DNA from: Chondrosia reniformis
Taxonomy: Eukaryota > Porifera > Demospongiae > Chondrillida > Chondrillidae
Assembly (NCBI GenBank): GCA_947172415.1
Contig: OX359195.1
Location: 6,051,501 to 6,115,500, forward strand
DNA length: 64,000 nt
Reading direction: 5' to 3'
Within the stretch, counting starts at the first letter, position 1. Every line of letters begins with the position of its first letter. Under the pieces are notes generated by a model. The model was given only the letters and a program-made list of their open reading frames with translations. It did no database searches and was not told the origin of the DNA. The translations under genes and the position numbers were made by a program. Positions 1-64,000 of this stretch are shown piece by piece.

Positions 1-340
1 TTGCATATAAATTTCCCATAGGTTTTCTATAGTCCTATGGCCTTTTATATGCAGACTTTGTCCTCTGTTTTCTAACAAACGGAGGCCTAAATTAAAAATC
101 CCTTAATTTAAAATGAGTTTTATACCCTAAACTTTATGATGATATGCCCATTTTGTTTCTAAGTCCTTTCTTGGAGCCATATGAATTAATTAATTATATT
201 ATATTATTTATATTATATTATATTAGATTACCTTAGTATAATATACTATAATATACCTTAGTATAATATACTAAGGTAATCTAATATAATATCTAATATA
301 ATATATACAGTGCAAGTTACAATATACTAAGGTAATCTAA
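1..340 (-). repeat. Dispersed ~300-bp repeat (family R), reverse orientation
   Basis: This stretch is the reverse complement of the sequence found 3' of every GTPase exon (near 13.2, 34.7, 51.0 and 63.0 kb), with another reverse copy at 9085-9340. Shared landmarks are a CTCCAAGAAAGGACC block, a block beginning TAGAATGGGCATAG, and the motif CAAGTTAC near one end. No coding potential is seen. It is probably a MITE or a duplicated 3' flank. Confidence 0.6.
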
Positions 341-407
341 TATAAATATATAAATAATTAATATAAATAAATAATATAATTAATTAATTCATATGGCTCC
401 AAGAAAG
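164..407. repeat. AT-rich palindrome
   Basis: TCCTTTCTTGGAGCCATATG at the left is mirrored by CATATGGCTCCAAGAAAGA at the right. Between them lie nested smaller palindromes built from ACCTTAGTATA / TATACTAAGGT. It is probably two family-R ends in head-to-head arrangement and should form a long hairpin. No gene is seen here. Confidence 0.7.
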
Positions 408-1049
408 AACCTAAAACTTGGTAACTTGCACACAAGGGACATTGTTCATGAAATAAATTAAAGGCCCCACCATATAAGATTGTTATATAATATATGTATA
501 TATGTATTTTCTTCTGTTCTTATATTTGCATAAAACCTTTCAGTCTTGAGCAAGAGGAATGAATTTGAGCAAAAGAAATGAATCGCGTGAGATTATTCTC
601 TGAGAGACCCAATCTTTTTTTGGTATGATATATAGGTGGCTAATCATACAGAAGTTGCATGTATACTGAAATTTAAGTAACTTAACCATACACTTCTGTG
701 TTTGGGCGCACCATTCCTACTTCTATAACATCACTTTTTGTAAATGTTTTTCATTTACTTGTATTCCCCCTTTTTTATATTACTTGTTTTAAATTGATTT
801 GAAAGTTTTCCTGGCGAAAACCTCGAAATAACGTCTTAGACAAGAGAAATATGCCGAAAACCATATCTTAATTAAAAATGGCGTCCGAGAAGACCACGCT
901 TTTCACAATTAACATGCTCTTTGTAGAGCGCATTCAGGTTTAGGGTCGTCTAGTCCCTAGTTCGGAAATATTTATGACGATTTATAACTTGTACGTGCCC
1001 ACATAAGTTCGCATATCAGCGCTAGTCTATTCAATAAAAGAAGAAAAAA
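408..1049. other. 5' flank of exon-1 copy 1; no gene seen
   Basis: Non-coding. Positions 418-470 repeat a segment found at 5370-5430. The rest (from about 475) is nearly the same as 40380-40960 upstream of gene B, with a related piece at 18025-18130, so it is ancestral 5' flank of the gene family. No ORF with recognisable similarity is seen. Confidence 0.5.
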
Positions 1050-1293
1050 TGAAAAAATGAATTTTTGGAAATGGGCCTATTCTTGGTTAGCCACTTTTTG
1101 AGCGCTGTAGAGCGTGTAGAGCGTCGAAACATGTTTTGGTATTTAGAAAAGCGTGCATTAATGGCTGCAAATAACCGAATATAACCGAAAATCGCTTCGT
1201 TGGTGATTTATGAGGTGTTGCTTGCTTGGATAAGGCGGTCATTTTTTCGGCCATTCTTACTTAGAGAGTATAGGCCTACTACCGTACTCTCTG
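1050..1293. mobile_element. MITE in the exon-1 upstream region (GGGATGGCC / AGAGAGTAC family)
   Basis: The right end carries GGCCATTCTTACTTAGAGAG and then CTACCGTACTCTCTGA, and stops about 46 bp before the ATG at 1340. The interior (a block from GCCACTTT to GGTGATTTATGAGG) matches the MITE in intron 3 of the Kelch genes (e.g. 16234-16545). The corresponding flanks at 26.2, 56.3 and 57.3 kb lack it. The left boundary is not certain. Confidence 0.55.
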
Positions 1294-1339
1294 ATATTGG
1301 GTGTGTCCTTTAGGCTCCCACGCTTAAATAGACCGCAAT
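1294..1339 (+). promoter_or_regulatory. Conserved 5' flank of exon 1
   Basis: About 45 bp starting ATTGGGTGTGTCCTTTAGG and ending CTTAAATAGACCGCAATATGG is nearly identical before the exon-1 starts at 1340, 26273, 41223, 56364 and 57389. Conservation in copies with and without an upstream MITE suggests a 5' UTR/core promoter. TTAAATAG could be a weak TATA-like box. No transcription evidence is available. Confidence 0.4.
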
Positions 1340-1703
1340 ATGGCGGAGGGAGGATATGACAGAATCGCTACCGAAGTCGAGAGTATAATTAGAAAACATT
1401 ATACTAGTCTTTTGAAAAAGCTTAATGTACAACAACTGGTGGACTACTTGTACGAGAGGAAAATGGTGAGCGGATCATTGATGGAGAAGATAGAAAAGGC
1501 AGACAGTCGACAAGAAGCCAATAAAGTGTACATCGACCATCTCGTCTCGAATGGCACACTGTCTACTATACAAAGGTTCGCTGAATTACTTGTCGACACC
1601 TCTGATAAACTCTGTAACGAATTACACAGGGAATGGGGAACTACTTTACTGAAGGAAGTTAAAAAGAAGAACGGAGGAGGGGCTGAGCGCCTAGAACAAC
1701 TAC
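1340..1703 (+). CDS. CARD-like domain exon 1 (unit 1, gene otherwise broken)
   Basis: Starts at ATG 1340, conserved in all copies, and ends at CTAC|GTAAGT, phase 1 (121 codons plus 1 nt). The product is all-helical, with spaced hydrophobics typical of a CARD/death fold: an IIRKHY..LLKKL helix, LVDYLYE, VSGSLMEKIE, then ANKVYIDHL and FAELLVDTSD. CARDs make homotypic contacts in apoptosis and innate-immune signalling; that role here is inferred from the fold. The exon itself is open. Downstream in this unit, exon 2 and most of exon 3 are deleted and the GTPase exon is cut off, so the gene is probably dead unless it splices to the later exons 2 and 3 at 7036 and 7551. Confidence 0.7.
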
Positions 1704-2159
1704 GTAAGTAAGACTTTTGATTTAATAATGGTATACAGGACCCTTAGACACAAAGCGCATTAAAGGAGGGCGGTCTAGATCTGCCTCCTGGGTATCCGCC
1801 CCCATTTGTTAATATAGGGACGCCCGTATATTCTTTTCATTGCATGAGGCTAAGTACACTACTTTCTCGCCCCCGCGCAATTATCGTCGGCTGGCAGGAA
1901 GTAAGGGATAGCAAGCCAGACTACATTGGGGCGAGCCCGTCGAACGCGGATGTTGTCTGTATATTATTACTATTACTATTATTATTATTTGAGTGCACCG
2001 TGTGCAGTTGCACACTAAGGCTATATTGTGCCCCATGTAGCAGTATACAAAGCATACACAAACAAAATTGGATAGTTCTATACAATGTTCTGATTATATT
2101 TTGCATCAATACACCACATGCAATTGCTGTATATCTTCATGCGACTAGTCTCCTTACGT

Positions 2160-3340
2160 AGCCCCATACCAACTTTGCATTCTCTCCATTCTCCAATAGT
2201 TGTGGAGTTTCAGAACCATTTAGTTCAAGCCACCATATATATTTACCATTCCTCCTTTTAAAATTTCTCTCGACTGTCACCCTCTCTGTTTTATCCCAAC
2301 TAACAGAGGCCGCTATTTCCCTTCGAACTTTTTTGACCGACATGCATGTATTAACCTGCCTGTCCCCCACAATTTCCTAATTCCCTTCCTTTTTAACTCC
2401 TGCATGGTCTTTCTTCATGACCCCTGAACCCGTAACCGTCTCCACTTCTTTTTCATAATACCTTTTCCTTTGCCTCCTCTTCTCAGCCCTTTTGCCGTCC
2501 ATCAAATCGCCAAGTTGAATATACCGTATGGACTAAACTTTCATGGTTTGCCATCCGTGAAAGTTTAGTCCCACAAAAATTTAGAGCTTTAAAAGTGCAA
2601 TCGAAATTACCAGGTACATCCATTTTAGAATGCAATGACGTCATAGTTTGCAATCTGGCTACCGTGAGTTGGGGCAACATTTTTGGGACCAGAATCGCCA
2701 CTAAAGGGACTAATTGTGTCGACCAGTTAGAGAAAGCTGGAATATTATGAGGAAGCATCTGTGAAAATAACATGAATAACCGAAAACCGCGAAAGTTTAG
2801 TTCCGCGAAAATTTAGGTCCATACGGTATTCACAGCATATTTCCAATTTGTTGATAAGCCGTCTAATTTCCTCCACTTTCGCTTCAGTACTCTGTATCAA
2901 ATCCACAATTCTACCTTCGATGTCCCCCCTAAAAGAGTGAAGTCTTTCTTTCATTTCTGTAAACTCTTTCCTACTGACCTCTTCTCTGTCTACAAGCGCT
3001 TGGCATTTGATCGTCGTACAGAAAAAGCAAAGGAAGTGAACATCATCCCTAGCAACAACCACCTGAACAACTCTGTAGCAAGATGGATGTGACCAACACA
3101 TGCAGCCTTCGCAACAAACCCAGCCTTTCCTGTCCTTAGCTGCAGATTCCCTTTTCTTCCCACAAATGCAGCTTATTATATCAGTTTTGCTGGGAGTTTT
3201 TACTGACGACTCTTTCACCTCCCTCCCCTTTTTGCTTCCTGTAAAATCCCTTTCCGCCCTCGCACAGGTGTCTCAAACCCCCCTTTGCGACTTCATCTTG
3301 CAAACTAACAACTCTTGCTCCTTTTACTGGCATTTCTTTT
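2160..3340 (-). CDS. PHD-finger / coiled-coil ORF, probable LINE ORF1 (interrupted)
   Basis: Minus-strand frames encode a PHD-type zinc finger: CICGKK, then a CCEGCMCW block, HPSC, and FLCFFC (C4HC3-like spacing). A charged helical stretch follows (RKEFTEMKERLHSFRGDIEG, then EAKVEEIRRLINKLE) that should form a coiled coil. PHD plus coiled coil is known from ORF1 proteins of some non-LTR retrotransposons; that assignment is inferred, and no reverse transcriptase lies beside it. A MITE (2524-2826) splits the frame after INKLE, and further basic sequence (KKVRREIAAS and following) continues in another frame beyond it. A near-identical copy lies at 42050-43240, and only the distal end survives near 27.1-27.4 kb. 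Confidence 0.45.
2524..2826. mobile_element. TA-flanked MITE with CCGTATGG termini
   Basis: Terminal inverted repeats are CCGTATGGAC... and ...GGTCCATACGG, with subterminal inverted GGACTAAACTTTC / GAAAGTTTAGTTCC. Flanking TA on both sides (2522-2523, 2827-2828) fits a TA target duplication as in Tc1/mariner or related families. It sits inside the PHD-finger ORF. The copy at 42403-42722 keeps a longer left terminal repeat. Confidence 0.75.
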
Positions 3341-3429
3341 CACCACCAACTTCAGCTTCGTCTACTATGTATATTGGTAGCCAATATAAATATCTCAATA
3401 CACAAACATACAATCAGGGAAATTAATAT

Positions 3430-4381
3430 TCTACAACTGACCATGATAAACAAATGTAAGTTATTTAATTTGAATAGAGTTCCAGAAGACTTTATGGCAG
3501 GGGAAAAGGTATATAGAGGAAGAGGTATTACTGTGTTTAGATAGAATAACATATATGAAATTGAAAGAACTTGTATCTAAAGATGATATGGACAGTATAT
3601 ACAATCAATTTATTAAGAAAGATATGGTCTCTAAAGTAGAACATTTTTACATTTGTCATGTACAGATATAATAAGAGGTGGACTCCAAGTAAGAGATGGT
3701 GGAACAAGGAGTTATACACATTAAAAAATAATTAAAGTAGGAGAAAAGGAATGGCTACGTTGTTCAAATGGGAGGGTAAAAGTTGCAAAAAAAGAAGGAT
3801 CATCCACCACTGCAGTGCCGGGTGGGACATATCCACAACATCCTGCTGAGCTTGCTCCCTATCCATCTGCATCTCCTACTCCTCTCCTCTTTTCCATGGA
3901 TCTTCCCACTGCTTTCTATCAGTACCTTCCACACCATGCATGGAAGTTTCCCTATTCTCTACCCTCTATATACATGCATCCCCCACTCCACCATATGCCT
4001 GTCTTCCTTTTAAAGTAACTCCAAATCCCTGCATTTTCCAAGTGCACTTCACGATATCACATACAGTACCACATTTTTGTAACATTTTTACCCAAACGGC
4101 ACCCCAAAGAAGGGCGCACTGCCCAGGTGGTAAGGTCCTGTATCAACCCTACAGTTAAGTCAGGTAATGTGACAAGCAGTGAAGCATCCTATAACTCCTC
4201 CATATATGGCTATATCAATTAGATATGGTAACATCACCTTCAAAAAGGTCACCCCACATTTTGGCATAGATTCATATACTGGAAACACAACAATTTTTAA
4301 GCTTTACATACAAGGTCATTCCTTTTTCCTGGTTCTGTTTCTTTCCATTCCTGCCGTCATAGTTGGCCACTTAGAAATGTA
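3430..4381. repeat. Intron-1 segment conserved among units
   Basis: Repeated at 27365-28020 (5' part missing) and 43340-44570 (with an insertion). It has short + strand ORFs, including a proline-rich stretch near 3815-4018 and a start MINKCKLFNLNRVPEDF near 3444. Frames are not kept open across copies and no domain is recognised. It may be part of the same degraded gene that contributes the Ulp1-like domain further along intron 1 in units A and B; that link is only positional. Confidence 0.35.
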
Positions 4382-4425
4382 TAGATCGTATTGTGATTGA
4401 TCATCACGCAATGTTTGAAAACATG
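4382..4425 (+). pseudogene. Remnant of exon 3 (GTPase-type 3' end)
   Basis: Forty-four bases match the last part of exon 3 of the GTPase genes (DRIVIDHH.MFENM), followed by the intact donor GTATGTG and normal intron-3 sequence. Everything 5' of it in exon 3, and exon 2, is missing here. Confidence 0.75.
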
Positions 4426-4957
4426 GTATGTGTTCCTTGTTTACATATATAACTACATTCCTATATAGTCAACTACAATAGGAATAGTAATCGTATATAG
4501 CTATAGCTTGCATACATCCAATCTTTATATATAAATTAACAATTTAATGATTATAGACAGTAATTCCATTAATAATAAAAAATATACTAAATAAAAAGGC
4601 TTCCTAATTTAAAAATTGCATGCAAAATTCTGAACAAACCTTTTAAATGACTGTTTATTATCAGCCAAGTGACTGTAGTCTTATCTTGGCCTATTAAAGT
4701 GGCAACCAGTGACTCACCACTGATGAATCCTAAAAGGGGGGAAATAGCTGTTTGTTGTTTTTTGATGATGTTTTCCATCTGGGATGACTGGGAAACACTA
4801 GTTGCTAAATGAATAGAACTTCACTATAACCAATTAAGGTAGACTTAGTCACTTGCATGGTGGATTCAGCATAAAATTTACTACTTACATCGTTCATTGT
4901 AGTGATTATACGTATGACATACACACTCAAGAGAATGTGTGATTTTCTTGTTTATAG

Positions 4958-5130
4958 ATACATGCAACAGTTGGTGATATAATGATTTCTCCAGAAGATT
5001 CTTCAATTCTGATAATTGGTCCTTTTGGTCATGGTAAAGCCACTTTTTTGCGTTTCTTTTGTCAGAATGCAGACGGTTTTAAAGCACCATACCAAATCAG
5101 AGGTGTTAAGAGGTTTAAAGGGAAGGTATA
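4958..5130 (+). pseudogene. Truncated GTPase exon 4 (unit 1)
   Basis: After acceptor TTTATAG the exon reads HATVGDIMISPEDSSI and then the P-loop region GPFGHGKATFLRFF. Homology to the other GTPase exons stops at about 5130, just before the TPGF motif, and unrelated sequence follows in frame, giving an 81-residue chimeric ORF (5016-5261). It keeps only the Walker A strand and helix and cannot be a working GTPase. Confidence 0.75.
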
Positions 5131-5310
5131 ATCATGTGATCTTTCGAAAACGTCACCGCCTGGTTGCTAAAGAAGATCATTCTTTCGAGAATGGCTATGA
5201 CAAGTCGAAGCTCTCCTACAAGAAGGAGCTACCGAATAAGCGAGTTGTAGCGAAGGTTTAATAAAGCGTATTTGTATACATTCATGTTAAGTTTGAGTGT
5301 GAGCTAGGAG
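5131..5310 (+). repeat. Unknown segment fused to the truncated GTPase exon
   Basis: Begins exactly where GTPase homology ends. Its reverse complement recurs, diverged, at about 8640-8860. Both contain a short reading frame ending NKRVVAKV. I do not recognise the protein; it could be the 3' end of another gene or a retroposed fragment. Confidence 0.45.
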
Positions 5311-5513
5311 TACCGTCGGTTGCTTGCATGCATTCACATAAACAACAGGGTTAGACGTGATTTAGTAACTTGCACACAAGGGACATTGTTCATGAAATAA
5401 ATTAAAGGCCTCAGCCTTTATGTCCCTGTGTGCAAGTTACTAAATCACGTCTAACCCTGTTGTTTATGTGAATGCATGCAAGCAACCGACGGTACTCCTA
5501 GCTCACACTCAAG
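5293..5513. repeat. Foldback element (arms ~95 bp)
   Basis: The left arm contains GAGTGTGAGCTAGGAGTACC and the right arm GGTACTCCTAGCTCACACTC, with near-perfect complementarity through CAACAGGGTTAGACGTGATT and AACTTGCACACAAGGGACAT. The loop is around 5391-5417. It is homologous to the foldback just downstream at 5843-6071. Confidence 0.8.
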
Positions 5514-5842
5514 GCAAGTCAAATCTGCGGTGATTATTGGCATGAGACTTGAATTTTTGTTGACAATGGCATGCAGATGCATCATCTTCAGTCTATACTA
5601 AGGTGCGAAATGTAATTGGAAGGCCATGTGTTTAACCTTATATGATCTGTAGAGACTACTACTCTGTATGCAGAAGTTGAGAATTTCAGTGTGGCTAAAG
5701 TCCTATAGCGTTTAATATACCTGATTGTGGTTATTTTGGGAGTCATTTGCATCCGTATTATATTATATACCTCAGTGTGATTATCTTGGGAGTCACTTGC
5801 ATCTGTGTATAAATTTGTAACTTGCACTATATATATATATAT

Positions 5843-6071
5843 GCTGTCTCAGCTAATAGCCACAGCAGACTTTATTTGATTTGCCTTTGTGAGGGAGCTA
5901 AGAATACCGATGGTTAGTTGCGTGCATTTGCATAATCAATTGCAACAGGGTTAGAGACCATTTTGAAACTTGTACACAAGGACATAGTCCCTTGTGGACA
6001 TGCAACCAACCGTCGGTATTCTTAGCTCCCTCACAAGGCAAATCAAATCTGCTGTGGCTATTAGCTGAGAC
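5843..6071. repeat. Second foldback of the same family
   Basis: The arms begin CTCAGCTAATAGCCACAGCA and end TGCTGTGGCTATTAGCTGAG. The inner arm carries GAGGGAGCTAAGAATACCG. It is a diverged relative of 5293-5513, and the downstream sequence (GGCATGCAGATGCATCATCT) follows both copies, so the region looks like a tandem duplication of one element of about 500 bp. Confidence 0.75.
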
Positions 6072-7035
6072 CCCTTTAAGACTGGAAGCTTTGTTGATAT
6101 ATGGCATGCAGATGCATCATCTTCAGTCTATACTAAGGTGTGAAAAGGTAATTGGTAGGCCATGTGTTCTACCTTGCAATTGGATGATTTGTATCAACTA
6201 CTACTCTCTATGCAGTAGTTGAGGATTTCAAAGTCTGCAACTATACGTACTATTTAAAATACTGATTATCCTAGGGGTCACTTGGATGTCTTTAAATTTG
6301 TAACTTGCACTGCATGTGTACCTAGTACTTGATTGTAATTTTAATATTTTATATATTTGCCAGTAACTTTCACTATATATATATATCTTTCCGTAACATG
6401 AAGCCATACAATGTAATCAAGGCTGTGGCAGCCCCTTATATTGTTATTAAAGTGACACATACTATAACTAAAAATACAGCACTAGGCCAAGCTGTGCCCA
6501 TGAGCCACTATACGTAACTAAATTAATATAGTTAGGTAAAGTATGTCTAGTTTGGAGTCACTGATTCACAAGTCTGGTCTTGAGTCACAGTATGTACCAT
6601 GGAAAAAGTAATAGCGAAATGGTAAACGAGAATTTACAAGCGTTAAATAAACTGATAAATGGTAAACGATAAGCGTTTATGTAATTGTTTCTGCTTACCG
6701 AGAAATATTTCGACAAATGTTAAACATTAAGCGATAAGCTAACAACAGAAGGCGCTTTACACTTTGTTACCGTTTTGTGTAGTTCATTTTTAGTGTATAT
6801 ATCAATGTGTTTACTTGCATATAACATGCCATAATATTAAGGCTAATACACGGATTATGAATCACATTGCATTACATATATGGAGATCTGATAACAAGAA
6901 ATACTGTTAATGAGAAATGATTCGACTTCACACCATGGATTTCTCCTTAACCAGTTTTCACTGTATATATCATTCCATAACTAGCAACACCTAAAAAGAA
7001 ATTTAAGAATTTTTAATTCCTTTTTTTGTATTTAG
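6072..7035. other. Intron-like region, no gene seen
   Basis: AT-rich. It holds the foldback tail, GTAACTTGCACTG ends at about 6300, and sequence from about 6460 onward that matches intron 1 of gene C (58660-59582). That match includes a single unit of the motif expanded into a minisatellite at 58778-59133. The last bases are the polypyrimidine tract and acceptor of exon 2. Confidence 0.5.
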
Positions 7036-7367
7036 CACCTACTCCTTTGAAAGGCGTTTCAATGGAGCTAATGAATGAATACATAAGGATAAAGAACACC
7101 TTTCGTGAAACTTGTAAAAGAGGGCTACCACCTTCTCTAGAAGATCTGAAGACATTTTGCTGTGACCAGATAGAAGCTGACTTTAAAGATCAGCCAAAGT
7201 ATATCAAAGCAAGAGATGACATTAAGCATTGTAACAATCTGGAGATTCTGCTTTGCATATTATTCTTTCGTTTGAATAAATGGATCAGTTTTGATTTTCT
7301 GGAGCGAGTTGTGGATTACTTTAAACCGACACTCAAATTAGTAGCCAAGGAAATAGAAGATTACAAG
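7036..7367 (+). CDS. Exon 2, helical linker (unit 1/2)
   Basis: Acceptor TTTAG at 7035 and donor ACAAG|GTATG; 332 nt, open, phases 1 and 0 as in the intact genes. It encodes PTPLKGVSMELMNEYIRIKN, SLEDLKTFCCDQIEADF and a closing helix WISFDFLERVVDYFK. That W-I-S-F-x-FLE motif recalls a helical domain I associate with multi-domain immune-type proteins of sponges and cnidarians; this is recollection, not a search result. The exon is intact, but its gene is not: exon 3 beside it is broken. Confidence 0.65.
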
Positions 7368-7550
7368 GTATGATAATTTGGCTGTCGCTGATTTATGATT
7401 CATAACATTAAAATTATTATGAGTATGATCAATTTTTTGTAAAGTATACTGCCAAAGTATAATCTATCAAGTTCCAAAATTCAGACATTTAATTAAATAT
7501 TTTCAAAAATGCCTTCAATAATATTATAGTTTATTGTTGAATGTATACAG

Positions 7551-7792
7551 ATCAAATTGAAGCCTTTTCTTGAAGAAAGGTTGACTACAACATACACACT
7601 ACAACAGATCCACAAGGAGGAGTGTGAAACTGAAGAAGGATTCCTAAAACTAGCTGTACACTATGGACTGGATGCAGGTGGTTTGCGAGTGAAAGATTTG
7701 TTAGAAGAGCGAGACTTTCTTGCTGACAGTTTGGAGATTCCTAGATACTTATTGATGCCACTGACATGGAGGAGGGGAACTCCATCACAATA
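7551..7792 (+). pseudogene. Exon 3, truncated (unit 1/2)
   Basis: Acceptor TATACAG then IKLKPFLEERL and HYGLDAGGLRVKDLLEERDF, as in the intact exons. A 1-nt deletion near the RRGNS codons shifts frame, and homology ends at about 7792, before VYWTLEEL and the donor. It lacks the last ~50 codons. Confidence 0.75.
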
Positions 7793-9084
7793 GCTGAGCT
7801 ACCAACCCATTAAAGCACCCATCAGTATGAACACGAAGGGAAATCAGTATAAATTGAATATTTTCAGTATAATAATCCAGAGTTTAATGATGATTACATA
7901 ATATTACGTAATCGATTCGAATCTTCGGTAGTAGTAGAACTTGTGTGAGTGTCTGTAGAGGTAGTGGTGGAGGTAGCCATAGGCACTGGAGATTGTATTC
8001 CATAATTCGCTCCCTCAGACAACGCCATATTTCCTCTGCAGATTCTCACATGAGAAAAACTATAGCCACGTGAAAAACTCCCCGCGGAGTTATTCATGTG
8101 GCTAGTTTTTTGTAAATAAGTCCTATCTTATGTTTTTCTTGAGACACAAAATACTAACTGTAGACTTTGCCTTAGAATGTACCTCTAGAACTCAAACAGA
8201 ACACACAGTCATATTCAAAGACTTTTAAAATGCTCCAAATGAGGTAATAGGTACACACGAGCCAAACCGTTTTTCTAGTTAAGGTACATATATACAACAT
8301 GGATACATACACCCACAATGGATATGTACAAACATGGATGAATGTGTACAGTTGAATCTATCGAATATTCACTATAATGAATGTATTATATTCTCTATTG
8401 TAATTGCACTGTATATAAAAGTATACTTGTGCTGGGGCTAGCAATATACTGAGAGATTGACTATGTACCGTATGAGCTTGCACGCACGCATATTTATCCA
8501 AATCCACCCCTACGTATCCAATTACACTCCTGCATACGTACGTACACACATGGATAGGTAAAAATATTAATAGAAAACAAAAGAAGAGATGACGGAGCTT
8601 AAAGTACTAAAGTTTCACTACGATCGTCTAAACGAATTTATTTTATTTATTTTACATCAATATATAGCAACAATTCTGGCTTAAACTTAACATGAACGTA
8701 TACTAATACGCTTTATCTAACCTTCGCTACAACTCGCTTATTCCGTAGCTCCTTCTCGTAGGAGAGCGTCGACTTGTCATAGCCGTACACGAAAGGGATG
8801 ATCTTCTTTAGCAACGAGGCGGTGACGTTTTCGCAACGTCACAAGATTCATTAAATGTGTTTACGGAGCGACATACGAGAGGTTTGGTGACGCACAAGGG
8901 AAACATCATAATACATCATCAGATTGCGCAATCGTAACATTGAATTCTTCATTATTATCTTGATTATTTTGCCCATTTAATTAAGCAAAACTTCGCCAGA
9001 CGTTTCCTATGCACATGTGCCACGATATATGTTGGTTTCACAGTTAGCTGACAAATTGAAAATTTTTATTAATATAACACATGG
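7793..9084. other. Region without recognised gene
   Basis: Junction from exon 3 into unrelated sequence. It contains a small palindrome (AGTTTTTCTCATGTGAG / CACATGAATAACTCC region, about 8050-8100). At 8640-8860 it holds the reverse-complement relative of the segment at 5131-5310, and from about 8920 reverse sequence of the family-R 3' flank. Short ORFs show nothing recognisable. Confidence 0.4.
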
Positions 9085-9340
9085 TTTGAATATAAATTTT
9101 CCATAGGTTTTCTATAGTCCTATGGCCTTTTATATGCAGATTTTGTCCTCTGTTTTCTAACAAACAGAGGCCTAAATAAGAAATCCCTTAATTTAAAACG
9201 AGTTTTATACCCTATACTTTATGATGATATGCCCATTTTGTTTCTAGATCCTTTCTTGGAGCCATATGAATTATTTAATTACATTATTTATTTATATTAT
9301 TTAGATTACCTTAGTATATTGTAACTTGAACTGTATATAT
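9085..9340 (-). repeat. Family-R repeat, reverse copy
   Basis: Nearly the same as positions 1-340 without the internal palindrome. It ends ACCTTAGTATATTGTAACTT. Its reverse orientation relative to the 3' flanks of the GTPase genes marks an inversion or an independent insertion. Confidence 0.6.
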
Positions 9341-9604
9341 ATACATATATCTGTCACCAAAATGGCGAACGTTTGGCTGGCTTCTTTAGCGTTGAACATT
9401 GAACGAACGAATAGGATTTAGAAACCACCTTTATGAATACTATGTAACGTAAAGCTTGTGCAAAAGCATTTTCTACAAGATATAGCCTTGAAAAATTGAC
9501 GGCATACAACAAGAGTCGACCAGAATCGGTTAACCGGACATCTAATTAGTACCAGCCAAATAGTTTGACTTTACTTAGAGGCACCTGGCGCCCCACGAGT
9601 TTTT

Positions 9605-9890
9605 TAAACTCAAAATACTTGTTTAATGACTGTTTATTATTAGCCAATTGACTGTAGTCTTATCTTGGCTGGGACACCATTAAAGTGGCAACCAGTGACT
9701 CATCACTGCATGATGAATCCTATATAAAAGGGGGGGGGAATAGCTGTCTGTTGTTCTTCAATGATGTTTTCCATCAGGGATGACTGGGAGGCAATAGTTG
9801 CTAAATGAATAGAATTTCACTTCCCTATAACCAATTAAGGCAGACTTAGTCACTTGCATGGTGGATTCAGTATAAAATTTACTATATACG
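9605..9890 (+). other. Intron-3 sequence of a GTPase gene
   Basis: Homologous to intron 3 at 4620-4940, 32580-32880, 48670-49040 and 60650-61010 (landmarks AGTGACTGTAGTCTTATC and GGGATGACTGGGA). It leads to the GTPase exon at 10269, with a MITE inserted. Its left junction near 9605 is abrupt. Confidence 0.55.
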
Positions 9891-9892
9891 TA

Positions 9893-10192
9893 CCGTAAAT
9901 CAAGAAATTCATGCTGCATTAAATTCATGCAGTTTTAGTTTAAAGATGTAAGTAATGTGATGTAAATTTGCATTATCAGTATTCGCCTTCGAAAAATACC
10001 GCAGCAAGCTCATGGTCAAACTCTCCTACCTTTCACACTTAGCGCTGTAAAGCTACACGTGCACATATATACCTGCGTGTTACAGTAATTACGTAATAAG
10101 GGGAAATTCCGTGTGATGTAATTTGTGCGCGCTGAGACGCCTCGCACGAATATGCACGAATTAGATGCATGCATGAATTTCTTGATTTACGG
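9893..10192. mobile_element. 300-bp MITE, TA-flanked, CCGTAAATC termini
   Basis: Termini CCGTAAATCAAGAAATTCAT and ATGAATTTCTTGATTTACGG are perfect inverted repeats, each flanked by TA. It lies in intron 3 between TTTACTA and CTTACAT, where the other four copies of this intron are uninterrupted, which gives the empty site directly. No coding capacity. Confidence 0.85.
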
Positions 10193-10268
10193 TACTTACA
10201 TTGCTCATTGTAGTGATTATATGACATACACACTCAAGAGAATTAATGTGTGATTTTCTTGTTTATAG

Positions 10269-12940
10269 ATACATGCAACAGTTGGTAATATAATGGTTAT
10301 CGGTACGATCGAGGGAACCACACTAGCCAAAATCAACTTAGAATAGATTCCAAACGTTTCGGTCCAATCCAGGACCTTCATCAGTGGAATTAACACTTAC
10401 AAAACTGAGATGGCAGACTTTATACACATGAAAAAAAGCGGAAATAAGGTGTGAATAAATGTGTTGCTAGGGGATGACAGCTTGCATGCATGAGGTATAA
10501 GTCCTGTTGTTTAACTGTGATGTGATATACTGGTATAATGGAATATAAAGTAACTGAAATATGCTAACATGCAGTGACACAGTCTAATAATCAAGAGGGG
10601 ATAAGTGGGTTGTACACCCCTGGCAGCGGGCCTTCATCTCGGTTCATCTTATGCCGTTCTGTTCGGATGTGCCAGGCTTCAAGGGTGCATCTCTGGCGGT
10701 ACCGATGGTTGTGGTCCACCACTTCTGCATCCTCCCACTTGATGGTGTGGTCCTCCTCCATGGCATGCTCTGCCACCGCTGACTGGGCTGCCTCGCCTAA
10801 CCTCAGGGCCCTCTTGTGCTCTGTGAGGCGGTGCTTCAGCGTCCTGCTGGTCTGACCGATGTAGACTTTGGGGCAGTTTCCACAAGGAATCCTGTAGACT
10901 ACACCAGTTCTTTGCGGTGCCGGGGTTGGGTCCTTCACTCTGACCAGTGACTGTCGCAGTGTGCAGTGTGGTCGGAAGCATGTTCGAATTCCCAGTGGGC
11001 TGAGAATCCTCCGGATGCATTCCGACAGATGGCGGATGTAGGGGAGGGTTACGGTGGCCTTCGGCACATCCTCGTCAGGGTTGCAAAGTGGGGAAGTTGA
11101 GGGGTGCCAGTCCCTAGCAACTAGGCTTCCAGGATAGCCATTGTTGTGGAGGGCCTGTGCAACGTGCTTCTTCTCCTTCTCTCTATCTGGTACATCAGTA
11201 CATGCATGCATGCAAGCTGTCATCCCCTAGCAACACATTTATTCACACCTTATTTCCGCTTTTTTCATGTGTATAAAGTCTGCCATCTCAGTTTTGTAAG
11301 TGTTAATTCCACTGATGAAGGTCCTGGATTGGACCGAAACGTTTGGAATCTATTCTAAGTTGATTTTGGCTAGTGTGGTTCCCTCGATCGTACCGATATG
11401 CAAGAACCTAGCCACGCAGAAGTCCTTCACATAATATAATGGTTTCTCCAGAAGATTCTTCAATTCTGACAATTGGTCCTTTTGGTCATGGTTAAGCCAC
11501 TTTTTGCGTTTCTTTTGTCAGAATGAAGATGGCTTTAATACACCGCACCACATCAGATGTGTTAAGAGGTTCAAAGAGAAGACATACCACGTTTTTAAGA
11601 TCCCAGGCTTTGTAGCACCAGCTGAGTTAAATGAGGGTTAAATTGCTGAGTTAGGCTTGAAATTCTTGGAGGAAGTTATTTGTGCAAGCAGGAGAAGCCA
11701 TAACTGCATTATTTTTAGTGTACAATCCTCACACTGGCGAGGTGTCCCATTCCATGGATCAACTGCTGCAAGCAGTCAAAATTTCTTGGAATCACACTAT
11801 TTTGGTGGTTACACATGCATCTACGTTCTTGCCTGCAAAATCGGAACAAGATCAATATCGATATTGGAATGCCTACTTGGAGAGTGATGGCTGCCCTAAA
11901 TCCCTGAAAGAAATGGTAAAAAGAGTAAATAACCGCTGCCTACTAGTAGAAAGTGTACCAACAAAGAATGAAAAATACTGCAATACTATAGCTGAGAGGT
12001 GTGTGGAAATGTTAGACCGTATTCAGAAGGATCATGGTGTTTACAGAAATAGTTTGTTTCTAAGTGCTCGTGAAGAGGCTACAAAGAAGTTGCTCAAGTC
12101 CTATAAATCCTTTGGTAATAATGTGCAATTCAGAAAAGTGATAGATTAACAAAAGGAAGTTTTGAGGACTTGAAGATGCAGGTAATGCAATTTCAGGAAA
12201 AATATCGAGCACTGATTCATTTGGTCAAAGAAATAGCTAAGGAGTTTCAAGAATTTCTTAAAACTCTGGAGTCTGCTAAGAAAGGTGGTAAAAATGCTAT
12301 AGTTACTGGTGTTGCAGGAGGCATTGGATTGGGGGTTTTGGGTGGCATTTTGGCACCATTTACTGCGGGAGTATCTTTAGGTCTCTTAACAGCAGGTGGA
12401 GTAGCAGTTGGGGCTGGAATCGGAACCGGTGCAGTCGTATGGGGGATAACCAACCTTATAGAGAAGTTTGAGGAAGAAGATGTGATTAGAAAGGCCGAAG
12501 GTCCAGTCCGAGAGTATAGAGAAGATCTAATTGCCTTCTACGAGACTTACGATGTGGTGACAGCCAAACTAAAAGAGAGCATTTTTAGCTTATTAGATGG
12601 TTCACAGATTGATGAAGATGCTTTTGTAGCTGCTATTTGCTTGGCTCTGGGTGTAAAGGAGAACGATGTCACTACTGCTTCAGATGTGATTCAGAAGATA
12701 ATATTTTTTCATGTGTTTCGTGGGAATAATGAAGAATTAAAGCAATCATTAGGCAAAATAGCAGCCGGTTTTGGAGAATTTAATCAAAGTACCAGTGCAG
12801 CTGAAGTAGCTGCTCGTACCTTCCTCTTGGCTCACAAAGAAGGTATGCCAATTGACCACTACTTACTTGAAGCTATCAAATTAATGGAGATTGAACTGGA
12901 AGCATTGGAAAATTTGAGTAATTTGAGTAATTTGAATTAA
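10269..12940 (+). pseudogene. GTPase/ApoL-hairpin exon 4, unit 2, split and frameshifted
   Basis: The acceptor TTTATAG at 10268 starts the exon, which is split at the initial IM codons by a Penelope-like element and resumes at 11432. The P-loop region is out of frame (GGTTAAGCC where others have GGTAAAGCC), KI-AEL carries a stop, and frame changes occur near 11690 and 12150. The C-terminal part 12170-12940 is open for 256 codons, including the glycine-rich hairpin (GGIGLGVLGGILAPF), and ends ENLSNLSNLN like the intact genes. The high similarity of this tail suggests recent loss or gene conversion. Confidence 0.8.
10299..11431 (-). mobile_element. Penelope-like element fragment with GIY-YIG domain
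   Basis: The minus strand encodes a GIY-YIG endonuclease-like domain: GVVYRIPCGNCPKVYIGQTS, then LKHRLTEHKRAL, and VAEHAMEEDHTIKWEDAEV. This is the C-terminal domain typical of Penelope-like retroelements. About 193-bp inverted repeats flank it (10299-10492 and 11204-11397), with a ~34-bp extension on the right. The 13-bp direct repeat TAATATAATGGTT (10286-10298 and 11432-11444) is the target-site duplication in the GTPase exon. No reverse transcriptase is seen; the copy is short and defective and looks fairly recent. Confidence 0.85.
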
Positions 12941-12997
12941 TCATGCAGTAGTAGCATAACTAAACTTTGTATATGCACTGGCATAAATTTAAACCTT

Positions 12998-13003
12998 AAT
13001 AAA
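12998..13003 (+). terminator. Poly(A) signal AATAAA
   Basis: AATAAA lies 58 nt after the stop codon in conserved 3' flank. The same signal is at 34491 (gene A) and 50647 (gene B), and is deleted in gene C. Confidence 0.5.
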
Positions 13004-13209
13004 CATTAAAATATTTTATAAACGGCTGAACTATATACGTACATGCATAAACTTATTTTTTGTAATTAAGTTTTTGTAGTATCAAGTTAATTCATTACTG
13101 CTAGTGACAACAGTATACCAGAAATTAAAATGTGCTGTTACTCTGAAAATGGAAAGATATGAAGCTATATATATAGACTTGGTGTCATGCAGCATTTACG
13201 TATATACAG

Positions 13210-13377
13210 TACAATTGCAAGTTACAAGTTACTAAGGTAATCTAATCTAATTTAATAATTATATAAATAATTCATATGACTCCAAGAAAGGACCTATATA
13301 GCAACAAACAGATCTAGAATGGGCATAGTATCATAAAGTTTAGGGTATAAAACTCATTTTAAATTAAGGGATTTTTA
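13210..13377 (+). repeat. Family-R repeat, left part
   Basis: Begins ACAGTACAATTGCAAGTTAC and continues through CTCCAAGAAAGGACC to ATTAAGGGATTTTTAT, where a separate element is inserted. The right part resumes at 14150 (TTTATATAGGTCTCC...). Confidence 0.55.
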
Positions 13378-14149
13378 TCAGAGAGTACGGTAGTACTCTC
13401 TATGTAGGGATGGTACGGGTTGTTTCGTTTTCCCCATACATTGGTATAGGAGCAAAATTCCGAATTAGGCTGAAAATCGCCAAAACGAGACTATGTAGAG
13501 TTAAATATAGAACAAACATGCTATAAATTGGCCTTGAAGGCAAGCGACCGTGTATCGTTGGCAAATGAACGAACTTTGAAATCTCCCATTTTCGTTTTCT
13601 TCTTCTTCATCTTCTTCTTCTTCATCTTCTTCATCTTCTTCGCCCGCTGTAACTAAAAAACGAAATAAGCCTTCGGACTACTTCTTATTTGAAATTACTC
13701 TAAATTTTCCGAGCTGTATTCTTTTGTAGAAGCGAGAGCGATAACGCTATTATTGAGTATGACAGTTTTCATGGCCCCAGAGTCAAGACCTCAATAAATT
13801 CGCCATTTTAATGACGTCATATTCAGTCGAAAATTGCAAAACCAAAGTGGTTTAAAATACAATCAAATTCCTAGCTTATGCTCCATAAAAAGTACAGAAA
13901 CTAGAGAACAATAAAAATTTTCTACAAAAATAGTGAAGATGTAGGGATGGCACAAAAAGCAGAGAAACAAGAAAGGGATGTTACACAGTGAAGCATTAGC
14001 TATGCATGAATCCTACAAGCAAGGGTGTTGTATGATTCATGCATATATAGTTAATGCTTCACTGTGTAACATCCCTTTCTTGTTTATGTGCTTTTTGTGC
14101 CATCCCTACATCTTCACTATTTTTGTAGAAAATTTTTATTTTTCTCTAG
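13378..14149. mobile_element. Insertion with large internal palindrome
   Basis: Interrupts the family-R repeat, which is uninterrupted at 51.0 and 63.0 kb. The left end is CAGAGAGTACGGTAGTACTC followed by TAGGGATGG, linking it to the AGAGAGTAC/GGGATGG MITE family. It includes a CTT/CAT microsatellite (13599-13640) and a palindrome 13901-14149 with arms of about 115 bp (left arm begins CTAGAGAACAATAAAAATTT). A copy lies at 34985-35741. Confidence 0.6.
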
Positions 14150-14939
14150 TTTATATAGGTCTCCATCTGGTAGAAAATGGAGGACAAAGTCTGCATATAA
14201 AATGCCATAGGACTATAGAAAAGCTATAGTAAATTTAAATTTATATTGAAACCAATTGCAAGTGTTATGTTATATTGATAAAAATTATCAATTGGTCATG
14301 TAGATCACTGTGAAACCAACATACATGTGTATGACAAACGTCTGGCGAAATATTGCTTAATTAAAGTTGCAAAATAATCAAGATATAATGATCCCCAGGC
14401 ATTTTACGTAGCTACACTTTTGTCACACTTAATCAATATAATATATGTAATTTGGCAGAGTGGATCTATGGTATAATATGAGTGATATGAAGATATAGTG
14501 TGTCCTTTTAGTTTGACATTTTGAACATCTATAGAATTGTAGTTTGTATGACTTTTGTCAACTCTGAGAAACTTCTTCATTTACCTCAAAATTGAGAGAT
14601 TAACCACTTAAACACTAAGTTCAACACAGAAGATTCTATTTCTGTATATCCTCTTGCCATTCCTTAGCTGATGGTGAGGTTAAGCGAGGAAAGTGAGTGC
14701 TGTCAACGCCTCCAAGCCTACATTGAGAGCTTGCTTATCAATGTTATGAATAAACATCCTGAATTACTGGAAGTCAAGACTTCTAAATAGTAATTTAGTA
14801 ATTTTATTATATACAATACAGTTTTAGTGTAACTTTCTCCCTTTTTTAATATTGTAAGTATGTTTATATATGTATGTAAATTTCTGTGCAGTAACTTAAT
14901 ATATACGTACCTGGTTCCAAGTAAATGATACACACACAT
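14150..14939. other. 3' flank, no gene seen
   Basis: Right part of family R and then sequence shared with 51160-51880 and 63100-63830. Short ORFs, mostly on the minus strand (TTYIILI..., 51301-51585 and 63253-63555), drift between copies and show no domain. It is intergenic between the GTPase exon and the next exon 2. Confidence 0.5.
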
Positions 14940-15214
14940 ATAAGGACAAGTTTCGCGATACTTGTAAAGAAGGTCCACCTTCTCTGGAAGATCTAAAGAC
15001 GTGTTGCTGTGACCAAATAGAAGCTGCCTTTAACGATCGGCCAAAGTACACTAAAGCAGAAAATGATGTTGAGCTATGTAAAGATCTGGAGAAGATGCTT
15101 CGTATATTATTCTTTCGTTTGAATAAATGGATCAGTTTTGAGTTTCTGGAGCGAGTTGTGGATTACTTTAAACTGACACTTGAATCAGTGGTCAAGGAAA
15201 TAGAAGACTACAAG
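14940..15214 (+). pseudogene. Exon 2, 5' end missing (unit 2 Kelch copy)
   Basis: Starts inside the exon at KDKFRDTCKEGPPSLEDLKT and runs to the normal end EDYK|GTATG. The acceptor and first ~20 codons are absent and no exon 1 precedes it locally. Confidence 0.7.
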
Positions 15215-15401
15215 GTATGATAATTTGGCTGTCACTGATTTATGAATCATAACATTAAAATTATTATTATGAGTATGATCAATTTTTTGTAATGTATACT
15301 GCCAAAGTATAATCTATCAAGTTCCAAAATTCAGACATGTAATTAAATATTTTCAAAAATGCCTCAAATAATAATATTATAGTTTATTGTTGAATGTACA
15401 G

Positions 15402-15803
15402 ATCAAATTGAAGCCTTTTCTTAAAGAAAGGTTGACTAAAATACACGAGCTACAACAGATCCACAAGGAGGAGTGTGAAACTGAAGAAGGATTCCTAAAA
15501 CTAGCTGTACACTATGGACTGGATGCAGGTGGTTTGCGAGTGAAAGATTTGTTAGAAGAGCGAGACTTTCTTGCTGACATATTGGAGATTCCTAGATACT
15601 TATTGATTCCCCAGACATGGAGGAGGGGAAACTCCATCACAATAGTGTACTGGACATTGGAGGAACTCGAGGAATCAGTCACTGAACAAATCAGAGTTAA
15701 GAAATCAGAGCTGATAGCTCACAAAATTGAGTGGATCCAATTAGGGAGTCTAGATCGTATTGTGATTGATCTTCAAGCAAAGTCTGTAAAAGATATGTCA
15801 ACC
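15402..15803 (+). CDS. Exon 3, Kelch type (unit 2)
   Basis: Acceptor TGTACAG and donor ACC|GTAAGT; 402 nt, phase 0 on both sides, open. It encodes IKLKPFLKERL, YGLDAGGLRVKDLLEERDF, RRGNSITIVYWTLEELEESV and ends DRIVIDLQAKS..DMST. The tail differs from the GTPase-type exon 3 (IDHHTMFENM), so the 3' end of this exon tracks the kind of terminal exon. Confidence 0.65.
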
Positions 15804-16233
15804 GTAAGTTCAACCAATCTATATACATAATCATCTAATCTGTACTTCATTGAAATGGAAATTTTTCTAGGTTTCTCTGAAAACCTTAAGCAGTGGCTAA
15901 ATGTACACTAAGAAACTAATTTATCCATTCACATTTTTATCATTCTACATTCTGTTGGTAACTGAGCTATATTATCATGTATTCATACAGTATAGACAGA
16001 GATATTCTTTACATTCGAAGTTCAAACTTTATGAAACTTGCTTGAGGTATATCAAACCTCCAGTGAAGTTGCATGAAGATAGATTGAAGTTCAATTGAAG
16101 TCAATGCCTACCCTCAAATTGACAGCATTGAACAACACATTTTTCTTTTTATTTCTTTGATTTTCTCATCTCGTCCTCGTTATCACTTGAAATACTTGTA
16201 AATCTATGTGCATGTATTATGTGTATCAAAAGG

Positions 16234-16545
16234 GATCCTTTCTAAGTAGGGATGGCCAAAAGATGGCCGTCCTGTATATTATCAATTATCACCTCACAAA
16301 TCAGCAATAGCTTCATCTCTATATTTAAGAAAAAGAGATATTGATTTTTAATTGTGCCTATTGTTCTTTAGCCACTTTGCAAATGTAGTAGAGCATTAAA
16401 ACATGCTTATGGAGTTATAAATGACTGCAAATGTAACCAAAAATCAATTCATTGTTGATTTAGGAGGTGATAAGTGATAATACATATTGAATAGGGTAGC
16501 CATGTTTTTGGCCATCCCTATACTTGGTACTATTGTACTCTCTGG
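16234..16545. mobile_element. MITE in intron 3 of Kelch copy (GGGATGGCC family)
   Basis: Left CTAAGTAGGGATGGCCAAAA, right TTTTTGGCCATCCCTATACT and then GTACTCTCTGG. The same element is present at 20580-20892, 36970-37293 and 52229-52548, so it was there before the Kelch units duplicated. It is related to the MITE upstream of exon 1 at 1050-1293. Confidence 0.65.
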
Positions 16546-16601
16546 TATAATTATAGTAGGTATTCATTTTTACCACCATTTTTATTTACTGCATTTCTCA
16601 G

Positions 16602-17510
16602 GTTTTCAGAAGTGACCTACTTTTACAGGGTCACACTGTAAAGTCAACCATGCTGCCTGACATGCCTGTACCAACCGCTGGAGCTACAGCCTGTATTGCA
16701 GGGAGTGATATATTTGTTTGTGGTGGAGTGTGCAATGACTCACAAAATAAAAGAATAGTGCAACAATTCAACTTGGAAGATGGCAAATGGACTACACTTC
16801 CTCCAGCTCCACATTACAATTGTCATGCAGCAGTCATAAATGGCCTCCTAACATTGATAGGAGGTCTAGATTCAGAGACCAGGAGAGTTACCAGACAACT
16901 ATCAACTTTTATAGAACACAAATGGAAGACTGTCTACCCACCAATGCCAACAGAGAGAAGAGAACCCTCCGTACTTTACCATGACAACTTCCTCATTGTA
17001 GCTGGAGGATGATTAGAGAGTTCAGTTCTAACCGACAGTATTGATGTAATGAACACATCAACAAAGGAATGGATCCAGCCAAGACACCTGACACTACCAC
17101 AACCATTGTCAGGCCACCAAATGACACTCTGCAAAGATAGGCTGTATGTTTTCAGTTGCCTTAATCGTGAGCTATGGAGTATTCCAATCATTGACATCAC
17201 TCAAACTGTAAATAATGAAGAAATTTCAACAGCAATAAAATAGAAAGAAGGGAGACCACTATTCCTGTCATATTTAGATCCTTCCATCTTGCAAACCAGT
17301 GTATTACCAGTGGTAATGGATTTTTTCTTAAATGATATTCTTGTGTATGATGACACTGAGGACAAGTGGATCAAAGTTGGAAAGTGCAGTGTAAACCGAA
17401 TTATGGCTACCTCATTATCAATCAGTCCCGAGTCATTCATTGTGCTCGGTGGAATAAGTAATATCGATTGGAAACAATTATCTTCTGTTGAATTACTGAA
17501 GATTAACTAA
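16602..17510 (+). pseudogene. Kelch terminal exon, unit 2, with stops
   Basis: Acceptor TTTCTCAG, then VFRSDLLLQGHTVKSTMLPD. Kelch signatures follow: hydrophobic-GG pairs (FVCGG, LIGG, IVAGG) each followed downstream by a W. In-frame stops lie at 17010-17012 (after VAGG) and about 17241 (in the K-W-KEG segment), with local length changes. Full length is otherwise kept to the end VELLKIN. The homologous exons at 20949, 37351 and 52606 are open. This is the only Kelch exon that is broken, and it follows the PLE-broken GTPase exon. Confidence 0.8.
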
Positions 17511-18856
17511 TTTGTGTACATGCACCTCAATTTGTAACAGTGTTTGAAATTATCAATTTTTTCTATAATTCATGAATACAAAACTTAACTCAATTTTCCA
17601 TATTCTAAAAAGACTAAATACATCAAATGAAATACAACATGTTTGTAATTCAGAAAGCCTATAATTATAACACTTGTGGTTCACACAATACTTTAAAGGG
17701 AATGGTTCAAATACAAACTGCACAAACAGCTGCAGAAAGAAGCTTGTAATTAACTTTAAGGTTAACTGCAACGTTAGTATAATATGTATATATGTGTAAT
17801 GGTTATGTAAAAGTATTGCATTATATATATAGAATCATACAGCTCTATAGTTATAGATTTTATAGATTTTATTTATAAAACCTTGTAAACTAGTACATTT
17901 CCTGTTTACCATGTAAACTAGTACACTTCCTGTGCACCCTTTTTAGCAGTGGCAGTAGGATGTCTGTATACTTGACTGTATGAGTCACGGAGCAGTGCAT
18001 ATGGACTTTAGTAAGGATGGAAAAAAGATTGTTATATAATATGTATTTCTTCTGTTTTCATCACAGTATTGCATAAAACATTTCAGTCTTGAGCAAAAGA
18101 TATGAATCAAGCATGAAACATTTCTCTGTCAGACTCAAATCTGTTTTTGTATGATATTTAGCTTTTATGTTAATTGGACCATTTAAATTAGGTACATGTA
18201 AGTATGGTACAGCATGTATTCATGCGTATATGATAGGTCATATATTAAAGTCTATTTTGTATGGAGCGTTCAGTGAATCACTCTATATGATTGGTGAAAG
18301 TTAATTATAGTTTCATATACCAGCATCATCATCTGTTTGATTCATTTCATAACTGATTAAAACTTAGACTCTATATATAGGTGCTCGGATAGCTGAAATG
18401 TTCGGATAACTGAAGTTTTGATAATTTAAAGAGCCTATAGTGTACATATCGCTCACTAAACTAATCACTAATTGTCTGTTTAAATGGCTCGTTTCTAGCT
18501 TTACTTCAATGTTTAGAGCTCTCATATTATACTACGATTCCCAGCTGGCAAGATTGCGCAATGATGGCGTCGTTCGGTTAATCGACGCCCTATACTGTAG
18601 TATGATAATTAATGTTTGTATTTTGCTGCTGAGATAGTGTGATTGTTTCCAGTTTAAGTTATATATGCTGTTATTATAAATTTGTAATAATCCAGATTTC
18701 TCTCTATTAATAGACTCTCCTTGAAGTTATGATTCCTATACTAGTACACTGCAGCCAATCGTTGAAAGGTAGGCTTGTTGTATACTTGTGGGCAAAGTCT
18801 TGTGGTAGTGAAACACATGCATGTCCTTTCAGGCTTCCACTAAAATAGACTACAAT
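17511..18856. other. Kelch 3' flank and intergenic region
   Basis: The first ~370 bp matches the other Kelch 3' flanks but lacks the Tigger-type MITE. At about 17876-17940 a unit containing GTAAACTAGTACACTTCCTG is duplicated in tandem, as downstream of the other Kelch exons. From about 18025 it matches the 5' flank near 475-600 and 40380-40500. The segment 18440-18720 shows no recognisable coding sequence. Confidence 0.5.
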
Positions 18857-19271
18857 ATGGCGGAAGGAGTTGGATATAACAGGAACGTTAAAGAAGTCGA
18901 GATTATCATTAAAATACATTATACGAGACTTTTGGAACAGCTAAATGTAACAAATCTGGTCGACTACTTGTACGAGAAGGGATTCGTGAGCGGACAATTG
19001 AAGGAGAAGATAGAAATAAGAACGAAATCAGACGGTCGACGAGAAGGCAATAAACTATACATTGACCATCTCGTCTCGAATGGCACACTGTCCACTTTAG
19101 AAAAGTTTGCTCAATTACTCATCGACACCTCTGATAAACTCTGTAACGAAGTACACAGGGAATGGGGAACTACTTTATTGAAGGAAGTTGAAGAGAAGAA
19201 TGGGGGAGTGGCTGAGCGCCTGGAACAACTACGAATAAGTAGGACGCCTGTACAATTTATGTCTCTTAAAA
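18857..19271 (+). CDS. CARD-like exon 1 of Kelch gene (unit 3)
   Basis: ATG 18857 is the homologue of the other starts; an in-frame ATG at 18821 is possible but not conserved. The CARD-like helices are kept (LLEQLNVTNLVDYLYEKGF, NKLYIDHL, FAQLLIDTSDKL) but this is the most diverged copy (EIRTKSDGRREGN insertion). The usual donor CTAC|GTAAGT is mutated to CTACGAATAAGT; the next donor, AAAA|GTAAGA at 19271/19272, keeps phase 1. The reading frame also runs straight through the 36-nt interval into exon 2, so retention would still be coding. With exons at 19308, 19767 and 20949 it would make a CARD-linker-Kelch protein of about 682 residues. Confidence 0.65.
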
Positions 19272-19307
19272 GTAAGACTAATTTTAAAAATGTATTTTTG
19301 TATTTAG

Positions 19308-19636
19308 CATCTGCTCCTATGAAAAACCTTCAAATCATGCTAACCAACGAATACATAAGGATTAAGGACAAGTTTCGTGATGCTTGTAAAGAAGGTCCAC
19401 CTTCTCTGGAAGATCTAAAGACGTGTTGCTGTGACCAAATAGAAGCTGCCTTTAACGATCGGCCAAATTACACTAAAGCAGAAAATGATGTTGAGTTATG
19501 TAAAGATCTGGAGAAGATGCTTCGTATATTATTCTTTCGTTTGAATAAATGGATCAGTTTTGAGTTTCTGGAGCGAGTTGTGGATTACTTTAAACTGACA
19601 CTTGAATCAGTAGCCGAGGAAATGGAAGACTACAAG
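19308..19636 (+). CDS. Exon 2, helical linker, Kelch gene (unit 3)
   Basis: Acceptor TATTTAG, donor TACAAG|GTATG; 329 nt, phases 1 and 0. Encodes SAPMKNLQIMLTNEYIRIKD, then SLEDLKTCCCDQIEAAFNDR and WISFEFLERVVDYFKLTLES. It has the short form of the variable segment between CCDQIE and the ...ELCKDLE helix. Confidence 0.7.
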
Positions 19637-19766
19637 GTATGATAATTTGGCTGTCACTGATTTATAAACCATAACATTAAAATTATCAATTTTTTGTAAT
19701 GTATACTGCCAAAGTATAATCTATCAAGTTCCAAAATAATATTATAGTTTATTGTTGAATGTACAT

Positions 19767-20168
19767 ATCAAATTGAAGCCTTTTCTTGAAGAAAGGTTGA
19801 CTAAAATACACGAGCTACAACAGATCCACAAGGAGGAGTGTGAAAATGAAGAAGGATTCCTAAAACTAGCTGTACACTATGGACTGGATGCAGGTGGTTT
19901 GCGAGTGAAAGATTTGTTAGAAGAGCGAGACTTTCTTGCTGACAGATTGGAGATTCCTAGATACTTATTGATTCCCCAGACATGGATGAGGGGAAACTCC
20001 ATCACAATAGTGTACTGGACATTGGAGGAACTCGAGGAATCAGTCACTAAACAAATCAGGATTAAGAAATCAGAGCTGATAGCTCACAAAATTGAATGGA
20101 TCCAATTAGGGAGTCTAGATCGTATTGTGATTGATCTTCAAGCAAAGTCTGGAAAAGATATGTCTACC
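19767..20168 (+). CDS. Exon 3, Kelch gene (unit 3), acceptor mutated
   Basis: Open, 402 nt, IKLKPFLEERL to SGKDMST|GTAAGT. The position of the usual acceptor reads GTACAT|ATC instead of GTACAG|ATC, so the AG is lost. Splicing would need another AG (for example the in-exon TTGAAG, in which case a few residues would be lost), or the gene is non-functional. All other features are intact. Read conservatively, this is a candidate gene with one doubtful splice site. Confidence 0.6.
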
Positions 20169-20579
20169 GTAAGTTCAACCAATCTATATACATAATCATC
20201 TAATCTGTACTTCATTGGAATGGAAAGTTTCTCTGAAAAACTTAAGCAGTGGCTAAATGTACAACTGAGAGTCTAATTTATCCATTCACAAATTTTTTCA
20301 ATTCTACATTCTGTTGGTAACTGAACTATATTATCATGTATTCATACGTATAGACAGACAGACATTGGAAGTTCAAACTTTATGAAACTTGCTTGAGGTA
20401 TATCAAACCTCCGGTGAAGTTGCGTGAAAATAGATCGAAGTTCATGCAATTGAAGTCAATGCCTACCCTCAAATTGACAGCATTAAACAACACATTTTTC
20501 CTTTGATTTTCTCATCTCGTCCTCGTTATCACTTGAAATACTTCCAAATTTATGTGCCTGTATTATGTGTATCAAAAGG

Positions 20580-20892
20580 GATCCTCTCTAAGTAGGGATG
20601 GCCAAAAGATGGCCGTCCTGTGTATTATCAATTATCACCTCACAAATCAGCAATAGCCTCATCTCTATATGTAAGAAAAAGAGATATTGATTTTTGAATT
20701 GTACCTATTGTTCTTTAGCTACTTTGCAAATGTAGTAGAGCATTAAAACATGTTTATGGAGTTATAAATGACTGCAAATGTAACCAAAAATCAATTTGTT
20801 GTTGATTTATGAGATGATAAGTGATAATACATATTGAATAGGGTAGCCATGTTTTTGGCCATCCCTATACTTGGTACTATTGTACTCTCTGG
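20580..20892. mobile_element. MITE in intron 3 (GGGATGGCC family)
   Basis: Same element as 16234-16545, with TAAGTAGGGATGGCCAAAAG at the left and GGCCATCCCTATACTTGG at the right, ending GTACTCTCTGG. Confidence 0.65.
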
Positions 20893-20948
20893 TATAATTA
20901 TAGTAGGTAATCATTTTTACCACCATTTTTATTTACTGCATTTCTCAG

Positions 20949-21851
20949 GTTTTCAGAAGTGACCTACTCTTACAGGGTCACACTGTAAAGTCAACCATGC
21001 TGCCTGACATGCCTATACCAACTGCTAGAGCTACAGCCTGTATTGCAGGGAGTGATATATTTGTTTGTGGTGGAGTGTGCAATGACTCACAAAATGAAAG
21101 AATAGTGCAACAATTCAACTTGGAAGATGGCAAGTGGAATACACTTCCTCCAGCTCCACAATTCCGTTGTCAAGCAACAGTCATAAATGGTCTCTTAACA
21201 TTGATAGGAGGTCTAGATTCCGAGACCAGGAAAGTTACCGGACAACTATCAACTTTTATAGAACACAAATGGAAGTCTGTCTACCCACCAATGCCAACAG
21301 AGAGATTCCAACCCTCCGTACTTTACCATGACAACTTCCTCATTGTAGCTGGAGGACTGATTTGTTTGGATACCGACAGTATTGATGTAATGAACACATC
21401 AACAAAGGAATGGATCCAGCCAAGACACCTGACACTACCACAACCATTGTCATACCACCTAATGACACTCTGCAAAGATAGGCTGTATGTTTTCAGTTGC
21501 CTTAATAGTAAACTATGGAGTATTCCAATCATTGACATCACTCAAACTGTAAATAATGAAGAAATTTTGACAGCAATAAAATGGAAAGAAGGGAGACCAC
21601 TATTCCTGCCACATTTCTTTTCTTCCATCCTGCAAACCAGTGTATTACCAATGGTAATAGATCAAATCTCAAATGATATTCTTGTGTACGATGCCACTCA
21701 GGACAAATGGATCAAAGTTGGAAAGTGCAGCGTACACCAAAGATTGGCTACCTCATTATCAATCAGTCCCAAGTCATTCATTGTGCTCGGTGGAATAAGT
21801 AATATCGATCGGAAACAATTATCTTCTGTTGAATTACTAAAGATTAACTAA
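20949..21851 (+). CDS. Kelch beta-propeller terminal exon (unit 3)
   Basis: Acceptor TTTCTCAG; 903 nt with stop, open throughout. Kelch blades are marked by FVCGG, LTLIGG, LIVAGG and FIVLGG (about residues 25, 71, 119 and 265 counted from MLPD), a glycine-poor blade at YVFSC, and the W of W-[NT]-TLPPAP, W-KSVYPPMP, W-IQPRHL, W-SIPII and W-IKVGK, so five or six blades. Kelch propellers bind protein partners, often as ubiquitin-ligase adaptors, but no BTB or BACK domain precedes this one. The partner is unknown. A CARD-linked Kelch domain without BTB is unusual. Confidence 0.8.
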   Translation, partial: VFRSDLLLQGHTVKSTMLPDMPIPTARATACIAGSDIFVCGGVCNDSQNERIVQQFNLEDGKWNTLPPAPQFRCQATVINGLLTLIGGLDSETRKVTGQLSTFIEHKWKSVYPPMPTERFQPSVLYHDNFLIVAGGLICLDTDSIDVMNTSTKEWIQPRHLTLPQPLSYHLMTLCKDRLYVFSCLNSKLWSIPIIDITQTVNNEEILTAIKWKEGRPLFLPHFFSSILQTSVLPMVIDQISNDILVYDATQDKWIKVGKCSVHQRLATSLSISPKSFIVLGGISNIDRKQLSSVELLKIN

Positions 21852-22216
21852 TTAGTGTACATGCACCTCAATTTGTAACAGTGTTTGAAATTATCAATTT
21901 TTTCTACAATTCATGAATACAAAACTTAACTCAATTTTCCATATTCTAAAAAGACTAAATACATCAAATGAAATACAACATGTTTGTAATTCAGAAAGCC
22001 TATAATTATAACACTTGTGGTTCACACAATACTTTTAATTAAAGGGAATGGTTCAAATACAAACTGCACAAACAGAAAGAAGTTTGTAAATAACTTTAAG
22101 GTTAACTGCAACGTTAGGATTATAATACGCATATATGTGTAATGGTTATGTAAAAGTATTGCATTATATAGAATCATACAGCTCTATAGTAATAGATTTT
22201 ATTTAAAATACATGTA

Positions 22217-22601
22217 CAGTGGACCCTTGCCAATCCGAATCGTATTAATCCGAACCCTCGCAAATCCGAATGAGGAATGACTAATCATATGTCACCGCCA
22301 ACGCCAAACATTTTGGCCTTATGCGGACGATCCCAGGTTAAGTACGTGTGATGGCGTCTATAATGAAGGCCAAGAGAACGCACAAGACCCTAACTGTCGA
22401 TCACAAACTGAAGCTGCTCGACCAGATCGGAAAGAAATCCTATACTGTGCTCTGCGACGAAAATTGAGTGTTGATAATTAGGACTATATTTGTACTGGTA
22501 CACATTTTGTGAAACTTTTACTAATCTGAACAAATTCACTAATCTGAACACATTCCTGTAGCCTTTGGGACAATGTCATTCGGATTGGTGAGGGTCCACT
22601 G
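22217..22601 (+). mobile_element. Tigger/pogo-type MITE (385 bp)
   Basis: Terminal repeats CAGTGGACCCTTGCCAATCC and GGATTGGTGAGGGTCCACTG with TA on both sides. The interior keeps a short ORF (22351-22467) reading KAKRTHKTLTVDHKLKLLDQ, which resembles the N-terminal helix-turn-helix of pogo/Tigger transposases. Copies lie at the same place after Kelch A and B (38618-39002 and 53872-54256) but not after the unit-2 Kelch exon. Confidence 0.8.
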
Positions 22602-22647
22602 TACAATACTTCAAATAAAATGTCCACATAAAACTAATACAAATTGT

Positions 22648-22715
22648 TCACCTTATAAACTAGTACACTTCCTGTTTACCATGTAAACTAGTACACTTCC
22701 TGTGCACCCTTTTTA
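22648..22715. repeat. Tandem duplication GTAAACTAGTACACTTCCTG
   Basis: Two adjacent copies of a ~28-bp unit around GTAAACTAGTACACTTCCTG. The pair is preserved after all four Kelch exons (also about 17876, 39055 and 54308). Confidence 0.6.
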
Positions 22716-22903
22716 GTAGTGGCAGTAGGATGTCTGTATACTTGACTGTATGAGTCACGGAGCAGTGCATATGGAAAGCAGTTTTCCAACTGATCCATTG
22801 AAATAAAGGGAGTCATTTGTACAAGCTACATAGAATAGAAATACTCTCAAATTGATAATCAAACCACAAGTAATCATTTACAAAGAGGGAAAACATTAAA
22901 GAA

Positions 22904-22975
22904 GCAATTGCTGGGAATCGAAGCCATAACAGCTGGTTATGACCACCAGTGCTCTGCCACTGAGCTACAATTGCC
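22904..22975 (-). repeat. tRNA-derived SINE head
   Basis: On the minus strand: GCAATTG acceptor arm, TAGCTCAGTGGCAGAGCA (A-box / D-arm), an anticodon-like stem CTGGT/ACCAG, a B-box-like GGCTTCGATTCC and a closing CAATTGC. The T-stem is imperfect and the anticodon loop lacks U33, so it is not a working tRNA. A tail CTTCTTTAATGTTTTCCCTC follows. Copies are at 39304-39375 and 54563-54634, and a diverged member at 39881-39950. Confidence 0.6.
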
Positions 22976-23218
22976 ACAGCAATGCCCCCTTTATGTTTCC
23001 CCTCTTATGCTAACTACAAAGCAGCAGTTAGTCTTCATTCACATGTCCCTTAACAACACTTTAGTAAGGATGGAAAAATGTATGTTTTACACGTAATACC
23101 ATGGCATGGCATACCAGATCTAGTAACAGATATATTGCCTCTCGGTGCCTAGGGCCATCTTTCTCTCTCTCCACTTCCTGACCGAGCTTCATTAGTCTTG
23201 AAGAGGTAAACTACGTAC

Positions 23219-23521
23219 ATGGAGAATGGGCAGACGTGTAATGGTATCCATGGTTACCATTTTTTAGCAGTCAACATACCACTAAGAATTCCTTCATCTT
23301 TTCTTTCTGGTGGTGTTCACCATAAAAGGAAAATATGGACCCACCAATGCTGTGCACGGCAATTGCCAGGCAATGAGCATTATTTTCATGAGCTATACAT
23401 AGAAATGAACCATCAATTAACCAAATTTACCAAATGTCCCGTTTTTCACAATTTAAGATGTAAATTATTTAATGAGTGTAATATCATTAACCCCCATTTT
23501 TATACTCTAAACAATATGTAG
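23219..23521 (+). CDS. Hypothetical 100-codon ORF
   Basis: Begins MENGQTCNGIHGYHFLAV and includes GGVHHKRKIWTHQCCARQLP. Two further copies (39622-39858, cut short, and 54878-55291, which has a 3-nt in-frame insertion) keep the frame through this part. I do not recognise it. It lies in the intergenic region after Kelch exons and may be just duplicated non-coding DNA. Confidence 0.2.
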   Translation: MENGQTCNGIHGYHFLAVNIPLRIPSSFLSGGVHHKRKIWTHQCCARQLPGNEHYFHELYIEMNHQLTKFTKCPVFHNLRCKLFNECNIINPHFYTLNNM

Positions 23522-24002
23522 AAATGCCTCTATATCCTTTCATACCCTAATAAACAAATCACTGTATTTATCTCATGTACTTGCAGCACAAATCAGTCAC
23601 CTAGCTTTACTCAACATATACTTTTATAAATGCATACAATTCACTCCCCCCTCCTCTCCAATTTATCCAGTTGCAGTCAATGTCTTTTAGCGTGACTTAT
23701 AAACCCTTGTGGTTGGGCTGTCTTTACTGATTTCAGTTTTGTATAGCATGTCACAATAATAAACAATCATTATTATTATTATTATTATTAACCCTTAACG
23801 TTATCAATATCTTGTCTCTACTGTATGTGTGTGTTTGTGTTAGTCCATATCCTAGCATTGCATCCATGCTGACCTTGAAGTGTTGGTATATAGGTACTGT
23901 CTGGTTTGAAGGCAAGTTCCGGTAAAGCTGATCCAATGTACGCTAAAAGTAAAGTGCAAATAGTCAAGTCGTCTTGAGACCGATCTGCAGTAACATGGAC
24001 AG

Positions 24003-24152
24003 CGTGTCCACTTTACAAAAGTTTGCTCAATTACTCGTCGACACCTCTGACAAATTGTGTAACGAAGTACACAAGGAATTGGGAACAACTTTATTGAAGG
24101 AAGTTGAAGAGAAGAGTGCATGGAGGAGTGGCTGAGCGCCTGGAACAACTAC
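24003..24152 (+). pseudogene. 3' part of CARD exon 1
   Basis: Starts abruptly at the VSTLQKFAQLLVDTSDKLCN homologue; the first ~70 codons are missing. It carries a 4-nt change (AGAGTGCATGGAGG) that alters the frame, and the mutated CTACGAATAAGT donor shared with unit 3. The same remnant is at 55668-55812. Confidence 0.7.
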
Positions 24153-24260
24153 GAATAAGTAGGACGCCTGTATAGTTTATGTCTCTTAAAAATGTACAAT
24201 TTATGTTTCATAAAAGTAAGCCTTATTTTAAATGTGTATACGTATTTAATTTTTATTTAG

Positions 24261-24465
24261 CATATACTCCTATGAAAAACCTTCAAATTAAGCTAACCAA
24301 CGAATACATAAGGATTAAGGGTAAAGAAGGTCCACCTTCTCTAGAAGATCTAAAGACGTGTTGCTGTGACCAAATAGAAGCTACCTTTGACGATCGGCCA
24401 AAGTACACCAAAGCAGAAAGTGATGTTGAGCTATGTAAAGATCTAGCGATTCTTTCGTTTGGATA
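24261..24465 (+). pseudogene. Exon 2, interrupted
   Basis: Acceptor TTTATTTAG, then YTPMKNLQIKLTNEYIRIKG, a deletion removing the KFRDACK codons, and CCCDQIEATF. It is cut by a palindromic element inside the FRLNKW codons. The other side of the insertion continues AAATGGACTAAG at 26051. Confidence 0.75.
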
Positions 24466-26046
24466 AACGCAGTGGCTATTGATCCGGCAACCGGACGTCC
24501 ATTTCGCGGCTATTGATCCGGTGTCACAGTAAATTCTATCCCCCCTAAATTTTATCCCCCCGGATAAAGTATCCTAGGATAAAATATCCCCCTGGGATAC
24601 TTTATCCTAGGAAAATTTATCCTACCCTAGGAAATTATATCCTACTCTAGGATAGTATATCCTAGGATATTTTATCTGGGGGATGAAATATACTAGGATA
24701 GTTTATCCTAATCATTTGTCATATATGAATGTTTATTATTAATAAATAAGTACAAAATACTTAATAAAATACATAATCTGTTTTTCGAAATAGAACAACG
24801 TTTCGTTCATCAAATTTCTCGGCCTGCTGTCTCAACGCTCTCTTATCGTTAGCTGTGAATCCGTCAGGATATTCGGGTCGATTTTCCTTGCTTCCGTGGA
24901 TATAGTGAACGAGTGCTTGGCATCTCTCCTCTGATAGTATCGTCGATGTCATTGTAGATCGGTTATTAAACTGTTACGGACGAAAATGCAACGGTTTTTA
25001 TAGACATTTTCAGCGCTTTTCTATTTTGTCACTTTCCTATTGGCTGAAAATCCTAAAATCGTATCCCTTTTTCAGCCCAAGGTTCCTTCTTATGTATCTA
25101 AAGGATTTCGTGATGATACGCTTAAATCGTAGAGTATTAGATAAATTATCCTAGGGTAGGATAAATTATCCTAGGGTAGGATAAAATTTCCTAGTTTCGT
25201 TTATCCGCCGGGATAGTTTATACTATCCGGGCGGATAAAATACACGGGGGATAAAATATCCTGTGACACCGGCAATTGGTCACAGATCACAAGCGCCAAT
25301 CAGATTCCTGGATATTCTTTAATAGTTTTGCCGGCCAGCTATAGCTACGGTCGTCCTTCAGACTCCGAGTACGATTGCAGACGCCAATATGATATCTTGA
25401 ATTGTATTTCATCTTCGAGTCACGAAGTGCAAGGTAATTTTAGTGACTCTTCCGCAATTCTTACGGCAAAGGTGTGGTTCTGTAGTAAGTGTTGTGCCGC
25501 AGTCCAGGGGCAGGACTAGCATTGTTTTCAGTACCCTTGACTGAACTCTTTATCTTGCAATTGTACTTAATACAATAACATGTTTTGTAATCCTAATAAG
25601 CTACTTAGCTGGCTACTAGGCCCAGCAAAATGTTTTATGTCAGAAAACAAATGCACAGCTACATGATACAATACTACGAGATATGAGAAACATAGCTATA
25701 GCCCACTCTGAGGCTGGAAAGATGAACTATAGTCGGCAAGGATAGCCGAGTTTGGATCATTCGCCTACACACGTAAGAATCGCGGAAGAGTCACTAAAAT
25801 TACCTTGCACTTCGTGACTCGAAGATAAAATACAATTCAAGACATCATATTCCTTCAGAGAATGATTCAAGACATCATATTGGCGTCTGCAATCGTATTC
25901 GGAGTCTGAAGGACGACCGTAGCTATAGCTGGCCGGCAAAACTATTAAAGAATATCCAGGAATCTGATTGGCGCTTGTGATCTGCACCAATTGCCGGATC
26001 AATAGCCGCGAAATGAACGTCTTGCCGGATCAATAGCCACTGCGTT
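24466..26046. mobile_element. Palindromic (long-TIR) element in exon 2
   Basis: Ends CGCAGTGGCTATTGATCCGG and CCGGATCAATAGCCACTGCG. Arms of about 275 bp (left 24466-25471 once the nested element is excluded, right 25770-26046) pair through GCGCCAATCAGATTCCTGGA and GACGACCGTAGCTATAGCTG. The flanks each carry a version of CGTTTGAATAAATG, an imperfect ~14-bp duplication; the uninterrupted site is at 56128-56150. CAGTGGC ends recall hAT elements, but the duplication length does not fit well. The 300-bp centre has no recognised ORF. The right arm reappears at about 56998-57165. Confidence 0.7.
24522..25268 (-). mobile_element. Ginger-like DNA transposon remnant
   Basis: Ends TGTCACAG and CTGTGACA, with a 4-bp CCGG duplication on both sides (24518-24521, 25269-25272). 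Many copies of TATCCTAGGATA-type motifs lie inside each end. The minus strand (24761-24952) encodes YIHGSKENRPEYPDGFTAND followed by KRALRQQAEKF, which recalls the segment before the integrase zinc-binding domain in KRBA2/Ginger-type proteins. Ginger elements have TGT...ACA ends and 4-bp duplications. No DDE core is left, so it is non-autonomous. It is nested in the palindromic element. Confidence 0.65.
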
Positions 26047-26272
26047 GAACAAATGGACTAAGACAACATATACGTGTATATTTAAATTTTGTTATAGTTG
26101 AAGTCTGTAGCTAAAGTGAAAATTAATGTGATATCATCATTTTCTTGTACATATATGATTAATTGACATGCATATGAAATGAAAAAGTAGACGATTACAG
26201 GAAGCAGAGCTAACAATCCAATATTAATATTGGGTGTGTCCTTTAGGTTCCCACGCTTAAATAGACCGCAAT

Positions 26273-26636
26273 ATGGCGAAGGGAGGATATAACAGAATCT
26301 TTACCGAAGTCGAGAATATAATTCAAAAACATTATACTAGCCTTTTGGATAAGCTTAATGTAAAAAAACTGGTGGACTACTTGTACGAGGAGAAAATGGT
26401 GAGCGGACCATTGATGGAGAAGATAGAAAAGGCAGACAGTCGACGAGAAGCCAATAAAGTGTACATTGACCATCTCTCCTCTAGTGGCACAGTGTCCACT
26501 TTACAAAAGTTCGCTCAATTACTCATCGACACCTCTGATAAACTCTGTAACGAAGTACACAGGGAATGGGGAACTACTTTACTGAAGGAAGTTAAAAAGA
26601 AGAACGGAGGAGGGGCTGAGCGCCTAAAACAACTAC
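26273..26636 (+). CDS. CARD-like exon 1 of GTPase gene A
   Basis: ATG 26273 to CTAC|GTAAGT, 364 nt. With exons 31487-31836, 32003-32395 and 32898-34433 it forms an uninterrupted 2,643-nt coding sequence (880 residues): CARD-like 1-121, linker 122-369, GTPase and hairpin 370-880. All junctions are GT-AG with phases 1, 0, 0. CARD features are IIQKHYTSLLDKLNVKKLVD, EKMVSGPLMEKIE and FAQLLIDTSDKL. CARDs recruit partners with the same fold; a role in immune or death signalling is inferred. Its 5' flank lacks the MITE seen before the exon-1 copies at 1340 and 41223. It is one of only two fully intact GTPase genes in the window. Confidence 0.75.
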
Positions 26637-27079
26637 GTAAGTAAGACTTTTGATTTAATAATGGTATACAGGACCCTTAGACACAAAGGGCATTAAAGGA
26701 GGGCGGTCTGCCTCCTGGGTATCCGCCCCCTTTTGTTAATAGGGACGCCCGTATATTCTTTTCATTGGGGCTAAGTACACTACTTTCTCGCCCCCGCGCA
26801 ATTATCGTCGGCTGGCAGGAAGCAGAGGATAGCAAGCCAGACTACATTGGGGCGAGTCTGAGCGAGCCCGTCGAACGCGGATGTTGTCTGTATATTATTA
26901 CTATTATTATTACTGTATTATTATTTGAGTGCACCGTGTGCAGTTGCACATATACACTAAGGCTATATTGTGCCCCATGTAGCACTATACAAAGGATACA
27001 CAAACAAAATTGGATAGTTCTATACAATGTTCTGATTATATTTTGCATCAATACACCACATACAATTGCTATATATCTT

Positions 27080-27370
27080 CATGCGACTAGTCTCCTTACG
27101 TAGCCCCATACCAACTTTGCATTCTCTCCATTCTCCAATAGTTGTGGTGCCATAGTGATTCCAAACCATACCATTCCTCCTTTTAAAATTTCTCTCAACT
27201 CTCACCCTCTCCAACCAACAGAGGCCGCTATTTCCCTTCGAACTTGACTGACATGTATTAACCTGCCTGTCCCCCACAATTTCCTAATTCCCTTCCTTTT
27301 TAACTCCTGGTCTTTCTTCATGACCCCTGAACCCGTAACCGTCTCCACTTCTTTTTCATAATACCTTTTC
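27080..27370 (-). pseudogene. Distal fragment of the PHD-finger ORF
   Basis: Matches 2160-2470 and 42050-42340 (minus-strand NTC..., RVERNFKRRNG). The zinc-finger part and the MITE are deleted here; the sequence jumps to the 3' conserved segment at about 27372 (CCTAGCAGAAAAGGAATGGC). Confidence 0.5.
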
Positions 27371-28589
27371 CTAGCAGAAAAGGAATGGCTACGTTGTTCA
27401 AATGGGAGGGTAAAAGTTGCAAAAAAAGAAGGATCATCCACCACTGCAGTGCCGGGTGGGACATATCCACAACATCCTGCTGAGCTTGCTCCCTATCCAT
27501 CTGCATCTCCTACTCCTCTCCTCTTTTCCATGGGTCTTCCCACTGCTTTCTATCAGTACCTTCCACACCATGCATGGAAGTTTCCCTATTCTCTACCCTC
27601 TATATACATGCACCCCCCACTCCACCATATGCCTGTCTTCCTTTTAAAGTAACTCCAAATGCCTGCATTTTCAAAGTGCACTTCACGATATCACATACAG
27701 TACCACATTTTTGTAACATTTTTACCCAAACGGCACCCCAAAGAAGGGCGCACTGCCCAGGTGGTAAGGTCCTGTATCAACCCTACAGTTAAGTCAGGTG
27801 ATGTGACAAGCAGTGAAGCACCCTATAACTCCTCCATATACGTATGGCTATATCAATTAGATATGGTAACATCACCTTCAAAAAGGTCACCCCACATTTT
27901 GGCATAGATTCATATACTGGAAACACAACAATTGTTAAGCTTTACATACAAGGTCATTCCTTTTTCCTGGTTCTGTTTCGTTCCATTCCTGCTGTCATAG
28001 CTGGCCACTTAGAAATGTAGACTCACATCCAGAACTTACACATGGCAATGCTGTTTTTTTCTGGCCATCCCTACTCTCTGATGGATACAATTTGTTTTTT
28101 TGGAAATCCTTGCATTTTACAGCAATCAAAGCAGTCGAACTATGCTGTCCATAAAAATGTGATTTGACACAAATGCACCTGTCTTCAGTATAATTATCCA
28201 TTCTATATATACAGAAAGAGATACCTTAAGTCTGTTGGATTTTCTACAAGGTTATATATAATTGTTCATAACATAACTGACTCCTGCGATAGTGAAGAAA
28301 AAGCATATTGAAGAAAAATGAAAGGTTGACATTTTGTTACATTTTAGTTGCTTTATTTGTATATTTCTGTATATTTTTGTGTACACTTCCTACTTTTGAT
28401 GGGCCTATATCTCTTAAAGTTTAAAAGATACTGCCTTGTAACTGTATGAACTGTATATTATATACGTACGTATGTTCTTAGCATCCATGTTAAACTGTAT
28501 AAATATACAAAACTATATACACATGATGGCCTATAGTAGTGATAAGCAGCCTTCTCACAGTGATGTAACAATTACTGTTGGTGATAAAG

Positions 28590-29045
28590 AGACTGATTCT
28601 GACAACAATCATTTGCGGTTAGACTGGCTGTCAATGAATAAAATAAGTTTGCTTGATTATATTGTAGGATCATCACCACAGGAGAGAAATTAAATGATAA
28701 GCATGTCAATTTTGCCCAATTTTGCTCACAAAGATATTCAAGGACTGACATCTACCTCTAACCAGTAGGCCTGGATGACAATAGCATCCAATGACTTGCA
28801 GATCATACATACACGATATATATATAGTCACTGGAATGTTGCAACAACCATTGGCTGCACTAACAAAGTGCTGATTTTTGATACTCTCTACTCCACCGTT
28901 GACAAGCAGACTAAAGAACTGATATTGAAGAAATTTGGAGTGTAGCAGATCAGGATGGAGAAAGCACCAGAGCAGAAAGGTTTTAAAGATTGTGGTGTGT
29001 TTGCCATAGCTATTGCTACATCTCTTACACTCTCTGGATTAGATG
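28590..29045 (+). pseudogene. Ulp1/C48-like cysteine protease domain, degraded
   Basis: Fragments in + frames read LRLDWLSMNKISLLDYIVG, then NFAHKDIQGL, HWNVATTIGCTNKVLIFDTL and EKAPEQKGFKDCGVFAIAIA. The order HW ... FD-x-LYST ... Q-x(4)-DCGVFAIA is that of Ulp1/adenain-type proteases: H, D (here in FDTL), Q and catalytic C. Stops interrupt it (after KKFGV and elsewhere). Domains like this occur in host deSUMOylases and in several animal DNA transposons; which one this was cannot be told. The copy at 45112-45430 lacks the Q/C part. Confidence 0.65.
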
Positions 29046-29669
29046 GTGCAATGCTTTGAGAACACCTATTTCTTCTGCTTTGAGAACACCTACCCTACCA
29101 TCAAAACCATACACCCATACAGAGTTCAAAACGCAGAGTTTGGGTTTGCTGCCAAGATCTTCAGCCCAATCCTTCTCCACACACCTGCACACCACACTCC
29201 TCACCTTCTCCCTGAGTTGTCCCCCTGACACCCCAGCCAGAGAGGCACAGCTGTATATAGTCATGCCACCCCATCCACTGACCTCTTCCCGGTGCCGTCA
29301 GAGCCGCATAAGCCAATCTCCATATCAGACGATGGTGATACCACTGGTCTGTCAATATTCTGTGCCAGAAAAGAATGCTTCCCAGCCCACAGACAATATT
29401 TCCATCTCTGCAAAAAGTGATGTCCTAGGATGGGTCCTGGGAACACAGAAGTAGAATCAGAAGGCTCTCAGCTGGACCTGCTCCAAGGATTCCAGGCATC
29501 TAAGGCATCCCCAAGCTTCAGCTCCATAAAGAAGTATAGATTGCACCATGGAATCTAACAACTTCTTGAAGGTACGGCCAAACAACACCCCAACCGCAGA
29601 CCAAGCCCCCCGGAGCAGGGAATCCAAGGCCCTTCTACCTGACACACTTCCAAAAATCATCAAAACCAT
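29025..29669 (-). mobile_element. LINE fragment, reverse transcriptase C-terminus
   Basis: Minus strand: LLDSMVQSILLYGAEAWGCL and then LEQVQLRAF, typical of the region just after the RT catalytic motifs in LINEs. After a frame change it continues RTHPRTSLFAEMEI-like sequence and further C-terminal sequence. The RT core (YADD) is not present. It is 5'-truncated and frameshifted. A copy lies at 45440-46010. Confidence 0.65.
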
Positions 29670-29919
29670 CTCTCCAAATACACCTTCCTCTTTACTCTTT
29701 TCTCTTTTATCCTCTCTAGATCGACTCTACAACCAGACTTTCGAACTGACCTCCTCAGCTTATAAGCTTGCATAGACAGCATCCAACTTCACCTGATCGC
29801 CATTAATTGATTAGAACTCCTCAGTTTTCCAATCGATGGCAGCACCCTCACCAGACAGGTACACCGGTAAGGTTATAATGATTGTGGTGGAACTCATATG
29901 GTCATGAGAATACAAATTA

Positions 29920-30643
29920 CAGTCAAACCTCGATAACGAGTACACCAGGGGACCATTGAAATTTGTACCTGTTATCAAGAGCACTTGTTAAGCAAAATTG
30001 ACCTTATCTTAACGTTATGCCATACCGAAATTTGAAGTGATCTAACCAGCCTGTACTGCACTTGAAATTGGAATGCCCGAGCTAGCTTCTTGGCTAAGCC
30101 TTTTCCAGAATTAATGTCCCAGAAAGTGGCATATTCAGACTCCTTGCTTGAGCGATCCACTTAATGAGCACTTCCTCTAGATCTTCGTACGCTGCTGTCC
30201 TGAAATGCTTTCGTCCAGGCTCGAACTTAGACTGTTCAAATGTCTCCTTAATCTTGTCCTTGTTCTTCAAGATGGTCGTTAAGGTAGTCTTGGCAATACC
30301 GAACTTTTGTGCAATTTGTGTCTTAGTGGTGTTCTTCTTTTTGACAGCAGCTAAAATGTCCAATTTCTTGGACAGGGTTAGAGAAGATTGCTTAGCAGCT
30401 GTAGCTGGTAACAAATGAACAGCGGCTAGAAGTGTACGTGTTAACTGTTCCTAAATATATGTGAAAAAGGTTGGCGAGGAATGCAGACTTGTACGTACTA
30501 ACCGAGATTTCGTGTTAACTGTGTTCATCCTAAGCGGACTTTATTTATACACATTTATATGGTAACAACGCTGGGGACTGAACATATGTTTGCCTTAACC
30601 GGTCTTATGCGTTAACCGTGTTCGCGTTATCGAGGTTTGACTG
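29920..30643 (-). mobile_element. Tigger/pogo element, non-autonomous (724 bp)
   Basis: Perfect termini CAGTCAAACCTCGATAACG and GTTATCGAGGTTTGACTG, flanked by TA. Minus-strand ORF 30094-30414 (106 codons) encodes a psq/CENP-B type DNA-binding N-terminus: LTLSKKLDILAAVKKKNTTK, TQIAQKFGIAKTTLTTILKN, then the start of a second helix-turn-helix (YEDLEEVLIKWIAQAR and ...MPLSGTLILEKA). The DDE domain is missing. The copy in gene B is 46053-46778. Confidence 0.9.
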
Positions 30644-31486
30644 TATTAATATTACTGAACGTTACAAAGTGGCATGTAGGACATGCATAGTGAATGCCTA
30701 CGTATGTGAGGCATATGAAAGACGTTTCTAGGTAATGACAAAGCTGCAGTATCTAAATCCACTGATGGACATGTCTGAGCATTGCTGTAATCATTATGCC
30801 TGCCAAGCTGAAATCATCCAATTGGCACTTGCATTTTTAGTAGGGTGCTAGCATCATCTCCACCTTTATTTGCTCAACTTGAACATTATCATTTAGCTGC
30901 ATGCTTCTGAACATTCTTGGCATATCAATTTGTCAGTGCAATTTGCTGGGAAATATAATGGAATGGGTTAGTCTGTCCTTTAAAACAATCAACTGTAGGA
31001 TGTGTTTGTCCAGCCTCAGTGCCTCTAGCTCTCTTCTGTGATATGTGAAAGCACCCGAGCAGATAGTAATATTGTACTCCCAAGCATGGTATATATGTAA
31101 TTGTGTACTTACTTTAGACAAATATTTTGATTAATTGTTGTTGATCATTTGAATTTATCATTATCCTTGAATATAATGCATACTGAAAATTCATATAATA
31201 CCTTTTTCTCAAGTTTTGTCTTTTTTGTTTTTTATTATTGATTTTTGAAAAAGCCTATTTACAACAAGTAATTTGAGTTAAGAAAACTCCTGGGACTGCA
31301 CTCGAATTACTTGGCTGCTTTGTTGGGCTTGTATACATTGTTTAATCTTAATCTTAACGATTATGAATGCTTAAGTGTCCTCAAAATTATAATGAACTAT
31401 AGAAAAGCTTATGCACGTATATCAAAATATATATCACTCCATAACTAGCAGCACCATTTAATTTTAATTTCTTATTTTGTATTTAG

Positions 31487-31836
31487 CACCTACTCCTTTG
31501 AAAAACCTTGAAATCATGCTAAACAGTGAATACAAAAGGATTATGGACAAGTTTCATGATGTTTGTAAAGTAGGTCCACCTTCTCTAGAAGACCTAAAGA
31601 CGTGTTGCTGTGACCAGATAAAAAATCTGTGTGTACCTAAAGAACTGCCAGAATGCATCAAAGTAGAATACATCAAAGCAGCAAAGGACATTGAGCGATG
31701 TAACGAACTGAAGGAGGTGCTTTACATATTATTCTTTCATTTGAATAATTGGATCAGTTTTGAGTTTCTGGAGCGAGTTGTGAATTACTTTAAACTGGCA
31801 CTTGAATCAGTAGCCAAGGAAATAGAAGACTACAAG
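31487..31836 (+). CDS. Exon 2, helical linker, gene A
   Basis: Acceptor TATTTAG, donor TACAAG|GTATG; 350 nt. Encodes PTPLKNLEIMLNSEYKRIMD, SLEDLKTCCCDQI and WISFEFLERVVNYFKLALES. Between CCDQI and the E-R-C-N-E-L helix it has a segment 6-7 residues longer than in the Kelch genes and gene C (NLCVPKELPECIKVEYIKAA), also found, with many changes, in gene B. Function unknown; an all-helical interaction domain is likely. Confidence 0.75.
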
Positions 31837-32002
31837 GTATGATAATTTGGCTGTCACTGATTTATGAATCATAACATTAAAATTATTATGAGTATGATCA
31901 ATTTTTTGTAATGTATACTGCTTAAATATAATCTATCAAAATTCAGGTAATTTAAAAAATGCCTCCAATAATATTATAGTTTATTGTTGAATGTACATGC
32001 AG

Positions 32003-32395
32003 ATCAAATTGAAGCCTTTTCTAGAAAAAAGGTTGCCTACAACATACACACTACAACAGATCCACAAGGAGGAGTGTGAAACTGAAGAAGGATTCCTAAA
32101 AATATCTGTACACTATCGTCTGGATGCAGGTAGTTTGCGAGTGAAAGATTTGTTAGAAGAGCGAGACTCTCTTGCTCACATGTTGCAGATTCCTAGATGC
32201 ATATTGATTCCACAGAAATGGAGGAGGGGAGACTCCATCACAATAGTGTACTGGACGTTGGAGGAACTCAAGGAATCAGTCACTAAACAAATCAGGGTTA
32301 AGAAATCAGAGCTGATAGCTCACAAAATTGAGTGGATCCAATTAGGGAGTCTAGATCGTATTGTGATTGATCATCACACAATGTTTGAAAACATG
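32003..32395 (+). CDS. Exon 3, GTPase type, gene A
   Basis: Acceptor CATGCAG, donor ACATG|GTATG; 393 nt, phase 0 on both sides. Encodes IKLKPFLEKRLPTTYTLQQI, HYRLDAGSLRVKDLLEERDS and RRGDSITIVYWTLEELKESV, and ends LDRIVIDHHTMFENM. The G-[ND]-SITIVYW strand recalls the GS-I-x-I-x-W stretch I remember from linker domains of invertebrate death-fold proteins; no search was possible. The tail HHTMFENM is used only before GTPase exons. Confidence 0.75.
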
Positions 32396-32897
32396 GTATG
32401 TGTTCCTTGTTTACGTATATAACTACATTCCTATATAGTCAACTACAATATAGGAATAGCAATCGTATATAGCTAGCTTGCATACATCCAATCTTCATAT
32501 AGAAATTAACAATTTAATGATTATAGACAGTAATTCCATTAATAATAAAAAAATATACTAAATAAGGCTTCCTAATTTAAAAATTGCATGCAAGATTCTG
32601 AACAAACCTTTTAAATGACTCAGCCAAGTGACTGTAGTCTTATCTTAGCTGGGACACCAATGTCCTATTAAAGTGGCAACCAGTGACTCACCACTGATGA
32701 ATCCTAAAAGGGGGGAAATAGCTGTTTGTTGTTCTTTGATGATGTTTTCCATCTGGGATGACTGGGAAGCACTATAGTTGCTAAATGAATAGAACTTCAC
32801 TAAAACCAATTACTACGTACATCGTTCATTGTAGTGATTATATATACGTATGACATACACACTCAAGAGAATGTGTGATTTTCTTGTATTTTTATAG

Positions 32898-34433
32898 ATA
32901 CATACAACAGTTGGTGATATAATGATTTCTCCAGAAGATTCATCAATTCTGACAATTGGTCCTTTTGGTCATGGTAAAGCCACTTTTTTGCGTTTCTTTT
33001 GTCAGAATGAAGATGGCTTTAATACACCGCACCAAATCAGAGGTGTTAAGAGGTTTAAAAAGAAGGTATACCACGTTTTCAAGACCCCAGGCTTTGAAGC
33101 ACTAGCTAAGTTAGATGAGGCTAAAATTGCTGAATTAGGCTTGAAATTCTTGGAGGAAGTTAAAAATGTCTTTGTGCAAGCAGGAGAAGCCATAAATGCA
33201 TTATTTTTAGTGTACAATCCTCACGCTGGCGAGGTGTCCCATTCCATAAATCAATTGCTGCAAGCAGTCAAAATTTCTTGGAATCACACTATTTTGGTGG
33301 TTACACATGCAATTACGTTCTTGTCTACAAAATCGGAACGAGATCAATATCGACGTTGGAATGCCTACTTGGAGAGTGATGGCTGCCCTAAATCCCTGAA
33401 AGAAATGGTAAAAAGAGTAAATAACCGCTGCCTACTGGTCGAAAGTGTACCAACAAAGAATGAAAAATACTGCAATACTATAGCTGAGAGGTTTGTGGAA
33501 ATGTTAGACCGTATTCAGAAGGATCATGGTGTTTACAGAAATAGTTTGTTTCTAAGTGCTCGTGAAGAGGCTTCAAAGAGGTTGCTCAAGTCCTATGAAT
33601 CCTTTGCTAATAATGTGCAATTCAAAAAAGTGATAGATCAACAAAAGGAAGGTTTTAAGGACTTGAAGATGCAGGTAATGCAATTTCAAAAAAAATATCG
33701 AAAACTGATTCCTTTGGTCAAAGAAATAGCTAAGGAGTTTCAAGAATTTCTTAAGACTCTGGAGTCTACTAAGAAAGGTGGTAAAATTGCTGCAGTTACT
33801 GGCGTTGCAGGAGGCATTGGATTGGGGGTTTTGGGTGGCATTTTGGCACCAATTACTGGGGGAGCATCTTTAGGTCTCATAGCAGTTGGAGCAGCAGTTG
33901 GGGCTGGAATCGGTGGAATCGGTGGAATCGTATGGGGGATAACCAAACTTATAGAGAAGTTTGAGGAAGAAGTTGTGATTAGAAAGGCCGAAGGTCCACT
34001 CCGAGAGTATAGAGAAGATCTAATTGCCTTCTACGAGACTTATGATGTGGTGACAGCCAAACTAAAAGAGAGCATTATTAGCTTATTAGATGGTTCACAG
34101 ATTGATGAAGATGCTTTTGTAGCTGCTATTTGCTTGGCTCTGGGTGTCAAGGAGAACGATGTCACTACTGCTTCAGATGTGATTCAGAAGATAATATTTT
34201 TTCATGTGTTTCGTGGGAATAATGAAGAATTAAAGCAATCATTAGGCAAAATAGCAGCCGGTTTTGGAGAATTTAATCAAAGTACCAGTGCAGCTGAAGT
34301 AGCTGCTCGTACCTTCCTCTTGGCTCACAAAGAAGGTATGCCAATTGACCACTACTTACTTGAAGCTATCAAATTAATGGAGATTGAACTGGAAGCATTG
34401 GAAAATTTGAGTAATTTGAGTAATTTGAATTAA
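32898..34433 (+). CDS. AIG1-like GTPase + ApoL-like hairpin exon 4, gene A
   Basis: Acceptor TTTTTATAG, 511 codons plus stop. Order: HTTVGDIMISPEDSS; P-loop GPFGHGKAT (residues about 390-398), where GKA replaces the usual GK[ST] with T next; G3-like KTPGFEA (about 431-437); TILVVTHA, the AIG1/GIMAP G4 position (about 499-506). A helical stretch with KKGGKIAAVTG and a glycine-rich hydrophobic hairpin follow (about 663-720: GGIGLGVLGGILAPITGGAS, then GLIAVGAAVGAGIGGIGGIV). The hairpin strongly recalls the membrane-insertion segment of apolipoprotein L. A helical C-terminus ends NLSNLSNLN. GIMAPs are membrane-associated immune GTPases. A membrane-acting effector is inferred. The P-loop Ala may weaken nucleotide binding. 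Confidence 0.8.
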   Translation: MHTTVGDIMISPEDSSILTIGPFGHGKATFLRFFCQNEDGFNTPHQIRGVKRFKKKVYHVFKTPGFEALAKLDEAKIAELGLKFLEEVKNVFVQAGEAINALFLVYNPHAGEVSHSINQLLQAVKISWNHTILVVTHAITFLSTKSERDQYRRWNAYLESDGCPKSLKEMVKRVNNRCLLVESVPTKNEKYCNTIAERFVEMLDRIQKDHGVYRNSLFLSAREEASKRLLKSYESFANNVQFKKVIDQQKEGFKDLKMQVMQFQKKYRKLIPLVKEIAKEFQEFLKTLESTKKGGKIAAVTGVAGGIGLGVLGGILAPITGGASLGLIAVGAAVGAGIGGIGGIVWGITKLIEKFEEEVVIRKAEGPLREYREDLIAFYETYDVVTAKLKESIISLLDGSQIDEDAFVAAICLALGVKENDVTTASDVIQKIIFFHVFRGNNEELKQSLGKIAAGFGEFNQSTSAAEVAARTFLLAHKEGMPIDHYLLEAIKLMEIELEALENLSNLSNLN

Positions 34434-34490
34434 TCATGCAGTAGTAGCATAACTAAACTTTGTATATGCACTGGTATAAATTTAAACCTT

Positions 34491-34496
34491 AATAAA
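34491..34496 (+). terminator. Poly(A) signal, gene A
   Basis: AATAAA 58 nt after the stop, in the block TTTAAACCTTAATAAACATT conserved among units. Confidence 0.55.
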
Positions 34497-34715
34497 CATT
34501 AAAATATTTTATAAATGGCTGAACTATATACGTACATGCATAAACTTATTTTTTGTAATTAAGTTTTTGTAGTATCAATTGCAAGTTAATTCATTACTGC
34601 TAGTGACAACAGTATACCAGAAATTAAAATGTGCTGTTACTCTGAAAATGGAAAGATATGAAGCTATATATATAGACTTGGTGTCATGCAGCATTTACGT
34701 ATATACAGTACAATT

Positions 34716-34984
34716 GCAAGTTACAAGTTACTAAGGTAATCTAACCTAATTTAATAATTATATAAATAATTCATATGACTCCAAGAAAGGACCTATATAT
34801 ATAGCAACAAACAGATCTAGAATGGGCATAGTATCATAAAGTTTAGGGTATATATAAAACTCATTTTAAATTAAGGGATTTTTATTTATATAGGTCAACA
34901 GTATACCAGAAATTAAAATGTACATTTAGGGCTGTTACTCTGACAATGGAAAGATATGAAGCTATATATATATATATATATATA
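34716..34984 (+). repeat. Family-R repeat, left part, plus short duplicated flank
   Basis: Same element as 13210-13377. A further copy of GTATACCAGAAATTAAAATG and a TA microsatellite separate it from the palindrome-bearing insertion. Confidence 0.5.
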
Positions 34985-35741
34985 TCAGAGAGTACGGTAG
35001 TACTCTCTATGTAGGGATGGTACTGGTTGTTTCGTTTTCCCCATACATTGGTATAGGAGCGAAATTCCGAAATAGGCCGAAAATCGCCGAAACGAGACTA
35101 TGTAGAGTTAAATGTAGAACAGCCATGCTATAAATTGGCCTTGAAGGTAAGCGACCGTGTATCGTTGGCAAATGAACGAACTTTGAAATCTCCCTTTTTC
35201 GTTTTCTTCTTCATCTTCTTCTTCATCTTCTTCGCCCGCTGTAACTAAAAAACGAAATAAGCATTCGGACTACTTCATAAGCGAAAATACTCTAAATTTT
35301 CCGAGCTGTATTCTTTTGTAGAAGCGAGAGCGATAACGCTATTATTGAGTATGACAGTTTTCATGGCCCCAGAGTCAAGACCTCAATAAATTCGCCATTT
35401 TAATGACGTCATATTCAGTCGAAAATTGCAAAACCAAAGTGGTTTAAAATACAATCAAATTCCTAGCTTATGCTCCATAAAAAGTACAGAAACTAGAGAA
35501 CAATAAAAATTTTCTACAAAAATAGTGAAGATGTAGGGATGGCACAAAAAGCAGAGAAACAAGAAAGGGATGTTACACAGTGAAGCATTAGCTATGCATG
35601 AATCCTACAAGCAAGGGTGTTGTATGATTCATGCATATATAGTTAATGCTTCACTGTGTAACATCCCTTTCTTGTTTATGTGCTTTTTGTGCCATCCCTA
35701 CATCTTCACTATTTTTGTAGAAATTTTTTATTTTTCTCTAG
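34985..35741. mobile_element. Insertion with large palindrome, copy 2
   Basis: Begins CAGAGAGTACGGTAGTACTC. The internal palindrome is 35493-35741. Nearly identical to 13378-14149, with a shorter CTT/CAT tract. Both copies sit at the same place in family R, so the insertion predates the duplication. It is absent from the units at 51 and 63 kb. Confidence 0.6.
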
Positions 35742-35928
35742 TTTATATAGGTCTCCATTTGGTAGAAAATGGAGGACAAAGTCTGCATATAAAATGCCAT
35801 AGGACTATAGAAAAGCTATAGTAAATTTAAATTTATATTGAAACCAATTGCAAGTGTTATGTTATATTGATAGAAATTATCAATTGGTCATGCAGATCAC
35901 TGTGAAACCAACATACATGTGTATGACA

Positions 35929-35963
35929 ATGAATCAGTGGTCAAGGAAATAGAAGACTACAAG
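35929..35963 (+). pseudogene. 3' end of exon 2
   Basis: Only the codons for ESVVKEIEDYK and the normal donor remain. The left junction replaces about 1 kb present at 14.3-15.2 kb. It cannot be used as an exon because its acceptor is gone. Confidence 0.7.
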
Positions 35964-36140
35964 GTATGATAATTTGGCTGTCACTGATTTATGAATCATA
36001 ACATTAAAATTATTATTATGAGTATGATCAATTTTTTGTAATGTATACTGCCAAAGTATAATCTATCAAGTTCCAAAATTCAGACATGTAATTAAAAATG
36101 CCTCGAATAATAATATTATAGTTTATTGTTGAATGTACAG

Positions 36141-36542
36141 ATCAAATTGAAGCCTTTTCTTAAAGAAAGGTTGACTAAAATATACGAGCTACAACAGATC
36201 CACAAGGAGGAGTGTGAAAATGAAGAAGGATTCCTAAAACTAACTGTACACTATGGACTGGATGCAGGTGGTTTGCGAGTGAAAGATTTGTTAGAAGAGC
36301 GAGACTTTCTTGCTGACAGTTCGGAGATTCCTAGATACTTATTGATGCCACTTACATGGATGAGGGGAAACTCCATCACAATAGTGTACTGGACATTGGA
36401 GGAACTCGAGGAAGCAGTCACTAAACAAATCAGGGTTAAGAAATCAGAGCTGATAGCTCACAAAATTGAGTGGATCCAATTAGGGAGTTTAGATCGTATT
36501 GTGATTGATCTTCAAGCAAAGTCTGGAAAAGATATGTCTACT
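36141..36542 (+). CDS. Exon 3, Kelch type (unit A)
   Basis: Acceptor GTACAG, donor ACT|GTAAGT; 402 nt, open, phase 0. It has the Kelch-type tail LQAKSGKDMST. It has no intact exon 1 or 2 of its own, but its phase would accept exon 2 of gene A (31836), giving a CARD-linker-Kelch product if the GTPase exon is skipped. Confidence 0.65.
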
Positions 36543-36969
36543 GTAAGTTCAACCAATCTATATACATAATCATCTAATCTGTACTTCATTGGAATGGAAA
36601 GTTTCTCTGAAAACCTTAAGCAGTGGCTAAATGTACACTAAGAGACTAATTTATCCATTCACATATTTATCATTCTACATTCTGTTGGTAACTGAGCTAT
36701 ATTATCATGTATTCATACAGTATAGACAGAGATATTCTTTACATTCGAAGTTCAAACTTTATGAAACTTGCTTGAGGTATATCAAACCTCCAGTGAAGTT
36801 GCATGAAGATAGATTGAAGTTCAATTGAAGTCAATGCCTACCCTCAAATTGACAGCATTGAACAACACATTTTTCTTTTTATTTCTTTGATTTTCTCATC
36901 TCGTCCTCGTTATCACTTGAAATACTTGTAAATCTATGTGCATGTATTATGTGTATCAAAATTTTAAAG

Positions 36970-37293
36970 GGATCCTTTCTAAGTAGGGATGGCCAAAAGA
37001 TGGCCGTCCTGTATATTATCAATTATCACCTCACAAATCAGCAATAGCTTCATCTCTATATTTAAGAAAAAGAGATATTGATTTTGAATTGTGCCTATTG
37101 TTCTTTAGCCACTTTGCAAATGTATATAGTAGAGCATTAAAACATGTTTATGGAGTTATAAATGACTGCCAACAGTCAAGTGTAACCAAAAATCAATTCA
37201 TTGTTGATTTTGGAGGTGATAAGTGATAATACATATTGAATAGGGTAGCCATGTTTTTGGCCATCCCTATACTTGGTACTATTGTACTCTCTG
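36970..37293. mobile_element. MITE in intron 3 (GGGATGGCC family), unit A
   Basis: Same family and position as 16234-16545. It has an extra GCCAACAGTCAAG stretch shared with 52.4 kb. Confidence 0.65.
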
Positions 37294-37350
37294 GTATAAT
37301 TATAATAGGTAATCATTTTTACCACCATTTTTATTTACTGCATTTCTCAG

Positions 37351-38253
37351 GTTTTCAGAAGTGACCTACTCTTACAGGGTCACACTGTAAAGTCAACCAT
37401 GCTGCCTGACATGCCTATACCAACCGCTGGAGCTACAGCCTGTATTGCAGGGAGTGATATATTTGTTTGTGGTGGAGAGTGCAATGACTCACAAAATGAA
37501 AGAGTAGTGCAACAATTCAACTTGGAAGATGGCAAGTGGAATACACTTCCTCCAGCTCCACATTACAATTGTCATGCAACAGTCATAAATGGCCACCTAA
37601 CATTGATAGGAGGTCGAGATTCAGAGACCAGGAGAGTTACCAGACAACTATCAACTTTTATAGAACACAAATGGAAGACTGTCTACCCACCAATGCCAAC
37701 AGAGAGAAGAGAACCCTCCGTACTTTACCATGACAACTTCCTCATTGTAGCTGGAGGACTGATTTGTTTGAATACCGACAGTATTGATGTAATGAACACA
37801 TCAACAAAGGACTGGATCCAGCCAAGACACCTGACACTACCACAGCCATTGTCATACCACCAAATGACACTCTGCAAAGATAGGCTGTATGTTTTCAGTT
37901 GCCTTAATAGTAAACTATGGAGTATTCCAATCATTAACATCACTCAAACTGTAAATAATGAAGAAATTTCGACAGTAATAAAATGGAAAGAAGGGAGACC
38001 ACTATTCCTGCCATATTTCTATTCTTCCATCCTGCAAACCAGTGTATTACCAATGGTAATAGATCAAATCTCAAATGATATTCTTGTGTACGATGCCACT
38101 CAGGACAAGTGGATCAAAGTTGGAAAGTGCAGCGTACACCAAAGTTTGGCTACCTCATTATCAATCAGTCCCGAGTCATTCATTGTGCTCGGTGGAATAA
38201 GTAATATCGATCGGAAACAATTATCTTCTGTTGAATTACTAAAGATTAACTAA
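37351..38253 (+). CDS. Kelch terminal exon, unit A
   Basis: Acceptor TTTCTCAG, 300 codons plus stop, open. Starts VFRSDLLLQGHTVKSTMLPD and ends SSVELLKIN. Kelch pairs are FVCGG, LTLIGG, LIVAGG and FIVLGG, with the matching tryptophans. Compared with the unit-3 copy it differs mainly at FRCQA to YNCHA and RFQP to RREP, loop positions where partners are usually bound. It lies 3.1 kb downstream of the gene A poly(A) signal. Confidence 0.75.
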   Translation, partial: VFRSDLLLQGHTVKSTMLPDMPIPTAGATACIAGSDIFVCGGECNDSQNERVVQQFNLEDGKWNTLPPAPHYNCHATVINGHLTLIGGRDSETRRVTRQLSTFIEHKWKTVYPPMPTERREPSVLYHDNFLIVAGGLICLNTDSIDVMNTSTKDWIQPRHLTLPQPLSYHQMTLCKDRLYVFSCLNSKLWSIPIINITQTVNNEEISTVIKWKEGRPLFLPYFYSSILQTSVLPMVIDQISNDILVYDATQDKWIKVGKCSVHQSLATSLSISPESFIVLGGISNIDRKQLSSVELLKIN

Positions 38254-38617
38254 TTAGTGTACATGCACCTCAATTTGTAACAGTGTTTGAAATTATCAAT
38301 TTTTTCTACAATTCATGAATACAAAACTTAACTCAATTTTCCATATTCTAAAAAGACTAAATACATCAAATGAAATACAACATGTTTGTAATTCAGAAAG
38401 CCTATAATTATAACACTTGTGGTTCACACAATACTTTAAAGGGAATGGTTCAAATACAAACTGCAAAAACAGAAAGAAGTTTGTAAATAACTTTAAGGTT
38501 AACTGCAACGTTAGGATTATAATACGCATATATGTGTAATGGTTATGTAAAAGTATTGCATTATGTATATAGAATCATACAGCTCTATAGTAATAGATTT
38601 TATTTAAAATACATGTA
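38254..38617. other. 3' flank of Kelch A
   Basis: Conserved with the other Kelch 3' flanks. No AATAAA close to the stop; the first is beyond the MITE (CTTCAAATAAAATG at about 39010), as in units 3 and B. Confidence 0.4.
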
Positions 38618-39002
38618 CAGTGGACCCTTACCAATCCGAATTGCATTAATCCGAACCCTCACAAATCCGAATGAGGAATAACTAATCATACGTCACCGCC
38701 AAGCCAAACATTTTGGCCTTACGCGGACGATTCCAGGTTAAATACATGTAGTGGCGTCTATAACGAAGGCCAAGAGAGCGCACAAGACCTTAACTGTCGA
38801 TCACAAACTGAAGCTGTTCGACCAGATCGGAAAGAAATCCTATACTGTGCTCTGTGACAAAAATTGAGTGTTGATAATTAAGACTATATTTGTACTTTGT
38901 ACACATTTTGTGAAACTTTTACTAATATGAACAAATTTACTAATCTGAGCACATTCCTGTAGCCTTTGGGACAATGCTATTCGAAATGGCGAGGGTCCAC
39001 TG
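38618..39002 (+). mobile_element. Tigger/pogo-type MITE, copy 2
   Basis: CAGTGGACCC and GGGTCCACTG ends with TA on both sides. The internal HTH-like ORF is diverged. Confidence 0.75.
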
Positions 39003-39303
39003 TACAATACTTCAAATAAAATGTCCACATAAAACTAATACAAATTGTTTACCTTGTAAACTAGTACACTTCCTGTTTACCATGTAAACTAGTACACTTC
39101 CTGTGCACCCTTTTTAGTAGTGGCAGTAGGATGTCTGTATACTTGACTGTATGAGTCACGGAGCAGTGCATATGGAAAGCAGTTTTCCAACTGATCCATT
39201 GAAATAAAGGAGTCATTTGTACAAGCTACATAGAATAGAAATCCTCTCAAAGTGATAATCAAACCACAAGTAATCATTTACAAAGAGGGAAAACATTAAA
39301 GAA

Positions 39304-39375
39304 GCAATTGCTGGGAATCGAAGCCATAACAGCTGGTTATGACCACCAGTGCTCTGCCACTGAGCTACAATTGCC
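39304..39375 (-). repeat. tRNA-derived SINE head, copy 2
   Basis: Same A-box/B-box arrangement as 22904-22975, at the corresponding place in the repeat unit. Confidence 0.6.
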
Positions 39376-39880
39376 ACAGCAATGCCCCCTTCATGTTTCC
39401 CCTCTTACACTAACTACAAAGCAGCAGTTAGTCTTCATTCACATGTCCCTTAGTAACACTTTAGTAAGGATGGAAAAATGACATTGTATGTTTTACACAT
39501 AATACTATGGGATGGCATACCAGATCTAGTAACAGATATATTGCCCCTCGGTGCCTAGGACCATCTTTCTCTCTCTCCACTTCCTGACCGAGCTTCATTC
39601 TTGAAGAAGTAAACTACGTACATGGAGAATGGTCAGATGTGTAATGGTATCCATGGTTACCATTTTTTAGCAGTCAACATACCACTAAGAATTCCTTCAT
39701 CTTTTCTTTCTGGTGGTGTTCACCATAAAAGGAGAATATGGACCCACCAATGCTGTGCACGGCAATTGCCAGGCAATGAGCATTGTTTTCATGAGCTATA
39801 CATAGAAATGAACAGTCAATTAACCCTCAACGTTATCAATATCTTGTCTCTACTGTAAAGAGGGATCAAACATTAAAGAA

Positions 39881-39950
39881 ACAATTGCTACATGGGAATC
39901 AAACCCAAGATCACCATGTTCATGCTCTGCCATTGAGCTACAATTACCAC
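39881..39950 (-). repeat. Second, diverged tRNA-derived SINE head
   Basis: Minus strand: TAATTGTAGCTCAATGGCAG A-box region and TTGGGTTTGATTCCCA as a cleanly paired T-arm. The tail CAATTGTTTCTTTAATGTTT is shared with the other SINE. Present only in this unit, next to a deletion of the 23.4-23.8 kb equivalent. Confidence 0.55.
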
Positions 39951-41222
39951 ATGCAGCTCCAGCACATGATCAGATATGTACTTAAGTGTGTACCTGCTAA
40001 AATATAGGTACCATATACCCTCATATTTAAAGTATCTTGAATGTGTATATATAGTTGTCCTAATTAGTGAACTATATAATTAAGGATGATAATCAGGCAA
40101 TGTATGAAAATCTATTTATAGTTTGTAGATACAGGTTTCCTGTTGAAAGCGGTTGACAGTCTATATGGAAATGGGAGTGTTTTAATTAGAACTTTCACAC
40201 TTAGGCTACATGTTGCATTATAGAATCCAATGTTTAGACAATATATTGCATTAATTGACAATTTATATTGACTTGTTCAAGCTCAAGTATATTCAGATTA
40301 TAGACCCTTATGTCTGTATTACAGAGGTACATAATGCACATATAGTATTATATATACGTAGTATTTCATTGCTGATATATAAGATTGTTATATAATATAT
40401 ATATATGTATTTTCTTCTGTTCTTTTATTTGCATAAAACCTTTCAGTCTTGAGCAAAAGGAATGAATTTGAGCAAAAGAAATGAATCGCGTGAGATTATT
40501 CTCTGAGAGACCCAAATCTGTTTTTGTATGATATATAGCTTTTAGGTGGCTAATCATAAAATTTAAGTAACTTAACCATACACTTCTGTGTTTGGCATTC
40601 CTACTTCTATAACATCACTTTTTGTAAATGTTTTTCATTTACTTGTATTCCCCCTTTTTATATTACTTGTTTTAAATTGGTTTGAAAGTTTTCCTGGCGA
40701 AAATCTCGAAATAACGTCTTAGACAAGAGAAATATGCCGAAAACCATATCTTAAGTAAAAATGGCGTCCGAGAAGACTACGCTTTTCACAATTAACATGC
40801 TTTTTGTAGAGCGCATTCAGGTTTAGGGCCGTCTAGTCCCTAGTTCGGAAATATTTATGACGATTTATAACTTGTACGTGCCCGCATAAGTTCGCATATT
40901 AGCGCTAGTCTATTCAATAAAAGAAGAAAAAATGAAAAAATGAATTTTGGAAATGGGCCTATTCTTGGTTAGCCACTTTTTGAGCGCTGTAGAGCGTGTA
41001 GAGCGTCGAAACATGTTTTGGTATTTAGAAAAGCATGCATTAATGGCTGCAAATAACCGAATATAACCGAAAATCGCTTCGTTGGTGATTTATGAGGTGT
41101 TGCTTGCTTGGATAAGGCGGTCATTTTTTTCGGCCATTCTTACTTAGAGAGTATAGGCCTACTACCGTACTCTCTGATATTGGGTGTGTCCTTTAGGCTC
41201 CCACGCTTAAATAGACCGCAAT
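39951..41222. other. Intergenic and 5' flank of gene B
   Basis: 39951-40370 is unique in the window, with no ORF or known motif seen. 40380-40960 matches 475-1050. The MITE ends at about 41176, and the conserved 45-bp block precedes the ATG at 41223. Confidence 0.45.
40930..41176. mobile_element. MITE upstream of gene B
   Basis: Same element as 1050-1293, ending CTACCGTACTCTCTGA about 46 bp before the start codon of gene B. Confidence 0.55.
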
Positions 41223-41586
41223 ATGGCGGAGGGAGGATATGACAGAATCGTTACCGAAGTCGAGAGTATAATTAGAAAACATTATACTAGTCTTTTGAAA
41301 AAGCTTAATGTACAACAACTGGTGGACTACTTGTACGAGAGGAAAATGGTGAGCGGATCATTGATGGAGAAGATAGAAAATGCAGACAGTCGACGAGAAG
41401 CCAATAAAGTGTACATCGACCATCTCGTCTCGAATGGCACACTGTCTACTATACAAAGGTTCGCTCAATTACTTGTCGACACCTCTGATATACTGAGTAT
41501 CGATGTACACAAGGAATGGGGAACTACTTTACTGAAGGAAATTAAAAAGAAGAACGGAGGAGGGGCTGAGCGCCAAGAACAACTAC
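41223..41586 (+). CDS. CARD-like exon 1 of GTPase gene B
   Basis: ATG 41223 to CTAC|GTAAGT, 364 nt, phase 1. With exons 47615-47964, 48103-48495 and 49048-50589 it gives an open 2,649-nt coding sequence (882 residues). It resembles the 1340 copy most (KHYTSLLKKLNVQQLVDYLY) but has SDILSIDVHKEWG where others have SDKLCNEVHREWG. Its 5' flank carries the MITE, unlike gene A. The two intact genes therefore have different proximal promoters, and expression differences are possible. Confidence 0.75.
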
Positions 41587-42049
41587 GTAAGTAAGACTTT
41601 TGATTTAATAATGGTATACAGGACCCTTAGACACAAAGCGCATTAAAGGAGGGCGGTCTACCTCCTGGGTATCCGCCCCCTTTTGTTAATAGGGACGCCC
41701 GTATATTCTTTTCATTGGGGCTAAGTACACTACTTTCTCGCCCCCGCGCAATTATCGTCGGCTGGCAGGAAGTAGGGGATGCGGCAAGCCAGACTACATT
41801 GGGGCGAGCCTGAGCGAGCCCGTCGAACGCGGATGTTGTCTGTATATTATTACTATTATTATTATTACTATTTGAGTGCACCGTGTGCAGTTGCACACTA
41901 GGGCTATATTGTGCCCCATGTAGCAGTATACAAAGCATACACAAACAAAATTGGATAGTTCTATACAATGTTCTGATTATATTTTGCATCAATACACCAC
42001 ATGCAATTGCTATATATCTTCATGCGACTAGTCTCCTTACGTAGCCCCT

Positions 42050-43240
42050 TACCAACTTTGCATTCTCTCCATTCTCCAATAGTTGTGGAGTTTCAGAACC
42101 ATTTAGTTCAAGCCACCATATATATTTACCATTCCTCCTTTTAAAATTTCTCTCGACTCTCACCCTCTCTGTTTTATCCCAACCAACAGAGGCCGCTATT
42201 TCCCTTCGAACTTTTTTGACCGACATGCATGTATTAACCTGCCTGTCCCCCACAATTTCCTAATTCCCTTCCTTTTTAACTCCTGGTCTTTCTTCATGAC
42301 CCCTGAACCCGTAACCGTCTCCACTTCTTTTTCATAATACCTTTTCCTTTGCCTCGTCTTCTCAGCCCTTTTGCCATCCATCAAATCGCCAAGTTGAATA
42401 TACCGTATGGACCTAAATTTTTGCAGGACTAAACTTTCACAGTTTGCCATCCGCAAAAGTTTAGTCCCACAAAAATTTAGAGCTTTAAAGGTGCAAGCGA
42501 AATTACCAGGTACATCCATTTTAGAATGCAATGACGTCATAGTTCGCAATCTGGCTACCGTGAGTTGGGGCAACATTTTTGGGACCATAATCGCCACTAA
42601 AGGGACTAATTGTGTCAACCGGTTAGAGAAAGCTGGAATATTATGAGGAAGCATCTGTGAAAATAACATGAATAACCGAAAACCGCGAAAGTTTAGTTCC
42701 GCGAAAATTTAGGTCCATACGGTATTCACAGCATACTTCCAATTTGTTGATAAGCCGTCTAATTTCCTCCACTTTCGCTTCAGTACTCTGTATCAAATCC
42801 ACAATTCTACCTTCGATGTCCCCCCTAAAAGAGTGAAGTCTTTCTTTCATTTCTGTAAACTCTTTCCTACTGACCTCTTCTCTGTCTACAAGCGCTTGGC
42901 ATTTGATCAAAATTTCGTCGTACAGAAAAAGCAAAGGAAGTGAACATCATCCCTAGCAACAACCACCTGAACAACTCTGTAGCAAGATGGATGTGACCAA
43001 CACATGCAGCCTTCGCAACAAACCCAGCCTTTCCTGTCCTTAGCTGCAGATTCCCTTTTCTTCCCACAAATGCAGCTAATTATATCAGTTTTGCTGGGAG
43101 TTTTTACTGACGACTCTTTCACCTCCCTCCCCTTTTTGCTTCCTGTAAAATCCCTTTCCGCCCTCGCACAGGTGTCTCAAACCCCCTTTGCGACTTCATC
43201 TTGCAAACTAACAACTCTTGCTCCTTTTACTGGCATTTAT
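42050..43240 (-). CDS. PHD-finger / coiled-coil ORF, copy 2
   Basis: Zinc-finger block CICGKK, CCEGCMCW, HPSC, FLCFFC (42907-43122), then a frame change near ATTTGATCAAAATTTCG and the coiled-coil part KEFTEMKERLHSFRGDIEG. A MITE at 42403-42722 follows. Beyond it comes a basic region, GKRAEKTRQRKRYYEKEVET, in another frame. Interpreted, with reserve, as a decayed LINE ORF1. Confidence 0.45.
42403..42722. mobile_element. TA-flanked MITE (CCGTATGG termini), fuller copy
   Basis: CCGTATGGACCTAAATTTTT and the matching AAAATTTAGGTCCATACGG, TA on both sides. The subterminal repeats GGACTAAACTTTC are also inverted. Seventeen bp longer than the copy at 2524. Confidence 0.8.
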
Positions 43241-44105
43241 TTTCACCACCAAATTCAGCTTCGTCTACTATGTATATTGGTAGCCAATATAAATATCTCA
43301 ATACACAAACATACAATCAGGGAAATTAATATTCTACAACTGACCATGATAAACAAATGTAAGTTATTTAATTTGAATAGAGTTCCAGAAGACTTTATGG
43401 CAGGGGAAAAGGTAGAGGAAGAGGTATTACTGTGTTTAGATAGAATAACATGTATGAAATTGAAAGAACTTGTATCTAAAGAAGATATGGACAGTATATA
43501 CAATCAATTTATTAAGAAAGAAATGGTCCCTACAGTAGAACATTTTTACATTTGTCATGTAACAGATATAATAAGAGGCGGACTCCAAGTAAGAAATGGT
43601 GGAACAAGGAGTTATACACATTAAAAAATAATGAAAGTAGCAGAAAAGGAATGGCTACGTTGTTAAAATGGGAGGGTAAAAGTTGCAAAAAAGAAGGATC
43701 ATCCACCACTGCAGTGCCGGGTGGGACATATCCACAACATCCTGCTGAGCTTGCTCCCTATCCATCATGCATCTCCTACTCCTCTCCTCTTTTCCATGGG
43801 TCTTCCCACTGCTTTCTATCAGTACCTTCCACACCATGCATGGAAGTTTCCCTATTCTCTACCCTCTATATACATGCATCCCCCACTCCACCATATGCCT
43901 GTCTTCCTTTTAAAGTAACTCCAAATGCCTGCATTTTCCAAGTGCACTTCACGATATCACATACAGTACCACGTTTTTGTAACATTTTTACCCAAACGGC
44001 ACCCCAAAGAAGGGCGCACTGCCCTGGTGGTAAGGTCCTGTATCAACCCTACAGTTAAGTCAGGTGATGTGACAAGCAGTGAAGCATCCTATAACTCCTC
44101 CATAT

Positions 44106-44380
44106 ACCCTGTTGCCGGGGCAACCGCCGGGATATAACAGTATTTAAGAAGCTATATACTGCCCTCGGATTCTTAAATTCTGTTAAGAAGCTATATACTG
44201 CCCTCGGATTCTTAAAGTCCTGCCAAAATAACGATAAGAAGCTTCGGAGTATATATCACTTATACCACGGCGCTTCGGTGTATATGGGTTTATATACGTA
44301 CTCGCCCTCGGGCGCTATGCGCCCTCGTGACTCGTACGTATAAAACCCATATACACCTCAGCGCCGTGGTATAACTAATA
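44106..44380. mobile_element. 275-bp insertion with hairpin and tandem repeat
   Basis: Interrupts a segment that is continuous at 4196 and 27835; CATAT flanks both sides (44101-44105 and 44381-44385). It contains two ~39-bp tandem units (AAGAAGCTATATACTGCCCT) and a hairpin with arms ATACCACGGCGCTTCGGTGT and its complement around a GCCCTCG-rich loop. No ORF. Confidence 0.7.
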
Positions 44381-45111
44381 CATATATGGCTATATCAATT
44401 AGATATGGTAACATCACCTTCAAAAAGGTCACCCCACATTTTGGCATAGATTCATATACTGGAAACACAACAATTTTTAAGTTTTACATACAAGGTCATT
44501 CCTTTTTCCTGGTTCTGTTTCGTTCCATTCCTGCTGTCATAGCTGGCCACTTAGAAATGTAGACTCACATCCAGAACTTACACATGGCAATGCTGTTGTT
44601 TTTTTTCTGGCCATCCCTACTCTCTGATGGATACAATTTGTTTTTTTGGAAATCCTTGCATTTTACAGCAATCAAAGCAGTCGAACTATGTTGTCCATAA
44701 AATTGTGATTTGACACAAATGCACCTATCTTCAGTATAATTATCCATTCTATACAGAAAGAGATACCTTAAGTCTGTTGGATTTTCTACAAGGTTATATA
44801 TAATTGTTCATAACATCCTGCGATAGTGAAGAAAAAGCATATTGAAGAAAAATTGAAGGTTGACATTTTGTTACATTTTAGTTGCTTTATTTGTATATTT
44901 CCGTATATTTTTGTGTACACTTCCTACTTTTGATGGGCTTATATCTCTTAAAGTTTAAAAGATACTGCCTTGTAATCTTAGCATCCATGTTAAACTGTAT
45001 AAATATGCAAAACTATATACGCATGATTGTTGTCAGAATCAGTCTCTTTATCACCAACAGTAATTGTTACATCACTGTGAGAAGGCTGTTTATCACTACT
45101 ATAGGCCATCA

Positions 45112-45430
45112 TTTGCAGTTAGACTGGCTGTCAATGAATAAAATACGTTTGCTTGATTAAGATATTGTAGGATCATCACCACAGGAGAGAAATTAAATGA
45201 CATGCAAGCATGTCAATTTTGCCCAATCATTACTCACAAAGATATTCAAGGACTGACATCTATGCTACCTCTAACCAGTAGGCCTGGATGACAATAGCAT
45301 CCAATGACTTGCAGATCATACATACACGATATATATATATAGTCACTGGAATGTTGCAACAACCATTGGCTGCACTAATGAAGTGCTGATTTTTGATACT
45401 CTCTACTCCACCGTTGGATTAGATGGTGCA
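45112..45430 (+). pseudogene. Ulp1/C48-like remnant, copy 2
   Basis: Keeps QLDWLSMNKIRLLD, HWNVATTIGCTNEVLIFDTL and YSTV, then jumps to GLDGAM, so the segment bearing the catalytic cysteine is gone. A 90-bp inversion lies just upstream (45023-45112). Confidence 0.6.
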
Positions 45431-45439
45431 ATGGTTTAT

Positions 45440-46010
45440 TTAATCAGAGTGGCATGCAGGATCACCTACTTCTTCTGCTTTGAGAACACCTACCCTACCA
45501 TCAAAATCATACAGCCATACAGAGTTCAAAACGCAGAGTTTGGGTTTGCTGCCAAGATCTTCAGCCCAATCCTTCTCCACACACCTGCACACCACACTCC
45601 TCACCATCTCCCTGAGTTGTCCCCCTGACACCCCAGCCAGAGAGGCACAGCTGTATATAGTCATGCCACCCCATCCACTGACCTCTTCCCGGTGCCGTCA
45701 GAGCCGCATAAGCCAATCTCCATATCAGACGATTGTGATACCGCTGGTCTGTCAATATTCTGTGCCAGAAAAGAATGCTTCCCAGCCCACAGACAATATT
45801 TCCATCTCTGCAAAAAGTGATGTCCTAGGATGGGTCCTGGGAACACAGAAGTAGAATCAGAAGGCTCTCAGCTGGACCTGCTCCAAGGATTCCAGGCATC
45901 TAAGGCATCCCCAAGCTTCAGCTCCATAAAGAAGTATAGATTGCACCATGGAATCTAACAACTTCTTTAAGGTACGGCCAAACAACACCCCGACCGCAGA
46001 CCAAGCCCTC
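45440..46010 (-). mobile_element. LINE fragment, RT C-terminus, copy 2
   Basis: LLDSMVQSILLYGAEAWGCL and downstream sequence as at 29025-29669; the upstream part is shortened by a deletion ending at TCATGGCACCCC. Confidence 0.65.
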
Positions 46011-46052
46011 ATGGCACCCCTGGAACTCATATGGTCCTGAGAATACAAATTA

Positions 46053-46778
46053 CAGTCAAACCTCGATAACGAGTACACCAGGGGACCATTGAAATTTGTA
46101 CTTGTTATCAAGAGCACTTGTTAAGCAAAATTGACCTTATCTTAACGTTATGCCACACCAAAATTTTAAGCGATCTAACCAGCCTGTACTGCACTTGAAA
46201 TTGGAATGCCCAAGCTTCTTGGCTAAGCCTTTTCCAGAATTAATGTCCCAGAAAGTGGCATATTCAGACTCAATTTGCTTGAGCGATCCACTTAACGAGC
46301 ACTTCCTCTAGATCTTCGTGCACTGCTGTCCTGAAACGCTTTCGTCCAGGCTCGAACTTAGCCTGCATGTTCAAATGCCTCCTTAATCTTGTCCTTGTTC
46401 TTCAAGATGGTCGTTAAGGTAGTCTTGGCAATACCGAACTTTTGTGCAATTTGTGTCTTAGTGGTGTTCTTCTTTTTGACAGCAGCTAAAATGTCCAATT
46501 TCTTGGACAGGGTTAGAGAAGATTGCTTAGCAGCCGTAGCTGGTAACAAATGAACAGCGGCTAGAAGTGTACGTGTTAACTGTTCCTAAATATATGTGAA
46601 AAAGGTTGGCGTGGAATGCAGACTTATACGTACTAACCGAGATTTTGTGTTAATTGTGTTCGTCCTAAGTGGACTTTATTTATACACATTTATATGGCTA
46701 CAAAGCTGGGGAATGAACATATGTTCGCCTTAACCGGTCTTACACATTAACCGTGTTCGCGTTATCGAGGTTTGACTG
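46053..46778 (-). mobile_element. Tigger/pogo element, copy 2
   Basis: Same termini and TA flanks as 29920-30643. The DNA-binding ORF (46358-46549) is cut short after KIKEAFEHAG relative to copy 1. Confidence 0.9.
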
Positions 46779-47614
46779 TATTAATATTACTGAACGTTAC
46801 AAAGTGGCATGTAGGACATGCATAGTGAATGCCTACGTATGTGAGGCATATGAAAGACGTTTCTAGGTAATGACAAAGTTGCAGTATCTAAATCCACTGA
46901 TGGACATGTCTGAGCATTGCTGTAATCATTATGCCTGCCAAGCTGAAATCATCCAGTTGGCACTTGCATTTTTAGTAGGGTGCTAGCATCATCTCCACCT
47001 TTATTTGCTCAACTTGAACATTATCATTTAGCTGCATACTTCTGGACTTTCTTGGCATATCAATTTGTCAGTGCAATTTGCTGGGAAATATAATGGAATG
47101 GGTTAGTCTGTCCTTTAAAACAATCAACTGTAGGATGTGTTTGTCCAGCCTCAGTGCCTCTAGCTCTCTTCTGTGATATGTGAAAGCGCCCGAGCAGATA
47201 GTAATATTGTACTCCCAAGCATGGTATATATGTAATTGTGTACTTACTTTAGACAAATATTTTGATGAATTGTTGTTGATCATTTGAATTCATCATTATC
47301 CTTTAATATAATGCATATTGATAATTCATATAATACCTTTTTCTCAAGTTTTGTCTTTTTTGTTTTTTATAAAAAGCCTATTTACAACAAGTAATTTGAG
47401 TTAAGAAAACTTCTGGGACTGCACTCGAATTACTGCTGCTGCTTTGTTGGGCTTGTATACATTGTTTAATCTTAATCTTAACGATTCTGAATGTTTAAGT
47501 GTCCTCAAAATTGTAATATACTATAGAAAAGCTTATGCACGTATATCGATATATATATATATCACTCCATAACTAGCAGCACCATTTAATTTTAATTTCT
47601 TATTTTGTATTTAG

Positions 47615-47964
47615 CACCTACTCCTTTGAAAAACCTTGAAATCATGCTAAACAGCGAATACAAAAGGATTATGGACAAGTTTCATGATGCTTGTAAAGTA
47701 GATCCACCTTCTCTAGAAGATCTGAAGACATATTGCTGTGACCAGATAGAATCTCTGTGTGAATCTAAAATATTGCCAAAACGCACCAAAGCAAAATACA
47801 TCAAAGCAGCAAAGGACATTGAGCAATGTAACGATCTGAAGAAGCTGCTTCGCATATTATTCTTTCGTTTGAATAAATGGATCAGTTTTGAGTTTCTGGA
47901 GCGAGTTGTGGATTACTTTAAACTGGCACTTGAATCAGTGGCCAAAGAAATAGAAGACTACAAG
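47615..47964 (+). CDS. Exon 2, helical linker, gene B
   Basis: Acceptor TATTTAG, donor ACAAG|GTATG; 350 nt. Long form of the variable segment (SLCESKILPKRTKAKYIKAA), differing from gene A at many residues while flanking codons are the same. WISFEFLERVVDYFK is kept. Confidence 0.75.
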
Positions 47965-48102
47965 GTATGATAATTTAGCTGTCACTGATTTATGAACCAT
48001 AACATTAATGAGTATGATCAATGTTTTGTAATGTATACTGTATAATCTATCAAGTTCCAAAAAAGTTTCAAATAATATTATAGTTTATTGTTGAATGTAC
48101 AG

Positions 48103-48495
48103 ATCAAATTGAAGCCTTTTCTGGAAGAAAGGTTGACTACAACATACACACTACAACAGATCCACAAGGAGGAGTGTGAAACCGAAGAAGGATTCCTAAA
48201 CCTAGCTGTACACTATGGACTGGATGCAGGTGATTTGCGAGTGAAAGATTTGTTAAAAGAGCGAGACTTTCTTGCTGACAGATTGGAGATTCCTAGATAC
48301 TTATTAATTCCCCAGACATGGATGAGGGGAAACTCCATCACAATAGTGTACTGGACATTGGAGGAACTCAAGGAATCAGTCACTAAACAAATCAGGGTTA
48401 AGAAATCAGAGCTGATAGCTCACAAAATTGAATGGATCCAATTAGGGAGTCTAGATCGTATTGTGATTGATCATCACACAATGTTTGAAAACATG
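48103..48495 (+). CDS. Exon 3, GTPase type, gene B
   Basis: Acceptor GTACAG, donor ACATG|GTATG; 393 nt, phase 0. IKLKPFLEERLTTTYTLQQI, MRGNSITIVYWTLEELKESV, tail IDHHTMFENM. Confidence 0.75.
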
Positions 48496-49047
48496 GTATG
48501 TGTTCCTTATTTACGTATATAACTACATTCCTATATAGTCAACTACAATAGGAATAGCAATCGTATATAGCTATAGCTTGCATACATCCAATCTTCATAT
48601 AAAAATTAACAATTTAATGATTATAGACAGCATTTCCATTAATAATAAAAAATATACTAAATAAAAAGGCTTCCTAATTTAAAAATTGCATGCAAAATTC
48701 TGAACAAACCTTTTAAATGACTGTTTATTATCAGCCAAGTGACTGTAGTCTTATCTTGGCTAGGAAACCAATGTCCTATTAAAGTGGCAACCAGTGACTC
48801 ACCACTGATGAATCCTAAAAGGGGGGAAATAGCTGTTTGTTGTTCTTTGATGATGTTTTCCATCTGGGATGACTGGGAAGCACTAGTTGCTAAACGAATA
48901 GAACTTAACTATAACCAATTAAGGTAGACTTAGTCACTTGCATGGTGGATTCAGCATAAAATTTACTTACTTACATTGTTCATTGTAGTGATTATATATA
49001 CGTATGACATACCCACTCAAGAGAATGTGTGATTTTCTTGTTTATAG

Positions 49048-50589
49048 ATACATGCAACAGTTGGTGATATAATGATTTCTCCAGAAGATTCATCAATTCT
49101 GACAATTGGTCCTGTTGGTCATGGTAAAGCCACTTTTTTGCGTTTCTTTTGTCAGAATGAAGATGGTTTTAAAGCACCACACCAAATCCGAGGTGTTAAG
49201 AGGTTTAAAGAGAAGGTATACCACGTTTTCAAGACCCCAGGCTTTGAAGCACTAGCTGAGTTAGATGAGGCTAAAATTGCTAAATTAGGCTTGAAATTCT
49301 TGGAGGAAGTTAAAAATGTCTTTGTGCAAGCAGGAGAAGCCATAACTGCACTATTTTTAGTGTACAATCCTCACGCTGGTGAGGTGTCCCATTCCATGGA
49401 TCAACTGCTGCAAGCAGTTAAAATTTCTTGGAATCACACTATTTTGGTGGTTACACATGCATCTACATTCTTGCCTGTGAAATCAGATTCTAAACAAGAT
49501 CAATATCAACGTTGGAATGCCTACTTGAAGAGTTCTGACTGCCCTAAGTCTCTGAAAGAAATGGTAAAAAGAGTAAATAACCGCTGCCTACTGGTAGAAA
49601 GTGTACCAACAAAGAATGAAAAATACTGCATTACTATAGCTGAGAGGTGTGTGGAAATGTTAGACCGTATTCAGAAGGATCATGGTGTTTACAGAAATAG
49701 TTTGTTTCTAAGTGCTCGTGAAGAGGCTTCAAAGAGGTTGCTCAAGTCCTATAAATCCTTTGGTAATAATGTGCAATTCAGAAAAGTGATAGATGAACAA
49801 AAGGAAGGTTTTAAGGACTTGAAGATGCAGGTAATGCAATTTCAAAAAAAAAATCGAGCACTGATTCCTTTGATCAAAGAAATAGCTAAGAAGTTTCAAG
49901 AATTTCTTAAAACTCTGGAGTCTGCTAAGAAAGGTGGTAAAATTGCTGCAGTTACTGGCGTTGCAGGAGGCATTGGATTGGGGGTTTTGGGTGGCATTTT
50001 GGCACCATTTACTGCGGGAGCATCTTTAGGTCTCCTAATAGCAGGTGGAGTAGCAGCTGGGACTGGAATCGGAACCGGTGCAGTCGTATGGGGGATAAGC
50101 AAGCTTATAGAGAAGTTTGAGGAAGAAGATGTGATTAGAAAGGCCGAAGGTCCACTCCGAGAGTATAGAAAAGATCTAATTGCCTTCTACGAGACTTACG
50201 ATGTGGTGACAGCCAAACTAAAAGAGAGCATTATTAGCTTATTAGATGGTTCACTGATTGATGAAGATGCTTTTGTAGCTGCTATTTGCTTGGCTCTGGG
50301 TGTCGAGGAGAACGATGTCACTACTGCTTCAGAGGTGATTCAGAAGATAATATTTTTTCATGTGTTTCGTGGGAATAATGAAGAATTAAAGCAATCATTA
50401 GGAAAAATAGCAGCTGGTTTTGGGGAATTTAATCAAAGTACCAGTGCAGCTGAAGTAGCTGCTCGTACCTTCCTCTTGGCTCACGACGAAGGTATGCCAA
50501 TTGACCACTACTTACTTGAAGCTATCAAATTAATGGAGATTGAACTGGAAGCATTGGAAAATTTGAGTAATTTGAGTAATTTGAATTAA
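49048..50589 (+). CDS. AIG1-like GTPase + ApoL-like hairpin exon 4, gene B
   Basis: Acceptor TTTATAG, 513 codons plus stop. P-loop GPVGHGKAT (F to V against gene A), KTPGFEA, TILVVTHA. An SDSK insertion adds two residues before QDQYQRWNAY, and the hairpin reads GGILAPFTAGASLGLLIAGG. The C-terminal 130 residues are almost the same as in gene A. Membrane effector role inferred as for gene A. The following Kelch exon at 52606 has no exon 3 of its own. Confidence 0.8.
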   Translation: MHATVGDIMISPEDSSILTIGPVGHGKATFLRFFCQNEDGFKAPHQIRGVKRFKEKVYHVFKTPGFEALAELDEAKIAKLGLKFLEEVKNVFVQAGEAITALFLVYNPHAGEVSHSMDQLLQAVKISWNHTILVVTHASTFLPVKSDSKQDQYQRWNAYLKSSDCPKSLKEMVKRVNNRCLLVESVPTKNEKYCITIAERCVEMLDRIQKDHGVYRNSLFLSAREEASKRLLKSYKSFGNNVQFRKVIDEQKEGFKDLKMQVMQFQKKNRALIPLIKEIAKKFQEFLKTLESAKKGGKIAAVTGVAGGIGLGVLGGILAPFTAGASLGLLIAGGVAAGTGIGTGAVVWGISKLIEKFEEEDVIRKAEGPLREYRKDLIAFYETYDVVTAKLKESIISLLDGSLIDEDAFVAAICLALGVEENDVTTASEVIQKIIFFHVFRGNNEELKQSLGKIAAGFGEFNQSTSAAEVAARTFLLAHDEGMPIDHYLLEAIKLMEIELEALENLSNLSNLN

Positions 50590-50646
50590 TCATGCAGTAG
50601 TAGCATAACTAAACTTTGTATATGCACTGGCATAAATTTAAACCTT

Positions 50647-50652
50647 AATAAA
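50647..50652 (+). terminator. Poly(A) signal, gene B
   Basis: AATAAA in the conserved TTTAAACCTTAATAAACATT block, 58 nt after the stop. The block from ATGGCTGAACTATATACG onward is duplicated in tandem in this unit and in unit C. Confidence 0.55.
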
Positions 50653-50669
50653 CATTAAAATATTTTATA

Positions 50670-50870
50670 AATGGCTGAACTATATACGTACATGCATAAA
50701 CTTATTTTTTGTAATTAAGTTTTTGTAGTATCAAATTAATTCATTACTGCTATATAGTGACAACTTTATAAATGGCTGAACTATATACGTGCATAAACTT
50801 ATTTTTTGTAATTAAGTTTTTGTAGTATCAATTGCAAGTTAATTCATTACTGCTAGTGACAACAGTATAC
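50670..50870. repeat. Tandem duplication in the 3' flank
   Basis: A ~95-bp unit (TTTATAAATGGCTGAACTAT through TTCATTACTGCTA) occurs twice. Gene C has the same duplication (62615-62805), unit 2 and gene A have one copy. Genes B and C therefore share a derived feature. Confidence 0.7.
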
Positions 50871-50987
50871 CAGAAATTAAAATGTACATTTATATAGGGC
50901 TGTTACTCTGACAATGGAAAGATATGAAGTTATATATATATATAGACTTGGTGTCATGCAGCATTTACGTATATACAGTACAATTGC

Positions 50988-51240
50988 AAGTTACAAGTTA
51001 CTAAGGTAATCTAATCTATTTAATAATTATATAAATAATTCATATGGCTCCAAGAAAGGACCTATATAGCAACAAACAGATCTAGAATGGGCATAGTATC
51101 ATAAAGTTTAGGGTATAAAACTCATTTTAAATTAAGGGATTTATATTTATATAGGTCTCCATTTGGTAGAAAATGGAGGACAAAGTCTGCATATAAAATG
51201 CCATAGGACTATAGAAAAGCTATAGTAAATTTAAATTTAT
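50988..51240 (+). repeat. Family-R repeat, uninterrupted
   Basis: From ACAATTGCAAGTTACAAGTT through CTCCAAGAAAGGACC to AGCTATAGTAAATTTAAATT without the palindrome-bearing insertion seen at 13.4 and 35.0 kb. Confidence 0.55.
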
Positions 51241-52605
51241 ATTGAAACCAATTGCAAGTGTTATGTTATATTGATAAAAATTATCAATTGGTCATGCAGA
51301 TCACTCTGAAACCGACATACATGTGTATGACAAACATCTGGCGAAATATTGCTTAATTAAAGTTGCAAAATAATCAAGATATAATGATCCCCAGGCATTA
51401 TACGTAGCTACACTTCTGTCACACTTAATCAATATAATATATGTAATTTGGCAGAGTGGATCTATGGTATAATATGAGTGATATGAAGATATAGTGTGTC
51501 CTTTTAGTTTGACATTTTGAACATCTATAGAATTGTAGTTTGTATGACTTTTGTCAACTCTGAGAAGCTTCTTCATTGACCTCAAATGGAGAGATTAACC
51601 ACTTAAACACTAAGTTCAACACAGAAGATTCTTTTTCTGTATATCCTCTTGCCATTCCTTAGCTGATGGTGAGGTTAAGCGAGGAAAGTGAGCACTGTCA
51701 ACGCCTCCAGGCCTACATTGAGAGCTTGCTTGTCAATGTTATGAATAAACATCCTGAATTATTGGAAGTTAAGACTTCTAAATAGTAATTTAGTAATTTT
51801 ATTATATACAATACAGTTTTAGTGTAACTTTCTCCCTTTTTGTAATTATTGTAAGTATGTTTATAAATATATTTTTAGGAAGTCAGGGGGAGGGGATTTA
51901 TCCATTCACATTTTTATTCAATTCTACATTCTGTTGGTAACTGAACTATATTATCATGTATTCATACAGTATATATAGACAGAGATATTCTTTACATTCA
52001 AAGTTCAAACTTTACGAAACTTGCTGGAGGTATATCAAACCTCCAGTGAAGTTGCATGAAGATAGATTGAAGTTCAATTGAAGTTCAATTAAAGTCAATG
52101 GCTACCCTCAAACTGACAGCATTAAACAACACATTTTTCCTTTTTCTTTCTTTGATTTTCTCATCTTGTCCTCGTTATCACTTGAAATACTTCCAAATTT
52201 ATGTGCATGTATTATGCGTATCAAAAGGGATCCTCTCTAAGTAGGGATGGCCAAAAGATGGCCGTCCTGTGTATTATCAATTATCACCTCACAAATCAGC
52301 AATAGCTTCATCTCTATATTTAAGAAAAAGAGATATTGATTTTTGAATTGTGCCTATCATTCTTTAGCCACTTTGCAAATGTAGTAGAGCATTAAAACAT
52401 GTTTATGGAGTTATAAATGACTGCCAACAGTCAAATGTAACCAAAAATCAATTCATTGTTGATTTAGGAGGTGATAAGTGATAATACATATTGAATAGGG
52501 TAGCCATGTTTTTGGCCATCCCTATACTTGGTACTATTGTACTCTCGGGTATAATTATAGTAGGTATTCATTTTTACGACCATTTTTATTTACTGCATTT
52601 CTCAG
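51241..52605. other. Intergenic region and Kelch intron 3, exon 3 deleted
   Basis: At about 51880 (TTTTTAGGAAGTCAGGGGGA) the sequence skips exons 2 and 3 and resumes inside intron 3 (GATTTATCCATTCACATTTT). The same junction is at 63825-63850. The intron-3 MITE is at 52229-52548. No other coding feature. Confidence 0.55.
52229..52548. mobile_element. MITE in intron 3 (GGGATGGCC family), unit B
   Basis: Same family and place as 16234-16545 and the others. Confidence 0.65.
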
Positions 52606-53508
52606 GTTTTCAGAAGTGACCTACTCTTACAGGGTCACACTGTAAAGTCAACCATGCTGCCTGACATGCCTATACCAACCGCTGGAGCTACAGCCTGTAT
52701 TGCAGGGAGTGATATATTTGTTTGTGGTGGAGAGTGCAATGACTTACAAAATGAAAAAATAGTGCAACAATTCAACTTGGAAGATGGCAAATGGACGACA
52801 CTTCCGCCAGCTCCACATTACAATTGTCAAGCAGCAGTCATAAATGGCCTCCTAACATTGATAGGAGGTCTAGATTCCGAGACCAGGAAAGTTACCGGAC
52901 AACTATCAACTTTTATAGAACACAAATGGAAGTCTGTCTACCCACCAATGCCAACAGAGAGATTCCAACCCTCCGTACTTTACCATGACAACTTCCTCAT
53001 TGTAGCTGGAGGACTGATTTGTTTGGATACCGACAGTATTGATGTAATGAACACATCAACAAAGGAATGGATCCAGCCAAGACACCTGACACTACCACAG
53101 CCATTGTCATACCACCAAATGACACTCTGCAAAGATAGGCTGTATGTTTTCAGTTGCCTTAATAGTAAATTATGGAGTATTCCAATCATTAACATCACTC
53201 AAACTGTAAATAATGAAGAAATTTCGACAGCAATAAAATGGAAAGAAGGGAGACCACTATTCCTGCCACATTTCTTTTCTTCCATCCTGCAAACCAGTGT
53301 ATTACCAATGGTAATAGATCAAATCTCAAATGATATTCTTGTGTACGATGACACTCAGGACAAGTGGATCAAAGTTGGAAAGTACAGCGTACACCAAAGT
53401 TTGGCTACCTCATTATCAATCGGTCCCAAGTCATTCATTGTGCTCGGTGGAATAAGTAATATCGATCGGAAACAATTATCTTCTGTTGAATTACTAAAGA
53501 TTAACTAA
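52606..53508 (+). CDS. Kelch terminal exon, unit B
   Basis: Acceptor TTTCTCAG, open for 300 codons. FVCGG, LTLIGG, LIVAGG and FIVLGG blades. It has lost exons 1-3 of its own copy; the nearest in-phase donor upstream is exon 3 of gene B (48495). It stays open despite that, so use as an alternative last exon of gene B is possible. Recent loss of the upstream exons is the other explanation. Confidence 0.75.
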   Translation, partial: VFRSDLLLQGHTVKSTMLPDMPIPTAGATACIAGSDIFVCGGECNDLQNEKIVQQFNLEDGKWTTLPPAPHYNCQAAVINGLLTLIGGLDSETRKVTGQLSTFIEHKWKSVYPPMPTERFQPSVLYHDNFLIVAGGLICLDTDSIDVMNTSTKEWIQPRHLTLPQPLSYHQMTLCKDRLYVFSCLNSKLWSIPIINITQTVNNEEISTAIKWKEGRPLFLPHFFSSILQTSVLPMVIDQISNDILVYDDTQDKWIKVGKYSVHQSLATSLSIGPKSFIVLGGISNIDRKQLSSVELLKIN

Positions 53509-53871
53509 TTAGTGTACATGCACCTCAATTTGTAACAGTGTTTGAAATTATCAATTTTTTCTACAATTCATGAATACAAAACTTAACTCAATTTTCCATA
53601 TTCTAAAAAGACTAAATACATCAAATGAAATACAACATGTTTGTAATTCAGAAAGCCTATAATTATAACACTTGTGGTTCACACAATACTTTAAAGGGAA
53701 TGGTTCAAATACAAACTGCACAACAGAAAGAAGTTTGTAAATAACTTTAAGGTTAACTGCAACGTTAGGATTATAATACGCATATATGTGTAATGGTTAT
53801 GTAAAAGTATTGCATTATGTATATAGAATCATACAGCTCTATAGTAATAGATTTTATTTAAAATACATGTA

Positions 53872-54256
53872 CAGTGGACCCTTGCCAATCCGAATTGCAT
53901 TAATCCGAACCCTCACAAATCCGAATGAGGAATAACTAATCATACGTCACCGCCAAGCCAAACATTTTGGCCTTACGCGGACGATTCCAGGTTAAATACG
54001 TGTAATGGCATCTATAACGAAGGCCAAGAGAGCGCACAAGACCCTAACTGTCGATCTCAAACTGAAGCTGTTCGACCAGATCGGAAAGAAATCCTATACT
54101 GTGCTCTGTGACAAAAATTGAGTGTTGATAATTAAGACTATATTTGTACTTTGTACACATTTTGTGAAACTTTTACTAATATGAACAAATTTACTAATCT
54201 GAACACATTCCTGTAGCCTTTGGGACAATGCTATTCGAAATGGCGAGGGTCCACTG
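53872..54256 (+). mobile_element. Tigger/pogo-type MITE, copy 3
   Basis: Same termini, TA flanks and position after the Kelch stop as copies 1 and 2. Confidence 0.75.
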
Positions 54257-54562
54257 TACAATACTTCAAATAAAATGTACACATAAAACTAATACAAATT
54301 GTTTACCTTGTAAACTAGTACACTTCCTGTTTACCATGTAAACTAGTACACTTCCTGTGCACCCTTTTTAGTAGTGGCAGTAGGATGTCTGTATACTTGA
54401 CTGTATGAGTCACGGAGCAGTGCATATGGAAAGCAGTTTTCCAACTGATCCATTGAAATAAAGGGAGTCATTTGTACAAGCTACATACGTAGAATAGAAA
54501 TACTTTCAAAGTGATAATCAAACCACAAGTAATCATTTACAAAGAGGGAAAACATTAAAGAA

Positions 54563-54634
54563 GCAATTGCTGGGAATCGAAGCCATAACAGCTGGTTATG
54601 ACCACCAGTGCTCTGCCACTGAGTTACAATTGCC
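54563..54634 (-). repeat. tRNA-derived SINE head, copy 3
   Basis: Same arrangement as 22904-22975, with a change in the A-box (GAGTTACAATTG on the + strand). Confidence 0.55.
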
Positions 54635-54877
54635 ACAGCAATGCCCCCCTCATGTTTCCCCTCTTAAGCTAACTACAAAGCAGCAGTTAGTCTTCATTCA
54701 CATGTAACTTAACAACACTTTAGTAAGGATGGAAAAATGTATGTTTTACACATAATACCATGGGATGACATACCAGATCTAGTAACAGATATATTGCCTC
54801 TCAGTGCCTAGGACTATCTTTCGCTCTCTCCACTTCCCGACCGAGCTTCATTAGTCTTGAAGAGGTAAACTACGTAC

Positions 54878-55291
54878 ATGGAGAATGGGCAGATGTGTAA
54901 TGGTATCCATGGTTACCATTCTTTAGCAGTCAACATATATCCACTAAGAATTCCTTCATCTTTTCTTTCTGGTGGTGTTCACCATAAAAGGAGAATATGG
55001 ACCCACCAATGCTGTGCATGGCAATTGCCAGGCAATGAACATTGTTTTCATGAGCTATACATAGAAATGAACCATCAATTAACCAAATTTACCAAATGTC
55101 CCGTTTTTCACAATTTAAGATGTAAATTATTTAATGAGTGTAATATCATTAACCCCCATTTTTATACTCCAAATAATATACAGAAATGCCTCTATATCCT
55201 TTCATACCCTAATAAACAAATCACTGTATTTATCTCATGTACTTGCAGCATAAATCAGTCACCTAGCTTTACTCAACATATACTTGTATAA
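54878..55291 (+). CDS. Hypothetical ORF, copy 3 of 23219-23521
   Basis: 137 codons. Shares GGVHHKRRIWTHQCCAWQLP with the other copies and runs on because the stop at TAGAAATG of copy 1 is CAGAAATG here. Not recognised; may be non-coding. Confidence 0.2.
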   Translation: MENGQMCNGIHGYHSLAVNIYPLRIPSSFLSGGVHHKRRIWTHQCCAWQLPGNEHCFHELYIEMNHQLTKFTKCPVFHNLRCKLFNECNIINPHFYTPNNIQKCLYILSYPNKQITVFISCTCSINQSPSFTQHILV

Positions 55292-55667
55292 ATGCATACA
55301 ATTCACTCACCACCTCCTCTCCAATTTATCCAGTTGCAGTCAATGTCTTTTAGTGTGACTTATAGACCCTTGTGGTTGGGCTGTCTTTACTGATTTCAGT
55401 TTTGTATAGCATGTCACAATAATAAACAATCATTATTATTATTATTTTTAACCCTTAACGTTATCAATGTCTTGTCTCTACTGTATGCGTATGTTTGTGT
55501 TAGTCTGTATCCTAGCAATGCATCCATGCTGATCTTAAAGTGTTGGTATATAGGTACTCTGTCTGGTTTGAAGGCAAGCTCTGGTAAAGCTGATCCAATG
55601 TACACTAAAAGTAAAGTCCAAATAGTCAAGTCGTCTTGAGACCAATCTGCAGTAACATGGACAGCAT

Positions 55668-55812
55668 GTCCACTTTACAAAAGTTTGCTCAATTACTCGT
55701 CGACGCCTCTGACAAATTGTGTAACGAAGTACACAAGGAATTGGGAACAACTTTATTGAAGGAAGTTGAAGAGAAGAGTGCATGGAGGAGTGGCTGAGCG
55801 CCTGGAACAACT
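55668..55812 (+). pseudogene. 3' part of CARD exon 1, copy 2
   Basis: Same 5' truncation and 4-nt change as 24003-24152, so the remnant was duplicated with the unit. Confidence 0.7.
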
Positions 55813-55922
55813 ACGAATAAGTAGGACGCCTGTATAGTTTATGTCTCTTAAAAATGTACAATTTATGTTTCACAAAAGTAAGCCTTATTTTAAATATGTA
55901 TACGTATTTAATTTTTATTTAG

Positions 55923-56150
55923 CCTACTCCTATGAAAAACCTTCAAATTAAGCTAACCATCTAATACATAAGGATTAAGGGTAAAGAAGGTCCACCTTCT
56001 CTAGAAGATCTAAAGACGTGTTGCTGTGACCAAATAGAAGCTGCCTTTGACGATCGGACAAAGTACACCAAAGCAGAAAGTGATGTTGAGCTATGTAAAG
56101 ATCTAGAGAAACTACTTCGCATATGATTCTTTCGTTTGAATAAATGGACT
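55923..56150 (+). pseudogene. Exon 2 remnant without the palindromic insertion
   Basis: Acceptor TTTATTTAG then CCTACTCC (two bases short), a stop at CCATCTAATAC, the same KFRDACK deletion as 24261, and a stop at CATATGATTC. It continues through TTCGTTTGAATAAATGG, the uninterrupted target site of the element at 24466-26046. Confidence 0.75.
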
Positions 56151-56363
56151 AAGACAACATATACGTGTATATTTAAATTTTGTTATAGTTGAAGTCTGTA
56201 GCTAAAGTGAAAATTAATGTGATATCATCATTTTCTTGTACATATATGATTAATTGACATGCATATGAAATGAAAAAGTAGACGATTACAGGAAGCAGGG
56301 CTAATAATCCAATATTATTATTGGGTGTATCCTTTAGGTTCCCACGCTTAAATAGACCGCAAT

Positions 56364-56997
56364 ATGGCGGAGGGAGGATATAACAGAATCTTTACTAGTC
56401 TCGCGTAGCCAGACCGCTTTCACCAGGAGGGAAAGGGTCTGGTATAATGCCTATACGCGGCTTGTACAGAGCCCCCCGGAAGAAGGGGGTGATAATTGCA
56501 TTCCACACCTCGCGTCACCCGGCAACCGGCCGCCCACCGACTACCGGTGTTGCGTAAACAATCGTCCGAAGCCCATTTGCACAGTGCGAACGAACGCCAC
56601 CCGGAGATGCTCTAATCGACGATTCGAGCGACGTGAGCGAGGGGCGGTTTAGCAGCGTTCTAGGCTTTCAATTACATCGACAGTAGTGCACATTCCTGTT
56701 AAGCGCCACCAATGGGCTTCGGACGATTGTTTACGCAACACCGGTAGTCGGTGGGCGGCCGGTTGCCGGGTGACGCGAGGTGTGGAATGCAATTATCACC
56801 CCCTTCTTCCGGGGGGCTCTGTACAAGCCGCGTATAGGCATTATACCAGACCCTTTCCCTCCTGGTGAAAGCGGTCTGGCTACGCGAGACTAAATCTTTA
56901 CCGAAGTCGAGAATATAATTCAAAAACATTATACTAGCCTTTTGGATAAGCTTGATGTAGAAAAACTGGTGGACTACTTGTACGAGAAGAAAATGGT
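56364..56997 (+). pseudogene. CARD exon 1 split by a foldback and cut short
   Basis: ATG 56364, MAEGGYNRIFT, then the insertion 56396-56892, resuming EVENIIQKHYTSLLDKLDVE. It ends at EKKMV at about 56997, where the sequence joins the right arm of the palindromic element. It cannot encode the domain. Confidence 0.8.
56396..56892. mobile_element. MULE-like foldback element (497 bp)
   Basis: Ends TAGTCTCGCGTAGCCAGACC and GGTCTGGCTACGCGAGACTA; arms of about 190 bp pair almost fully (GGAGGGAAAGGGTCTGG, CCGGCAACCGGCCGCCCACC). A 9-bp AATCTTTAC duplication (56387-56395 and 56893-56901) is typical of Mutator-like elements. Markedly more GC-rich than its surroundings. No ORF. Confidence 0.85.
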
Positions 56998-57388
56998 GGC
57001 GTCTGCAATCGTATTCGGAGTCTGAAGGACGACCGTAGCTATAGCTGGCCGGCAAAACTATTAAAGAATATCCAGGAATCTGATTGGCGCTTGTGATCTG
57101 CACCAATTGCCGGATCAATAGCCGCGAAATGAACGTCTTGCCGGATCAATAGCCACTGCGTTGAACAAATGGACTAAGACAACATATACGTGTATATTTA
57201 AATTTTGTTATAGTTGAAGTCTGTAGCTAAAGTGAAAATTAATGTGATATCATCATTTTCTTGTACATATATGATTAATTGACATGCATATGAAATGAAA
57301 AAGTAGACGATTACAGGAAGCAGAGCTAACAATCCAATATTAATATTGGGTGTGTCCTTTAGGTTCCCACGCTTAAATAGACCGCAAT
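56998..57388. repeat. Duplicate of 25884-26272
   Basis: From GGCGTCTGCAATCGTATTCG on, nearly base-for-base the right arm of the palindromic element and the 5' flank of gene A. It marks a breakpoint of the segmental duplication that made exon-1 copy C. Confidence 0.75.
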
Positions 57389-57751
57389 ATGGCGAAGGGA
57401 GGATATAACAGAATCTTTACCGAAGTCGAGAATATAATTCAAAAACATTATACTAGCCTTTTGGATAAGCTTAATGTAAAAAAACTGGTGGACTACTTGT
57501 ACGAGGAGAAAATGGTGAGCGGACCATTGATGGAGAAGATAGAAAAGGCAGACAGTCGACGAGAAGCCAATAAAGTGTACATCGACCATCTCCGCTCTAG
57601 TGCACAGTGTCCACTTTACAAAAGTTCGCTCAATCACTCGTCGACACCTCTGATAAACTCTGTAACGAAGTACACAGGGAATGGGGAACTACTTTACTGA
57701 AGGAAGTTAAAAAGAAGAATGGAGGAGGGGCTGAGCGCCTAGAACAACTAC
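57389..57751 (+). pseudogene. CARD exon 1 of GTPase gene C, 1-nt deletion
   Basis: MAKGGYNRIFTEVENIIQKH as in gene A, then a single G is missing at CTCTAGTGCACAG (others CTAGTGGCACAG), so the frame leaves the CARD after DHLRSS. The donor CTAC|GTAAGT is kept. The rest of the exon is intact in the old frame. Gene C is therefore probably inactive from this start. Confidence 0.75.
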
Positions 57752-57822
57752 GTAAGTAAGACTTTTGATTTAATAATGGTATACAGGACCCTTAGACACA
57801 AAGGGCATTAAAGGAGGGCGGT

Positions 57823-58511
57823 CAATTAAACTTTAACCTTACGTTGCGAAGGTGTCAATAGATACGTTTTGCAATTGCTCAGCAAGGGGAGAAACGATTT
57901 GTAGGAGGAATCGATTTTGCGCTATCGCAACTTTGTGTTACAATAGAACTAAAGGATAAACCAAGATAGGCTTTAGTTTTAGTTCTTCAAAAGAGGGATA
58001 TCTTTCTTAGTCTTCCAACAACATAATCAAAGGACTATGCACTTGATGTCCTGACCGTTCAAGCAAACGAAATAACCGACGGCTTTGGAAGACCGCATTG
58101 CATGCTAATAGCCTACTAGAATACAAAGCGTATGAATAGCTCATTAGCTGACTGAGCATACCTTTCTCTAAATATGGAAGGTGATGACCACTAATTGACC
58201 GCAGAATTTCTCAAGGAATGTCGAGAACTGCAAAATCGGCCGAGAGTCCTCAGACCCTTACTGAAGCGGTGATTGCGCAATGAAAGGGTCTTATTTCATC
58301 AGACTAGTCCATTTCGCGCGGACGCCAGCGCACATTTCAATTTTTATTATTATAGTAGTATTATTTACAATATAATATTTTCGAGCAATCTGATTGGCCC
58401 TCCAGAATCCTGGTATGCTGAGTCAGCAAGACCAAGAAATGCGGCGAAATGTGCCAGACCCACCTTACGCAGGCGGTAGCCATTATTGCGGAAGTGGGGC
58501 TGGGCACGAGA
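57823..58511. mobile_element. Unknown insertion in intron 1 of gene C
   Basis: Replaces the TGCCTCCTGGGTATCCGCCC stretch of the other copies. More GC-rich than the surroundings. Its right end GGGCACGAGACTAC recalls the TAGTCTCG end of the foldback at 56396. Short ORFs (58273-58479) have no recognised domain, and no clear inverted repeat or target duplication was found. Confidence 0.35.
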
Positions 58512-58777
58512 CTACCCATATTTTGGGGCTAAGTACTACTTTCTCGCCCCCGAGCGATTATCGTCGGCTGGCAGGAAGCTGGGGATAGCAAGCCAGGCTA
58601 CATTGGGGCGAGTCTGAGCGAGCCCGTCGAACACGGATGTTATCTGTATAATAATTGTTTATTAACGTGACACATGCTATAACTAAAAATACAGCACTAG
58701 GCCAAGCTGGGCCCATGAGCCACTATACGTAACTAAATTTATATATAGTTAGGTAAAGTATGTCTAGTTTGGAGTCC

Positions 58778-59133
58778 CTGATTCACAAGCCTGGTCTTGA
58801 GTCATGATCACTGATTCACAAGTCTGGTCTTGAGTCATGATCACTGATTCACAAGTCTGGTCTTGAGTCATGATCACTGATTCACAAGCCTGGTCTTGAG
58901 TCATGATCACTGATTCACAAGCCTGGTCTTGAGTCATGATCACTGATTCACAAGTCTGGTCTTGAGTCATGATCACTGATTCACAAGCCTGGTCTTGAGT
59001 CATGATCACTGATTCACAAGTCTGGTCTTGAGTCATGATCACTGATTCACAAGCCTGGTCTTGAGTCATGATCACTGATTCACAAGTCTGGTCTTGAGTC
59101 ATGATCACTGATTCACAAGTCTGGTCTTGAGTC
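58778..59133. repeat. 33-bp minisatellite, 11 units
   Basis: Unit CTGATTCACAAGYCTGGTCT followed by TGAGTCATGATCA, with a T/C variant alternating at one site. Because 33 is a multiple of 3 it makes an 11-residue repeat ORF on the minus strand (TQDQ[TA]CESVIM), which is not a gene. The homologous place at about 6560 has a single unit. Confidence 0.95.
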
Positions 59134-59582
59134 ACAGTATGCACCATGGAAAAAGTAACAGCGAAATATTAAACGAGAATTTACAAGCGTTAAATAAACC
59201 GATAAATTGCAAACGATAAGCGTTAATATTGTTTCTGCTTACCGAGAAATATTTCGACAAATGTTAAACGTTAAGCGATAAGCTAACAACAGAAGGCGCT
59301 TTACACTTTGTTACCGTTTTGTGTAGTTCATTTTTAGTGTATGAATGTGTTTACTTGCATATAACATGCCATAATATTAAGGCTAATATACAGATTATGA
59401 ATCAATTCATTGCATTACATTACATATATGGAGATCTGATAACAAGAAATACTGTTAACGAGAAATGATTCGACTTCTCACCATGGATTTCTCCTTAACC
59501 AGTTTTCACTGTATATATCATTCCATAACTAGCAGCACCTAAAAAGAAATTTAATAATTTTAATTTCTTATTTTGTATTTAG

Positions 59583-59914
59583 CACCTACTCCTTTGAAAG
59601 GCTTTCCAAGGGAGCTAATTAATGAATACATAAGGATAAAGAACAACTTTCGTGAAACTTGTAAAAGAGGGCTACCACCTTCTCTAGACGATCTGAAGAC
59701 ATATTGCTGTGACCAGATAGAAGCTGCCTTTGATGATCAGCCAAAGTATATCAAAGCAGAAGATGACATTGACCATTGTAACGATCTGGAGAAGCTGCTT
59801 CGTATATTATTCTTTCGTTTGAATAAATGGATCAGTTTTGAGTTTCTGGAGCGAGTTGTGGATTACTTTAAACCAGCACTTAAGCCAATGGCCAAAGAAA
59901 TAGAAGACTATAAG
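59583..59914 (+). CDS. Exon 2, helical linker, gene C
   Basis: Acceptor TATTTAG, donor TATAAG|GTATA; 332 nt, open. Short variable segment (EAAFDDQPKYIKAEDDIDHC). WISFEFLERVVDYFKPALKP. The donor is GTATAT rather than GTATGA. Confidence 0.7.
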
Positions 59915-60101
59915 GTATATGCCAATTTGGCTGTCACTGATTTCTGAATCATAACATTAAAATTATTATGAATATGATCATTTTTTTGTAAAGTATACTG
60001 CCAAAGTATAATCTATCAAGTTCCAAAATTCAGACATTTAGTTAAATATTTTCAAAAATGCCTCCAATAATATTATAATTTATTGTTGAATGTACATGCA
60101 G

Positions 60102-60500
60102 ATCAAATTGAAGCCTTTTCTTGAAGAAAGGTTGACTAAAATATACGAACTGCAACAGACCCACAAGGAGGAGTGTGAAAATGAAGAAGGATTCCTAAAA
60201 CTAGCTGTACACTATGGACTGGATACAAAAGATTTGCGAGTGAAAGATTTGTTAGAAGAGCGAGACTTTCTTGCTGACAGATTGGAGATTCCTAGATACT
60301 TATTGATTCCCCAGACATGGAGGAGGGGAAACTCCATCACAATAGTGTACTGGACGTTGGAGGAACTCAAGGAATCAGTCACTAAACAAATCAGGGTTAA
60401 GAAATCAGAGCTGATAGCTCACAAAATCGAGTGGATCCAATTAGGGAGCTCGAGTCTAGATCGTATTGTGATTGATCACCACACAATTTTTGGAAGCATG
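60102..60500 (+). CDS. Exon 3, GTPase type, gene C
   Basis: Acceptor CATGCAG, donor GCATG|GTATG; 399 nt, open. Two extra residues (GSSSLDR for GSLDR) and tail IDHHTIFGSM. TKDLRV replaces AGGLRV. Confidence 0.7.
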
Positions 60501-61017
60501 GTATGTGTTCCTTGTTTACGTATATATATAACTACATTCCTCTATAGTCAACTACAATAGGAATAGTAATCATATATAGCTAGCTTGTATACATCCAATC
60601 TTCATATATAAATTATACCATTAATACTAAAAATATACTAAATAAGGCTTCCTAATTTAAAAATTGCATGCAAAATTCTGAACAATCCTTGTAAATGACT
60701 GTTTATTATCAGCCAAGTGACTGTAGTCTTATCTTGGTTGGGACACCAATGTCCTATTAAAGTGGCAACCAGTGACTCACCACTGATGAATCCTAAAAGG
60801 GGGGAAATAGCTGTTTGTTGTTCTTTGATGATGTTTTCCATGACTGGGAAGCACTAGTTGCTAAATGAATAGAACTTCACTATAACCAATTAAGGTAGAC
60901 TTAGTCACTTGCATGGTGGATTCAGCATAAAATTTACTACTTACATCGTTCATTGTAGTGATTATACGTATGACATACACACTCAAGAGAATGTGTGATT
61001 TTCTTGTATTTTTATAG

Positions 61018-62548
61018 ATTCATGCAACAGTTGGTGATATAATGATTTCTCCAGAAGATTCATCAATTCTGACAATTGGTCCTTTTGGTCATGGTAAAGC
61101 CACTTTTTTGCGTTTCTTTTGTCAGAATGAAGATGGCTTTAATACACCGCACCAAATCAGAGGTGTTAAGAGGTTTAAAAAGAAGGTATACCACGTTTTC
61201 AAGACCCCAGGCTTTGAAGCACCAGCTGAGTTAGATGAGGCTAAAATTGCTGAATTAGGCTTGAAATTCTTGGAGGAAGTTAAAAATGTCTTTGTGCAAG
61301 CAGGAGAAGCCATAACTGCACTATTTTTAGTGTACAATCCTCATGCTGGTGAGGTGTCCCATTCCATGGATCAACTGCTGCAAGCAGTCAAAATTTCTTG
61401 GAATCACACTATTTTGGTGGTTACACATGCATCTACGTTCTTGCCTGCAAAATCGGAACGAGATCAATATCAACGTTGGAATGCCTACTTGGAGAGTGAT
61501 GGCTGCCCTAAATCCCTGAAAGAAATGGTAAAAAGAGTAAATAACCGCTGCCTACTGGTAGAAAGTGTACCAACAAAGAATGAATACTGCAATACTATAG
61601 CTGAGAGGTGTGTGGAAATGTTAGACCGTATTCAGAAGGATCATGGTGTTTACAGAAATAGTTTGTTTCTAAGTGCTCGTGAAGAGGCTTCAAAGAGGTT
61701 GCTCAAGTCCTATAAATCCTTTGCTAATGATGAGCAATTCAGAAAAGTGATAGATGAACAAAAGGAAGGTTTTAAGGACTTGAAGATGCAGGTAATGCAA
61801 TTTCAAAAAAAATCGAGCACTGATTCCTTTGATCAAAGAAATAGCTACGGAGTTTCAAGAATTTCTTAAAACTCTGGAGTCTGCTAAGAAAGGTGGTAAA
61901 ATTGCTGCAGTTACTGGCGTTGCAGGAGGCATTGGATTGGGGGTTTTGGGTGGCATTTTGGCACCATTTACTGCGGGAGCATCTTTAGGTCTCCTAATAG
62001 CAGGTGGAGTAGCAGCTGGGACTGGAATCGGAACCGGTGCAGTCGTATGGGGGATAACCAAACTTATAGAGAAGTTTGAGGAAGAAGATGTGATTAGAAA
62101 GGCCGAAGGTCCACTCCGAGAGTATAGAGAAGATCTAATTGCCTTCTACGAGACTTACGATGTGGTGACAGCCAAACTAAAAGAGAGCATTATTAGCTTA
62201 TTAGATGGTTCACAGATTGATGAAGATGCTTTTGTAGCTGCTATTTGCTTGGCTCTGGGTGTCAAGGAGAACGATGTCACTACTGCTTCAGATGTGATTC
62301 AGAAGATAATATTTTTTCATGTGTTTCGTGGGAATAATGAAGAATTAAAGCAATCATTAGGCAAAATAGCAGCTGGTTTTGGAGAATTTAATCAAAGTAC
62401 CAGTGCAGCTGAAGTAGCTGCTCGTACCTTCCTCTTGGCTCACAAAGAAGGTATGCCAATTGACCACTACTTACTTGAAGCTATCAAATTAATGGAGATT
62501 GAACTGGAAGCATTGGAAAATTTGAGTAATTTGAGTAATTTGAATTAA
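61018..62548 (+). pseudogene. GTPase/ApoL-hairpin exon 4, gene C, frameshifted
   Basis: Acceptor TTTTTATAG; P-loop GPFGHGKAT, KTPGFEA, TILVVTHA. At the A-run in QFQKK (about 61804-61812) two bases fewer than in gene B shift the frame, so the GTPase half (ORF to 61869) and the hairpin half (from 61829) are in different frames. One codon (K of NEKYC) is also missing. Otherwise the hairpin and C-terminus match gene B. A homopolymer error in the assembly is a real alternative. Confidence 0.75.
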
Positions 62549-64000
62549 TCATGCAGTAGTAGCATAACTAAACTTTGTATATGCACTGGCATAAATTTAA
62601 ACCTTAAAATATTTTATAAATGGCTGAACTATATACATGCATAAACTTATTTTTTGTAATTAAGTTTTTGTAGTATCAAGTTAATTCATTACTGCTATAT
62701 AGTGACAACTTTATAAATGGCTGAATTATATACATGCATAAACTTATTTTTTGTAATTAAGTTTTTGTAGTATCAATTGCAAGTTAATTCATTACTGCTA
62801 GTGACAACAGTATACCAGAAATTAAAATGTACATTTATATATATAGGGCTGTTACTCTGACAATGGAAAGATATGAAGTTATATATATATATAGACTTGG
62901 TGTCATGCAGCATTTACGTATATACAGTACAATTGCAAGTTACAAGTTACTAAGGTAATCTAATCTATTTAATAATTATATAAATAATTCATATGGCTCC
63001 AAGAAAGGACCTATATATATAGCAACAAACAGATCTAGAATGGGCATAGTTTCATAAAGTTTAGGGTATAAAACTCATTTTAAATTAAGGGATTTATATT
63101 TATATAGGTCTCCATTTGGTAGAAAATGGAGGACAAAGTCTGCATATAAATGCCATAGGACTATAGAAAAGCTATAGTAAATTTAAATTTATATTGAAAC
63201 AAATTGCAAGTGTTATGTTATATTGATAAAAATTATCAATTGGTCATGCAGATCACTGTGAAACCGACATACATGTGTATGACAAACGTCTGGCGAAATA
63301 TTGCTTAATTAAAGTTGCAAAATAATCAAGATATAATGATCCCCAGGCATTATATGTAGCTACACTTTGGTCACACTTAATCAATATAATATATGTAATT
63401 TGGCAGAGTGGATCTATGGTATAATATGAGTGATATGAAGATATAGTGTGTCCTTTTAGTTTGACATTTTGAACATCTATAGAATTGTAGTTTGTATGAC
63501 TTTTGTCAACTCTGAGAAACTTCTTCATTGACCTCAAAATGGAGAGATTAACCACTTAAACACTAAGTTCAACACAGAAGATTCTTTTTCTGTATATCCT
63601 CTTGCCATTCCTTAGCTGATGGTGAGGTTAAGCGAGGAAAGTGAGCACTGTCAACGCCTCCAGGCTTACATTGAGAGCTTGCTTGTCAATGTTATGAATA
63701 AACATCCTGAATTACTGGAAGACTTCTAAATAGTAATTTAGTAATTTTATTATATACAGCACAGTTTTAGCGTAACTTTCTCCCTTTTTTTAATTATTGT
63801 AAGTATGTTTATATATATATTTTTTGGAAGTCAGGGGGAAGGGATTTATCCATTCACATTTTTATCCAATTCTACATTCTGTCGGTAACTGAGCTATATT
63901 ATCATGTATTCATACAGTATAGACAGACAGACATTGGAAGTTCAAACTTTACGAAACTTGCTTGAGGTATATCAAACCTCCAGTGAAGTTGCATGAAGAT
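62549..64000. other. 3' flank of gene C to window end
   Basis: The conserved block here reads TTTAAACCTTAAAATATTTT: the AATAAA of genes A and B is deleted. The tandem 3' duplication, uninterrupted family R (62935-63190) and the junction to Kelch intron 3 (about 63830) follow. A further Kelch exon is expected just past the window end. Confidence 0.55.

Follow-up and report, generated by a model that had tools for sequence, protein, structure and literature searches.

Families of proteins in which one to three Death-like domains are followed by TRADD-N and a variable C-terminus have been described in animals; the available text of one survey counts 357 of them in the sponge Amphimedon and names AIG-GTPases and beta-propellers among the C-termini of the TRADD-N proteins in the oyster C. 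virginica (PMC8195603). According to the same text, the NCOA6-clade TRADD-N expansions (Amphimedon, Crassostrea, Branchiostoma) are large and lineage-specific and combine Death-like domain(s), an RRM/ACT-like domain and a variable C-terminus, with beta-propeller and AIG-GTPase among its variants; a TRADD-N motif of a tiny residue and serine (uS) in the beta2-beta3 turn is defined there too (PMC8195603). In the snail Biomphalaria glabrata, DD-CARD + AIG1 + coiled-coil genes are reported, along with 'partial' AIGs without motifs, and the available parts of that study state that AIG1 genes are missing in Amphimedon (PMC7053062).

The locus considered here, from the demosponge Chondrosia reniformis (kidney sponge), resembles in its plan the Death-like, TRADD-N and variable-C-terminus expansions. 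It differs from the NCOA6-clade families in that its death fold is a CARD, its module has an extra helical half and Pfam TRADD-N is unmatched; its C-termini, either Kelch or an AIG1 fold with a hydrophobic hairpin, are not in the list for Amphimedon given in the text (PMC8195603; text only). With the B. glabrata genes it shares an N-terminal CARD-type death domain in an AIG1 protein, whereas neither a TRADD-N-like module nor Kelch sister genes are named in the available parts of that study (PMC7053062). Like the sponge CARD-NACHT-LRR receptors, as described in the accessible text of PMC12909245, the array is multi-copy, of immune type and has the CARD at the N-terminus, but it is devoid of NACHT and LRR, to which no Pfam match was found in ten scanned exons covering all five exon types. 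The suggestion of the initial annotation that the arrangement is not a described system was thus too strong, given the published TRADD-N expansions and snail CARD+AIG1 genes (PMC8195603, PMC7053062, both as far as the available text goes); no description of this particular array was found in the open-licence full-text literature.

Plan and extent of the array

The window, that is, the whole analysed stretch of 64,000 nucleotides, corresponds to chr7:6,051,501-6,115,500, and the modular array overruns it on both sides, occupying approximately 6.017-6.117 Mb of chr7. The exon plan is E1 (CARD), E2 (helical), E3 (weakly RRM/ACT-like) and a terminal exon, which is either K (Kelch) or G (AIG1 fold and hydrophobic hairpin). 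The initial proposal of a modular CARD front end that leads to either of two types of terminal exon was borne out, as was the constancy of the junction phases (1, 0, 0). The features of the window are as follows.

1340..1703, +, unit 6 E1 (CARD exon), donor gtaagt, phase 1 (tblastn; Pfam CARD 23.9 bits; end from the 364-nt E1 of units 9 and 11)
4958..5128, +, 57-residue 5' G-exon fragment in unit 6, splice acceptor present, not a terminal exon
7036..7367, +, unit 6 E2
7551..7784, +, unit 6 E3, alignable over the first 78 of 127 positions only
11433..12940, +, G6, pseudogene AIG1-fold/hairpin exon with stops, frame breaks and a 5'-end insertion
14915..15214, +, unit 7 E2, 5' end replaced, unit without E1
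15402..15803, +, unit 7 E3 (K-type end; 3' end by analogy with unit 8)
16602..17510, +, K7 Kelch exon, two in-frame stops
18857..19271, +, unit 8 E1 (CARD; CARD 19.7 and CARD_2 23.1 bits, each under its cut-off)
19308..19636, +, unit 8 E2
19767..20168, +, unit 8 E3, acceptor AT in place of AG
20949..21851, +, K8 Kelch exon (95% identity to K12, which has a Pfam Kelch match)
23962..24478, +, E1 and E2 fragments
26273..26636, +, unit 9 E1 (CARD; Pfam CARD 23.1 bits, slightly under cut-off)
31487..31836, +, unit 9 E2
32003..32395, +, unit 9 E3 (G-type end)
32898..34433, +, G9, AIG1-fold predicted pseudo-GTPase and hydrophobic hairpin (Pfam AIG1 29.6, above 27)
36141..36542, +, unit 10 E3, unit without E1 or E2 (3' end by analogy with unit 8)
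37351..38253, +, K10 Kelch exon, frame open, acceptor retained
41223..41586, +, unit 11 E1 (CARD; Pfam CARD 23.9 bits)
47615..47964, +, unit 11 E2
48103..48495, +, unit 11 E3
49048..50589, +, G11, AIG1-fold predicted pseudo-GTPase and hydrophobic hairpin
52606..53508, +, K12 Kelch exon, frame open, without own E1-E3 (Pfam Kelch)
55624..57013, +, E1, E2 and E1 fragments
57389..57753, +, unit 13 E1 (CARD), frameshifted
59583..59914, +, unit 13 E2
60102..60500, +, unit 13 E3
61018..62548, +, G13, frameshifted AIG1-fold/hairpin exon

The window holds eight terminal exons (G6 K7 K8 G9 K10 G11 K12 G13), and 13 are counted once the flanks (40 kb on the upstream side, 8 kb on the downstream side) are included, in which the intact K2 and G4 are located. 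The order G, G, K, K, G, K, G, K, G read initially holds for its last eight members, while the first 'G' (4958-5128) is the fragment that unit 6 carries between its E1 and its E2. A front end before each terminal exon, as was also supposed, is found in full in a few units, and K7, K10 and K12 miss front-end exons: K5 and K7 retain E2-E3, K10 retains E3 alone, K12 and K14 retain no front-end exon (for K12, no own E1-E3 was found by tblastn at E 1e-4). A complete front end, an open frame and canonical splice signals coincide in four of the 13 terminal exons (K2, G4, G9, G11), within the window only in G9 and G11. Splicing between E1 and E2 is uncertain in units 2, 3 and 8, all of K type, where the intron measures only 36-39 nt and is in frame; in unit 8, E1 and E2 share one 276-aa open frame, so that the intron between them is either 36 nt or retained.

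Domains of the front end and of the two terminal exons

Among four E1 exons of the array, two score 23.9 with Pfam CARD, exactly at the cut-off (23.9), and the others 23.1 and 19.7; the profile matches caspase-9 CARDs (E 5e-4) and ICEBERG (E 0.03), so the CARD-type death fold claimed for exon 1 is found. Exons 2 and 3, regarded at first as linkers, are a domain pair instead, present in a single open frame in paralogs. The second half of the module, E3, may be RRM/ACT-like, which we propose with low confidence; the predicted E2-E3 model is itself of low confidence (pLDDT 65.5, pTM 0.39). When solved structures were searched with profiles of E2-E3 or E3, no significant match was obtained. TRADD (1F3V) is absent from the 50 matches listed for the fold comparison. 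The TRADD-N Pfam models have no match listed for the scanned E2/E3 proteins, and PF13820 (TRADD-N) yields over the whole genome one weak candidate, on chr9, at no E2-E3 copy. All 10 paralogs compared share a candidate uS-motif serine in E3, which follows Gly in eight of them and Asp in two; the six E3 copies of the window retain it, the motif reading GNS or GDS.

The Kelch end was identified in K12 (Kelch_1, 59.1 bits, three stretches), and no BTB/BACK match was obtained with Pfam in seven E1-E3 exons, in agreement with the predicted Kelch without BTB. Like the KLHL/Keap1-type ubiquitin adaptors, the K proteins carry the Kelch propeller at the C-terminus, but CARD and the module replace BTB-BACK.

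The G exon has an AIG1/GIMAP-type fold, an assignment that rests on the fold match and not on Pfam, because the Pfam AIG1 model also gives matches in prokaryotes, namely in 12 of the 14 genomes used as controls. In contrast to GIMAP/IAN GTPases, three nucleotide-binding residues are missing in all four readable copies, namely Ser/Thr in G1 and an Asp each in G3 and at the G4 position; exons G4, G9 and G11 read GHGKA, KTPG and THA.T, which do not conform to nucleotide-binding motifs G1, G3 and G4. In view of this loss the domain is probably a pseudo-GTPase, so that of the AIG1-like GTPase named initially the fold stands and the activity is probably wrong. As to the ApoL-like hairpin, a hydrophobic hairpin is there, but the two array copies tested score 19.2 and 19.9 with Pfam ApoL against a cut-off of 25.9, and in the structure model of G the stretch with the hairpin (residues 289-349) has pLDDT below 50. 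The G end is like ApoL and ClyA-type alpha-pore formers in being helical, with a Gly/Ala-rich hydrophobic stretch and weak profile matches; it differs in staying under the ApoL cut-off, and any pore formed by it is putative.

Elsewhere in the genome, single-frame paralogs combine CARD+AIG1, AIG1+ApoL and module+AIG1; those of chr1/chr4 retain GHGKS and DTPG, and the chr4 paralog exceeds the ApoL cut-off (46.9). In C. reniformis, 44 AIG1 matches were obtained at E 0.001, counted per stretch, not per gene, with the model that matches the prokaryote controls; considering the statement on Amphimedon, the AIG1 repertoire of sponges looks patchy. Kelch-exon matches number at least 126 (126 of 226 candidates scored). 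The single TAG in most of them was rejected as recoding and is read as the final bases of the acceptor that precedes the Kelch exon (CAG in the array). That number of matches pointed to a very large CARD-Kelch family, but a genome-wide pairing was not supported: on chr2 just 8 of 58 Kelch exons have a listed same-strand CARD exon no more than 8 kb upstream, and 20 of 58 have one downstream, both counts being lower bounds, since 150 of 227 CARD candidates were scored, and based on 143 of 148 CARD rows (omitted: four array fragments and one on chr10). Protein-database searches listed two, six and two matches, the last two being the same as the first two; these two-match searches scored only the candidates with most shared words. 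The first pair includes the window's own protein, and among the six is P0007, 100% identical to its query; none of the matches carried a species name.

Competing readings of the array

Our preferred reading, to which we give somewhat less than an even chance, is a tandem cluster under birth-and-death evolution, encoding cytosolic CARD proteins built of a Death-like domain, a TRADD-N-like module and a variable C-terminus, with sensor-like K and executioner-like G ends. The common front end (CARD and E2-E3) would be joined via phase-0 introns to either end, of which Kelch would likely serve recognition or substrate binding, and G, a degenerate GIMAP fold followed by an ApoL/alpha-pore-former-like hairpin, would likely act at membranes, as executioner or regulator. 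Proteins of the K and G types would most likely co-assemble by CARD-CARD, possibly also E2-E3, contacts, and binding by Kelch would nucleate CARD assemblies and lead to exposure of the hairpin. The sequence itself shows the architecture, the phases, the state of each copy, the domain assignments and the motif losses; co-assembly and membrane action, as well as expression, an immune role and the sensor/effector role suggested initially, we infer. Counting against this reading are the nine terminal exons with an imperfect front end, frame or splice signal (detailed below), the lack of significant purifying selection among array copies in all ten exon sets examined, so that parts may evolve neutrally, the missing Pfam TRADD-N match, the low-confidence models of the module and the hairpin, and the ApoL scores below cut-off.

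It is rather unlikely that the array is mostly a graveyard, i.e., a decaying tandem family with few living genes, where the K-G alternation is a by-product of two-gene block duplication. Nine of the 13 terminal exons are indeed defective in frame or splice signal or have an incomplete front end, with stops in K7, G6 and unit 3 E3, frameshifts in G13 and unit 13 E1, and the acceptor lost in unit 8 (AG is kept in 10 of 11 E3 copies). Nonsynonymous/synonymous ratios among the copies are close to neutral (pooled pairwise values, up to 1.86, rest on non-independent pairs); the G-to-K spacers, about 87-98% alike in the main aligned pieces, indicate a fairly recent block duplication. However, the array still has four fully intact genes, three of G type with 880-882 codons and one of K type with 685, and seven of eight K exons (all except K7) are stop-free, though a stop arises in 94% of Kelch-exon simulations when neutral substitutions number about 75, as between K2 and K8, a comparison that is indicative only, as the copies are related. 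Positive selection is not claimed: E1 of the G-type units gave 48:8 (p 0.047, uncorrected over ten sets), and the other nine sets were not significant.

Alternative terminal exons, which we consider unlikely, would make a G unit and the next K one gene with a single E1, its transcript ending in G or, when G is skipped, in K, the loss of redundant E1/E2/E3 in front of K having converted tandem genes into a single gene with two ends. The possibility arises from the K exon behind each of the five G exons (G4, G6, G9, G11, G13), which in every case has no E1 of its own; compared with the G4-K5 spacer, those of G11-K12 and G13-K14 miss a stretch with E2 and E3, and that of G9-K10 nearly all of E2. 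The E3-G and E3-K junctions are both of phase 0, hence skipping of G preserves the frame, and the orphan K exons retain open frames in four of five cases (K5, K10, K12, K14) and the acceptor in all five. Yet an open frame can be due to chance (a stop arises in 38% of simulations with 12 neutral changes and in 60% with 22), K7 carries stops, and purifying selection was not seen in the four open orphans, where 39 sites are nonsynonymous and 7 synonymous (nonsynonymous share 0.85, expected 0.74, p 0.095). Moreover, AATAAA was not found within 700 nt past the stop in seven of eight K exons, while it stands at +60 in four of five G exons.

Self/non-self or symbiont discrimination instead of pathogen defence, with Kelch ends diversifying as individual- or partner-specific surfaces, seems very doubtful. 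In line with it, 63 of 78 variable Kelch codons are amino-acid-changing (seven copies, K7 omitted), and blocks of changes are common to non-adjacent copies, e.g., K7 and K10, the pattern expected from gene conversion; but neither the nonsynonymous excess (79:21, expected 0.73 nonsynonymous, p 0.18) nor the clustering of changes (p 0.067) is significant. Collapsed or duplicated haplotypes can hardly account for the locus: near-identical tandem blocks are indeed difficult to assemble, but the assembly is chromosome-level, with QV 69.8 and Hi-C according to the available text of PMC12181767, and the copies are told apart by deletions and fragments of their own and by their order.

Significance

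The locus shows in one place a constant death-fold front end exchanging its C-terminal ends via phase-matched exons, and may represent a link, in a sponge, from CARD to a GIMAP/ApoL-type membrane effector. A bolder view, in our opinion quite improbable, is that of a two-ended immune gene in the making, in which redundant front ends before Kelch exons would be on their way out and one CARD front end would be alternatively spliced to a Kelch sensor or to an executioner whose hairpin would be restrained by a dead GIMAP domain and not by a working GTPase switch. If so, the dosage of sensor and killer would be set by one promoter, and a gasdermin- and caspase-independent CARD cell-death effector would exist in one of the earliest animal lineages. 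Should K and G be alternative ends of one gene, the co-evolution of sensor and effector would become directly testable.

Extent, order and integrity of the array

The genome searched comprised 117,379,552 bases in 15 contigs, with the window at C7:6,051,501-6,115,500, and exons were mapped by tblastn in the window and its flanks, 40 kb on the upstream side and 8 kb on the downstream side, with five module queries: the CARD exon E1, the helical E2 and the weakly RRM/ACT-like E3 (together the two-exon module of the shared front end), the terminal exon G (AIG1 fold and hydrophobic hairpin) and the terminal Kelch exon K. Copies of all five span chr7 6.017-6.117 Mb, and the terminal exons, numbered by unit, are ordered K2 K3 G4 K5 upstream, G6 K7 K8 G9 K10 G11 K12 G13 in the window and K14 downstream; a solitary E1 lies upstream of the unit containing K2. 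The modular array is real and well-structured. The two kinds of terminal exon that the initial annotation had described stand; its nine-letter order does not, as one of the G exons counted (4958-5128) is a 57-residue fragment, flanked by the E1 and E2 exons of unit 6.

The junction phases, already described as constant, were indeed so (E1/E2 phase 1; E2/E3, E3/G and E3/K phase 0). The predicted spliced products of units 9 and 11 have 880 and 882 aa, respectively, and in the upstream flank the K-type unit 2 (685 aa) and the G-type unit 4 (880 aa) are intact. Unit 8 is predicted to yield 682 aa, but its E3 acceptor reads AT, not AG, while unit 3 in the upstream flank has an in-frame stop within E3, and K7 carries in-frame stops. 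As a whole, 4 of the 13 terminal exons in the window and flanks belong to complete units (K2, G4, G9, G11). Among K-type units, 2, 3 and 8 would have an intron of just 36-39 nt between E1 and E2; it is in frame and therefore may be retained.

History of the array and its insertions

The G-to-K spacers are related blocks, with about 87-98% identity across the main aligned pieces. Those before K12 and K14 are without the stretch holding E2 and E3, and that before K10 is without the stretch holding nearly all of E2; despite this front-end loss, the frames of K10, K12 and K14 are still open. Part of the Kelch variation consists of blocks common to non-adjacent copies. Among array copies, neither significant purifying selection nor a robust excess of amino-acid changes was found in 10 exon sets. 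The array is explained most simply by a K-G block that duplicated repeatedly, together with conversion and loss.

The window also contains the following mobile-element-like and repeat features:
10300-11400: the 5' end of G6 bears an insertion whose terminal stretches are inverted (by eye)
2745-3272 and 42907-43176, minus strand: two copies of a frame, rich in Cys over a stretch that by eye resembles a PHD finger
58764-59168, minus strand: a frame of 134 aa, most of it built of tandem copies of an 11-residue unit (MTQDQTCESVI or a variant)

Within the G6 insertion there is a 211-aa minus-strand frame, which we take to resemble a GIY-YIG/Penelope-like element. Units 6 and 11 each carry the PHD-finger-like frame in their first intron; it is probably derived from a mobile element.

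Domain joins and related loci elsewhere in the genome

Single open frames elsewhere carry three of the joins: CARD_2 with AIG1 (chr1, 638 aa) and AIG1 with ApoL (chr4, 674 aa), all above Pfam cut-offs, and the E2-E3 module with a P-loop GTPase, an AIG1 match lying at the same place (chr1, 458 aa, across two overlapping sequence pieces). These joins are thus not dependent on predicted splicing alone. For the module and Kelch, no single-frame example was found in this genome. In a control of 14 prokaryote genomes, the AIG1 model matched in 12, CARD and ApoL in none. At the candidate GS turn motif of E3, Ser is kept in the paralogs and in the window copies, but the residue before it varies.

A CARD or CARD-like match also adjoins AIG1 at chr4 0.67 Mb and chr9 1.85 Mb. 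The latter region (L057, chr9:1.846-1.8545 Mb) has three CARD-like exons in succession, interleaved with hydrophobic segments (by eye) and followed by an AIG1 exon (74 bits) that keeps both the P-loop and DTPG; the one CARD-like exon scanned scored below the CARD cut-off. At chr1:10.274 Mb (L069) a Death domain exon is followed by the E2-E3 module and more frames, among them one of BTB-BACK (KLHL) type with the same orientation.

At both loci examined for this pairing, L053 (chr9:5.05 Mb) and L054 (chr14:1.07 Mb), a protein-kinase exon, assigned by Pfam, lies 0.7-1.3 kb upstream of a same-family Kelch exon on the same strand, a possible kinase-Kelch family. A long frame at L050 (chr10:0.54 Mb) has a Roc-like GTPase domain (26.5 bits versus a cut-off of 27) and, C-terminally, an E1-type CARD (45% identical), and is ROCO-CARD-like; chr10 has at least three such CARDs in frames of more than 1000 aa. 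At both L049 and L067 (chr2:2.8-2.9 Mb), collagen-like frames lie, on the opposite strand, about 1.5-3.5 kb upstream of exons of the large chr2 Kelch family. The frames at L067:710-2527 are presumably CENP-B/pogo-type transposase-like.

Proposed working and published relatives

The anatomy of the units is directly observed, while their modes of action we infer from family knowledge. The CARD would mediate homotypic assembly, the Kelch domain would offer a binding surface, the hairpin would insert into membranes, and the probably dead GIMAP domain might be a scaffold or lock. The K protein would then be a sensor that nucleates assembly, and the G protein would be recruited via its CARD and then act on membranes. 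Alternatively, instead of separate K and G proteins, every G-K pair could be a single gene with two ends.

One paper lists DD-CARD+AIG1 in a snail and states that Amphimedon is without AIG1 genes (PMC7053062). Two others place GIMAP-family genes among the symbiont-responsive genes of the sponge Dysidea avara (PMC11229196) and give, in separate rows, CARD- and Kelch-containing transcripts that change in sponges after MAMP exposure (PMC6208332). In open-licence full texts, no published description was found of CARD, module and Kelch in one array, nor of CARD, module, AIG1 fold and hairpin in one array. The domain combination of the array is a new variation on an already known protein plan.
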